DNA of 64,000 bases from Pegea sp. RAD2-039 (taxonomy: Eukaryota; Chordata; Thaliacea; Salpida; Salpidae): positions 992,001-1,056,000 of the forward strand of contig JAQGEQ010000011.1 in NCBI GenBank assembly GCA_034620365.1. Reading direction: 5' to 3'. Numbering within the stretch: position 1 is the first letter of the stretch; each line of letters starts with the position of its first letter. The position numbers were made by a program, and so were the translations under genes. The notes under the pieces were generated by a model that worked only from the letters and a program-made list of their open reading frames with translations, did not search any database and was not told where the DNA came from. Shown here piece after piece: positions 1 through 64,000 of the stretch.

Positions 1-1690
1 AAAACTGTGTAGATATTTTAGATAATTTAAAGTTCAAACAAGTTCACAGCTCACCTGAACATCATGAAAAATGCAAATGCCAGAAGAAAAGTAAGAAACA
101 CAAAACCTAATACTTCCTCCATTATAAACATAATCCAACTCTGTGATAAATACTCTCTAGTAGCAAAATTAATTATAGATAACCTTTTAGCGCTTAAACT
201 TACTGTTTATAAAAATCTTTTAAACAGTCAGTTCATTTACAACCAATGAAAAACAGCTTGTAGTTTCATCTTCAACTTATTTACAAGACTTGATTTTTAG
301 CTACAGATAAAAAAATACGTTCTGACATTTGACATTTAAACCATTTTTTACCCAATGTGTGAAAATCGATTTCTGCCAAGTTGCAGCTAACAAGATAAAT
401 TCTTCTTCATTCAACTTGTAAACCAATTTTTTAAAATAAACTTTTAACTAGAAACTAACTTATGAGCAGCTATGAGTAATTATTTTAAGATATGGTTGAA
501 TAAGAGCTTTATACTACTAGTAAAAGCTACAATATTTAATTCATTTTATTTTTTCAATCAATTATATTTTTATAAATCTTTCAGTATATAAGTTTCGAGA
601 AAAGTTACATTTAAAAACACAGGATTAAAATATTTCTTTTAATATTTCAACTTGTTGCTTTTAATCACATACATCTGAAATTGGAAGATTCTTGTCTTCG
701 TCAAATTCGACAACTTAGTTTTTGGAGTATTTGATTTATTTGGATAATTCCAAGCTTGTTGTTTAATCTTCAACTAGTCAAAAGCTTAAAGCAGCTTTTT
801 TTAAATCAGTTTAAACTTTTAACTCCTAAATAATCGTTGAAACATGCCTGCAGGTTAGCTTTCAACGTTTATTTATAAAATAAAGAATAGAAAAGAATTT
901 TATTCGTAGTTTTATCTAAAAATTTGTGTATTCAATTTTGAAATTTAGTGAGTTACAAAGAAATTATCTAAGAAACAAAACTATCGCTATCATCAAGAAT
1001 TAGTTGATAAATGTCAGTGACTTCCAGTTGTGCTTGCTCCAGTGCAAGCAGATGGGACTTCTTTTAGTAAGTGTTCTTACTGTCCGTATTTAGAAAAATA
1101 TTGAACAGCTAGAAAAATAAATATTATAATTTTAATGAAGCAAAAAATTCTTATTAACGGTTTGAAAAACTGGTAACAAAATTTGAATCAAACGTTTTTA
1201 AAAGGTTTTTACTTCCATGTTTGTTGTATAGAAAGCTGTCACTCAAGTATTGATGTTTTGTTTTGAATACTCAAGAATTTTTTTTAGTCAAAATTGAAAT
1301 TTAATTTTAGGCTTTAAAAAGTATAATATTTTTATCAGTTAATTTCTAATTAAATTTTCATTTATTTCAAATTAATGTAATTTTTTTCATTATTTGTTTT
1401 ATATTTACTTTTTTAGAGCTGTTATAAGCTGACAGGAGATGAATGTTTTGAACATAATAATTTTTGTTAGGGTTTTATAGAGCTTAAAATCTAAACCAGA
1501 TCGAGACAAAGATTATTAATCTTTCTATTTTAATCTTTGGAATTTAAAGTCTCTTTACTTTAACTGTTTGAAAATTAAAATACTAATCTGAAAGAAATCT
1601 TTTATAATGAGTAACCAGCTTCATTTAGAAATCTTTTTTTGAGTCAAACGATCAAATTGTCAACTACTATCGTATCAGATGAAAAACAGG
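1..1690. other. AT-rich intergenic DNA, no gene recognised
   Basis: Only short open frames with low-complexity A/T-rich composition are present on either strand. None has recognisable domains or convincing splice partners. Nothing further is seen here. Confidence 0.5.
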
Positions 1691-1900
1691 TGATGACGTC
1701 ACTATATCTGGGTTACTCGATGACACACTGGTTTAACAAGGTTACTTGGAAAATGCATGATACTCGTGCCTTGAGTGATGTCACTTGATTTCCACCACTT
1801 GGCGACGTGAAGCTTGTTTCCGAAATTATCCACTCCTGAAGTCATCAGCAGTGTATAAATATAGAAGCGGTGGATAAAACAGATGATAAGAAGTTGGAGA
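1691..1900 (+). promoter_or_regulatory. Putative promoter of the sushi-vWA gene
   Basis: A perfect TGACGTCA palindrome (CRE/ATF type) lies at 1694-1701 and a TATA-like TATAAATATA at 1854-1863. Both are upstream of the secreted-protein start at 2291. If transcription starts about 25-30 nt after the TATA-like word, the 5' leader would be about 400 nt, possibly with an untranslated intron. The words are seen directly; their use as a promoter is inferred from position only. Confidence 0.4.
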
Positions 1901-2290
1901 AAAGTTTGTGTTGACTCGCGCGTTTGATGAATTAATCATTTGTAGGTAGTTAATGAGAAGCTTTGATATAAAGCGGTAATTTTTGATCAACATAAGATTT
2001 GATCATTCTGGAAGCTTTGATGTTTGATGTTGTTTGTAATCAATATTTTTCAGCTACAAATCAAATTCTTAATTATATTTTTAAAGGTTTATTTTATTGA
2101 ATCAAAAATCTTTGTAAATTACTTTAGTTGATGATCAGTAGCGAGAAAGTAAATTTTCAAAAACTTCAGACAGTTTTGTATCTCAGAAAATTTCGCAACT
2201 AATATAGTATCTACTTCTTTTCAACAGAATATTTTATTGAATCTTTTAGCTCCCAGTTAAATTCAAGTAAAAGATAAATCGATTCAAATA

Positions 2291-4444
2291 ATGAAGTTAC
2301 TTTCAATCTCCCATATTTCCTGTCTACTAATGCTGGTTGTCAGTATTCATGGTCAGTATTCCTTTTCCCATCATAATCAGCAAGTAGTAATTTTTCCTTT
2401 TCAGCTCTGCGTTGCAGGGAGTGTGATAATGCAATCAGTGATGATGACTGCCAGGAAAGAGGCCGAATGGTTGAGTGCCAACCAAACCAAGTAAGATTGA
2501 TCAAGCTGTAAAGAGCTTAAAAGAATCTTTAAAGCTCGTTTAAAGCTGAAATATTTTCTTTGTTTTCTTTTAACTAATATTTAAATAATTCTAATATGTA
2601 AACTAATCTCATGCTTTTAAGAACTCTTGTTTCTCGGAGTACCGTTTAACTGGAACCACCAAATTAATTACTCGAAGATGCAAACAATCTCATGCTTGTC
2701 AAAACAATCACAACCAGGTTTTAACCAGCTGTTCTCATTTATCTTCTTAACATCAATTTTCCTAAAACAGAACCTTCAACCAGCCTGGATGCCGACTCAG
2801 TGCAACGATATTCAAGGCTCTGTTTGCCGCTGCTGTTGTTTCACTGATGAATGTAATGATGTTGAGTTGACATCATGCGGAGGCCAGAACACTCCACGTA
2901 AGTAAGCTGTCACAATTCCTCTCATAGGTTTCATTTTTTTACTTTAGCAAAGTGTGAAAATCCTTCTCTGTTGAATGGAGCAGTTTCGTGCAATGATGAA
3001 GGAACTTGTGATTACATCTGTGATCCAGGTGAAAGTTTTCTTTTGTTTGTTTTTTACTCTGAACAAATTTGTTGTAGGATACACTCTGGTTGGAACCTCT
3101 CAAACTAACTGTAAAAGGATTGATGATACTGATGTTTATGACCAAGCAAAGCCAACATGCGAACGTAAATAATTTGAATAAAATTTTTCTAAAATTTTTC
3201 TTTATTTTTATTATTGTATAGCACTGTGTGATAGTTTACTTTCGCCTGAGAATGGAGAAAAGGTCTGCGAATACTTAAATGTTGAAAACGAAGTAGGAAC
3301 TATCTGCTTTTTCAAATGCTCAGAAGGTGAAAATAAATAAGTTTGAAATGTAGTTGCTTATCAAACCTTTTAAGGTTACTACTTATCCGATGAATATGTT
3401 AGTGAATGCGAATTTAAGCAAGGTATTGGAGCAGTTTACAGCGAGCCACCACCCACTTGTGAAAGTTTGTATAACTTTTCAGCTGTTTACAAGTTGTTCA
3501 ACAGTTTTCTTATAGAAAAAACTTTAAAAAAAACTTGTCCTGAGCAAACTCCACTCCGAAGAGTAAAATCTCACTGCTCGGAGGAAGATAAAGTTGGTTC
3601 AATTTGTAAATTTACCTGTGAGCATGAGATTTACAAATTTGAGCCTGGTTCAATTGAACTGAACGAGTGTCTTCAAAATGGTTCATGGTCTTCAGCGCCT
3701 CCTTGCTGTCGATGTAAGAATCTTCTCTATCATCTACAAAACCTAGTAACTTTTATGCAGTGCCCTGTCCTCCTCACACTGTTATGGATCTAGTTATCTT
3801 GTTGGACTCATCATCATCAGTAAAGTTACCATCTTGGAAGAAAAGTATTCAGTTTGTTACTGAATTGATCAGGTTCTTTCTTGCTTTATTGTCTTTTCTT
3901 TTATTGTATTTTTATCTACAGTCAGCTCACAGTGAGCTACAATATGACAAAAGTCTTTGTGCTTCGCTATAACAAAGCCGTGGATACAAAAAATCAGATT
4001 CTCTTCGAGAATTACAACTCTCCGGAAGAAATTCAGCGTCAATTAGATAGCATTCCTTATGATGGGCGAGGAACTCGAACTGGGAAAGCTCTTAGATATA
4101 TTCGGAATAAAACATTAAAACTTCCCGCTAACCGCAACAACGTTACCGACGTTGTGTTGCTCCTGACTGATGGTCGCGCCTCAGATGATGTATCAGTAAT
4201 TTCGAAAAGTTTGAGAAATGATGGAGTTGAGGTGAGTCATCCTGCTGACCTGTTAATGTCATAAACTGACGTCATAATGTAGATGTACGCGATGGGAATT
4301 GGAAATATCGACCGTGATGAGCTGCTAGAGATCGCTGGCAGTCCAAGTCATATCTGGGATGGAATCACTTACAAAGATTTTATGGAGAATAATGTTTCAG
4401 CGGAAACAATCATGCGTGATATATGCGACAACTCCTGTAAATAA
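2291..4444 (+). CDS. Secreted protein: three-finger (Ly6/uPAR-like) + sushi/CCP + von Willebrand A
   Basis: Twelve exons: 2291-2351, 2405-2490, 2622-2717, 2771-2897, 2948-3028, 3078-3164, 3222-3326, 3375-3464, 3516-3713, 3761-3872, 3922-4231, 4283-4444. All phases agree and give 504 residues. A signal peptide covers about residues 1-19. A cysteine-rich module follows, ending in CCCFTDECN, the CCxxDxCN signature of three-finger/Ly6-uPAR domains. Next come three sushi (CCP)-like modules, each with paired cysteines and a Gly-Tyr motif. A C-terminal vWA domain has the MIDAS motif DSSSS, a GTRTGKAL threonine segment and VVLLLTDG. No membrane anchor is seen, so it is probably extracellular, with metal-dependent ligand binding and a recognition or adhesion role (inference). 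Intron 11 contains TGACGTCA at 4267-4274. A poly(A) signal AATAAA lies at 4531-4536. The exact biological partner is unknown. Confidence 0.85.
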
Positions 4445-6087
4445 CTTGCTTCTTTCACTTGTCATGTAATTATTTTTCCTCAATTTTATTCGAATTTTTG
4501 ACATCTTTATACTTACAGGAAGTAATTTTAAATAAAATCAAATCAATGAGAAAAGTTGTTTATGATTACTCACTTTTAAGAAATTGTAGTTAAATAAACT
4601 TTTCTGCCTAAGGCACTGTTTGTTTTGTAAAAAGATACTATTGTTATTGATTGAAAATGTAATTTAAAAATGTGATAGTTTTGTTAATAGAAATTGTGTT
4701 GTAAAAGTAACAAATTTAAAATGATTCTTTTATTTTAAGATAAAGTTTACATTATCATGACTGGGACTTACAAATAATCTCTTAATTCTAACGATAATAA
4801 TAATAAAACTATAAAGATAAAAAATTATAAAATATTTAAATTTTAATAAATCAATTTAACCCTTAGAGAAAAGTTAAAATTGATTTATTAAAAGAACTAA
4901 GTTAAAGAGAAATATTAGAATAATAATTCAATAAGTGATGAAAGCAAAGGTAACTGTACACAAAACATTAATTAAAAAACTAAAACGTTTATGATTAGGC
5001 TCAAAAGTATTTCTATATTAAAATTTTTAGAAGCTCTTTTGCATGTCTACGAGCGCAATAAGGTTTTTGTTCAAGAAATCAGTAAGGTTGGTTTGAATGC
5101 CGATAAGGAATATAAGCTTTAAAAGATATTCCAGTCGATTGAGTGGCTTAACTTGTCTAACTTCTTGTTTAACAATAACTGGCAAAAAAATAACGAAGAA
5201 ATGTTGAAAATTGCGGAGAGAAGTCAAATTAATGTAAACATTAATGCTTCTCAAAAATTATTTAAGAATATTGTTTTTAATTATTACAACTGTTCATTAT
5301 CAAAATAACTTGATTTATATTTCAAATGGCATGAAACAATTTGAAACTAGTTAATCCAATCTTAGTAACATTTCAGGCACCCTCCTTCGCATTTATTGTA
5401 ATAAATAAATGAATAAATTTAAAGCTTATAAATTTATACAATCATGGTCGTACTCGAAATTTATAACAATAGAATACTTTTTAATTCTATAATAAAACCT
5501 ATATAAGAAATAGATTTTAAAAATTTAATAATTTTAATATAATATCTCATAAATAAACTCGCACGATTTACAAACCAATAAGAAAAACAAATAATAAACA
5601 GAAAACACTATACTTTTAACATCGTTTTATTAACTTTTGATTACAATTATTTTCTAATGTTTCTAAATATACATTAATTTTAATTAGCTATTATTTTATG
5701 TTTAAAAGCTTCTTAATGATTTCTGAATTGTTATATGCAATGAATAAACAGAATTTAAAAACTACGTTACCATGGTATGAATAGAAGCTAAAGCATTACT
5801 TGTTTGCCAGTAATTCAACATTTGTATTTTTCTTTTAGTTTTACGCAATTAAAATAAAGCTATTTGAAACATATGATTGTAATGTGACTAAATTAATTAT
5901 AAGTTTAGGTTATAATCATTACACTAATGGCGAATATTAAATGGGCTCAACTCAAGTGGGTTACTAACTTTTTATCGTTTCAGTTAATTCATTTTTTGTA
6001 AATTAGTGTTAAAATGTTTGTAATGTTAAACTGTTCAAAAGTAAAAATAACAACTTAAAATAGTCAAACTTTAAACTCAATGTAATC
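4445..6087. other. Intergenic DNA, one weak reverse-strand open frame
   Basis: The 3' end of the upstream gene lies at the start. A 75-codon reverse-strand frame at 5254-5027 is slightly GC-richer than its surroundings and ends in a leucine-rich segment (TNLTDFLNKNLIALVDMQKSF without its last residue). It could be a terminal exon or a gene fossil. I do not recognise it and see no splice partner. The rest is featureless A/T-rich sequence. Confidence 0.3.
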
Positions 6088-8238
6088 ATGCCAATCAACC
6101 CAGCATCATTCTTGTACGATGTTTCTGATTTTTGTACTCACCATTTTGAAGGAGTACCTCATGTGACTCTTTTCTTTATCATATTAAATGTAGCTACTTT
6201 TATGGGAGTTTTCAGTTTCAAATCTGATAAACCTATATTTGAGGATGTGTGTCTTGGTGTTACACAGGCATCAACGAATGGAGAGTACTGGTAAGTCTTT
6301 ATCACAACACCTTAAAAAGTTGTTTCATGATAAATTCCTTTTTAGCCATTACTTTTGTAAGCTTAAGCATTTATATAAAATTATTTTTTAAGTAATTATT
6401 AGGTTACTCCCAAAGTTTAATTTTTAACTAATATTTTTTTTATATTCTTGTTATATTCTAATAAGTTTTTAAAGGAATTTATCTTTAATATACAGCTTTT
6501 GTAATCAAGTCAAAGCTTTGAATATGTTTGATCTTAAGTAAAGCAATGTTTATTGTAAATAAAAAGAATTACCTTGTGTCTTTGACATCTTTTTTCCCTT
6601 TTGCTAGTGATGATTCTTAAATTTTAGTAATCCTGTTTTATCTCAATTTTATTGATTAAAAAATCTTTAATAATTTTATTTCTTGTAATTGTCAAATGAA
6701 TAAATACAATTGTATTAATTTATTTCCTTAACTTTTTATATAGTTATCTGTTAGATATATAAATTCATTTAAAAATTTTTAGGAGACTGATCATATCCCC
6801 ATTTTATCATTTTAATGAGTTGCACCTTTATTATACCATGATCTCATTCCTTTCTAAAGGAGTGATTTTAGAGAAGAAAGTTGGTTCAAAGAAGTTCTTT
6901 TTCATCGTTTTGATATTCAGTTTTCTGAGTAACCTCATTGAGTTTTTTATTAACAAGTTATTAGCTGAAAATTATAACTCTGATTATTATCACATTTGTT
7001 CTGCTGGCTTTTCAGGTAAATAAACAATTCTATAGAATAAATTTTGAAGTTTTTGATAAATATATTGTTTTAATTGCCAATTAAAATAAGTATTTAGTAT
7101 AAAGTATTTAGAATCTACATTTTTTAATCAACTATGAATTGAATTTTGAAGGAGTTATTTTTGCTTTAAAAATTCTAATCTCCAACACTGATGAAAACCA
7201 AAGTGGATATCTTTTTGGTTTCATCCCAATCTCACCAAGATATACTGGTTGGATGGAACTAGTATTAGTTCAGGTTTTACTTTATACTGTTTTTTTGCTC
7301 ACCTATGTAATAGAATCTATTTCTAGGGTCAATGTATTTTATGCATATTAACATTTTTTAATTATCAATGCTTTTTTTAGATAAATAGTTTTCTTATTTT
7401 TTAATTTATTCTTTCTTTTGGTAAGATTTGATTTAGATATACAATTTTAGGTATAAGTCTTATCATAGTAAATTTCTATATTTTAATTATTTGAATCAAA
7501 TCTTTGTGGTTTTTTAAATTGTTTTTATATCATCTTTTTTGAAACTATAGCTTTATATAAAAGTTAGATTTTTTATAGCAATAAATGCTAAATAATAATA
7601 TATAAAATAAGTTACATAATACAAATAAATATAAATTAATTAAACCTATTCAATTTACTTTAAAATTATTGAAATTTTTCATATGGGTGTCAAGCTGATT
7701 TATGGCTCGTACTTATGTTAGATAACTCGTTAGACCAATTACATTTGAAAAACTGAAGTTATCCTTTAAAAATTCGTTGTTAAAGAGCTTTCAAAGTCTA
7801 CTTTCAGATTCTTGCACCAACTTCTTCATTCACTGGTCACTTAGCTGGTTTGATAATTGGTTATCTTTATGTTCTGGGACCTTTAGAGTTTTTGATGAAC
7901 AAAACCGCTTCGTTGTTTTCAAGTGGGTCATTTTAATGTTTGTGATAGCAGTGAAATTGGAACTTTATATTTGTTCAAGATCAAACTCCAAATATGAGAT
8001 TCAGATTTGTTGGTAACGCTACTCTCAGGTAAACTTTCTAAAAATGACAGTTAATTCTGTTCATATTTTAATTTGATATTTAAAGCAGTTCTTCATCTGA
8101 CGAAGAAAGTGATTCGAGCGATAAAGGTTTGCTATCTACAGTCCAACAGTTTTTATATTTGATCTACTTCAATGATACTTGTTTATTCAATTAGATCGAA
8201 TCAATCGTTCTGTCAGAAGAAGAATTACACTCAAATGA
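6088..8238 (+). CDS. RHBDD1: Rhomboid intramembrane serine protease, RHBDD1 (RHBDL4)-like
   Basis: Seven exons: 6088-6290, 6783-7015, 7152-7273, 7808-7922, 7980-8028, 8086-8126, 8195-8238, joined in phase to 268 residues (human RHBDD1 is about 315). The core matches RHBDD1 in order: GVPHVTL, SPFYHFNELHLYYTM, EKKVGSKKFF, the nucleophile motif AGFSG (Ser145) and the catalytic histidine in FTGHLAG (His197). Several hydrophobic segments fit an ER multi-pass rhomboid. In the family it cleaves unstable membrane proteins for ER-associated degradation with p97/VCP. The tail here is short and acidic-serine-rich (SSSSDEESDSSDKD), then basic (NRSVRRRITLK). The ubiquitin-interacting motif of vertebrates is not evident. 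Splicing of exon 4 to 7980 is chosen because the nearer acceptor puts a stop in frame. Confidence 0.88.
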
Positions 8239-9350
8239 GTTTCAACACTGTATCAACTTTTCTGCAATATATCTGAATGTTTTAGAATCTTAAGTAAAAT
8301 AGCAAAGTGAATATTTAGCTGCCTCAATACTGAACTTGTATGCTTTACGCTCATCATACTAGCTTTAAAAATCTCTGCGAAGAAATAAAATAATCATAGC
8401 AACTCCTGAGGTGATTTAGTAAGGGTTTTAATGGACCTTTTTTATTAAATATATTTGTTTTGTTAGTTTTTTTTTAAATCACAAGTATGTTCAAAACTTT
8501 AAGGGTTCAATTCTCATAAAAAATGATTTTTTTACATTTAGAAAAAGGGTAAACTTAATAGATAACTTAATCATTTGTAAATTTGTCAGAAAGGTTTTTT
8601 GTTCAATTCTTATGATAGCTACTGACAAGCTAACAAAAAATATTTTCTTAATATAATCTGAAGTGTAAGAGAAAGTTCTTAAATAATCTAATAAATTATA
8701 AACATCTTTCCAAACTAGCTTCTAATAAAATAATCGAAAGTGTAAATGATAAAAATATATTCTTCAAATATTCTATTGCCTAGTAACATCACTTATAGTT
8801 TTAACTCATTCAAATATTGAGCTCAACAACAGTGTTTGTTCATCAATTCGAATATTACAATTTTATATCAAAAAAAAGCTCTAATTGAAACTTCAATACA
8901 ACATATTCACTATTTGCAACGTCTGAACGTGATGATAAACCAGTGGGACAGAACATCGATTTTGGAAAACCTTTACTTAAAAAGTATTAAATAACAGTTG
9001 GTGTTATCAAAAATTACTTACATTTCCTTAGACGATTATACAAAACTAATGCTGAAATAAATTAAACAAGATAAAGATAGTTTAGTTTAAGGTAAACAGA
9101 TTGAACAAGCATCTATACAACACAGTGAGAAACAATCTCTCTTAAAAATTCAGTAACAAAAACAATTTATGATAATTGCCATTATCAACAGATAGAAGAT
9201 GAGAAGAAGGAATATTCAAATGATATAAAAGATCATGTCTAAATAATTTGATCAAATACTTTGAAGCGGACTGATTCATAGTCTCCTTTTCTTTTCATGA
9301 TCAAAATCATTTCTTACTCGATTCTATAGCTACAAACAGCTTGATGTAGG
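8239..9350. other. Convergent intergenic spacer
   Basis: About 1.1 kb of A/T-rich sequence separates the rhomboid gene (+) from the site-1 protease gene (-). It should hold the 3' UTRs of both. I see no coding exon. Confidence 0.5.
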
Positions 9351-12300
9351 TCACCTGACCACCACAGAGGTAGTTGGTGTGGACCACGCGCAAGTATTAA
9401 TCAACATATAGCAACATCTGATAGCAATTCGCGGAGTAAAACTTCTTCTTCTGGTCTTCAACGCGCGCTTCACTATAAACAACGCGAACGCCACAAGTAC
9501 ACTTATAATTGCAGCTACCCTAAACACGTGATGATGTTGGTGGTCAACTAGTGGCATATCAGGTAAATGAACCACTTCAGTGTCATCAATGGATAGTAGG
9601 CGTTGCCTAGTAACCGTTTTATTGACAGGATGAGCTGTGGACCAACGATGCGTTTGGCAGACCGGGACTTCTCGAATGGTCAGTTCATCGCCCAATTGTC
9701 GACGAAGAACTTTCGAGTATTTATCAAGCAAATTATCGGGCATCCGACCAGGGGAAGTGGACCACAATAGCTGATCCGAAGTGTGGGGCAGGTGAAGGTT
9801 GTTGATAGCGCGTGGATCTTCAGCTAACTCCTTCACTAATTCTTTCTACAAACCATCAACAATTTCATCGATGTTACCACCAACCAGCAACTGAACCAAC
9901 CTTCATAGTGTACTTTAACAACAATCCCATCAACCAGTAAGAAGGAGATTTGTTGTGCGCATCATCAAAGCAATTCGAGTCACCATACACGACCAATCGG
10001 CCCCCGCCACTTGTTGGTAACTACCAGTAGGCATAGTTTTAAACACAGACCACTTTCAATGTCACAACAAACAAGTGTACCTGGTACAAGCCAAGAACAG
10101 GAGTTTGGGACACTTCTACTTTCTGCTTCGCCATCATGTAGTGGGCTTGGTCCTTGAGGGTGACCCGCACCACAAGTGACTTCTAAACGTCAAGTAATAG
10201 TTTGCAACAACATCAAACAATCATGTTTATGTAACCTTTGGAAAGCGTGCGATCGAAGCTCCAGAAGCATAATAAAGTGATTTAGAAGCAAGTTGAAAGT
10301 GACCAGACAGGACACGGTCACTAAACTGAACGCCAAACTGGGTCAGGAGATCGTTGAGGGCAGGGACATTACTGCCCCCCGTTTGAGGTGTCCACCATCT
10401 TCGAGTATTTTCGTCATAGAAACGAACTTTGGACATGACAGTCGTATTGTACCAGTCCGCTACAACTACATCAAATGGTCACAATTGGTTAAGAGGGCCG
10501 ATTGAAACTGACCAATCACAGACAAGTTATTCTCTTCCATATCACGTCGTAATTTGCTGCCCTCTAGCGGGAAGAATTCCTCCTCAGAATCAACGATCAA
10601 TAAAGTTCCATAGTCAGAAGCATCGAAGCAAGTATAGGGTTGCCCCAGAACCTAACAAATGGTCCAATTTCAATTCACGCACCGACCAATCAAATGCTGA
10701 CCTCAATAAAGTAACCAATCTGACGTAGATGACGATACAGACCCTGAAAGTTGGTGTGAATATGGTCCCCGTTCCAGTCAAGTAGGTCTTGTGTTATATC
10801 GAGGTTGTCTCGCGGAAAGTAACCTGTAAGGGATGGTGAGATGAGAATGAAGGGGGTTAAGTGTTACCAGGAGGATAGCGGAGGTTGTGGAACTGATCCC
10901 AAAGGATTCTTTGCTCTCGTGGGGGAGTTGGTATGATTGGGATCTTTAGCGGTAGCGTCAGTGTTGTCTTAGTTACATTTGTCAAGTTGTCAGCTGGTGA
11001 TTGAATGATTAGCTGCACGTGACCTTCAGCCACTCCTCGCCACGCCTCTGCTCGAGGTGCAGCTGAGATGTGGACAGCAAGGTATCCACTCCACGGCCAC
11101 AACAAGCGCGAGTAAGTAAATGAAATCTAGGAAAGAAAGTTGAAAAGAAGGTGTTGGTAATTGAGGAATCACCTGAAGCATGTCCCCGTTTTGATGCGTG
11201 TGTGGATGCCAAGTGGGCTGGTCCACAATTGTACCAGTCACCCCTGCTCCATTTATAATCGTGATATTGGCAATAATTGGAATAGCGCGGTGGTAGAGAG
11301 GTTGGGACGAATAGGGCCACATATAAATTGTCTCGGTGAAATCCAAATAACTGGGCACCAAACTCGCTTGTGGTTGATACGAGTTGATGACCTGCAAATG
11401 GACGGTCAGTAAGTGGTCATGACTACTGACCACTGACCGAGTAAGCTTTGATTAGATCCACTTTGCCTTGACCTTGCTCAAACATATTAGCAACTGGTAA
11501 TCGAGTTGATGATTCCATCAATGATTGCTTGATCATGGCAGGATTGATGACGTCACGACGTCTCGATGTAGCCACCGAGCTTAGTAACAACGCTATCACA
11601 CCACTGACTATTGGGGCACCAACACTTGTCCCCGATAACACGCGACATCCGCCTTCAATTGCCGACCCCATTACGTCAGTTACGTGGGTGACCAGATCTG
11701 GTTTGACACGTCCATATCCACCTGGTAACTCCCATGTCGTCATTCCACGAGATGAGAAATGCGCAATGACGTCAGAGCCATCAATGCCACCGACTCCAAT
11801 CACATCCATCTGGTCCGCAGGGTTATTAAGTGTCCCTAAAAAGTAGTTTTATATAAAAGAAGCCTCAAAGCTACGCGATTCACCGTAAAGAGGTCCGTCA
11901 TTGCCAATAGCTGACACAAGGATCACATTATTGGCGGATAGTTGCCAAACTTTGGCCACAAATGGCTCATCCATAAAGTCCGGTCCCCCAATACTTAAGT
12001 TAAGGACATCAATTTTTCGCTGAATAGCGTAATTGAAAGCGTCCAAGAACCAAGAAGTATAGGACACCTGGACCACAAATATAAGCTGTTACCTAATGGC
12101 TATCTGCTGATGATCAAGTAACTTGTTTGTTGGTGAAAACCCGGCAAATGTAGAGATCAGATTTGGGTGCAAGTCCCGGGCAATCAGGGCTTGAACCACC
12201 TATTACTCCTGCCACAAAGGTCCCGTGGCCTAGTCCATCATCTGCAATCTTCTCTCCTGTCCAATCTGTTCTTTCAATCACATTGCTAAAATGAGGATGC

Positions 12301-12990
12301 GAGGCAGATAGGCCAGTATCAAAAACAGCCACTTTCACCCCTTGTCCTTGATAACCAGCCGCCCAAAGACGGGGAGCAGATAATAGCTGAAATAGAAGGA
12401 TGATAAAAAAAAAGATTTGAAAAGAGAAGACATACTTGAGAAATAGAAGTCCCTTTTTGAATTGATCTTAAAAGTTTTTTGAGATTAATAGATGAAGAAG
12501 GTTTTCTGGAATGGTTCACCTTTAAACATCTTATAATTCTCTTCTGTAAAGTCAAGCTACGGATATTGTAACGAGAAAGACCTCCTTTTATCTAAAAGAT
12601 CAGAATCAATAACTTAAAGCATCTTTCAATAATGAGTTAGATCACCTGAAATGGTAATGACTGATTAATAACAACCACATCAAAGTCACTATTGCCTCCT
12701 TCTAATAGTGGATGATGAGGCATCACTTTCAAGTGAGATTTACTTCTACCTAGCAATTGAAATGCCTCATCAATCAATTTCATTCTGGTCATTTGTGAGT
12801 AGTAGTTATAAAACATCACAACATATTCTCCTTCTACTAATTGTGATGAGTAAGTAACATCTTGTTCTGAAGCTTTGGTACTCTTATTCGTGTGATTACT
12901 TTGGTTGGACTTTGTTGAAAAACAATTAATAAAGAATATCATAAAGGATAAAATATTTAAGAGAAATATACATTCAATATTCTTTCTCAT
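9351..12990 (-). CDS. MBTPS1: Membrane-bound transcription factor site-1 protease (S1P/SKI-1)
   Basis: Thirteen exons on the minus strand: 12990-12646, 12591-12436, 12386-12123, 12067-11884, 11835-11438, 11391-11173, 11126-10868, 10823-10702, 10651-10513, 10465-10236, 10182-10081, 10020-9901, 9845-9351. They give about 1010 residues (human 1052). A signal anchor at the N-terminus is followed by a prodomain with basic-hydrophobic autoprocessing-like sites (KKLLRSI). The subtilase domain has Asp190 (VFDTG), His221 (GHGT), oxyanion Asn311 (SAIGND) and Ser387 (GTSVGAP). The conserved post-catalytic region carries [22 protein letters not shown] and [12 protein letters not shown] single transmembrane helix at about 956-972 precedes an Arg-rich cytosolic tail. 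S1P cleaves SREBP and ATF6 in the Golgi ahead of site-2 protease. Two TGACGTCA words lie inside exon 5. The last 20 or so residues are less certain, since the tail is not conserved. Confidence 0.95.
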
Positions 12991-15684
12991 TGTTTGTGTT
13001 GATTACTGAATGGAGAAAAAATTTAACATTATCAAATCTACAAAAATGAATAGAATAACTATGTTACTTTTTAATTACTTAAAAAAAAGAAATTCTTCAA
13101 CATTTTTACAATGAAAGACAGTTTCATAGATACTATCAAGAACAAACACATGATAAATGAATTCATACAACAATGAATGATTCCATCAAAATATCTTTCA
13201 GTTTACATTAGAACAAATAGGTATAAATAGTCTGTTCAAACTTCAAAAAAAAATTATACAAATTTTATAAAACAATTTATAATTTTAAATAATCTGTTTT
13301 GTAAAACAAAATCATTCTAATTACACTTTTGCTTAAAATAAAAAATAAATTGTTTTTATCATCTAATTAATTTTATAATCTTGATAAAGTAGAAGAAATA
13401 CAATGTTTTACTAAATAATAAAAGTCTATATGAATAATGTCTATATGGTGTCAATAATCAGCAAAAAAATGAACAAAACAAGATAAAACTATGCTAAATA
13501 TTATCATGTATATTCATTCTTTAAATAATATACCAGTTTTGAGTTGATTTTGGCCGCAAACAGGTCTGACTTTTCTATAAATCAGAAAAAAATTGCAGAC
13601 AAATCAACATTCAATGCTAATTCAAAGGTTTTTAATCATATATTTAGACTCAAAAAATAAATAGTACATAAAATTATCATACAATCAAATCATACTTTCA
13701 ACTCACGGTAGTAAAAAATGTATGGTACAAACTATTTTCAAAAGGTAGGGCTTCATCTTTAAAAAGATATAAATGGCTGAAACGCACAAAAAATTGTTCA
13801 TAAGTTACTCAAGAAATACTTTTAATAAATGATTGTAATTTTTAATTTTTTTTTCGAAACAAGATGCCTGAATTCAAAAGTACGATGTTTTAAATTCCAT
13901 AAAATAAAAATCTAATTTTGATCAGTCAAAAAAATTCATTACAGAAAATTATGTTTGCTATATGTAAGATACAAGCTGGAGGTATAAGAAAGAACATATT
14001 GTTTTCTGGAAAGTAAACTAAACAGAAAAAAACTGAAAGTGTTTTAATGTCAGTTTCTAATTAGATACTTGTTAAATTTCAGCTAAGCATAGATGACTTT
14101 ATTTTTTAATTTTACTTATGGCTGCAAATAAAAAATTACACAGCTCTCAAAGCGAATACAGAACATAGACTGCAGAGTAGTAGAGAGAAGTTTTCAAAAA
14201 CCACAGTTTACACAAGCAATTTAAAAATGAAAAATCGTAACACTGCAGAGGCATTATGTATAACACAGTTAAGAATTAAATAAAATACAAACAAAGAGAA
14301 CGTTAGCATAATATCGCTTGCCATCAAAACTAATGATTTTTCTAAACTTAATTTTGGAAGTAAATGACAGAATTTGCTGTAACAATAGAATCGGGAAGAA
14401 GATTTCAAACCGGGATTATTCAACCAAAAAGACTATTATTCCACCGAATCTTATTTAAAGGTTTATTTGGATTAAATTGTGAAGAGAAACCTGAGAGCTT
14501 GCATAATTTGCTGACTGACACAAAAACTAGATCATTAGATTTTACTTCTTATGCAACTTTTTATACTGTTATTAATCTTTGCTTTTTTCGGAGACTTCTT
14601 TAAAGCTCTAAAAATCATTCAAATCTGTACAATTGATACGTCACTATTGGACGCATTTACCTAACTTTAGATACATCTCATTAGTTATCTTTTATCAGTA
14701 AACTGGCAATCAGATAGGCAATTTCAAACTCTTATCAGTATCACTAATTGACATGAGACTTTGAGTCTTACCTTTATCAAAGAAGATATGTAATGTAGCA
14801 ACTAGGCCTCAATGATAAAAACTTTATTGGTCTCGCGAATTCGTTCGTGGAACTAGTGATCTATTTATTTAGAAGTTTATTAATCTGGAATCTCAGATAA
14901 GACTGCATATGATTGGGTTATAAAGCTAAGTTGTTGATAAACTAGAAAGTTAGATACTAAAAGCAGTTCTGATCAAATTCAAAATACTTTTAATGTTACT
15001 TGATGGTTACCATCCTTTAAACTGATAACTAAACCGCATCCTTAAAAGTAATAAACAATAGATAGAGTGAATGTAAAAATTATATACTTTGGTTTTACAA
15101 GGATTTTGTTAATTCCACAATTAATTTTGAAGTTAATATAGAACCTGTAAAGTTTCAGTTATCAATCAATCTCACACAAATAATTGTATCATTATTTTGG
15201 ATTTGCAACCAGCAGTTAATAGGTACAAGTAGCATATAGATGAAAGTAATCATCAAATGCAAGCAATATTTGGAAAATTATACTTCTTTCTGATGAACTA
15301 AAAAACATTTTTTGTAAATAAACATTTGACGAAAAACAAAATAAAAATTTAAACACAAAATTTTGAATTGTTGGTTAATGGAAGTAACCAGTAGATAAAA
15401 TAACAAAACAAATGTTCATAGTTCCATTCCATTATATTTGTCAATACTATTGGGAAAAGAACACAACAAAAAGTAATTTTCAATATTTCAGAAGATTTTG
15501 TTGGGATGGTATGAATATGAACCTTGGATAACACAACAAGTTATTCTCAATAAAAGACTTTTTATATTCAACTAAAAGACTGGCATTAATCACAAAATTC
15601 GAACTGAGAAGACTTTTTTTGACTTGAAGCATTTTATATGATAACTTTTGTGTCTTTTTTGGTTAGATTCCAATTGTGAAATCA
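12991..15684. other. Intergenic DNA, no gene recognised
   Basis: About 2.7 kb with high A/T content lies between the divergent 5' side of MBTPS1 and the 3' end of the KANSL2-like gene. Open frames near 14.2-14.6 kb overlap on opposite strands, have no recognisable motif and no splice continuation. I read them as chance frames. Confidence 0.45.
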
Positions 15685-17408
15685 TCACTCTTTCTTGTTT
15701 GCATTAACCAACGAACCTAGAAAATAATGAATTAGAAATTAAAAATCCTATTCCACTTGTAAATATTTCACAAACTTGTAATGTTGTTAGATGAAATCAG
15801 ATTCATCTTCACGTCTTCATTGTTAGTTTCCTCAAACTTTGGGGGCGACTCATATGGAGGAATCATTGTTCCAGATGTTATCACTGTCATCTTTGATTGT
15901 CTGTCGTCGTTTTCAGAGAATTCTGAACTTTCTTTATTGATTGAGAGACGAGCAGTTTGAAAAGTGGTAGAAGTAACTGTTCCTCCTGCTTCAATATTAG
16001 AGGCACTATCGACATGGGAAAACAAACTTCCTGATTTCGTTGATTTCTTTTCAGAAATCACAGGGCAAATCTTTGTCTGATTATATTGGCCAACTTTGTC
16101 ATAAGAACCGTGGAAGTTGACTGGTTGTACAAGTATCGAGTTTGCTTCTGTAACACTCAATAAAAATGTTTTCTGATTTACAAAGTCAGAAAATTTAGAA
16201 GTTGCTTTCTGTGACAAGTCTTCAACACTTTCATTTTTTTCTTTTGGGCACTCAACTTCCTCTGAAAGATTCATTGATTCACCATCACAAATTTTATCTG
16301 AGACGTTTAATTGGTTTGAATCCTTTTGTGAAGATTCAAGTAATACATCCACTTGATTTAAAATGGATTCCATAACACAGCTTGCTGCCTTTTTAGAAAG
16401 GATTTCAAGTTTGTCATCTTCATTATAATTCTTCATTTCATTTACCAATGAAAACAAATTATCATCTAAGGGTTTTAGATCATAATGTAAGCAGCAATAT
16501 GGGGGATCATCATTGCTTCTACCTTTTGGTGGAACAGTTTCTACACAGCCTAAAGCTGAGCACTTTACATAAAGATTTTGTAATATGTCTGTTCGAACAT
16601 GCTTTAGGCAAAACTTTGTCAGAGGTACAACTAACTCAGAGCATGTTTCTGTCCCTTTAAATTGGTAAGAACAAGTTTCAATTTCTTTTTTGCAAGTTTT
16701 CACTTTAGATCTCAGTTTTTGTGCTTTTGAATAAAGTAGAAGTTCTTGGCCTGAATACTTGCGATATTTTATCAATGACTTTATTGAATTTTCATCTTTG
16801 TGTAAACTTGGATGGCGTCTCAGTGCATCTAATGAAAATGTTGAATATATATCTTCACAATCTTTATAGGCTTCACTTAATGAGTCTTTACAATAACTTA
16901 ACTGTTTCTCATAAAGAGATTTTAATCTGTTAGCCTTTTGGATGTGAGAGTAAATTAACTCTTCACTTGTACAAGCATCAAATTCAATTATGCCTGATTT
17001 CATATCATCAGAAAACAAATAATCTTTTTCAGCATTATTAGATGGCAAATAGTGAGAAATTTTTGGGTTCCACATGGAGCTCCGTGATTCTTCTAAATCA
17101 TTACTAAGTGAGAAATCAAGTTTTGGCAAATAACGTTGATGAATTAATTTAACATTTTCATTACAAACATCTGCAGGATGTGGTCTTTTCCTTCCTCTCA
17201 AATGTTGAGCACAAAAATATTCAGTTTTATCATGAACAGTTTTTAAGCCAGGTTTTAAACATTTTCTTCCAGTTATATTAGAAGTATAAGAACATCTTGA
17301 AATATGTACATCTTTTTCTTCATTGATATGCTGAAAACAATACTGGTATTGACGATAACAAGTTCTCATACAATTAAATCTTTCAAAAGAGCATTTTTGT
17401 TTCTCCAT
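15685..17408 (-). CDS. KANSL2: KAT8 regulatory NSL complex subunit 2-like (double Cys-rich zinc domains)
   Basis: A single uninterrupted frame of 546 codons runs 17408-15768. Two cysteine/histidine-rich domains of the KANSL2/INO80D type are visible. The first is at about residues 6-70 (CSYTSNITGRKCLKP...FCAQH). The second is at about 245-315 (CSYQFKGTETCSELVVPLTKFCLKH ordering, then CSALGC...CCLH). Each pattern suggests zinc binding. In animals KANSL2 is a subunit of the NSL histone acetyltransferase complex in the nucleus; INO80D shares the same domain pair. The C-terminal third is Ser/Thr-rich and low in conservation. A likely extra 3' exon exists: donor in ACA A|GTTTGTG near 15775, acceptor near 15720, ending at 15685 and replacing the last residues. 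The unspliced form stops at 15768. The near-intronless structure is unlike its multi-exon neighbours. Confidence 0.75.
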
Positions 17409-20266
17409 TTTTGAATATTTTTATACTATACCCCTAAAATAGCAAAATTAACAAAATCGTTGGATAAAATAATTTATCAACATAAAATTACCATTTAAAC
17501 TAAGTATAAAAAAAGTATAAAACAAGAAATAAAATATTCTAAACATAAGAACTAAATCAATTAAAAATCTTAGAAAACTTTTGAATCAAACAGACTATAA
17601 ATATATCAACATAAATATATAAAAATGATCAAAATTATCTGCTAAAATGTTAAACAATATTTCTGCTTAATTCAAAACTATTTTGAGAAAATAATGTTTA
17701 TATTATTAGTCTTAGAAGTAGTATTTCAAATAATAATATATAAAAAATATGCTTTTTTAAACAAACCTATGTTATAGTTACTTAAAAATCGTTTGATTGT
17801 CCTTATTAATCAAATACACTCAAAATGTTAAAAACTAAAATGTTAAATAAAAGTTACAATAGTTTTATTTAAATCAATAATGAAAATATATTTTAATTAA
17901 ATAAAAGATGTTCACGAAGTAAAAACAAAATGATCTTTACATAAATAATAAAATAAAATCGGCTGATTGATCAAGAAACAAACATGGAGTACTAAACAAA
18001 TTAAAAATACATATATATTAGCAGAAATCATAAAAGCTAAATCTAAAAAATAATTTGAAACCCTTTTAAGAAGGACCTTTCAATTTTTTGTAGGCTTAAG
18101 CTGAGCCGAATGACTAAATAGTAAGCAAACAAAATGTCTAAAAACAAAACTAATTAAAACAGGTTTCATAAACAGAAATATTAAAAAATATATTCACCCT
18201 AAAAGTTTAATTTTCTGATTATTATAGGAAATTGTGAATTGATCTTGTAAATTAAGTATAAGAATAAAAGTGCATAAAAACAATTATTTATTCGATGATC
18301 TAATTTAACTAATTACATTTGACTGTACAGCGCCACTAATCGAGCGCGGTAGTATAGTTTTCAATTATAAATAAATAGGGCCATTGTCATATTGATTATG
18401 GAGTTCCAAAGACTGTAGGAGTAAACCTAAACAAAAATCCCTCAATTTGCTGACCTTGATGTCACTGTCCCAGATGACCAAACATCGGAAATAAACAATT
18501 TTACAACTGTGTATAAAGATCATTTAATTTCTCTTTTCAATTTTATATGAAAAAATATTATCGCTTTGAACAATTTATTACGTTTTAAAGATGTAACTGT
18601 AATCAAGTTCTTATAGTACCGTCAAATATATTTTTAGTTAAGTAACTAGGTTTGCAGCTGACGTCTAAAGTAGGACATAAAATAGGTTGGATATTAAAAA
18701 TAACCCCACTTATTATTTTAAATAACACCCAGTGGACGGCTTTTTCAATATAGTAAACACGATTGACAGTCCCCTTCTTGATTTCATGACAGCAGCAAGT
18801 TCTATTACCTCTTTTAGAATTATGTTTAAAAAGTATGGTTTAAGTGATTTAAAAAAAAATTCTTAAAATTGCCAGTTTCTTTATTCTCTTCCTTTATTTT
18901 GTAAGTTTTGCACTCTTATTCATAAATACTTATGCTTTTGTAGTGTTCTCAGTTTTTCTACATTAATTGTGTTAAATTATGATACTAAAGACCTTTTTGT
19001 TATCTTTTTTTGCAGTCGTGTTATTTTGTGTTCGCTGTAAGAGCTATATATTTTGTTTTCAACGCCATTTGTTAAATGAATATATAATGTGGTCTAAAAT
19101 GATTTGTTGATTTAATATGGCATCTTAATTAATTATTTATTTCATATAAAAAATTGTATTTATGCTGATAAAGTGGAAGAATTTAAGACTTTTTTAAGTA
19201 CTTGATTTTGTAAGCACAAGTTTTCATCTTGATCAAGTTAAAATGTTTTTTGTCAAATATGTGGTCATTTTTATTCGTTATTTCATGAATGGAGAAAGTA
19301 CCTTATCGATATAAATTGAATAAATCTGCTTTATCATTGATTTATTAATGTCTATACTTGTGTGGTAGATCAGCTAATAAACAAATGATAATAATCATTT
19401 AGTTTATTATTACAAGTAATGATTGTGAACACTGTGATATTGCTTATTTCAAAAATTACTTTAGTAACATTTAAGACTTTTATTTAATTAGATATTAAAA
19501 GTATCTACCATTAGTACTTCCCCTAAAGTCAAAGTAATTCTTTTAAGTTTTGTGTCAGAAGCATTATTTAGCGATCTTTTTAATCATAATATTTTATTCT
19601 TTGTTTACAATCAACTATATTGTTAGTTTTTTGGGCCAATATTTACCAGCTGATATTTACTTGATTTACTAACATAACAAGTTTACGACAAATTATACTT
19701 CTTTTTAAGTTGAAGTAGAAAAATTAAAAAAAAAAACTTTAAAAATGAAGTAAAGTAAAACATAAAGTAATCTTTTTCAAACAAGTAGCTTAATATAATG
19801 TGATAAAAGTGGTAATTAGTCATTTTTAAAATTTCAATTCTTGTTTTAATTAACTTTTGCAAAATTAAATTTTATAATAAATCATTTTAGATAAAAGTTA
19901 ATAGAACAGATTTAGTATAAGCTGGTTGTATATTTACAGCTTTTTTACTTGATTTTTTTTATTTGTTTGTTTCAACTACTTGAAAACATATTTACCAATA
20001 GTTTTATTATTTTCTTATACAAAGTATATCTTTTATATTTTACGTAATTCTATTATTTGTCTGAATTTGTTATTCCTTTTTGAAAGATTCTATTATAATT
20101 AAATATTTTTTCTACTTTAAAAATATCTTTAATTATTACTGGTGGTGTTTTATTTCTGACTATGCATGTTATTTTGTTTATAAATATTTAATTTTAATCT
20201 TAAGTGTTTGGTGCTATAATTTCAAATTATTTTTCTTTTAGCTCTTATATCAATTAGGTTTTTATC
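17409..20266. other. Intergenic region between divergent KANSL2-like and aminopeptidase genes
   Basis: About 2.9 kb between two head-to-head genes must contain both promoters. A slightly GC-richer patch near 18320-18360 and another near 18440-18480 stand out from the A/T background but match nothing I recognise. No coding exon is supported. Confidence 0.4.
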
Positions 20267-23200
20267 ATGCTTTTATTAAAAAATCAAATTATACCCTTGG
20301 TTCACAGACTACATTGTAGAAAATTATTGATTAAAAACTTTATTGTGAAAATAAGTCAGTTTCATTCCTTAAGTATGAACGGATCAAAAAAAGAATTCAG
20401 TCGATTACCTACTGATGTTATTCCAGTTAATTATAATTTAAGATTAACACCATGTTTAAGTAGCTTCATCTTTGATGGTTATCAAGATATCCAAGTCAAG
20501 GTCAGTAATATTTAAAACAATTGGAATGAATTTGGATTCCCTGTAAGATTTTATTATCTTGTTTTTTTAATTAATGTTTTCATTATATGTATGATAACAA
20601 AAGCAGCTCTATATAAAAAAAAAGAATTTTTAGGTCAATGAAGCAACCACAAAAATAGTGATGAATTGTGTGGACATTACCATTGATTCTGTTAGCTATG
20701 TTTCAAAGGATGGTCAGAATCTAAAACCTGCTGCGGTTGATTTTAGTCCTGATCATGAAACTGTCACGTTAACTTTTCCTGAAAAGTTAAATCAGGGTTT
20801 GTTTTTACATTTGTATTTATTTGCCTATCTCACTAAAATCTTAATTTTCAGGAACTGGAACTTTAAGTATGGACTTCAAGGGTGAATTAAATGATAAAAT
20901 GAAAGGGTTTTATAGAAGCAAGTAAGTAGTTTCAGTTAATTTATATAATAGATTAGATGAAATGCATCTTTGTGTAATTTAGATATCTTAAAGATGGAGA
21001 AACAAAATATACTGCTGTAACTCAATTCGAATCAACTGATGCTAGGCGTTGCTTTCCCTGTTGGGATGAACCGGCGTTGAAAGCATCATTTGATGCCACT
21101 TTAGTTGTTCCCAAGGATTTAGTTGCATTATCTAATATGGTAATGCGTGTACATCAAAGTTTAAATATTGAAAAGACAAGTTTGAATTTGAAATTAATTC
21201 AAATATTTAGATATTATGTTTGAACTTGAAATTTAGTTTTTAAACTTTTCAATTTGTTTTGATTTTAGAATGTGATAAGCGAAAACGAAACTGTTGGAGA
21301 TTCGGCAAAAAAAGTCGTCAAGTACGCAACCACACCTATCATGTCCACATATTTACTTGCCTTCGTCGTAGGTCAGTTCCATTCAATTTTCGACTAAACA
21401 ACTTTACATAAATTCTTCGTGCTACAAAGAACACTTTTTAAGTTTAATAAATTTCCATTTTAACCAATAAACTAGTTATAAATACTATCATTTGCTAGGG
21501 GAATACGATTTTGTTGAAAAAATAACTTCTGATGGCATAAAAGTACGAGTGTATACACCTCTTGGTAAAGCTGCTCAAGTGAGTACTTGAAGATATTTGA
21601 TTGATGTTGGCCAGCAGTAGGCTGATATATGTTGTGGTTTTAAGGGTGCTTTTGCGCTGGATGTTGCAGTACAAGCCTTAGGTTACTATCAGGACTACTT
21701 CGGAATTGCATACCCATTGAATAAGATGGATTTGATAGCAATTGCTGACTTTACCGCTGGTGCTATGGAAAATTGGGGGCTGGTGACATACAGGTGATAC
21801 AAAACTCATTCACTTCGTATCACCAACTTATATTTATGTAGAGAGACTGCTTTGCTAATTGATGAAGATTCATCTTCCGCTTCAACTCGCCAGTGGGTGG
21901 CGCTAGTAGTCTGTCATGAGCTAGCCCATCAGTGGTTTGGTAATTTGGTCACTATGGAATGGTGGACACATCTGTGGTTGAATGAAGGTTTTGCTTCTTT
22001 CATGGAATATCTGGCAACTGACCACTGCCATCCTTCCTATAAAATCTGGACCCAATTTATAACCCACGACCTTGTCAGGTAACTTTCACGTGATACTTTC
22101 AAACTATCGCTAACTTTACGGTTGTTAATAAAGAGCGATGGATCTGGATGCGCTGGACAACAGTCATGCTATCGAGATACCTGTTGGACATCCTGATGAA
22201 ATTGATGAAATATTTGATGCTATTTCATATAGTAAAGGAGCTTCTGTTATTAGAATGTTACATGATTGGATTGGTGCTGAGGTTAGCGTGGCTCATCGTC
22301 AACTATTACATTTCTTCAATCTCTATTTTGTTTAGAGTTTCAAAAAAGGACTTCACAAATACCTCACAAAGTTTTCATACAAAAATGCTTTCACTGAAGA
22401 TTTATGGGAAGCACTCGGAGAAGCGAGTGGCAAGCCTGTTGGCACGGTGACCACTTGTGTATCTGATCATGTGACTTGTGTGTCTGATCATGTGACTTGT
22501 GTATCTGATCATGTGACTTGTGTATCTGATCATGTGACTTGTGTATCTGATCATGTGACTTGTGTATCTGATCATGTGACTTGTGTATCTGATCATGTGA
22601 CTTGTGTATCTGATCATGTGACTTGTGTATCTGATCATGTGACTTGTGTATCTGATCATGTGACTTGTGTGTCTGATCATGTGACTTGTGTGTCTGATCA
22701 TGTGACTTGTGTATCTGATCATGTGACTTGTGTATCTGATCATGTGACTTGTGTGTCTGATCATGTGACTTGTGTATCTGATCATGTGACTTGTGTGTCT
22801 GATCATGTGACTTGTGTATCTGATCATGTGACTTGTGTGTCTGATCATGTGACTTGTGTGTCTGATCATGTGACTTGTGTGTCTGATTATTTATTCTTTT
22901 TCAGGTAATGTCAACTTGGACAAGTAAGATGGGATATCCAGTAGTTGATGTGAGTATGGAATCATCTACTGATCATTCGGTTACTCTTTCACTATCACAA
23001 AGCAAATACAGCGCCAACCCCTCTTCTTCTCAAGGTTTGACTCCCTTTTCATCTCATCAACCTCATTTGTTTCATTTTAGGTAAAGCAGATGACTCGTTA
23101 TGGTCGATTCCTCTCAACTTCAGCACCTCTAGCGACCCATCTAAATCTGTCAAGTCGTGTTTATTCTGTGATAAGACTGGTCAAGTGACTATCCAAGGAG

Positions 23201-24642
23201 TTTCGGAACAAGGGTCATCTTCATCAACTCTTCAATCTTTCATCTTTCTCATATGTGTATTTTAGATGGGTGAAAATGAATCCATCATCAATGGGATTCT
23301 ATAGAGTTCGTTACACTTCTCAACTACTTGATAAGTTGATGCCAGCTGTCAGATCTCAACAACTTCCTTCTACTGATCGCCTCAGTCTACAGAACGATCT
23401 CTTTGCGCTGGTCAGTCTTCTTAATATCTTCTCATTGATCTGAAACCAGCTTTTTGACATCAGGCGTCTTCGGGAGCCACTTCTACCGTCGACTTCCTTC
23501 GTGTGCTTCAATCATTTGAAGAAGAAGTTGATTTCACCGTGTGGAATGACATCAATGGCAAACTCGGTCAGCTGAACGTGCTGTTGTGGTGTGATGACGT
23601 CACACACGCGCGATTCAAACGCTTCACGTCGCGACTCTTCTGCAAACTGGCTAATCGACTTGGATGGGATCGTCGCGAAGGAGATGGTTAGTGACGTCAC
23701 TACCGACTTCGATTTCACTTCAACTATTCATCAGATCATCTCACTAACATGTTGAGGAGCCTTGTGATTGGACGATTGGGTAGTTGTGGTAACCAGCAAG
23801 TTTTGAATGAATCCAAAAAGCGATTTAAAGCTCACGTGAGTCCTCCTCCCCTATATCTGCTCATCTCATCAACTTCTACGCAGTTCAACAAGTGTCGACT
23901 TCTCGACGCCGATCTTCGCGCGCCAGTCTACAACAACGTGTTATCACTAAATGACAGTCAAGTATTTGATGACATGATTAATGTGAGCATCCCCCTGCCC
24001 CCTAGTTACTATCACCATGGCAACCGACTTATTTGTAGCTTCACGATCGAGCTGATTTGCATGAAGAAAAGGTCCGAATTGAGAAGAGCCTTGGTAGCGT
24101 CACTACTCCTTCTCTAATTGAGCGTGTTCTCGACTTCTCGATGTCGGTACGTCATCTACTCCCTCATCACAACCCTTCAGTGACGTCACACTGAAACAGG
24201 ATAAAGTGCGCAATAACGATCGCGTCTTTGTGATTGGATCGGTAGCGATGAGTAGCGCGGCTGGTCGTGATGCAGCTTGGAAGTTTGTCAAGGCTCATTG
24301 GGATGAACTTCACCAGATGTATCGGGGAATGTTTCTCATGTCTCGTCTCGTCAAGGTCTGTATGTGTGTGTGACGTCATCAAATAATCATTGTCGTCATC
24401 GACAGCTTGTGACGGAGAACTTTGCGACAAATGAGATGGCCGATGAAGTAGAGGTAAGTTGTTGTTGGTAACCTAGCAACCATGTGACTTCGTTTTTGCA
24501 GAAATTCTTCAAAGATAATGCAGCTGAAGCAGCTGAGAGAACTGTTCAGCAATCAGTTGAGCAGATTCGACAGAAAGCGGCATGGTGGAAACGCGATGGG
24601 GACGCCATCAAGCAGTGGTTAGAAAAAGTTGATCAAGAGTAA
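20267..24642 (+). CDS. NPEPPS: Puromycin-sensitive aminopeptidase (M1 zinc metallopeptidase)
   Basis: Twenty exons: 20267-20500, 20634-20796, 20852-20921, 20983-21139, 21269-21371, 21499-21578, 21645-21793, 21842-22078, 22134-22281, 22336-22446, 22905-23034, 23081-23213, 23266-23410, 23464-23686, 23735-23835, 23884-23982, 24039-24146, 24200-24355, 24406-24453, 24502-24642. All are in phase and give 911 residues (human about 919). The M1 motifs are GAMEN (308-312), zinc ligands HELAH (344-348) and Glu367 in WLNEGF. The C-terminal ERAP1-like helical domain is complete. It trims N-terminal residues from peptides, mainly in the cytosol. A second start at Met37 (MNGSKKEF) would give a form without the hydrophobic N-terminal extension, as in vertebrates. 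Intron 10 is a minisatellite. Introns 14, 17 and 18 carry TGACGTCA. A poly(A) signal lies at 24666-24671. Confidence 0.96.
22453..22888 (+). repeat. 21-bp minisatellite filling NPEPPS intron 10
   Basis: There are 20 complete copies and one partial copy of a 21-bp unit containing TGATCATGTGACTT. Copies differ almost only at one A/G position; I read the series as A G A A A A A A A A G G A A G A G A G G G. The array begins 6 nt inside the donor (exon 10 ends 22446) and stops just before the T-rich acceptor at 22904. Because 21 is a multiple of three it is open on both strands, which gives false repetitive open frames. The unit holds a perfect TGATCA palindrome. Length polymorphism between individuals is likely (inference). 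Confidence 0.97.
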
Positions 24643-25069
24643 GATTTCGATGTTGGAGGAAGAAGAATAAAAGAAATAGCGATCGAGTCATCTGTGTTTT
24701 ATGTCAACTTTGAAATAGATGAGAAAAGTGATTTAACTCGATTTAGTAGTAACAACTTCGATTTATAAAAACTGGTCCTGCCCTGGTTTAAGTCCCTTAT
24801 AAAGCGCAAAACTTCAGTGAAAATTCGTTTGGATAAATTTAGTTTTGATCTATAAAAGCTTCCAAGCTAACTGAACTAAGCAATGAAAATCAGACAAATC
24901 ATTTCGCAAAAACCTAGTGGTTGGCGGCCCAGGGTGGTAAGGATAAAGCATCTGCTCTAGTATCATGTCTGCTTTTCGAAAAATCATTAAAAACACCTCA
25001 TAAAGTAAATCAATAAAATATTTTAGTTGAGAAATTTATTAGTTAAATAATAAGTTTCACAAAAATGTT
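24643..25069. other. Convergent 3' spacer, NPEPPS and SDR genes
   Basis: About 430 bp hold the 3' ends of both convergent genes, including the NPEPPS poly(A) signal. A GC-richer patch at 24910-24970 is not recognised. Confidence 0.5.
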
Positions 25070-26219
25070 TTAAATAGGTAGTTGTGTTGGTTCCACTAAA
25101 ATTTCATTAACAGCAGCATGAAGAGGTTGACTGATTGCAAAAGTTACTGCCCTAGCTACATCATCACAATCTAGTACTTTGTTGAAAGTCTGGTCAACAG
25201 CATACTTCTTGTAAGCCTTTAATTGTATAGAAGATTATTTGAAGTTTTTCAACTTGATGTACTAGCCTGTGTATCAACAGGATGATTAGAGATTTCACTA
25301 CAAACATCTCCAGGTTGTATACAGGTTACTTTTATTCCTTCACCACTGACTTCGTGTCTCATACCTTGTGATAGACCCTCAACAAAAAACTTACTCCCAG
25401 AATAGGCAGCCAGCCCAGCAAACCCCTTCAAAACATCAACACGAGATCAGTTGTAACATTTATAATTATTGAAAACCTTCTAACCCGGCGACCCGCATCT
25501 GAAGACATATTAATAATGTGTCCTGACCCTCTATTTATCATACCAGGTAAAACAGCAGCAATACAATTAAGAGTTCCTAAACAATTCACATCAATCATTT
25601 GTTTCCAAACTTCTACATCAGCTGATTTCATTTCAGTGTACTGCATTACGCCAGCGTTATTCACCAGTACATCTACTTCTCCTAACTCTTCATTACACTT
25701 CTTCACCATCATCTTAACCTATTACGTCATCAGTTATGTCACATCACCTCGCTACGTATTACCTGCTCAGTGTCGATGACGTCACAAACGCTGAAACACG
25801 AGCGACATTTTTCTCGTGTTAATTGTTGCTTCAGTTGCTGCAATTCATCTTTTCTACGCGCTACTAGACACACCTGTGACGTCATGATCAGCAGATATCA
25901 AAACAAAGGTGCTTTGAATGGAACCTGGAGTCCTGCGCGAGCAAGATGCAATGAAATTGATCTTCCAATGCCGCTAGAAGCTCCTGTTACTATAGCAACC
26001 TTTCCAGAAAGATCAGTTGCTATGAAAACGCGCCAGTTACATGACAACCAATGTTTTGACGTGACTGACTCACTTGAAGTTGCTGTTGCTAGGCAACAAG
26101 TTAGCAGTTTGTTGAAGTTAGAGTCAAATGACTTCCTATAGTAACGGGTCGTGAAAAAATATATAAATAGAAGTAAATAGCTGCGTTTACCTGAGAAAAC
26201 TTCTTGGTATCATCATCAT
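25070..26219 (-). CDS. Short-chain dehydrogenase/reductase (classical SDR)
   Basis: Six exons: 26219-26191, 26135-25925, 25873-25763, 25712-25485, 25425-25267, 25216-25070, giving 294 residues. It has the Rossmann cofactor motif TGASSGIG (60-67), NNAG after LGEVDVLV, a catalytic Ser in MSSDAG (about 187) and YxxxK as YSGSK (Tyr201, Lys205). The downstream IQPGDV and AVNEILVEPTQ segments place it in the NADP-dependent 3-hydroxyacid dehydrogenase-like SDR group. The substrate cannot be read from sequence. About 50 residues precede the Rossmann fold and could be a targeting peptide (MMMIPRSFLRKSF...). The last intron (25266-25217) appears to use a GC donor, because only that join keeps the frame and the family alignment. 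Intron 2 and exon 3 contain TGACGTCA. It is convergent with NPEPPS. Confidence 0.85.
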
Positions 26220-27261
26220 TGTAAATTGGAAAGTTTATCAAAAGCTAAATTTTAAACTAGCAAGAAACAAAATTATTTTTGGATCAAAATGGTGATGCAA
26301 TGATAATTCCGTGTTTCAATAACTCAGCTTTATATAAAAGTCTTTCAAAAAAATTACTGCAGAGTCCTATTTTAATTTAAAAATCTGTACACAATTTTAT
26401 AAGTAAAGTAATTCAACTAACTCAATAAAGTTTGCAAACTTTTAAGTATTATCTAATTTGACTAAACTTTTGATCAACTTAATGATTAATTATCACCTTA
26501 TTTAAAATGTTTCATATTTATTTTCAGAACTATTTACATGGACTTTAGAATAGTAATTTATGACAATATCTACAAACTTCTTTTTCTCCAACAAGTATTA
26601 AATAATAAAAACAACCCATTTAAAGTTAATCATAAATATAGGTTACTCAATTGGTAAACAGTTCATATTCTGGTGCTAATTAAGTTTGTTTGGGCCCTGT
26701 GTACGGTATTTAGTCTTGCTAAAATAATTTTCATACTTATTAAGTGAAACTGTTTACCAATAAACCCAAGTTAAGAAAAGTTATCTCTAAAAATATATTG
26801 TATCATCCGGGCTAAAAGGACATCAGCCATAAAAAAGTAGAAACTCATGTGAAAGTGTAAGCAAAAAATTGTTTAAAATTGTTGAATTGGTGGTTTTTAA
26901 CATGCATTGTGGAATATATATTTACATCATCACCCTCTGTGTAGGATTTGCTAATCAAACAAGCTCTCCACTAATCATTGTGTTGCAAAAAGTTTAAATC
27001 AAGAAGAAAACTGAATTTAACATCACAGATGAAGGAAGTATTCTGGTAAATAAAAGAGAATGTAATAGTTTTCAATGATGTAACCATAATATAACATTTG
27101 ATTACAAATTATGGAAGAATAAGAACAAATTAGAAAATGTTTGTTGAAATGGAAATTAATTGGCAAATTATTAATTAAAAGTCAATTATCAACTATCATC
27201 AGTATCAGCGATGACAGCAGCTTACAGTTGTTTATTTATTTTTTTAGGCAAGAGGTTTTAG
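26220..27261. other. Intergenic DNA with a short inverted repeat
   Basis: This stretch separates the divergent SDR and fatty-acid-binding protein genes and should hold both promoters. A perfect 14-bp inverted repeat (ATTGGTAAACAGTT at 26650-26663, its complement at 26748-26761) is the only structure noted. An acceptor-like T-run plus AG at about 27240-27248 suggests a 5' UTR intron of the downstream gene. Confidence 0.4.
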
Positions 27262-27830
27262 ATGTCTTCATCTCCAATTTTCGGCAGCTGGAAATTATCT
27301 TCCAGTGATAATTTTGAAAGCTATATGGTTGAGCTAGGTTTGAGTTGATACCACTAGCAGTTCAACCATGTATTTTTCGTGTAGGAGTAAATATTATCCT
27401 CCGCAAAGCAGCAGCAGGTCTTTCATCAACTTCAACAATCAGTGATGAAGGTAATGGTTCCATCCGCATCGCTACTACGAGCACTTTTAGAAGCTCTGAC
27501 GTCACGTTTATTCTCGACAAGGAAATTGAGGAAAAAACGATGGACGGACGCCACTGTAAAGTGAGATGAAACAGAGAGATAGTCGTATGTGCAAGCAGAG
27601 ACTTTTTTGCTCAGAGCATACTAAAATGGAACGGAAATAACGAGTTGGATCAAGTGCAGACATGGGAGAATGGTCATAAGAAGTCCAGTTTGAAGTGGAC
27701 ATATGAAGATGGTGATAAGATGGTGCTGGTAAATTAGGAACAGATATTTTGATAAAAACATAAATTGTTTTCATTTTAGTATCTTGAATATAATGGAGTG
27801 AAGGCTGTTCGAGTTCATGAACGTATTTAA
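27262..27830 (+). CDS. Fatty-acid-binding protein (intracellular lipid-binding protein family)
   Basis: Four exons: 27262-27337, 27385-27560, 27615-27728, 27780-27830, giving 138 residues, close to the 130-135 typical of the family. The start MSSSPIFGSWKLSSSDNFES matches the FABP N-terminal signature (xGxWKLxxSxNFxxY). The middle has STFRSSDVTFILDKEIEE and the end is VKAVRVHERI. The exon number and positions match the classic animal FABP gene. The product should be a ten-strand beta-clam that carries fatty acids or retinoids in the cytosol. The usual Arg-x-Tyr ligand-carboxylate pair near the C-terminus reads Arg-Val-His here, so Tyr is replaced. A TGACGTCA word is in exon 2 (27497). A poly(A) signal AATAAA lies at 28024-28029. 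Confidence 0.9.
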
Positions 27831-28981
27831 GTTACAATTTATGTGTATTCAGTTTTGTTTATATTTATAATTTGATAATATGTTGTCTGATTATGTAGTT
27901 AATGAATCATTATTTTTAATCTTGTTCAACAAATTAATAATTAAGGTTTATATGAATTCTGCAGTATCATTAGTTTGTGATCGACCAGATATACTGTTTG
28001 TGCAATTATATATTTCACTGAATAATAAAGATTAAAACTTATTATAGTTGGATACATAGTTGTCATTTTTACCATTGTTAAAATAATTTTTTTTTAATAT
28101 TAGCCACCAACTAATTTTAAACCATTTGATATAGTTTCAGTTTGTTAAAGAAAATTTGAGTTAATTTGGTTTTATTTTTGCTAAGTTTAGCTAAACCCTA
28201 TTAAAATTTATTAACAAACCGATGTTATTTACAAATGTTTTTTTTTGTTTGAATATATATAAATACCACTTTAAAATTTAACAATTATGATTAATTCTAA
28301 AAATTTATTGCTACTTAAGCAACAAAACTTTGATGGTTTTTTTTTTATACAAATTTTTTTGAAGTTTTTATTTGACTTGAAAGTTGTTTTTTTAGGCTGT
28401 ATTTTTAAGCTTGTAAAAATACTAATTACAGTTATGCAGAAAAAACATTGTTTCTATTTTTGAAAGCTTTGTTAGGAGAAAAAAATAATTATAGAACATT
28501 GCTTTTAAAAACATTTTTAGTTGTTAATAAAATTCAAAGTTTCAAACACAAATTTTCATTGAAAATTATATCTTAAATAAATTACTGGACTTTTTTGACC
28601 ATATTCAAGTAAAGTCTAAGTAAACATCTGAATAACTATTTTAAATAAAAGCTTTAAAGATATTTATATGCAGAAATTTGTACTATTTTAATATTACTAA
28701 AGTTTTATTTTTATAAATTTCCTTTTTTTTTACAAGACTGCTGGTTTTCAGTTTATAAAATGAGTAAACTTTTTAGTTGAAATATGCACATCCGTTATGG
28801 AAACGTAATTGAACAGCGTCAGATATAATTTAGAGAGTGATAAATTAATGATAAATTATTTTAGAAAAATGATTTTATGTTTTTAAAACTTCATCAGATT
28901 CTTTATTTGTTTTTGTCAATGAACGGGAACTTTATTTAAACAATTTTAAAGTCCTTTTATTAAAAAGTGATTTTTGAGGAT
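27831..28981. other. A/T-rich intergenic DNA
   Basis: This holds the FABP 3' UTR and poly(A) signal, then low-complexity A/T sequence with no supported gene up to the Rho GTPase start. Confidence 0.5.
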
Positions 28982-30031
28982 ATGAATGCTTCTGATGTAA
29001 GTTAAATTTTAACATTCGACTAATAAGAAAAATTAAATACTTAGCTAAAATAATAGTTGAAATGGTTCTAGTTTTATCAAATTTCATTATCTTTCTATTA
29101 TTTGTGCTTTCTTAAACTGTTTTATTTATTTCTATCGCTCATTCATTATTTCTCTATCAGTCAAATCGTCACTTCTTCCCATTTAAAACAAACTATGATA
29201 TAAGTTTACTATAGATTTAAATCAACTTATTTTCAAAGAATCAAAGTGCAAAGGGCAAAAACGGTAATGCTTTTAATAGAAACTCATATAAATAAATATC
29301 ACAAACAAATAAATATTAAATGAAAAAATATTATGAAATTTGCTAACTTCTAACATAAAATTTGTTAATCGAAATATTTGGTAGAAAAACTCGTTGAAAA
29401 TTGTAGTAGTTGGAGACGGAGAAGTGGGAAAAACTTGTATGTGTATCGTTTATTCGACAGGAAAGTTCCCAGATGGCTATATACCAACTGTGTTCGACAA
29501 CCACGTCGTCCCGACTTTGGTAGACGATAAAACTATAACTGTAACGCTATTTGACACTGCTGGTCAAGAAGCATATGACAGGTTGCAGTTGTAGACGCTT
29601 TGTATGTATGCTTTATAATTAACTTTTTTTATTTATTTAGGTTGCGCCCTCTTTCCTATACCAACTCTGACGTCATTCTTGTCTGTTTTTCGGTGCTTTC
29701 ACGAAATAGCTTTGTTAATGTGGAACGAAAATGGATTCCAGAAGTAAAGCACTACTGTCCAAATGCGCGTCTTTTTATAGTTGGTACTAAAGTTGACTTA
29801 CGGAATAAAGAAACTTCTCTAAAGTAAAGTAGAAACTACTGAAAGTTGCTTTGTTGAAACTGGTATTGTAGGTTTGAGGACGGTCGACAGTTAGCTGAAA
29901 GAGTTCAGGCTGTCGCTTATTTTGAATGCTCGTCCATTACTAAGACTGGATTAAAGGAGATTTTTGACTCTTCAATCAAATCTGTTTTATACGAGACGAA
30001 GGAGAAGAAAGAAAAATGTTCACTCATGTGA
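28982..30031 (+). CDS. Divergent Rho-family small GTPase lacking the Rho insert
   Basis: Four exons: 28982-28996, 29385-29581, 29641-29823, 29872-30031, giving 184 residues. G1 is GDGEVGKT, switch I is YIPTVFDNH, switch II is [17 protein letters not shown]4 is GTKVD and G5 is ECSS. The C-terminus is a polybasic KEKKEK followed by CSLM, a CaaX box; Met at the last position would favour farnesylation by the usual rule. Between DLR and ECS there are 24 residues against 35 in Rac1, so the Rho-specific insert helix is missing. Glu18 stands where Rac1 has Ala13 beside the P-loop glycines. The first exon codes for only five residues; it was chosen because it gives an ATG, a GTAAGT donor and the correct phase. 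Subfamily (Rac, Cdc42 or Rho) is not clear. Confidence 0.85.
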
Positions 30032-32858
30032 TTGGTGCCAGTCTTAATTAGTCACTTTGTAACAAGTTTTTCTAAAATCAGATAGAATTAAATTTAGTTC
30101 AAACAAATTTTTTTTATAAAAGTATAATTTTATTTAGAAAATTTGTTTTACCTTGGTTTTTTCTTCCTTATCACGTTTAATTTTTTTCTATTTATCTAAT
30201 TTTCGTTTTGATTGCCTTCGAAAAAACTTTTTGAAAATAATAAACAAAGCTTTCTTATTCCAACAAAAACATTAGTTTTTATCACAAATGCAAAATAATA
30301 ACGAAAGTACAGCAAGTAGATATTCAACAAAAAATAAACTTTTATTTTTTATCGGCTTGGAAAATTTATCAAAATTTAATAAGAGAAAACAGATTTCTGA
30401 TTGAAAAAAATCTATTTCGATGACCATGAAATTAGCATAAATTATGATAAATTAAGCAACCCAGTAGTAAAAAAACAATCTAAGTCATAAAAAACTAATT
30501 TGTTGATTATAGAGAAACTGAATACTTAAATTCGTGTTATTTTTTAAGATATTCTTTAATTGGATGGTGATTATTTAATTAAAAGTTGACTGTCAGCCAT
30601 ACTTTAAGTATTGAAAGCTTCATAGAATGACAACAACCATAAAGAAACCCATTTCTGATTAATAACTTATACTTTATTGATCTAGTTATTGTTAGCCCAG
30701 TACTACTTTACTCAGTAGTCTTTAGTAAATCATTAAATTTTGAACTATTTATATAAAGTAATTGAAGAAAGAAATAATTTTAAGGTCTGGGCATATTTCT
30801 TACCACTAGTTGAAGAAATTCTTTCAGTACCACCAGAAGTCTGATTTTTGGAAATAAGTTCGTTACGACACAAATTGACATCAAAACAAAATAATATTGT
30901 AGTTAAAAATAGTTTTAAAATAAAGTATGGAAGAAATATGATTTTATTTCAATATTTTATTTGCGGTAATTTCTACCAAAAGTATCTATGAATAGCTTAG
31001 CTAATCTGAGTTAAATGGTTTAAAAATAAATAAGAATGAATTTTTAATGATATTTTTATAAGAGTTAAACAAAGATAAGATATTTGCCATTAAGCATAAT
31101 TATAATTGATATTTGGATTGCAAACTAGTTTCAAGTTGGTGAAAACTGATTGATTACTATGAATTAAATACCATGTAAAACGCAGATCATAGTAGTTATC
31201 TGTTGGTACAATCCTTTTTAAATGTAGTTGCACGAAAGATCATTTTTTCGTTTAGGAATACTTTAATTATATTTAATTTATTCTAAGAATAAAAACGAAA
31301 CTCAAATTCCTCAATGAACACTTTTTAAAGTCTTATTGTCGTTACATTAGTGGTGAAAGTAAAAAATATATCTGAAGAATAAATATCTGATTCTCGCTGT
31401 AAAAATATTTTACAGTAAGTAAATAAATCTAAATTAATAAAACTTTGATTAACTGTTTTAATACATTTGAAATTGCTTTTGTCTCGTTTTCACATTGTGT
31501 ATAGATTTTACTTTATATAACTCGTACCGAACCTGTATAAAGTCAAATTATTTAATGTATTAACTAAACTTACATTCTTATATTTAAACTATATTTTTCG
31601 CTTTTTAGCAGCTTTATAAAATTATCTCTTATATTTAGTTTTGTTTTAAATTATAGATTTATAGGAATTATTTTTATCTATGCAAGTTATGTATAAAAAA
31701 TGTTACATTCTCGTGTTACTCAAGTTGATGTTGAACACTTTTATTCTTACCTTAATTGTCATTTTAAAACTTTGATTCTTTTTATATCGTTTACATTTTA
31801 TGTAATTATGTACTATTATACTGTGCGAGAACTCTCCAACTGCCATGTGGTACATCTATTCTTTATTCTATATCTCCATCTGCTCATTTTAACACCCTTC
31901 TTTGCGTTTAGTATGATTAATAGACAACAATTCTAATTTCCTAAATTTACTTTTTTCTAGTATTGATCTAAAGCTTTTTTTCATTAAATCATAGAAAATA
32001 ATTTTTTTTATTAAATATTTCCTATTTATGCTTGATTTTAAACTATCTTGAAAAATAAAGTAGTACGTTACTTTTCTTTTACAGTTAAATGCAAAAAGGT
32101 TGGGAATCACTAGTTATATATCTTGCATTTTCATTATTTATTTTATTGAATTTTTACCAAATTAGTTGTAGCAATTAAACTTTTTTCTTATCATAAAATT
32201 ACTTCAAATTTGCTTTCTAATAAATGCTTATTTATTTTTAATAATTAGGTTTTTGATTTATGTTATAATTTTTTTCTATCAAATCTTATAAACTTTTAAA
32301 GCTTTAGTATTAACTACTTAGCTTTAGTATTATATTTTATTAATCTGTTTACCAAGCTATACACATAAAGTTTAAATTTAGCATTTAATGTTTATATAGC
32401 TTGAAGAGATATTGAAAATTTGGTTTTATTTTCTGTTATTTCAAAAATTTTAAAGATTATGCAGTCTAATATCAAATTTCAAGAAGTAACATAGATATAA
32501 ATCTTGAGATATTTTGATTTATAAATTAAATTTAAAAAATCTTTGTTTATATCTTTGTTTTTGCATGAGTTTTTAGACTTTTCAAACTTCTGAAAAGATT
32601 AGAATTGTATATCATGCAAAAAAGATTAATATTCTATAATTACTAAATGTATAGATAAATAATTACTATTTGTTTATGAGTTTTAATTTAAAATGATTTT
32701 GCCATATCTTTGTATATAATTTAACTTTTGATTAATGCAAAAAATAACTTTATATTTTAAAATATTATTTGTTTTGTAAGGTATTTTGTAAAATTTTGTT
32801 TTTTCTCATAGAAATCATTAATCTTGTTTAATTTATTGAATCTGTTAGATCTGCACAG
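30032..32858. other. A/T-rich intergenic DNA, no gene recognised
   Basis: About 2.8 kb. A 78-codon hydrophobic frame at 31700-31936 has no family resemblance and the composition of translated A/T-rich DNA. I see nothing else. Confidence 0.45.
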
Positions 32859-33784
32859 ATGTCATTGAATGCTTTTCCTACTAAGGATGCTTTTCCTACT
32901 AAAGATGCTTTTCCTACTAATGATGACTACTTTTTCCCGGGAGAATCTGTAGTTTTTAAAATTTATCCAGACATAATCTTAAAAGGAGAAGTGGTAGCAT
33001 TTGACCATGACACTCAAATGATATTTTTAAGTAAATTTATTTCTATAAATTTGTAAATATAATTAATTTTTACCGTTATATTATATTTTTAGAGGGACCT
33101 GCTTCTAATGGCAAAAGCCATTTAAATGATTTAATTTGGATAAATCTTCGATTTGCTTATGCAATTGTAAATCCCCAAAAATGTGGAAACAAAGAAAATC
33201 CTCCTAAAAAGATTAATCATGATGAAAATAGGGTAAATTTACTAAAGTGATATCTAAAAAAGTTTATTTATCCTTATATAAATGATAAATTAATTTTGTT
33301 TTTTAAGAAATTATATAGATTTTTTATATGCTCACTAATTTCACTTTTTTAGCCATTAGCTAAAATTGCAGGATTAGCTAAACTTCAGTTTAAAAAGGAA
33401 TTAAGACTCAAAGTTGCAAAAGCTTTTTCTGGTGGTATGACTAAAGATGGCATAGAATTATACTTGTACATCGAAAGAATGTAAGTTGGCCATATGTAAA
33501 GATGATCAAATTGATTAATTTTTGAATTACAGCTGCAATGACGCTGTTATACATGACAATACCATTGTAATAATGAATCAAATAAAAATCGAACATCCGT
33601 ATCTGGCGAGCGATTGCTCATGTAACTCTTCTAGCGGTAGTGAAGATAATGATGATAAGCTTTCCCGAGTTCAAACCATGGTTAGTAGATAATTACAGCA
33701 CTAATAAAATTGAGTAAATTGTTTTAACTAAAGGTCAAACGATTTTATGAAGAAAGAGATAAGAAGACATCTGATTCAACATAA
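32859..33784 (+). CDS. LSM12: LSM12 homologue
   Basis: Five exons: 32859-33030, 33093-33232, 33353-33480, 33533-33680, 33734-33784, giving 212 residues (human LSM12 195). An N-terminal Sm-like/Lsm domain has the diagnostic GEVVAFDHDTQMIFLK (human GEVVAFDYQSKMLALK) followed by NDLIWINL. The C-terminal anticodon-binding-like domain runs from PLAKIAGLAKL through DGIELYLYIERICNDAVIHDNTIVIMNQI. LSM12 proteins associate with ataxin-2 and mRNA in vertebrates and in the fly clock; it should act in mRNA regulation in the cytoplasm. The N-terminus carries three in-frame copies of a hexapeptide, AFPTKD, absent from the vertebrate protein. An acidic serine loop (SCNSSSGSEDNDD) precedes the last helix. 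Confidence 0.92.
32871..32924 (+). repeat. Three tandem 18-bp units coding AFPTKD
   Basis: Three copies at 32871, 32889 and 32907 differ at one or two bases and code AFPTKD, AFPTKD and AFPTND. They directly follow MSLN at the start of the LSM12 protein. Confidence 0.95.
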
Positions 33785-34122
33785 CTAGTATTCAGGACTG
33801 ATGGAACCTTTCATAGTGTTATTGTTTGAAAGTCATACTCTAGATCATTTTATTAAATTTTGGGAATTTATAAATGTTGTTTGATGTCTTATGCTTAAGA
33901 TAGATAGTATTTGTTTGACAGTTTCACAGTTTTTGGTGATTATAAAACTACTTAAAATAATTATATAATTAATTGATGAAGGGATATTCTCTACGAAGAT
34001 AGATAGAATTAAATGTAAAAAAATAGAAGATTCCCAGTTTTAAATTTATGAAAAAAGACACAAAAAATCCGAATAAAAACAACAAGAAAACACAACAATC
34101 GAGCAACAACATTAATCACTCT
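33785..34122. other. Convergent 3' spacer
   Basis: About 340 bp between the 3' ends of LSM12 (+) and the LAMP-like gene (-). No gene is seen. Confidence 0.5.
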
Positions 34123-35759
34123 TCAACTAGCTTCATCGACAACGACTTTGACTGGCTTTGTGGCGACAGGAAAGCAGGGAATCCTACTTCGATAATGATT
34201 GATCAGAAGAAAGATGATAAAATAAAGAGCAGGCAGAAGAATGACAAGGATATGAGCGAGCCAAACATTGCTGAAAAGAGATAATAAAAGTCAATAGGGA
34301 GAAAAAAACAATTATGAAACACTTACTCGCAAAATTGAGGATCAGAAAAGTATTGTTGGTCGGATACAAGAAAAGGTTGAACCATGATAGTAAAGAAGCT
34401 AATTTGGACCTTTCTACCAGTTGAATTATTCTTCACATGAAATTGAACATCAATTTGTTTATTACTACATTGATATGAGCGATGCAAATTGATACCACTC
34501 TTAACAGGGCCAGCAACTGAACTAATATCAGCTGAGGAAGCTTCTGCTTCAAAAGGGGGTAAATGTAAACTTCCATTTAACTTTTTCCAATCAGAAACAA
34601 GCAAGTGAAAGTTGGTGATAGTCCAGCTACCAACATCACATCTATAAACAATTATCACAAAATATATATTAGTGGCAAGGAGTTTTTAATTATTTGATTT
34701 TAATATCTTTATTATCAGTTAAGAATTATAAACGATACAAAAAGTATTTTTAATTTAACAAATCAATAATAATTTCTAACTAATTTTTTGAGTATCATCA
34801 ACAAATCACCTATCACAATAAGTCATTTTGCTAGTATGTTTTATAATAGTATCCCTTGCAAATAAGATGTTTAGTTGAATTCCATAAAAGTTAAGAGCAA
34901 GGAAGGACTTAAAATCAAGATCACAGTAACTCCCAGAGGTTGATATTTCATCAGGATTTTCAGGAATTGCAACTTTATAAGTTTCTCTAAATAAAAAAAA
35001 CAAACAAAATCTATTCATAATCCAATTGAAGTTACATTATATTACATATCGTTATTATAGCTGAAAAATATTTAAAAAACAGCTTTCCAAAGGTGAATAA
35101 GACTTTAATATAGACAAAGGCTTTCTATGTAAGTTAATTAGGATTAAAAACCAATGTTTCAATTAGCCTTAATTGGACTTATAGTTAACTTATCAAAAAA
35201 TGGAGATATTTAAATAGTATACTTATTAATCATAATATAAAAATACAATTATAAGATACTTAAATATCAAAGCTTTTAACAATAAGATTATACTTAGTTC
35301 ATCTCAAATCTTGCTCTTGGCTTTCAAATTCTAATCTCTGTTCTTTATTCAAAAATAATCTTTCAATCTGCTTGAACTGCTCAAAAAACTTGTTTCATAA
35401 ATTCTTCATACCGTAATTTACATAAACTCTAATTTTAATAATTTACTTTTTAAATCTAGAAGGTATATTTAATATATGTTTATATATATATTCATAAAAC
35501 TAAATAATGAGAACCAAAAGATTGTAATAAATATTAATTAATTCACTATCCAGAAAAAATCAATAACTTACCCATTGATGTTAATAATAATATTTGCTTC
35601 CAAGGTGGCAATCAAACAAGGTTTGACTGTTTGAGTATTTTGGAAGTCTATAGAGGTAACTACAATTTTAGCTTTATTACTAGACACAATACTTGCTGCG
35701 TGTAGTTCTAAAAAAGCTAAAATACTCAGTAGAAAAAATTTCATAAGACGATAAGACAT
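34123..35759 (-). CDS. Single-domain LAMP/Ac45-like type I membrane protein
   Basis: Four exons: 35759-35572, 34986-34810, 34641-34327, 34270-34123, giving 275 residues. A signal peptide covers about 1-22. One luminal domain of the LAMP type has KPCLIATLEANIIININ near its start, a SGSYC motif, YQC and then SFFTIMVQPFLVSDQQYFSDPQFC, which resembles the last cysteine segment of LAMP and of the V-ATPase accessory subunit Ac45. A transmembrane helix lies at about 230-251. The cytosolic tail (NHYRSRIPCFPVATKPVKVVVDEAS minus ends) has no YxxPhi or dileucine lysosomal sorting signal that I can see. The fold family is reasonably secure; whether it is a lysosomal LAMP, a BAD-LAMP-like or an Ac45-like protein is not decided. 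Confidence 0.75.
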
Positions 35760-37095
35760 TTCTTCTTGTATTGTTTAAAGCATTTTGATGCAAAAAACCG
35801 ATAGATCAATAATGTGGAAACACATATACTGATACACGATTTAGTTGCTTACTATTTTTAACTTTCAATAACAATGCGCCACCCAACGACTAATGGTGAA
35901 AACAAACTGTCTTCTTTTGGACATATAGATTGAAGCACTCTTACTACTAACTCACATCAGGTAAAAATGTTAATGAGTAAAAATCAAACTCCAACAAGCT
36001 AACTAATAACTTTAAGTTAATAGCTTGTTGCAACGCAAAAACACAACTGATTATTCAACTTTCTGAATATGTCCTTTGACTCAGTTACAATAGAAATTGA
36101 TACTGAGCAAATTATAAACTATATTAATAACATTTGTAACAAAGATAACGTATACACAAAAGTGTTCAAATGTTTAAGCTTTACATTGCTTTACAAGTAT
36201 TTTAACTTTAACTAATTTATTTATAGGTAAATAAAATTAAATCTCTATCATGTGATCAAACGCCTTTCCTCAACAACCATTTTTTGAACAAAGACAATTA
36301 CTTAAAATTACTTGGATAAGAAAAATAATATAACAGTCAAATATTTTATTTACAATCAGATCAAAAAAGTCAGCTGGAAACACTCTTATCAATTATTTTT
36401 GCTTTCTAGAAATATGTTTAAAAATGATATCGCAAAAAATGTTTATGATGCTTATAATCATATAGATATTTAAATTACGATTAGTTTTAAGATATCAAAA
36501 TGAAGTGTTCTTTTAATCTAAGATCAATCAGAAATTATATTTATGATATTCAATACCTCAACACTTTTCAGTCTAACAACATACTCCTATCTAATTACGA
36601 TTAAATATTGTTTTTGCATCCAAAGCTTCACGCCCTTTTTATTTTGTGCAAACTTAAAAACCTCAATTGACTTAGAAGGGTTGAAAATCGTTTGAATTTA
36701 AGCGGTATTGATATTTATTGGAAACCTGATTATATAAAGATTTTTGAAAACGGTCGATTTTTCGAATTTGAAGTTTTTGTAGAACGCACAAATTTAGTAT
36801 TTTATATACGAGATGACATTGAAATGAATGACTAAGAATAACAATAGAAGTAAAAGGTTTATTCAATCAAGCCGTATAATAGAGTTTGAAAGAGATAGTA
36901 CTTGAAATGTGCTCGTAATAGTCTAGAAGCTTTTCTAACTATTAAAGGGAATATTTTTCGAAAAGAACATATCTTTACAAAAGCCTTTTATTTCGAATTT
37001 ACAAAAAACATTGAAATCTAAAGATTAAACAAAAAGTTTTCCTCAGCAAACTGCAAAACTACAATTGATAGAATCTGTTGTTAAAATATCAAAAT
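35760..37095. other. A/T-rich intergenic DNA
   Basis: About 1.3 kb lies upstream of the LAMP-like gene and downstream of the next minus-strand gene. It should contain the LAMP-like promoter. No coding exon is supported. Confidence 0.45.
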
Positions 37096-38531
37096 TTAAA
37101 AATTATTGTTTACTTCAATCAAAATAGAAGAAGCAAGACTATTGGCATAATCAGAAAGATTTAAAGAAGAAAAGTTAACATCAGAAGCCTTTCTTCGATT
37201 AACTGAAGGCAAGTTTTTCAACAAGTGATTGGAAATTGAAGGACATGAAACACATCGTTTGTTTCTTCTATTTATCATTGCTACAATTTAAAATAAAAAA
37301 AAAATCAAAATTTTGTTTATGACAATAATTAACATTTTAGAACTTTAACTATTCTTGTGACTTTATTGTTTATAATTACCTCTTTCAAACATCAATGAGT
37401 CACATTCTGCGTCATCTTCAAGAGTAGAGAGAGAATAGAGAAGTTGATCAGCAAAGTTATATAAGCCCCGAACAAAAGAATTTTCACAGATAGACTTTGG
37501 CGTTATAGCATCATTTGAGCTATAATGTATTTAGTTTAATTTTTAAATTTTTAAAAAAACTTTGACTGAGTTAATTTCGAAGCAAATGAATAAGTTAGTA
37601 TTCAAAATCAATACATTCCATCATTATTCAATTTTTCACTAAAAATAAAAGAAGTTTGAGTTAGGTAAAAAAACTCTCTAAATACTGATGCATAAATTAC
37701 TAAGATAATGTACAAGTATAACTAATAAACAAACCTGGTAACTTCACTATTTTTTCTTAGGCTGATATTTCGACTTTTAAAAGATGTACAAGATATCAAA
37801 CTACAAGAAGATGTTCTTCTAGAATTCATCTGAGATAAAAAACAAATGAAAATTTTGTTATGATGAAAATAAACTTCTCACCAAATTAGAATTGTTAGTT
37901 ACTCCAAGCGCTTTTATATCATCAGTTTTGACTTTTGAATTATCATATTTCTCACTGAAAAAATATCAACTTATAATTAATTACAAAACCTCTAAAAATA
38001 TACTAACAGAAAAGTAAATAATTAAATCAAATCTTACTCTGCATATAGAACATTATGTAGACATCTGTTTACAAATTGATGAGAAAAATCAATGAAAGGA
38101 TTCTTTTTTGATAAGCATTGATTGACTTCAACAAATATTTTTTCCATAAACTTATGAGAAAACTTTTCAACTTGTGCAGAGCCTTCACCAGACATTAATG
38201 AAATTGCATCATCAATAATAGAATTAGAAAGAAGATCACAATATTTATTTAAATGATCTTTTATTTTCCAGTCTTTTTCAGCAATACTATGTAAAGCAGC
38301 AGAAATTGTTTCATCAACAAAATTACTGCAAAACTGACCAACTTGTTCATTGAATACATCAATTGCAATATGCAGATTATTTTTTATTAAAGCTTCAACA
38401 TAATCCCCAATAACTTTATGATTGCCAAATTGATTGTTTTTATTATTCACATAATTCTTGATTTCAAACTCTTCAAATCCTTTATTAATAATTGTTTGGC
38501 AAAAACTTTCAGCAAACTTTGTCATAGACAT
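37096..38531 (-). CDS. Helix-rich protein, possible A-kinase anchoring protein
   Basis: Six exons: 38531-38038, 37954-37882, 37829-37735, 37638-37615, 37519-37380, 37280-37096, all in phase, 336 residues. It is not a family I can name with certainty. The N-terminal half has several amphipathic helices with an aromatic-xxx-Leu/Phe-xxx-Ile/Leu spacing: FAESFCQTIINKGFEEF, YVEALIKNNLHIAIDVF, FVDETISAALHSI, YCDLLSNSIIDDAISLM, FSHKFMEKIFVEV. The C-terminus ends in YANSLASSILIEV. Such helices resemble those of AKAP3/AKAP4/AKAP110-type anchors that bind the PKA RII dimer. The middle is Ser/Arg-rich with PKA-like sites (RRTSS, RRKAS). AKAP function is an inference. No signal peptide or membrane segment is present. 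Confidence 0.6.
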
Positions 38532-40596
38532 TTTTCAGATCTTTATAAATTATCTACATAACAATTGTTTTAGTAAATGCAATTATTAATTCAGTCAACT
38601 CACTATTTAATTCATTAGCTAACTATAATAATTCAAATTATACTTATTGAGTTTTAGTAAATTACAATAAAATTATTTATAAAGCAAACAAACTGAAGAT
38701 GAAACAGTTTTGGAAAAATTAATACTTTATAAGAAATTTATCTTAATTCATCTAAAGTTAAATATTCTAACCAACCATAAAAAGTGTATAAAATTTGATT
38801 TGTAAAAATAGACTAATTAATTTTGAATATTTAATTGCTTAGATAAAAAAACTTATATAATAAATATTTCTATTATTTTTCCTAATTTATTAAATTATTT
38901 AATGTACAACTTTTATCATGACTTTAGCAGGTTTTACAATAAATATAATTTAATAATTTTCTAAAGTACAGCCAGAACCAAGTTTTCAAAATTCTAACTT
39001 ATAAAACAAATTCAAAGCTAGACATATATAAGGTTGTTAAAATGGTCAATCAAAATAAAAGCGTAGTATTGAAAAAGATTGGCTTTTTTAAAATTTTAAA
39101 GTTCAAAAATATTATTATGAAATTAAAAAATACTATTCTAGTAAGACAACTACAGTTTCGCTAGAAAAATATAAACAAGTAAGAGCTATATATTTAAGTT
39201 TTAATATAGTAGTTTATTTTATTCAAATTGTGACTAAAGATTACAAATATACTTTAAGCAAAAACAATAATTTGACAACAGAAGAATATAAAAAAGGTCA
39301 TAAGTATCAGTTTAACATAATCAATGTAGCAAAAACAAGAACACTAAAGAGGCAAAGGCAATAAGTCAACAATACAAAATAATTGAAGAAAATGAAGAAA
39401 CTATACCATTATATATCACTTGTTAAGAAAATTACTTAAATCATATTTTTGACACAATTTTATGAAAGTTGATTAATGTTGACAAAGTGATCGAACCGAA
39501 GAGAAGATTCTAAGGAGTGGTACCTTATTGAAAAAGCTTTTAGTCCATTATTAAAGTTGACTGAGCGACAGCTTCTAAAGAAGGATAAAGGGTTTAGAAA
39601 ATCTTTATAGTGATCATTAAAGTTGATAAGAGTACAATAATTTTAAATAATAGTACGATCAGAGAAATGACGTGTAGTATATCTGAATTGTAACAACATT
39701 AATATTATAATATAATAGTAATTCTAATAAGTTGAATATATTTCTTAAGCTATCTAGATGGTAAATAACTAAAAATGTTTACAATATGATTAAATATTTA
39801 ATTAGATATAAAATAAACCTTTTTTTAATAAATAAAGCTTGTTTTCAAGGTGATATTATTGTGTTTTTTAAAACCTTCCATTAATCATCTTAAAGTTTTT
39901 AAACTACTACATTGTTCAACTTGCCGATAAATATTAATAAAAAAAACTATAAAAAATTTAATAACTGTTGAAAGATAGAACATTTAAAAAGCCCAATTTA
40001 AAACATTCAGTTTGATTCAAATTTTTGAATGAACTTTCTCTGTTTTACTAGAGAATAATGTTTTGTAGCAATTTAATTGTTAAACCCGGATTTAAAATTA
40101 GGAAAAAATGTTTAATAGATACAAAGTAAAAAAGTAAACAAAGAACTACGAAATCACATGCTGAAAACCTGTGTTTATTAAAACCACAAATTGCAAATTA
40201 AATTACATTATATAAAACCTATCAACAATTTAATAATTAAAAACAGATTATATTACATTCAAAAATTATTTTTAGTTTGCTGACTTAGTCTAATTTTTAA
40301 CGTATTTTTTTATAGATTTTTTTTAAATAATCAAACAAATCATGATCCAAATCACTTCTATAATATCTTTTTTAATTATAAAATAACATACTAATTTAGA
40401 TATATCTTTATCGAGTTTATAAGAATTTTATACAAGCACAAGCTTTTTTGCTTTATAATAAAGCAATAACCTTTCAACCAGATAACTTTTAATTATTTCT
40501 AGAACTTAAATAGGGGGATTAAGTATAAACAGCTGCTATAATGAAGAATTAATAAATAAATTTAAAACAACTTTTTTAGTAATAGTCATTCTTGAA
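38532..40596. other. Intergenic region between divergent genes
   Basis: About 2 kb between the AKAP-like gene (-) and the coiled-coil gene (+). It is A/T-rich and should include both promoters. No other coding exon is supported. Confidence 0.45.
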
Positions 40597-43435
40597 ATGT
40601 AAGTATTAATCTTTTGATTTGATGAAAGCTTTGTAGTTTTTGAATAACAATATAAACTCATTACAAGCTAAAAACTACCTTTAATAAAATTCCTATGCAT
40701 GGCCATTAAATTTTAATAATTTATGTTTCTGAAAAAATGTTATAATGGCTTGTAGACTACATAAAAGTCAAAAGACCTCTGATTTAAAATTTGCAGAAAA
40801 ACTTTGAACTTTTTATTTTTGAATAACCTTTTAAAGACTGAGACTTTTTAAACAATTTACAAAATTGTATTCAACATTTTAATAAGAATAATTTGTTGGC
40901 ATCAAATATCTAATTTATAAAAAAATCTTTGTTGGTAGGGAAGCAGTCATTCTGAGATTGAAAGAAACCGTTTTATACTTGTCCACTTGTTTGGAGGAGG
41001 AGAGATTGAAGTTTCAAACTTTTAGAAATCTAGTTGAAACATCTCTTGAAAATGAAAGAAATAAGATACAAGCTTATAATTCAGAAGAAATGAGAAAACT
41101 CAACAAAGTAATCTAAACATGATTTTTAATTTATTGTTCAGCACAAATTACGGTATTTTATATATGTTAGTGGCTTATGAGATTTATATTTTGAGTATCT
41201 TCTGATTTTAATCAATTCATAAATAGTAGAAGAAGATTTGGAATCAATGAATGAAAGAACTGACCTGACCTGAAAAAGTTGTTACTACTGACCTATGAAA
41301 AGAAAACATTGAAAAATTATGATTGAAATACGATAAAAACTCTGAATTGTTTTTCCTTTTTACAGCAGTTTGAAACTGTATTGAAAATCCTCAAATATAG
41401 ACTACAAAAAAAATGAATTAAATTTTGTATAAGCTACTGTAATATCGATTGCTCAGGCGCACAAGCAGGAAGTCGCTAACTTGGAAACGGGCTACAGGAA
41501 ATTATTGACAGATTTACGTAACAGCTCTGAGGTAAAGTTGACTAAACTACAAACAGAACACAATTTGCTTCAAGCATCATTCAAGAATTATCGCAATGAA
41601 ATTCGTGATGAAATGAACACTCTTCTTCTGATCAAGGTCAGCTAAAATCTTGTGTCTTGCAGCAATCTTTCACAAAGTTATTTCTAGATGCAAAATATTG
41701 TAGAAATGTCAAATGATGAGATGCAAAAAAATGTTAAGAAATACAAGACTAAGCTGCAAGCTCAGTTCAAGCAACACATTGAAGAAATTAAATATGGATT
41801 TGTGAACGAATTGAACATCAAACTGAAGTGAGTTCAAAGAAGTTAATTGAAAGCTAATCACGTTGAATCCTTAGCCGAAGATTAGAAGAGTTTGGAAACA
41901 ATTTTCTTAGTTTTAATTTGACATATGAAGAAAATGAATTGGAAGTGGAAATTTCAGAGAAGCAAGCAGATAATCATTCAAACTTAAGCGAAAAGGACTC
42001 AGTGAACAGTCTAGATCTACAAATGCTACTCTTAGACAAAAAAGAGAAAGAAAGTTTTGTAAATTTTGCTGAAAGCATCACTGAGGTACATCTCAGTTAC
42101 ATATATACTTGATCTCATCATCAACTCTTGTAAAAGGAGGTGAAAGAACAGAAAAGAGATTCTTTGCCAGCCGAAAAGAAAGAAATTAGAGGTTCAAAGA
42201 AAGCAATTTCTCAAGTTGATTCAAAAAAAGAGTCAACTGAAAAAGTTAGAGTCTCAAAGATAGATGATAAGTTGGTAGAAGAGAGATTAAAAGAGTTAGA
42301 AATATCCGACTTGGAAGCTAAAAAAGAGGAAGAGATACAAAAAAGAGTGATATCAGAGGAAGATTTGTTGAAATTAAAAAAGGTGACTACTGACTAGTCG
42401 TGGACTGGTGTGACTTTTTAATGTTTGTAGGAAAACGAGCAGATTTTGCATGAAAATAAAATGTTGGAAGAACGCAACAAGGAACTAGAAAATATGTTCT
42501 TAGTGATGAAAAACCGACGTTGGTCAGAAAAAGAAATTGAGATGAAGATGTAGATATGATTTGAGATTTCAATTTACTAATGATTTGTTGTTTATAGAAA
42601 TCAATTAATTCATCGGAAACAGGAGCTACTTCAATCAAACGTTAAAGCCAAATCTACAACAGATGAAGCTAAATCTTTTACTACTTCTTCACCTAATCGC
42701 TTAGCCGTTAAATTTGATCTTTCTAACTCTACATCTGACCCATCTTCTAATCTTACTAGTACCCCAAACCCTGCCTTTAATTCTAACACTCAATCATCAA
42801 ATCCTACATCTAATCCTACATTTAATCTTAATGGTCCTGAATCCAATACTAATGATCCTGAATCCAATCCTAATGGTCCTGAATCCAATCCTAATGGTCC
42901 TGAATCCAATCCTAATGGTCCTGAATCCAATCCTAATGGTCCTGAATCCAATCCTAATGGTCCTGCATCTAATCCTAATCGTTGGTCATTTAATCCAGCT
43001 AATCTTAGTCAACCAAATAGGCGAATAACTCGTTCACTTGATCATGATTCCTACAACGCTCTTGCATCTAAGCTTGATCATCGTCCTTTCGGTCCAAAAT
43101 TTCATCGCAATACTTTGTCTCGTCCAAGCGAAAAAGGACAGACGTTGCCATCCAAACTTCTTGATCTGCATCTTCCTTTTCAAGCACCAAAAAAGAGCAC
43201 TGCAAGACCGCAATCAGTAACCGCAAAGAACCTCCGCTCGCTGATGAAAAACACCGATAAGGATCTTAGTTTGGCGAACCGAATCATGATTTGGCAAGTT
43301 GATGGCGAGGAGAAGACTCCGAATCAAAAGACGTTGACTGCCGAGTTGCCGGATTCGTTTTTGACAACGCGAAAAAGCTTGATCATCAGTAAAGAAGCGA
43401 GATATTCCAAACTAATGCGCTTTAAAAATAATTGA
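40597..43435 (+). CDS. Coiled-coil protein with PESNPNG repeat, family unknown
   Basis: Proposed exons: start-codon bases AT at 40597-40598, then 40939-41107, 41457-41636, 41688-41827, 41875-42085, 42137-42382, 42431-42549, 42598-43435. They are in phase and give 634 residues. The start ATG is split by the first intron, since no other in-frame ATG precedes the coil. Residues about 1-400 are Glu/Lys/Leu-rich and predicted coiled coil. A low-complexity Asn/Ser/Pro linker contains seven heptapeptide copies, mostly PESNPNG. The basic C-terminal region (HRPFGPKFHRNTLSRPSEKG, then LLDLHLPFQAPKKS and ARYSKLMRFKN) is non-repetitive and may be a functional domain. I do not recognise the family. A cytoskeletal or scaffold role would suit the coil but is a guess. 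Confidence 0.7.
42836..42982 (+). repeat. Coding 21-bp minisatellite (PESNPNG x7)
   Basis: Seven tandem 21-bp units begin at 42836, 42857, 42878, 42899, 42920, 42941 and 42962. The first codes PESNTND, the middle five PESNPNG and the last PASNPNR. Near identity of the middle units suggests recent expansion. Confidence 0.95.
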
Positions 43436-43959
43436 AAAAATTGATAATTGCGCAATAAATCAAAAGAGATGATGTCGAGACTCATTGAAGCGGAAAGTTG
43501 CTTCTTTTTGTCTCGATTTTCTTTAAGTTACTGTTATCTATAATCGATCATAAAAGTTGTTGATTAAAAGATTTAATTCGAAAATGTTTAGAAAAAGTCC
43601 CAGAGATATATTAAATGATTTTTTATTTATATTATGAGAATAAATCTCAATGAAAACAATTAATAATCTTCAGTAATAATTTAACTTCTAAAAAAAAAAG
43701 ATAAAAACTCATTTTTTGTGCATCTTCAATTAATCGAGAAGCTTTGAGTAAAAAGAAAACTCAGCTGCAAATGACAAGCAGAATGTTGATGTTTCTAAAC
43801 AAGTTAGCATCGACCAGCAAGCTATAATCAAATCTATACTGCTACAGCAAATTGAGTTGTGTCTCGACAAATCGAAGTAGGTGATGACGTCGCAACAACA
43901 GAAGAAAAAAGAAAACGACAAAGTTTCACCTCCACCAGAATACCTGAAAACACTACACG
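43436..43959. other. Spacer and probable 5' leader of the lectin gene
   Basis: About 520 bp lie between the coiled-coil stop and the lectin ATG. A GTAGGTGATGACGTCG...CAG stretch near 43877-43901 looks like a short untranslated intron with a near-CRE word. It is not proven. Confidence 0.4.
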
Positions 43960-45468
43960 ATGGAAAGCAACTCGGAACCGGCAATCGGTGGCAGTCGTCT
44001 ACTTCGACACGCCACTAAACGAGGTGCTCGTCACCTTGACAACGAGACTTCTCGTCGACAACGAAAAGATGCGAATGCAATTTACGGAGTTCCTTTAGTA
44101 GCCGTCCTTATTTCTGGGATCGCTTTGACGGGAAGTATCTTTCTTTACTGCAACTCTTTACAACTTCAAAGTGAATTAAATTCTCTGCGTGAAATTGTGA
44201 CTGGTGAGAAGAAAGAAGACTCTCAACAACGCAATCTTACAAATCCTGGTCTTCTGGATCGCTTTACTCAGGTCACTTCATCTCTCAATCGAGCTATCCT
44301 TCAATTAAAATCGTGGGCGAACGTGTCTTCCTGTCTAATGGGCAGTGATTTGATAATCGGGTAAGTTTGTTGATCCTCATCTTCTCGCCTGAGTTGGATT
44401 GTGTTAAAGTAAATAATTGATAGATGGTGAATATTGGAATTCTGTTTTGTACTTAATAATTTACTAGTACTCATTTTGTTAGCATCTTATAGAGATTCAA
44501 TTCCATTTCAGTCATTTATTATTTTTTAATTTATTTTTTCTTTTAAGGTCAATCAGATAACATTTAAAATTGTCGAGCTTCAAGTCAGCTTGCTTCAGTC
44601 TTTCAATTTTTCGCTCCAATTTGTCTAAAATTGATTTTTTGAAACAAGTTTTGGTTTAATTCATTAATGTTGTTTTTAAATGAATTATTAAATTTCAGAT
44701 TTTTAATCAAGTTAAAATTTTTATTTTGTTTTACTTATTAACTTAATAAGTGATTTCATTTTTAAATATTTTAATGAAAAGTTTTTCATGGCCAGCTGTT
44801 TAAACTTTTCATTTTAATTTATTCGTCATACTCACAGTTTTAAAAATACTTTTTGTAAAATTTGTGTAATTTGGCTACAAGTTACATTTTACGAGCAAGT
44901 AACAAATAAAAAGGAAAATTATTTTACGAAAACATCATTTGCAAATTTGTAACAAATTTGCAACGAATAATCAGCAGATACTGCTATCGTTACCTTGACT
45001 ACCAGCTGGACTGGTGGAAAGCTGAAGCGTTTTGTCAGAAAAGAGGGGGTCACGTGGCGTACATTGAAGACACAAACACATGGAATCAAACCATTAACTT
45101 CATGAATTCTAGAGATCTAAGCACTATTTGGGTTGGACTCTACAAAGTACTACGAGTTGATACAAACCGCGTTTATTCGTGTTACTTATCGCGATTGTTG
45201 CTTAGAAACGAGCTAGTGATAAATGGTGGTTTCCAAATGGTCGGGAAGCTAATTTCACTCGTTGGGATTCTTCGAATCTTTTTGATGACGGTGATAATTG
45301 TGCTTCAATTCGATACAGAAGCAAGCGGTGACGTCACATTATTAGGTGAGTAACTAAGCGGAGGTTGATGTAGGTCTCGCTTCTAACAGATTCGGGATGT
45401 TTGATGGAAGATGCAAAGAAAGACAAAGTTTTTTCTGCAAGTTCTTTGATAAGTTTGGTGCCCTATGA
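43960..45468 (+). CDS. Type II transmembrane C-type lectin-like protein
   Basis: Four exons: 43960-44360, 44978-45146, 45206-45327, 45390-45468, giving 256 residues. A basic cytosolic N-terminus (about 1-42) is followed by one transmembrane helix (about 43-64), a stalk with N-glycosylation sequons (NLT, NVS) and a C-type lectin-like domain. The domain shows YCYRYLDYQLDWWKAEAFC, GGHVAYIED, the WxGL-type core WVGLYK, then FTRWDSSN, NCASIR and a final FFCKF. The calcium/sugar-binding EPN or QPD triplet is not seen; the position reads FPN. Canonical mannose or galactose binding is therefore doubtful. It probably acts as a cell-surface recognition protein. Intron 3 starts with GTGACGTCAC, so the donor GT overlaps a TGACGTCA word (45329-45336). 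Another copy is in the 3' region at 45535. Confidence 0.85.
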
Positions 45469-47133
45469 CCTGTCCACAAGATTTGATCACTACTAAGTAT
45501 TTGGAGCAAAACATTAAAGAAGATGATAAACTGATGACGTCATCTCTTCGCAAAGTCGATTTGAATACAAAAAGTAAAAAAAATTGTCCGCTGACATCTT
45601 TGTATTTCAGTAAAGTTAATCGCAAGAATAAGGAACAAATAAGACCTTGATATGTCTTGTTTTTCAGGATTAAAGATTTATTAGAAACTATTTTAGAAAC
45701 TTGAAAGGCTAAATCAAATATCTCTGAATAGATTAAACAGATCAAAGAGACGTTCTTCAGATTAAGGTCTCAGATGACAAGAGTTAAAGACAAATAATCG
45801 AATATCAACATCATCTTAGCAGCTTAATCTTCATTAAAGTCAATCGTCCGGCAAATATTTTTGAATCAAATTACTTTAAGTTGTTTTGTAAAGTCTTATC
45901 ATTTGCTAGTATTTGAGAATGGAATAAAAACTAAAATCATATTAAAAAATAATGAAAAGTAAACAGAGACAGAGATCTCTTTCAAGTCTTGCTACTTGTT
46001 AAACAAATTTATTTATAAATTCATTTCGTATTTTAAAGTGAAACTTAAAATATTAGCTTTTAAAGCTAAGTGATAAAAACAAAAATGAAAAGTAAACAAT
46101 TCTTATCTAGTTTTAAACAATAAAAGAGTGAAGAAACTAAACAGATTAGGCTAATGGACTTTTGCTGATTATATGCTGAGATGAGCGCACATATCTGTCC
46201 AAAAAACCACTTCCTGTTTTTAACTTAAAATTCTAACTTTGTCTATAAATTAAATATTTATGAAATAGTAAACTTCAAATTGGTTATTTACTGAAATAAT
46301 AAGTTTCAATTAGAATTTATTTCCATCATAAGTAACTTTAATATATCTTTCAAGCAGTTTGCTACAAGCTACTGTTGAAAACATATCTATCCAGTTGATT
46401 CTCAAGATATTTGTAAATTGTAAAATATATTTTCAAACATTCGTGTAATATTAAATGATGAATTATCATACAAATAATTTATTCAAATTACAAAAAGCTC
46501 AAGTTGTAATTTTATTTATGAAAAGTAAACTTTATTTGATTGACTTCAAAATTTCTTCAATTTTTCTTTATTTTTTCATGAAATTTAATTTTTGTGAAGA
46601 CTCGAACAAGGTAAATGGCCAGATTAGTCGTTTACATGTTCACAACCTGCCTAATAGCTCAACACAAATTGCTTTCAATTAGCTCTTGATGTTTAATTGT
46701 CATTAATTGCTATTTGAAATCTAATTGATTTCATTGATAAAGAAACCTGAATAGAAATATGAAAACAAACAAATCGGTTTTATCGATTTTATTTATTAAA
46801 GACAAAATTAATTTAAAAGAAAAACAAAACAAAGAGAAAAGGAAGTTGGAAATATTTGTGAAGCTTTTAGTGATTTGCATTCAACTAATGTGAAAAAATT
46901 GAAAATTGTAATTAACTTAATAAATTATTTCTTGCTTTCATCGAAAACCGCCACAAAAATTTCCAATCTACTAACCGCTGTAAATAATCAGTTTGTTGTC
47001 GGAAAACATCAAACACGACAAAATACAAATGACATTTCTGTCTTTCATGTGATGTAGTGTGATTCATCTCTCATCAGAACTACAGTTAAAAGACAACGAA
47101 GAAAAATGCCAGCAAACATTCACACCTATCCAA
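45469..47133. other. Convergent intergenic spacer
   Basis: About 1.7 kb between the lectin (+) and SPECC1L (-) 3' ends. It holds one TGACGTCA at 45535-45542 and A/T-rich sequence. No gene is supported. Confidence 0.5.
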
Positions 47134-50100
47134 TCACGTTTCAAAGTATTTGTAAAGTTGAGTCACATATTTCATGACTCCTTGCCAATCAGGACGCTCA
47201 TTCAACGTCATCGACTCCACACTCAAAGTTGGTTCGATTCCAGAACTTTCAGCAGCAGCAAGTGCTAGCCGGAAGTGTTTCGCCTGAAAGTTCAAAGATA
47301 AGAAATAGAAATGAAATATTAGAAATAACCTGAAGTAGTTTTCGTTGCCTTTCATCATTGCTTGTAGTGTAAGTGTTTGCAAGATTCAAGTAAGGTATAT
47401 GAGCTGGTAGGTATGAATGTATCAAAGCACACAGAGCCAAACCATCGGACCAACTGGTACTAAAGTTTGTAATATCGATACCTGGATAGTCCTGCAAAAA
47501 CCACTAACGGTTAGCAACCAGCAGCAGTTAGCAACCAGCAGCATACTTTGGTTTTTTTCTGACACCATTGTAGCAACGCATTCCGTTTCGAGCCTCCATA
47601 TTTACGAGCTAGTGTGACTAGAGGGTCTGCTCCCCCTACAATACTTCCTCGCGTTTTACCGCGTTGCTTATCACTCGGTTCTGTCGATGGCATCGTTGGC
47701 TGTGTTCGATCTAACAAATTACAACCCGTGACCAGCTAGTATCGACCAGTTAGCCACCAACCAACCTGACTGGTTTGTTCTACTGACATCTAGGGACGAA
47801 GGTTTTCGCGCTTCCGCCGCTGAATTGCGTCGCAGAAACGATGACAACGGACCCAGATCTGTATCTAAGATGGAAGATCCTGATGACATGCTTCTGATCT
47901 TTCGAACAGACTCACTTGTACGAGCGCCATCTGGTGTTGTAGTTTTACTACTACTAGACGAGCTGCTGGTTGCTGCAGGTGATTTCGCGCTGGTATTCGA
48001 CGCGCTTGTCAGTGACGTCAACGAGTGATGACGTTGCATTGGCGATATAGTGGCGATAGAAGGTGGCGACTTGATCGGAGAAATTTTGAAATTGGCGGGA
48101 GATTGATCTTCGGATGCCGGCGGATTTGGTGAATTTTCTAGGAGTGGTGTGGAAGCGGGAGATATAGTAGCGCTGTTAACGCGCGTCATCGTCGTCGAGC
48201 TTTGGCTATCAAATGATTTGATGAGACTCTGAACTCCGGGAGAAGCATCCAAATTTCTCCGAATCTTTTGAACTTCCTGAACTTCACTTCCTCTTCTTTC
48301 CAACGGGCTATGACTCGATGCATGTGACGCCATCCGCTTTCGACGTAATTGTTCATTCTCGACGCGAAGCTTAGTGACGTCATCTTCGAGCGTCTGCTTC
48401 TCTTCTCGTAACTTTTCAACTTCTTGTTGAGTCTCGGCCTTCATGTCGTTCGCGATACTAACAGCCATTTGCATATCACTCTGAAATTGTCTCCATTCAT
48501 GTGATTGGTTCCTCTGCTCACGTTTCAACTGCTGAATCTCTTTCACGAAGCGCACGCGTTCTTCCTACGTCATCAAATACGTCATCGCAAGTCATCACAA
48601 ACACGTGACTACCTTCAATGAAGACATTTGATTCTGCAACTGCTGGATGGTGTGACGCTCGTGCTTCTGGACCGCGATTTGTTGCTCCACTGAATCCTCC
48701 ATCACAAAGATCGTCTCATTTGCTTCTTCTAATTTGATATTCTTCATTCGAACTTCTTCATTTAATCGATCAATCAACTCCGACAACTCCGAAGAGTCCT
48801 TCTTCGCCTGCTCAACTACGTCATCAATACGTCAAGCGTTCATGACGTCATCACCTTCGAGATGGTAGCTTCGAGATACTCTTCAAGCTCAGAAACGCGC
48901 GCGTCTAGCTTGTCGTTCTCAGCTTGAAGTTCTCGGCTTTCTTCCTCCATTTCCTGATAAATGACGTCATCAACGCGATTTAGCTTTGTGTAAGTGACGT
49001 CACTACCTGCTTCTCACCACGTAAACCATCGACGATGGCGACGAAGTTATCTTCACTTCCAGACACCTCGTTCAGCTGCAGCAAGTCGCGATTTCGCTGT
49101 CTAAGAACGCGAAGATCTTCACGGAGTCGCTGCTGTTCCGAAGTAGTTGAATCTCGAGTTGCCTGCGGGTCAGTGGTTGTCGGTCAGTGGTTAGTAGATA
49201 GTAGTTGGCGGTAAAGGATTGGTGGACAAGAAGTTGATGGACAGGTGGTTAGCCTTACCTTTAACTTGCTGTCCACAACCTTTTTATCAGCCCGCGCTTG
49301 CTTCAATTCTCGTTCAAGAACTCGAACGTTTTCTCTTAAATCTTCAGCTTCTTCAAATGCTTCTTTTCGCGTCTCTTCCGCTCTTCGTAAAGCGCTATTC
49401 AGCGATCCTTGACAATCGAGTATATGACGTCGTTCATCCAACAAACACACGTATTGTTGTTTCAGGTCATTGTGATTCGAATCTTCGTTCAAATGATCCG
49501 ATACCAGCGTCTATAAACATCACGTGACCATCAATCGCGACTTCATTGATGAGAAAGAATCAAACTTTTTGGTCGTTTGCCAAATTGGCTTCAACATTTC
49601 ACTATTTACAAATTAAGCAAGAGGAATCTATTATGAGCAAAGTAGATGCGATGACGTCATCAGCACGCGACTCACTCTCAAATGAGTCGATTCAGTTTGT
49701 TGTTCAGCCAATTTGCGTTCAGATTCTTCAAATTGTTCCACTAAAACTTTTAACTCTTTTCGTAACCGCTCGTTATCAATCGCTAACTCAGGAACCGACT
49801 TCTGTAGATCATTCAACTCCTATGACGTCATCACAGAGTCTTTAGAATCATGACGTCATCATACTTTTATATGACGTCACCTGAACAGTAGCTTCGAGTT
49901 CCTCATTTGTGCTGATATGACTTTCCTGCATTTGATGAATGCGTTCTGTAAGACAAGCCACCGTTTCACACGAACTTCTATCCCCACATGCTCCATCTGT
50001 TGATCGCGCGACACCTGTAACATGAAGTGATGACGTCAGTGATGTATGACGTCACAACTGACAGTAGTACCTGATAGAGTGAGATATGTGCTAGATGGTA

Positions 50101-53100
50101 CAACATCATCAAGAAGATTTTCAGTTGATGTAGATCTTGAGATGGATGTTGAAGACCTCATCAAACTACCAGCAGCTGAATCGATGTCTTCCGTAGAGGA
50201 GCTCAGCACTTCATCACAGCCTCTTTCATCTGTTAATCGTATTTAGATGTTGGTTTGCTAGTACTTTGCTCGGTAGATGGTGTAATCGAGCGTGCTATCT
50301 TCAACCATAAAGAGATGTGAACCCAAGTTTACCAAGCACAATCAACCACCAGTCGATTTCGTCGTCTAGTTTCAGCCACTAGTCTACTAACAAAGCAACC
50401 AGCTAATCAATAAACCAACCAGCTAATCAATAAACCAACCAGCTAATAAATAAACCAACCAGCTAAACAATAAACCAACCAGCTAATCAATAAACCAACC
50501 AGTTAATGAATAAACCAACCAGCTAATCAATAGACCAACCAGCTAATCAATAAACCAACCAGCTAATCAATAAACCAACCAGCTAATCAATAAACCAACT
50601 AGCTAATCAATAAACCAACCAGCTTATCAATAAACCAACCAGCTAATCAATAAACCAACCAGCTAATCAATAAACCAACCAGCTAATCAATAAACCAACC
50701 AGCTAATCAATAAAGCAACCAGCTAATCAATAAACCAACCAGTTAATGAATAAACCAACCAGTTAATGAATAAACCAACCAGCTAATCAATAAACCAACC
50801 AGCTAATCAATAAACCAACCAGCTAATCAATAAACCAACCAGCTTATCAATAAACCAACCAGCTAATAAATAAACCAACCAGCTAATCAATAAAGCAACC
50901 AGCTAAACAATAAACCAACCAGCTAATCAATAAACAAACCAGCTAATCAATAAACCAACCAGCTAATCAATAAACCAACCAGCTAATCAATAAACCAACC
51001 AGCTAATCAATAAACCAACCAGCTAATCAATAAACCAACCAGCTAATCAATAAACAAACCAGCTAATCAATAAACCAACCAGCTAATCAATAAACCAACC
51101 AGCTAATCAATAAACCAACCAGCTAATCAATAAACCATTCCATGCAGCTCATTCATTTCGTGAAAGTTTAGGAATCGATTTCTAATATTTGATAAATACT
51201 TTAGAATCATTCACTTAATCTCAACTACAAGAAGAAAAGGATATTAAAAGGTCAACATCCTACCAGTGATTGTGGAAAGGTACTTCAAGTTCAAAGAAGT
51301 CATGAAATTTGTTAAATAACTTCAGAAAGTTCAAATATTTACAAATTTCACGATTATCACCACTTCAGTTTACTACAACTGCTGATAAAACCAACCTTTC
51401 TGTAAACGTTTATCTTGTTTGTTTGTTGATTGCTGTAAAAGTATCATCTCATCTATACGATTACGAAGCTTCAAATTTTCATCCTGCAAAAAAACTGAGC
51501 AATTAACAACAAAACTTCAAACAATTTCGTAATTTGAATAAAACGTAAAATATTCAATAAAATCAGATGAAGAGTAATGAAGCGCTGAACTACTAGCAAA
51601 TCATACAAACAGATTTCTTCTTTTCCACTAATGATGATCAAATCAAGTTCAAGTGCTTCTGTCACTAGAGGCGCTTCAATCTCACTGAAGTTGACGCTTA
51701 AAGAGTTTTCAAGAAAGTTTTGTGTTGACAAAACAAAGTAGCAAGTAGTTGTCACGTGACGCGATGTGACGTTTGAATGTTGAGTTGATTTGGAAATTTC
51801 AATCGATTTTCGCCAATAAATTATTCAACGACAAATCAGAACAACAAAAATAGTTACCATGGCGACCTAAAAGAGTCTTAAATGAAGTCAACAAATCAGA
51901 AAAATGACAACTAGGTGGTGCAAGAGAGCGACAAAAAGAAGCAAGGGACCTGTAGACGATCAACTTTGCTTCTAGCATCTTCATCTTCTGGATTGAGTTT
52001 GACTAATGATAAGAATGATGGTTCCCCACCTCCTACCTCATCACCATGGTTACCATCTTCAACTCGCTTGTTTTGAGCTAACAACATCATCTGATCTAAT
52101 TGTTGCTTCAAAGTTCTGCAGTAGAGATGAAGATCAGATTTGGATTCAAGCAAGACTCGATCTTACTTGATCTGTGAATCTTTCGACTTTGATTGCGTTT
52201 CCAACTCTTTAATTTGCGTTTCCATAGCAACTCGCTCAGCATCCAGCTTCGCGCGCGTTGTTGCTGTTGACAACTTGTTAGCTGGAACACGTGACATTTC
52301 ACAGCTTCAGCTTACTTTTGCGCGATTGTGACGTCACACTCTTGCTTCCAGCTCCCGATGACGTCTTTGAAGATGTCCCTGTCCCACTCGCTGCCACAGT
52401 GGTCCACTTCTTGTCGCGCGCTTTGACGTCACCAGCATTTCGCACTGATGACGTCGTTGCTTCCTTTGACGTCATCATTTTTCGACTAGAAATTGTGGAG
52501 CCGCTAGAGGCGCCTAAGAGAAAGGCAAGTATGACGTCATGATCGATTAAGTTGTTTATCTACAAAATGACGTCATCATAATTGCAAATCAAGGTAGAGG
52601 AGTTTTTAGAGATCAAGGTGCTAATGGACTCTAGAGATGAAAGTTCTAACTCCGGAGCGGTCACATTCTATTATTATCTTACTATATAAGAAAGAAAATA
52701 TAAAAGGAGATTTAAATTTCACGCTTGATTGATTAGCAGATGCAATAAAAACTGATGCGCATTCAAGTGGAACGTGTTTAACTTTACCCACTCAAATTAG
52801 TGAGGTTATTTTGTACACTAATAAATCAATTACGATAAAAATGGATTTTTAACCTTAAAATGTCAAAACTTTTTCAAACTTTTTTTCTAAGAGTCCTAAA
52901 AAAGTCAATTTGCAAAAATTTGCAGAAAGAAAATTGGTGGTGATAACAGCTGACCCTTATTGGAGTAGGAAGTAGTTGAAGCAACGAAACAAGATATTTG
53001 AAAAATTTATCTGAGAAACAAACCATTTGTAATTTTAATTCTTGTATTTGACTTATCCACTTTACTTTTCGTTAAATCTTCTTGACTCTGAGTTTTACCT

Positions 53101-53880
53101 AAAACAAGTCTGAAAGGTTTAATTATGAGTTATCTTTCATATCAACAAATATTTAGCAACTAAAAAAAACAAATTTGATCATCAATGAAAAGTTATTGTT
53201 TATTTTCACCATGAAAATATTATTATTGGAATTAAAACTAAATACATTTCTTTACTGAAATACTACTTTAAACAAATTTTCAGAAAAAATTATTTCTTAT
53301 TTTAGAAAAACATTTTACAAAAAACTACATAAAAAATTACATTTTAACAAATTTTCTAAATTGTTTTAATAATTAATATCTTAGTAGAGTTGAAAGTTAT
53401 ATTGCGATATTGCAAATAAGTACAAAATTAATTGTATGAGAAAAACTAATACAAGTTTATAAAAAGTCAAATTTATAATTAATATGAATAACTGTTCTTA
53501 TAAACTTCTATAGTTTAGTTTGAATGATTGTATTAATCCAAGTTATAATTAAATTAGAGTCTAAGATATCAACTTATTAATTAACTTATTTATTATTAAC
53601 TTATAAAAAATAATTATTTTATAAGTATAAAGTTATAACTAAGTTGTTATTTAATCATAATTTAAACTATAAATAGATAGACTTATATGATTAGAATACT
53701 ATATTCAAAAAGTAAGAAAAATAACAAAATTGTTATTATATAAGATAAACAAAACTATAAAATGTTTAATGAACCTTTGGTTTGTAACCCTGAAGCTGAA
53801 CTTTTTGATCTTGAAGTTCTTAAAGAAGAGCTGGTTGACTGAGGAGGTCTAGAATTTGTTCTTTTGCTATTTGATTGCAT
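47134..53880 (-). CDS. SPECC1L: Cytospin / SPECC1L: coiled coil + calponin-homology domain
   Basis: Eighteen exons: 53880-53775, 53098-53024, 52513-52316, 52281-52167, 52115-51950, 51483-51408, 50294-50265, 50229-50071, 50014-49881, 49819-49676, 49510-49259, 49162-49007, 48953-48855, 48807-48613, 48564-47766, 47710-47547, 47491-47330, 47283-47134. All are in phase, 1059 residues (human SPECC1L 1117). The Ser-rich N-terminus includes KTQSQEDL and IKITNG, matching the human KTKSSDDL/VTVTNG segment. Central coils contain [11 protein letters not shown] and [15 protein letters not shown]-terminal CH domain ([15 protein letters not shown]-like through ITNFSTSW and [12 protein letters not shown]) ends in YKYFET. 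The family links actin and microtubules and acts in adhesion and cytokinesis. An internal ATG at 52478 could start a shorter form. The introns are loaded with TGACGTCA. Confidence 0.93.
47505..47544 (+). repeat. Short tandem duplication in a CH-domain intron
   Basis: Two copies of a GTTAGCAACCAGCAGCA-type unit lie in the 56-nt SPECC1L intron between 47547 and 47491. The CAACCAGC core recalls the larger 20-bp array in the same gene. Confidence 0.7.
48564..50070 (-). promoter_or_regulatory. Cluster of TGACGTCA palindromes in SPECC1L introns
   Basis: Exact TGACGTCA words occur at 48843, 48962, 48995, 49652, 49823, 49851, 49872, 50031 and 50047 (start positions), all in introns. The 61-nt intron 49880-49820 contains three: one begins at the T of the donor GT and one ends 3 nt before the acceptor junction. 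The intron 49006-48954 has one near each end. Near-matches TGACGTAG and TGACGTA sit at the 3' end of the introns ending at 48565 and 48808. The words match CREB/ATF sites; whether they act in transcription, splicing or neither is unknown. Confidence 0.8.
50393..51136 (+). repeat. 20-bp minisatellite in a SPECC1L intron
   Basis: About 37 tandem copies of a 20-bp unit (AGCTAATCAATAAACCAACC) fill most of the 1.1-kb intron between the exons ending at 51408 and starting at 50294. Variants recur in patches: AATAAA, AAACAA, GTTAATGAA and GCTTATCAA forms. The intron is far longer than the 35-60 nt typical of this gene. On the transcribed strand the unit is T/G-rich (TTGGTTTATTGATTAGCTGG). Confidence 0.97.
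52316..52575 (-). promoter_or_regulatory. Second TGACGTCA cluster, SPECC1L exon 3 and adjacent intron
   Basis: TGACGTCA starts at 52329, 52424, 52467, 52532 and 52568, with GACGTC near-matches at about 52359 and 52450. Three exact words and both near-matches are coding. They are read in two different frames (Thr-Ser and Asp-Val), so DNA-level rather than protein-level recurrence is suggested. Confidence 0.7.
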
Positions 53881-55560
53881 TTTTGCATACTTCAAAGAAT
53901 TTAAAATAATCTAATCTCTTAAAATATTAGTGAAAATTCAAAGCAATCATATAACTTGCTGCAAAGTTGTTCAACTAATTTAAGAATTTTTTACTTGATT
54001 CAAATAGTTACTATAAATAAATTAGATTATAAATAATTATAAATAAAAAACTAAATAATTAACAAATACTTTCTATACTTAATGAACCTTTAAAACAAAT
54101 TCACAAATGAATCAATATTTACTTTTGATTGATATATTTTAAATGATAAATTTAGAAAAAAAAGCTATCTTTAACAATCTAGTTTTGAATAAAGTTGAAA
54201 TAAAACTCAAATTTAGATATTTAACAAAATAATTCACAACAATGTAAAATATTAGTTTTATTCAGTAGTATTTCAATGTATATCTAAAAGATAAAACAAA
54301 ATATTTTACAAAATATTTCTCACTTTTAAAAATATAAAACCCCTAAATAAGAACTTCTACAATTATTTACAAAATTATAAACAACATTTATGTGAATCAA
54401 AACAACTATTGAATAAACATTATAAGTCAATTTATTTATTTAACGCATGGCTGTAGATAACACATCAACCAACTATTGTTTAATTAAAATTATTGTTAAA
54501 TTAAATCAAAATCATGAAATTAATTTATTGAACGCGTCACTGAGAATTACAAATTCAACAGCTCTTATAAGGAACAAAAACCAAGTGATATGAGCAAAAA
54601 GATAATTGAAAGGTAAGTTATTCAATTAAATTCATATTTAATTAAAACTTGTATTCGATAAAGCAAACAGTTCAAAAGTGTAGTAAAATTTGCAATTATT
54701 TTTTAATATGATTATATAACATCTCTATTCACATTTGTTATAAAAATATGATTATAAAACAACAATTTAGTCAAACAAGATTAGTCAAATATAGTTTGAT
54801 GTAAATAGTTATTTTAAAATAAACTTATTCCAAAAATGACATAAAAATAAATATACTAAAAACTATTTAATTTTAAAAAACCTATTTTGTTTGTAAATTG
54901 ATAAACTTTGGTTTATTATTGATAAATAAAAAATGGATTATCAGTTGTTATCAAGCGTAAACAAATATTTGGCTAGACTGACATGAATACTATGTGATGT
55001 GTCTTGAAAAAAAATACTTTTAAATAACTTGAAATACAACATTTTTTAAATAATAAGAACAACTATCATCACCATAATAACCAAACTTTAACTGTTTTAA
55101 AAATTAGCTGAATGTTGAATTAATAAAATATAAATTAGACTATTATGGACATTTTTAAACACTACCAAAATATTTTTCAAAATGCTTGAAAGTTTGCTAA
55201 CATAATGAACAATCCTTTTTTTATATATGAAGTATTTTATTTTTGCTAGATTATAAAAAAGCTTTTAGTCTAAATTAAATTAGAAATAAAAATCCTTGTA
55301 GACACTTTATAAGTATCGATATATGATTGAAAGTTAACTATTCTTATATTGATTGCAAAGTGTTTTATTACTTCAGTATTTGTTTTATAACATAAAGTAT
55401 TGTTAATATAATATCAAAAGATATTCAGACTTTAATTCCAGCTCTTAAATCAGTTTTTGAATAAGTTTACGAATCTTTTCTTGAAATATATCATCTTTCT
55501 AAAATAATTTTCAGTGCTCATGACTTGAAAGTAAGAATTTAATCTAAATATAACCTCTAA
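53881..55560. other. A/T-rich intergenic DNA
   Basis: About 1.7 kb upstream of SPECC1L and downstream of the kinase gene. It should contain the SPECC1L promoter. No coding exon is supported. Confidence 0.45.
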
Positions 55561-56454
55561 TTATAATGTTTTTCTTTCTTTTATAGACAGTTCTTTATGC
55601 TTATTCTCAAACTGTGTGCAACAGATTATAGCATTTAGCCAATGGGACTGTTTTTTCTCTGTGAATTTGTAATTGAAAACTTCTTTAGCTGTAATTCTTT
55701 TTTTTGGATCGTGTGCTAGCATTTTTTTCAAAATTTCTTTTTCCTTTAGATGATTATATGATGCTGTTGCAAATATTTTATTATTCAAATCACTCTTTTT
55801 GATTACTACATTTTTTCGGAAAATTGTTCCTGTAAGCATTTCAAAAAACACAGAGCCTAAAGACCAAATATCACATTTAAGGCCATTACGAGGAAACCTT
55901 TTTATGAAAAGCTCAGGTGCCATGTACTCTAATGTACCTATCATTCGGGGAAGTTGTGTGAACGGATAACTCCAGCAGCTTAAGCCGAAGTCGATTAGTT
56001 TTACTTGATCAGCAATCATTATATTTTCTGGTTTTATGTCCATATGCGCAATATTACGGTCATGCAAATAAGATACAGCAGACGCAATTTGTCTGAAAGC
56101 TTTCATGCAACCTTTTTTTGACATCTTTCGTGATTTAAGATGTTCTCTTAAAGATGGCCCATCCAGTTTTTCCATTACGATTTGAACATCTTTTTGACTT
56201 TCATAAACATCAAAAAATCTTACAATATTTTCATGCTCAATAAATTTCAAAATATTAACTTCAACTAGAATATTCATACGTTCAACAAATGTTTTTCTTT
56301 TCTTTTGCTTTTTTATTGCACATATAATCTTTTTTTCTGAATAATACCCCATTAAAACTTTTCCAAAGTGTCCTTCAGATAATTTTGATTCGCTAATCAA
56401 GCTAGGTTTTTCATTAGCAGAACAACCTTTAAACATAAATTTATCCTTTTTCAT
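55561..56454 (-). CDS. Intronless serine/threonine protein kinase with HMD catalytic loop
   Basis: One frame of 297 codons spans a full kinase domain with little else. The glycine loop is LSEGHFGKV (25-33), with Ser in place of the first glycine. The ATP lysine is Lys48 (CAIK) and the alphaC Glu is Glu65. The catalytic loop is HMDIKPEN (137-144), with Met replacing Arg of HRD. DFG is 155-157 and APE 179-181, followed by DIWSLGSVFFEMLTG and the conserved Arg in DPKKRI. The lysine in IKPEN marks a Ser/Thr kinase, and the overall style is CAMK/NEK-like, but I cannot name a family. All catalytic residues are present. Lack of the HRD arginine suggests activity not controlled by classic activation-loop phosphorylation. 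Absence of introns among intron-rich neighbours suggests a retrocopy or a lineage-specific expansion. Confidence 0.88.
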   Translation of the reverse strand: MKKDKFMFKGCSANEKPSLISESKLSEGHFGKVLMGYYSEKKIICAIKKQKKRKTFVERMNILVEVNILKFIEHENIVRFFDVYESQKDVQIVMEKLDGPSLREHLKSRKMSKKGCMKAFRQIASAVSYLHDRNIAHMDIKPENIMIADQVKLIDFGLSCWSYPFTQLPRMIGTLEYMAPELFIKRFPRNGLKCDIWSLGSVFFEMLTGTIFRKNVVIKKSDLNNKIFATASYNHLKEKEILKKMLAHDPKKRITAKEVFNYKFTEKKQSHWLNAIICCTQFENKHKELSIKERKTL

Positions 56455-58809
56455 AATTTTTAGCCTAATATTTATTAAAGGCTTCCACTGCCACCAAAAG
56501 TAATCTTAAATGTTAAAATGTCATTAAAACTAATTTTATGTAAAGCATTAAGAAAAAAGTTATTAAATAATTCTAATATTAATTATTTTCTTTTAGTTCA
56601 TTAATATTATAAACCAATTTTATATCAAACTAAATATTTTTTCAAAAATGCTCAAAAAATGTTTTTGTTTTGCTAATCTTTTATTAATATTTAAATTAAG
56701 ATATTCCATGCTACAAGTAGTTGAAATAAAATCTATATTTTATTACAATGCTAATTTTGCTTTAAAGTTATAAAATTTATTTCATTTTGATAAAGCTAAT
56801 TTGTTGAGTAAAAACTGTTATTTATTATGAACTAACAGCATTTAAAAATTCAAATCTTTTTAATAAATAATTATCTGTAGGTTTTAGTTCGTAAAAAATT
56901 TGATAATTAAAAACAATTTTTGGAATATAGTTGGCTTTATATTGACACCAGACAAATTTGAAAATGATAATTTTTGATGAACTGCATAAAGTCTTGTAAT
57001 AAACGTAAAACTTTCAACAACTTTTTTCGGTAAAAAAACTTTATGTAAAAATTTATAAAAGAAATTTAAAACTTGACAACTAGAACTGAAAATTCACTCT
57101 TATATCATTTTTATATTTTAATTTGGTGTCAGGTGATACTTCATACTAAAGATGAAGTATTTAATGACCAAAACAATTCTAATATATATTTCCAGATTTT
57201 AATAAATAAGCTTTAAAAACAAAAAAATAATAATTAATCTATCAGTCTAATCAGCCTGTCAAAACAATTTTGAACGAAGTCTGGTTAAATTTAGTTTGTT
57301 AGAATATATACTTTTTTTTGTGCAATTATATTTATGAAATACATTTGATCATTAACATATTTTCTACATATAAAAATGTAAAAACTGTATATTCTTGTAG
57401 TACTTTTTTTAAATAATGTAAAATATATGTTATCCATTATAAAAATATCTTTATTTATTTAAAATAAGATTTTTACTAATAGTTGTTAAAAGGATTAAAA
57501 CAAAAAGAGTAAAATATAGCAGAAATTAAGGACAAACATGAATTTAGATTATTATATCTTATACAAATCGTTGAGTTTCTGCGCGTATTAATTACAATTT
57601 TAACTAGTAAAGCGATTACTCAACAGTTATTTACAAACTAATTTCAAATTAGTTAGTGCACAAATATATAACCATTTTGTTAAAAGTTTCATCATGACAT
57701 CAGGTTGCTTAAAGTCTTTACCTAGTTAATTTCGATTGACCTGCTTGATTATGTAAAATTAGTGATCAGCTAATTTTACTGGCTACTATAACATTTTTAT
57801 AATTTACATAACAATTATTTAGTATGATACTATTTAAATTTTCGATCTTAGATACTCAACGGTGATAACAGATTTTTTTAATTTTTGTATTTGGCTTACA
57901 TTTCAACATTTTTACGGGAATCTTCAATTATAAACTGTAACTTGAATGACCAACATTTCATCTTTATCATATCTTTAATCGCTTATTTATTTCAATTAAA
58001 ATAACCAACACTTTTTTTGAAGGTAGTCACAAGATTTAGATCCTTACCTAAAAAGTCGAAAATATAAAACTTGTTGATATTTCCACATAAAAAAATTACA
58101 TAAAAAATGGAGTTTTCAAATTATTCGTTTAATTGAAAAAAGTTTTTGTGAATAAAATAAAAATAATAAAATGGCTCAAAATGTTTCAGACAAAAAAATG
58201 AATTTTAGCATAATTATTTTTCTAAATATTCAGTGTAAAAGTAGTCACCCAAAATCATTTAATGAATTCTTGCAGGGATTGAAAGCAACGATTGAAAAAC
58301 TTGGCTATTTTGTAACTTCCTTAAAAAACAGACGAAGCTTTAAAAATATTTCGAGGAAAAAAGTGCAATTCTAGATTACAGCAGAAATTAAAATTAATTA
58401 AAGGAAACTCGTTCTTTAGAATAAAAGAGATATAGTTAGAGCTTTTTCAGTAGAATACAAACTAGCAAAAATATATTCAATATAGCTGCTGAAGTTAGTC
58501 TACAATAATACAAATGTTTAAACTAAGGTTTTTATAATTATGGAAAAGTTTGAAAGGCTGAAAAACTTCAAAAAATATTTTTAGATGGTGTCTTTCTACT
58601 TGTAATCGTAATAAGTAGGGTCTTTAAGAAAATTTTGCTCTGATAGCTAATTTCTATAATTTTTTTATTTCCCTATTGTAGTTCTTATCAATAATATTTC
58701 TTAGTTATTATTCTTCCGGACAAGATAAAAATCGATTGAGAAAATAAGCTTTTAATAGTTTATCATTTACTGATAAAATATCATTTATCATTTTTATTGC
58801 ACAAGAAGA
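56455..58809. other. A/T-rich intergenic DNA
   Basis: About 2.4 kb, very A/T-rich. A 67-codon frame at 58171-58374 has no recognised motif. It is not annotated as a gene. Confidence 0.45.
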
Positions 58810-59229
58810 AGAAAAAAAAGAAAAAAAGCCCTGCTTCGGTTTAGAGCGGCCATGTTGTTAGCCAAGGCAGAAACTTATTAAAAATAATAAAAGATTACAG
58901 TTGTTGTCCATGCAGCAGGATTTCACTCTCCACACCAACAAATTTATGAAGCGGAAAAAACGGAATGAATGAAAACATCAATGCCCGGCTGGTGTCAAAG
59001 GAGCTGTCAGAACTATCCTGAGTAAAGTGACAAGTTGCCTACGGGGCTTCAGCCTTAAATTTGGAATTTTGCGTCTTCTAGAGGTATTGTCATTTATCAG
59101 ACTAATAAAGCCCTTTTACACTGATCTTTTATAAACTTTTCCTTGTGCCAAATATGCTTCTGACTGGGCTCGAACCAGGGACTTTCTGCATGTCAGGCGG
59201 GCGTGATAATTGCTACACTAAGGAGACGC
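58810..59229 (-). mobile_element. tRNA-derived SINE-like element
   Basis: The 5' head (minus strand, about 59227-59155) has a tRNA-like order: GTCTCCTTAGTGTAGC, an A-box-like segment, an anticodon-arm region with loop CTGACAT, and a good B box GGTTCGAGCCC (59166-59176). The 3' acceptor strand does not pair with the 5' strand, the D-loop GG is AA and the anticodon stem mismatches. A working tRNA is therefore unlikely. About 330 bp of unrelated, relatively GC-rich body follows, ending in a T/C-rich tail at about 58810-58835. This head-body-tail plan is that of a tRNA-derived SINE. ATTTATCA-like words lie outside both ends, a weak hint of target duplication. The head resembles animal tRNA-Val. 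Confidence 0.55.
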
Positions 59230-59863
59230 TTAATTTATCACATAGTAGATACTAATTTGGATCTTTAGTTTTATTAGTAAAACTTTTTCCACTCAATAAA
59301 GTAAAAACAAATTATTCAAAATGTTTAAAACTCATAAATACTAAATGCTTCCATTCCGTTAAATAATACTTTTCCATAAATAATTTAGCGGAAAATAAGA
59401 TACTTGGTAAAAAACTCCAATTTGTTTAACAATAAATTTTTGTTTACAAAAAAACTAGTACTAATGTAGAACTGACTGAATATGTAAACAGTTCAATTAT
59501 TTTGTGATTTTAAAATTTAATCATAACCTTTAAATTTAATTTTGTAAAAACTAGTTGTATCAATTTTTATAACTAAATTCTGTAATATTTAATAAAACTT
59601 GCAGTTTAGTCAAGTTTAAGGTGTAACTTTTAACCACATTTTGCCTATACTAGTAATAAAGGTCAAATGATTGCTATTTTTAATTTAACTTTAAAAAATC
59701 ATCGTTTGAAGTTAAATGTTTGAATTAATTTTTACATCCTATTATAGTTGGTAATCTATTTTTGAATCTAAAATAAATGTAATTAAAGTAAATACAATAT
59801 TTTATCAAATAATTATTTTTTTCAAATTTATTTTGTTTTTGCAAGGATTATTAATGAATAAAG
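59230..59863. other. Spacer upstream of ABHD16A
   Basis: About 630 bp of A/T-rich DNA between the SINE-like element and the ABHD16A start. No gene is seen; it should hold the ABHD16A promoter. Confidence 0.45.
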
Positions 59864-62559
59864 ATGTGTGAAGGCATCAACTATGGTAGAAAACTAATTC
59901 TAGCTTTGATTGGACCTCAATTATTTCGTATTCATAACATATCTAACAACAATCAAGTAAGTTAATATTTTTATAAAATAACTTTTTTCTCTTTTAGTTA
60001 ATATATTATGTTTTTTTTACTAATTTTATTATATTTCTAAATTACATATTGTTTTATGATAATGACTGATTTTTTTACTAAAATTTATAGTTATCTTATT
60101 AAAAAACATAAACTTATAGAATTAATCTTATTTTTTAAACATTACTTTCTACTTTTTAAAGTTTTTTTTATATGTTATCTAAATGATGAAATTTATGAAG
60201 CTAAAATTTGAAGAAGCTGCTAAATTTTTTGTATATCTTACAATAAACAATCATAATGTTGTACTTATCTTGCAATACATTTATAACTTCTATTTAGCCT
60301 CTAAAACTAATCTACTAATTTTTTAATCACTTATTTAGCTTTGTAAATATGTTTTTAGAATAATTTTTATAAATTTATACTTGTAACTGAGTCTAAACTA
60401 GTTTTTTTTTAGGGTTTCAACTATATACCAAATACTTTTGAAATATTTTCTCAAAAATGTTTTACAATAGTAAAAATTGTAAAATCTTGCTTAATTTATT
60501 CATCGCCATTATGGATTTCTTACTCATCATTTCATGGTTTGTTTTGCATTCATTAATTCTATTTTTAAGTAAATCTGATAATGCAAGTTTGTAGGTGGTC
60601 CAAGTTTTGAACGAGTTGTTTGGTTTTTATTGACTATTTCAATGATGATTATAGTTGGATACACTGGGAGAGGTGACCAAACTTCAGAACTTCTGAATAA
60701 TTTATTTTTATCAAAAATGGCCTTTTTATTTTAAGTTTTATCTTGACTAATTGATCAAGATGAAATATTTTCTTGTAGTAATTGGTAGACTGAACAACCA
60801 AGAATACTTATCTTTTCTGGAAGTTTATGATAAATTTACTTCAAATCCAAGTGACTTACAGCTAGTGGTTAGTTATTTTAATATATAACTTTCATATCTA
60901 CTTTAAAACTTGACTGATTTGTCTTTGTTTCCAGGAACATATCAAAGAATTTGATTTTGAATTCAAATTTTTCCCCACTGAGTTTTCTATGAACAATCTA
61001 GAAACAATTGTTCCAAGACTTGCATGTGGAAGCTTACTTGTAAACATTCAAGCTCGTCCATCACACTTCCCTCTACAACTATTAGCTTATCTGGTCTCTC
61101 AGACTTTTGGAATTTCTATTACATACCCAGGCTCGACTTCAATGATTAAATTACTCCTTGGTAATAGTTAGATAGTTTTGATACCAACATAATTTACTAA
61201 TTTGTTAAGTGCAGGTGAAGCTCTTGTAAAAGGACGAGCAGAACTGATTGAGAAAGTTAGTTAGTGGCTCAACCTAATTGTAAGCTTCTTTGAAATCTTT
61301 TTGTTTAGAAATCAGGAATAAGGTCAAAGTTGGTTGCAAGTGATGGAAACATCATTGATACTATGTTCATTGATCAAAGGTTTTCTATCATCCTCATCAC
61401 CACATCTTTTATTGTCTGTAATCTCTTAGAAAACGATCTGAAGATATCAAATGTGCAAACTCAAACACATTGGTAGTATGTTGCGAGGGAAACGCTGGTT
61501 TCTATGAGGTCGGTTGCATGGCAACACCTTTAGAAGCTGGATATTCTGTTTTGGGTTGGAACCATCCTGGCTTCGGTGGTAGTTCTGTAAGTCAACATAA
61601 AGTGTTGAGGTTAGTTTGTGACGTCATCACTTCTAGGGGAAACCTTTTCCTGATGCTGAAGTGAATGCAATTGATGTAGTGATGCAATTTGCCATCCATC
61701 ATCTTCACTTCCTTCCTGAACAGATCCTCATCTTTGCCTGGTCTATTGGTAATCATTTTCTTCAACCAATCAACGTTTCTTCATCTTGGTTACTATCCAG
61801 GGGGATTTGCTGCTACTAAAGCTGCTGCTATGTACCCAGAAGTCCAAGGTCTGATTCTCGATGCCACTTTTCATGATATCCTACCTCTTGGACTCACCAC
61901 AATGCCTCCTTTTCTGGGTCGGTTTTTTCCTACCCCTACTAGTTGATCTGTAATCTTCTTTTTCAGCACCTTTCACCACTTTTACCATCCGCAATTATCT
62001 TAACTTGCACAACAGCGCCAACTTGCGGCACTATTCAGGCCCTACGCGCTTCATCCGCAGAACACAAGATGAAGTGATGAACGTTGGTGACGTAAGCAGT
62101 AACCGTGGTAACATGCTAGTTGAAGATTTCTTGTGGATGCGGTTTTCTAAGCTCTTCAGCGGGTGCAAGACGTCTCTAGGGCATCGGGGCGTTGGTAACG
62201 ACTTTAAGGCGCTCTGGCAATGGTTGAGCGCTTCTACGTCAGAAGCACGAGGTCCGTGGTAATCTTCCATCTGATCTTTCCTAATTTTCATTTAAAGATT
62301 TATTATGGACTTCTTGGAGTGTGGATATCGACAAATGTCATGAACATCTACAAAGCTGTGAGGCAGATATGACTCGAGTAGGGATCAATCTTGATCTTAA
62401 AGATCGAATCCGACTTATTCTTTTTCTGGTGCTTTAATCTTCTTCTTCATCATTTTTTTATCGTTTTATTTACAGACAGACAAGGTCCTCACTCATTATG
62501 ATGCCACACACTGTGTCCCCTTGCCCACCTGCTTGTTTTTGCGACCCTGGAAGCTATAA
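59864..62559 (+). CDS. ABHD16A: Phosphatidylserine lipase ABHD16A (BAT5)-like
   Basis: Thirteen exons: 59864-59956, 60413-60536, 60595-60672, 60779-60867, 60935-61160, 61215-61255, 61309-61379, 61430-61586, 61637-61748, 61801-61917, 61967-62251, 62298-62428, 62476-62559, all in phase, 535 residues (human 558). The start was chosen because IGPQLFRI aligns with the human N-terminal LGPRLYKI. Two hydrophobic segments in exons 2-3 fit the family's N-terminal membrane anchors. The alpha/beta-hydrolase core has LVVCCEGNAGFYEVGC, AGYSVLGWNHPGF, nucleophile Ser329 (AWSIGG), Asp404 (RRTQDE) and His520 (DATHC). In mammals ABHD16A hydrolyses phosphatidylserine to lyso-PS in the ER. Intron 8 carries TGACGTCA (61619) and exons 8 and 11 X-box-like words. 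A poly(A) signal lies at 62716-62721. Confidence 0.95.
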
Positions 62560-64000
62560 TGAGCCGCTGAGTGTTGTGAAGAAAGAAGATTCCTTATTAG
62601 ACAATTTGATCATTTATTTCTAGACCGACTTCTTCCTAGGCATCAGTAGAATCATCGTTTCCGTTATAAACTTCTATTGAAACTCTGATTAAAATAGTAA
62701 TTTTGGCGTAGACTCAATAAAACTGTTAAACCAACACCGGTAGTTCACCCAAATGAGACAAGACGCTGAACAATTTAATCTGATATTCTGAAAATATTTC
62801 CTAATTAAATTAGATCTTAAAAACAATCTCAGCTTTCTGATGATATCATATACTGCGGTGGTCTATTTTTAATAATCAACTTTGTTTAACAAATGCTCTA
62901 AAAACTTTAACTTGGAAAAAAAATGAAAATATTATAACTGGAAAAAGGTTTTGAACAAAGATGAAAGCACATCGACACGCAAAAGGTTTATTATTAAATA
63001 GACTTACGTTAACGTTATCCAATCTCTTTTTTACAAAAAAAAATTATTTTTGCAATTTTAAAATTCGCTGTTTTATAAACTTTAATTTGGATTAAAGCTA
63101 TGTGGCTAATTATTTTGAAATTATTTGTGATACTTCCTAATTAAAAGAGATTTTACTGTGATTGGTATGTACAGCATACTTTAGTATAGAGTATCTGTTG
63201 AATAAGATCTTTTCATTAATATTCATTTTTTAATTTTTTCTGTGAGAGATTTTAGATTTTCAACTTTAATGAGATCATCTAAATAATACTTTACACAATA
63301 TTTGGTGAATTATTCTGTTATCGTATGGCACAAATATTTCCATTTTCAAACAATTGGTTACTTTGCATTATTTGATGAAGTTTTGAAAATTGAAAATTTT
63401 TTAACAATAAATGTTTTAATTGGTGTAATCTTACAGTAGGCTCCTATATTTTTTTGTTATAAGCTATTCACTTTTTACTTCAAATTTATGAAATGATAGT
63501 ACTTTCTGAAACTCGAAATAGATCCTTTCATAAAATTTAGTTCCTTTCCAAGCTTCTTTTTTCAACTCGAATCCATAAAAGGTATGAGGGGTAGAAAAAC
63601 GTCACTGTATCTCTATCACTATAGCATTGGGCTTTGAATAAAAAAAGTTTGAAACTGAATTTTAGAGGACTTTTCCAAAACTTTTAAAGATAGGAGACGT
63701 ATCTTTTTGAAGTATTTTAGCCATTGTATAAAGTTATAAGACATATATGAAACCTCATCAATCAGAATTGTTAATTTTTTATGATGAAGTGCAGATTACG
63801 TTAATGCTATCAAGTTGGTGCTAGCTTTTCATAAAATGTTCGTGAGCATTGAGATTAATTTATTTTTAGATTATGAGCTAGGTGCACACAGATTACTAAT
63901 ATTTTAAGATTTTTTAAACTTTATCAATCCTTTTCTTTGTTAAAAAAGAGAGTAAACTTATCATTCTTTTGATTTAACAATGATTTATTGCTGTGGAACA
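62560..64000. other. A/T-rich DNA to the window end
   Basis: This holds the ABHD16A 3' UTR and poly(A) signal, then about 1.3 kb of A/T-rich sequence with no supported gene. Confidence 0.45.

Follow-up and report, generated by a model that had tools for sequence, protein, structure and literature searches.

An ATF/CREB-type palindrome iterated along gene bodies of Pegea sp. RAD2-039, possibly maintained there as a bZIP site

The recognition site of ATF, CREB and Jun bZIP dimers (CRE) follows flank rules: a purine stands before the core and a pyrimidine after it. Human CRE words gather at promoters and are not spread evenly along genes (PMC3464117). The fission-yeast M26 word ATGACGT is CRE-like, lies in coding sequence and acts at the DNA level via an ATF/CREB-type dimer, and TGACGTCA within the ade6 coding sequence is reportedly unbound by Atf1-Pcr1 (PMC9775316, accessible portion), so that an intragenic word need not be a working site. 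HIP1 (GCGATCGC) is a cyanobacterial 8-bp palindrome, found genome-wide in coding and non-coding DNA and sharply exact (PMC4390886). Placozoan and ctenophore loop-anchor motifs, from non-bilaterian animals, are also genome-wide, one being CpG-containing and methylation-sensitive; these differ in being GC-rich or of transposon-TIR type and in lying at promoters or enhancers, and none of those in the accessible part of the source (PMC12221973) matches TGACGTCA. Among the listed titles and abstract openings of open-access papers we found no description of TGACGTCA or ATGACGTCAT iteration in gene bodies.

Here we analyse a 64,000-nt stretch of Pegea sp. RAD2-039 (contig JAQGEQ010000011.1, positions 992,001-1,056,000, forward), hereafter the window. 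An earlier note had listed 31 exact copies of TGACGTCA in it, far above chance; a full scan recovered all 31 starts and no copy beyond them, and dinucleotide shuffles of the window (n=100) gave a mean of only 0.39 (sd 0.65, maximum 3). Three carrier genes are listed first, then the copies of TGACGTCA, given without strand.

47137..52513, minus strand, coiled-coil gene with CH domain, ab initio model, densest carrier in the window
20375..24638, plus strand, M1 aminopeptidase gene, 4 sites, model weak past 24638
9354..12866, minus strand, site-1 protease (MBTPS1-like) gene, 2 exonic sites
1694..1701, outside models, 636 bp upstream of sushi/VWA gene model
4267..4274, sushi/VWA gene, 51-nt intron
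11548..11555, site-1 protease exon, encodes ..RDVIN..
11767..11774, site-1 protease exon, encodes ..SDVIA..
23595..23602, M1 aminopeptidase exon, encodes ..DDVT..
23692..23699, aminopeptidase 48-nt intron
24181..24188, aminopeptidase 53-nt intron
24371..24378, aminopeptidase 50-nt intron
25777..25784, predicted exon, weak model part
25877..25884, predicted exon, weak model part
27497..27504, predicted exon, short weak gene segment
29668..29675, predicted exon, small-GTPase-like gene (named from translation)
45329..45336, predicted exon, C-type-lectin-like gene (named from translation)
45535..45542, 41 bp downstream of C-type-lectin-like gene model
48013..48020, coiled-coil/CH-domain gene exon
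48375..48382, coiled-coil gene exon, encodes ..EDDVTKL..
48843..48850, coiled-coil gene 47-nt intron, extra TGACGT half words
48962..48969, coiled-coil gene 53-nt intron, first of two copies
48995..49002, same 53-nt intron, second copy
49652..49659, coiled-coil gene 165-nt intron
49823..49830, coiled-coil gene 61-nt intron, one of three copies
49851..49858, same three-copy 61-nt intron
49872..49879, same three-copy 61-nt intron, overlaps T of modelled donor GT (minus-strand gene)
50031..50038, coiled-coil gene 56-nt intron, first of two copies
50047..50054, same 56-nt intron, second copy
52329..52336, coiled-coil gene, 5'-most modelled exon
52424..52431, coiled-coil gene, 5'-most modelled exon
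52467..52474, coiled-coil gene, 5'-most modelled exon
52532..52539, 18 bp upstream of modelled coiled-coil coding part
52568..52575, 54 bp upstream of modelled coiled-coil coding part
61619..61626, alpha/beta-hydrolase gene, 50-nt intron

The coiled-coil/CH-domain gene has 16 sites between 48013 and 52575, and its two modelled segments have exon GC of 0.455 and 0.441 and CpG o/e of 1.18 and 1.03. The best solved match of the M1 aminopeptidase gene is puromycin-sensitive aminopeptidase. A search for a second copy, allelic or paralogous, of the densest gene (window 48550-50230) returned, besides itself, only short matches to about 32-91 bases of it, and scanning the window against Rfam with gathering cut-offs gave 0 matches. 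The models place 14 sites in short introns, 13 in exons, 2 in a gap immediately before the first exon modelled for the coiled-coil gene and 2 outside models, somewhat different from the 18 intronic, 11 exonic and 2 flanking copies assigned earlier; neither split is final because the models are ab initio, without RNA support. Counts come from strict gene-finder settings (looser ones over-split genes), and gene-level counts leave out segments with <300 bp of CDS.

The excess is genome-wide, as had been proposed: 27,792 exact copies (about 263 per Mb) are present in the 105.7 Mb assembly, against about 868 expected from the scaled local dinucleotide model, a 32-fold enrichment. The expectation is a first-order model fit per 1 kb block, so that GC-rich or CpG-rich genes are judged by their own composition; under it, a 294 kb sample has 80 TGACGTCA places against 2.41 expected. 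The reversed control ACTGCAGT occurs 969 times, close to the 1,128 that the same scaled model predicts for it, but reversal converts CG to GC and such controls are not CpG-matched, and we therefore relied on the local dinucleotide expectation instead. A second ACGT-core palindrome of the same composition, TCACGTGA, which we take to be an E-box of USF/MITF type, is present 4,614 times against 868 expected (5.3-fold). An excess of this size, mostly within genes and not as part of a repeat element, suggests that either a protein binding the DNA or a process driving its sequence is at work along gene bodies.

One might object that GC-rich, CpG-rich genes simply hold more CpG words. Site density does rise with the GC of exons (rho 0.64) and with CpG o/e (rho 0.56), but the 32-fold excess is measured over local dinucleotides, and TCACGTGA and the one-base neighbours of TGACGTCA reach only 5.3-fold and 1.1-1.5-fold. 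The local expectation and the window shuffles together refute composition or chance, to which we give a negligible probability. Two ways out that the earlier note had left for its own claim, a genome count at background and an excess due wholly to CpG or GC content, are closed by the same expectation.

Within the sample, short introns are the densest class (27 sites against 0.15 expected in 17.8 kb), and exons carry 39 against 1.35 in 79.9 kb. The remaining 196 kb is sparse yet enriched (14 against 0.81), with 9 against 0.44 in long introns or gaps (101.6 kb in all) and 5 in 94.8 kb outside gene models; the near-absence from A/T-rich intergenic DNA noted earlier thus holds for absolute number, but even these 5 exceed the 0.37 expected. 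Over five bins along gene segments the sites number 12, 12, 23, 11 and 13, which rejects clustering toward the modelled 5' ends; the sites are spread along the modelled gene segments and not in the promoter location seen in human.

The sites concentrate in genes without CpG depletion. In 500-bp windows, CpG o/e below 0.5 goes with 0.16-0.31 sites per 10 kb and CpG o/e of 1.0-1.5 with 10.9-15.4, the single window above 1.5 having none. With the sites masked, the nine segments at CpG o/e >=0.85 hold 22 sites in 14.3 kb of CDS and 20 in 4.0 kb of short introns, and the other 41 segments hold 16 in 62.9 kb of CDS and 7 in 13.4 kb of short introns. In the CpG-rich segments, nine only, a site thus occurs about every 200 bp in short introns and every 650 bp in CDS, a density of one factor-like palindrome that is unexpected for animal regulatory DNA. 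Their flanks are ordinary 0.3-1.5 kb away (CpG o/e 0.68 against 1.04 in the body).

The identification of the word as the CRE/ATF site is supported at its core. A purine precedes the core and a pyrimidine follows it, position -1 being A at 0.54 and G at 0.31 (67 places, both orientations read), and base preference is symmetric out to 3 bp on each side, with none farther. The longer preferred palindrome TGATGACGTCATCA has 1,972 exact genome copies and its reversed control 0. TGACGTCA shares with the CRE its core, its flanks and central CpG, and the genome encodes bZIP domains (12 bZIP_1 matches above the Pfam cut-off); it differs in lying inside exons and short introns throughout genes instead of gathering at promoters.

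Because the flank preference stops 3 bp outside the 8-mer, TGACGTCA is no repeat fragment. Remnants of mobile elements or introners with the palindrome at their ends could supply tens of thousands of copies, and some introns do bear a copy at either end, but copies have nothing in common past 3 bp and there are no intron families: introns <=300 nt share at best 16 nt exactly or 23-24 nt at about 91%. These two results reject a dispersed repeat or introner family, and with it motif amplification in the sense of a dispersed-repeat piece, as the earlier note had offered it. A halo of decayed copies is absent too, and among five exonic sites compared with solved homologues, three fall in gap-free alignment and two have a gap of 1 or 3 residues at or beside the site. 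We regard such an origin as very improbable.

The four one-mismatch classes are near background at 1.07, 1.52, 1.16 and 1.53 times the local dinucleotide expectation (against reversed controls, which are not CpG-matched: 3,063/5,199, 9,103/8,117, 3,680/3,379 and 21,279/11,004). The surplus at the six non-CpG positions is 3,823, which under neutral decay corresponds by arithmetic to only about 2.4% divergence per base; with so small a surplus, TGACGTCA sites would be kept or quickly renewed.

In exons the excess acts at the nucleotide level: GAC-GTC pairs number 26 against 6.5 expected and Asp-Val pairs 119 against 101, which rejects a favoured peptide as the cause. On a binding or a driven reading alike, a signal in DNA has left its imprint on the proteome, which offers a testable example of proteins shaped by non-coding constraint.

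Might the signal instead be read in RNA? UGACGUCA in pre-mRNA could aid splicing or form hairpins with a second copy across short introns, where density is highest and some introns have two or three copies. A slight donor-side excess (8 of 27 short-intron sites against 4.2, p ~0.05, borderline) and the intronic orientation of TGATGACGT (16 sense, 7 antisense) fit this. However, the exact word is present in only 20 of 243 short introns, there is no acceptor excess among the same 27 sites (6 against 4.8), 39 of the 80 sample sites are exonic and 14 lie outside both exons and short introns. The G-U-preserving TGATGTCA is not favoured over the non-preserving TGACATCA in exons (4 against 9 sense), where TGATGACGT is evenly split (10 and 10). 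Orientation relative to transcription is roughly strand-symmetric: sense/antisense counts are 16/19 in exons and 19/14 in short introns for TGACGTCAT, and 15/11 and 6/11 for TGACGTCAC; besides intronic TGATGACGT, the lopsided flank words are exonic TGACGTCAG (2/7) and TGACGTCAA (6/2), all at small n. The splicing role floated earlier is thus without clear support, there being no consistent strand bias, a borderline donor excess and exonic sites as well, and an RNA-level signal seems to us quite unlikely.

Our leading explanation, to which we give about an even chance, is that TGACGTCA is a bZIP site of ATF/CREB type, kept in gene bodies and iterated in the manner of HIP1. Flanked as in TGATGACGTCATCA, it would be the recognition site of a dimeric ATF/CREB/Jun bZIP-type protein, the dimer contacting both half sites at the DNA level, and would be put and held along the bodies of many genes, chiefly CpG-replete ones. 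Dense sites in exons and introns of about 50 bp would make the gene body a platform, probably of open, unmethylated chromatin, or one with intragenic enhancer activity. Of the options raised in the earlier note, enhancer-like gene bodies (or a different role at the DNA level) and a mutational bias (or one of conversion) are both plausible. New sites would arise by base substitution and not through an inserted repeat, introns being most permissive and exons allowing them where the protein tolerates them (Asp-Val, Met-Thr-Ser). We infer bZIP binding, selection on the sites and an effect of that binding; if the sites are bound, gene bodies themselves become a main regulatory substrate in the Pegea lineage. 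A regulatory role would require weak selection on sites that number in the tens of thousands and are often exonic, which is a heavy demand.

A HIP-like sequence drive, in which modification, repair or conversion turns near-misses into TGACGTCA and copies are individually not useful, is a possible though doubtful alternative; the palindrome would then gather in those gene bodies that share a certain state of methylation or repair. The very sharp peak over one-mismatch neighbours fits, as do recurrent peptides left by the strength of the signal in exons (DDVI 10 against a shuffle mean of 0.31, maximum 2; MTS 17 against 3.0, maximum 10). Of the contexts in CpG-rich segments able to hold it, TGACGTCA occupies 11 of 16 for Asp-Val and 11 of 17 for [MLV]-Thr-Ser, and filling most permitted contexts looks more like drive than placed sites, although the motif itself creates some of these contexts. 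The genome also has seven DNMT-like open frames without introns, 832-873 aa long (two were read), which recall the methyltransferase link of HIP sites (PMC4390886). We know of no animal enzyme of the required specificity, which weighs against drive. Drive should also lower near-misses below background, but all four classes lie at or above expectation; deviations from HIP1 are end-biased (same part of PMC4390886), but here the first/last-base class is the least enriched, at 1.07; and relative intergenic scarcity requires an extra assumption.

The likeness to HIP1 is that of an exact, iterated 8-bp palindrome with a central CG or GATC-type core (PMC4390886, accessible sections), and TGACGTCA too recurs throughout the genome, in coding as well as non-coding DNA, at a frequency far beyond that expected. 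The differences are an animal host, the gene-body bias, one-base deviations that are not end-biased, and candidate DNMT-like frames only for a matching methyltransferase. With animal, intron-bearing genes rather than a cyanobacterial genome, TGACGTCA is at most HIP-like and no HIP member. An animal counterpart of HIP, in which a genome-wide drive or self-marking system tied to DNA methylation or repair would write TGATGACGTCATCA into gene bodies and maintain it there, we think unlikely. On that reading the system could be tied to the amplified DNMT-like genes, would mark the genes concerned as unmethylated or expressed, and would be strong enough to shape introns, codon choice and the recurrent DDVI and MTS peptides. 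If the sites are driven, animals can possess highly iterated palindromes, and the origin of cyanobacterial HIP is itself unsettled.

Helical or 3-bp spacing of sites was rejected: 57 pairs within 250 bp gave resultants of 0.028 and 0.061 against about 0.13 expected without phasing. Amplification is not expected of meiotic hotspot words, which should instead disappear. For the comparison with M26, GC at TGACGTCA sites peaks no more sharply than at other CpGs. Around exonic sites GC goes from 0.454 to 0.401 at 200-400 bp (other exonic CpGs 0.424 to 0.385), and around short-intron sites from 0.439 to 0.428 (other CpGs 0.380 to 0.393); the fall-off is no faster, and GC near the sites is 0.03-0.06 above that of same-class CpGs.

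We confirmed as exact all 31 starts that the earlier note listed for the CRE 8-mer, and a scan found no further copies in the window, where dinucleotide shuffles give a mean of 0.39 and a maximum of 3. The assembly (105,744,746 bases, 387 contigs) holds 27,792 copies. Local expectation came from a first-order model fitted per 1 kb block over 294 kb, comprising the window, contiguous stretches of 150 kb and 50 kb from contig C1, and three 10 kb pieces (one adjoining the window, one from each of two further contigs); C1 alone thus supplies 200 of the 294 kb. Scaled from this sample, whose density (80 copies) agrees with that of the genome, 868 copies would be expected, and the excess therefore extends genome-wide. 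At 32-fold above local first-order expectation, composition fails as its cause. After masking of tandem repeats, the CRE 8-mer ranks first in over-representation across 264 kb, among 8-mers counted at least 12 times with both strands combined.

Genes were modelled from sequence alone with a simple, purpose-written finder based on codons and splice sites. Site-1 protease and M1 aminopeptidase, both with solved homologues, are among the clear animal genes it recovered, along with genes carrying CH, GYF, FH2/FHOD, nuclear-receptor, alpha/beta-hydrolase and sushi/VWA domains. Predicted introns have a median of 74.5 nt, with 10-25% at or below 48-53 nt.

CRE 8-mer sites by location in the 294 kb sample (short introns are up to 200 nt)
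Short introns: 27 sites in 17.8 kb, expected 0.15
Exons: 39 sites in 79.9 kb, expected 1.35
Long introns or gaps: 9 sites in 101.6 kb, expected 0.44
Rest: 5 sites in 94.8 kb, expected 0.37

The CRE 8-mer is above expectation in every class and densest in genes. Its claimed near-absence between genes holds in absolute numbers, but the 5 sites in the rest still exceed expectation. It occurs in 20 of 243 short introns and takes up 27 of their 281 CpGs. Across five bins of the predicted gene segments, the 71 internal sites fall as 12, 12, 23, 11 and 13; of the nine outside, five lie at most 80 bp from a segment and four at 0.6-2 kb. Exon sites occupy frame 1 (18) and frame 2 (21) but never frame 0, trivially, because that frame reads TGA.

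Base preference around 67 sites, taken in both orientations, is confined to three positions on each side of the core: upstream, A or G at -1, G then T at -2 and T then C at -3; downstream, their complements. The full palindrome TGATGACGTCATCA has 1,972 genome copies, its reversed control 0. Since likeness ends with these 3-bp flanks, the unit is 12-14 bp, a size that would match a dimeric protein contact, unlike a transposon end. A repeat origin fails, with flanks alike for 3 bp only and no common family, apart from the motif, among the short introns compared. A second ACGT-core palindrome, TCACGTGA, which we take to be E-box-like, is 5.3-fold enriched (4,614 genome copies); it too is present in short introns, and one of its copies lies at window 22086-22093.

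We counted all 24 single-base variants across the genome: 3,063 at positions 1/8 (1.07-fold over local expectation), 9,103 at 2/7 (1.52), 3,680 at 3/6 (1.16) and 21,279 at 4/5 (1.53). Fold values in the sample are 2.1 for TGATGTCA, 1.6 for TGACATCA, 1.8 for TGAAGTCA and 1.3 for TGACTTCA. The central CpG variants show the biggest numerical surplus (about 7,400), and some sites therefore seem to be decaying there. At the six non-CpG positions the surplus of 3,823 is minor compared with 27,792 (under neutral decay, about 2.4% divergence per base by our own arithmetic), and the sites are therefore maintained or renewed quickly.

The preference is also felt in coding sequence. Asp-Val occurs 119 times where 101 are expected, yet its codon pair GAC-GTC reaches 26 where 6.5 are expected; for Thr-Ser the residue pairs number 202 against 151, and the codon pair ACG-TCA 23 against 5.5. 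Codon-pair excess outstrips residue-pair excess, and therefore a nucleotide preference drives synonymous choice. The DNA palindrome also leaves its trace in the proteins predicted from the sample, where DDVI occurs 10 times (shuffle mean 0.31) and MTS 17 times (shuffle mean 3.0). Nine CpG-rich segments (CpG o/e at least 0.85 with sites masked) hold 22 sites in 14.3 kb of CDS and 20 in 4.0 kb of short introns, against 16 in 62.9 kb and 7 in 13.4 kb for the 41 others. Of the contexts that have room for the word, Asp-Val ones are filled in 11 of 16 cases in the former (expected 0.58) and 9 of 37 in the latter (0.86), and [MLV]-Thr-Ser ones in 11 of 17 (0.43) and 7 of 42 (0.40); some of these were created by the motif, so that the fill rate is no proof of saturation. 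Five exonic sites were compared with the best solved homologue: three fall where the alignment has no gap, a fourth lies directly downstream of a 3-residue gap and the fifth adjoins a 1-residue gap; substitution is therefore a sufficient origin for most of them.

The nearest known iterated palindrome is HIP1 of cyanobacteria, which its author ties to methyltransferases and a proposed repair-driven ratchet (PMC4390886). A HIP-like sequence drive would account for the exon effects and the sharpness of the CRE 8-mer peak, but no animal enzyme of such specificity is known, single-base near-misses show no depletion, and our variant counts do not share the bias towards end positions that is reported for HIP1 deviations; we consider it unlikely.

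Strand and splice-site position bear on whether the word acts in RNA. Relative to transcription, sense/antisense counts are 16/19 in exons and 19/14 in short introns for TGACGTCAT, 15/11 and 6/11 for TGACGTCAC, 10/10 in exons and 16/7 in introns for TGATGACGT, and, in exons, 2/7 for TGACGTCAG and 6/2 for TGACGTCAA; at these small numbers the flank words show no consistent bias. Eight of 27 sites lie within 7 nt of a donor against 4.2 expected (borderline, p about 0.05), with no excess near acceptors (6 against 4.8). These distributions favour a role at the DNA level while leaving some room for one in RNA, which, with strand bias missing, we regard as improbable.

The reading we favour, at about even chances, is a putative bZIP-type (ATF/CREB/Jun) site that would act along gene bodies. 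Several features fit it: the bases preferred beside the core, its two-fold symmetry, the second palindrome of E-box-like form and the genome's 12 matches to the bZIP domain (Pfam profile). A review describes a CRE-like word within coding sequence, fission-yeast M26, that can act on DNA via Atf1-Pcr1, while TGACGTCA elsewhere in the same gene is not bound (PMC9775316). The human CRE word is described as localised to proximal promoters (PMC3464117). In a demosponge, a G-box type E-box is enriched near transcription starts, and the main text of the paper is without the words CREB, ATF, TGACG and ACGTCA (PMC4773876). Among the literature matches listed, we found no report of a comparable gene-body palindrome in any animal.

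Site density correlates across gene segments with exon GC (rho 0.64), intron GC (0.66) and CpG o/e (0.56). In 500-bp windows, whose CpG o/e counts the sites' own CpGs (the nine and 41 segment classes exclude them), it rises from 0.16-0.31 sites per 10 kb below 0.5 to 10.9-15.4 at 1.0-1.5; the single window above 1.5 has no site. GC near sites is 0.03-0.06 above that near other CpGs of the same class, with a peak no sharper. The high-CpG state of CpG-rich segments is limited to the gene body (CpG o/e 1.04, against 0.68 at 0.3-1.5 kb outside). The background combines a CpG o/e of 0.66-0.73 with a TpG/CpA surplus of 1.12-1.23, the pattern expected under DNA methylation. Under the simplest link, gene bodies rich in sites would be free of methylation in the germ line, with the sites as cause or consequence.

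Across segments of the sample, gene bodies vary widely in CpG o/e (0.06-1.18) but have similar flanks, which suggests that germline methylation differs from one gene to the next. The genome also has seven DNMT-like open frames (832-873 aa, no introns), two of them head to head on contig C57.

DNMT-like frames (loci L009 and L012)
C57:819728-826344
C249:1740707-1742050
C32:10146-38173
C52:9209-10639

The motif PPCQGYSG is kept in the L009 frame, which adjoins a stretch resembling, by eye, a LINE reverse transcriptase fragment, and is lost in the L012 frame.

Two other repeats lie in the window. In the coiled-coil gene, one modelled intron of 1.2 kb contains about 38 copies of the 20-bp tandem unit CCAACCAGCTAATCAATAAA (50380-51140). 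A tandem repeat at 22391-22908, between aminopeptidase exons, has no stop codon in one frame of the plus strand and two of the minus strand (VTCVSDH and others), and the gene finder called part of it exon.
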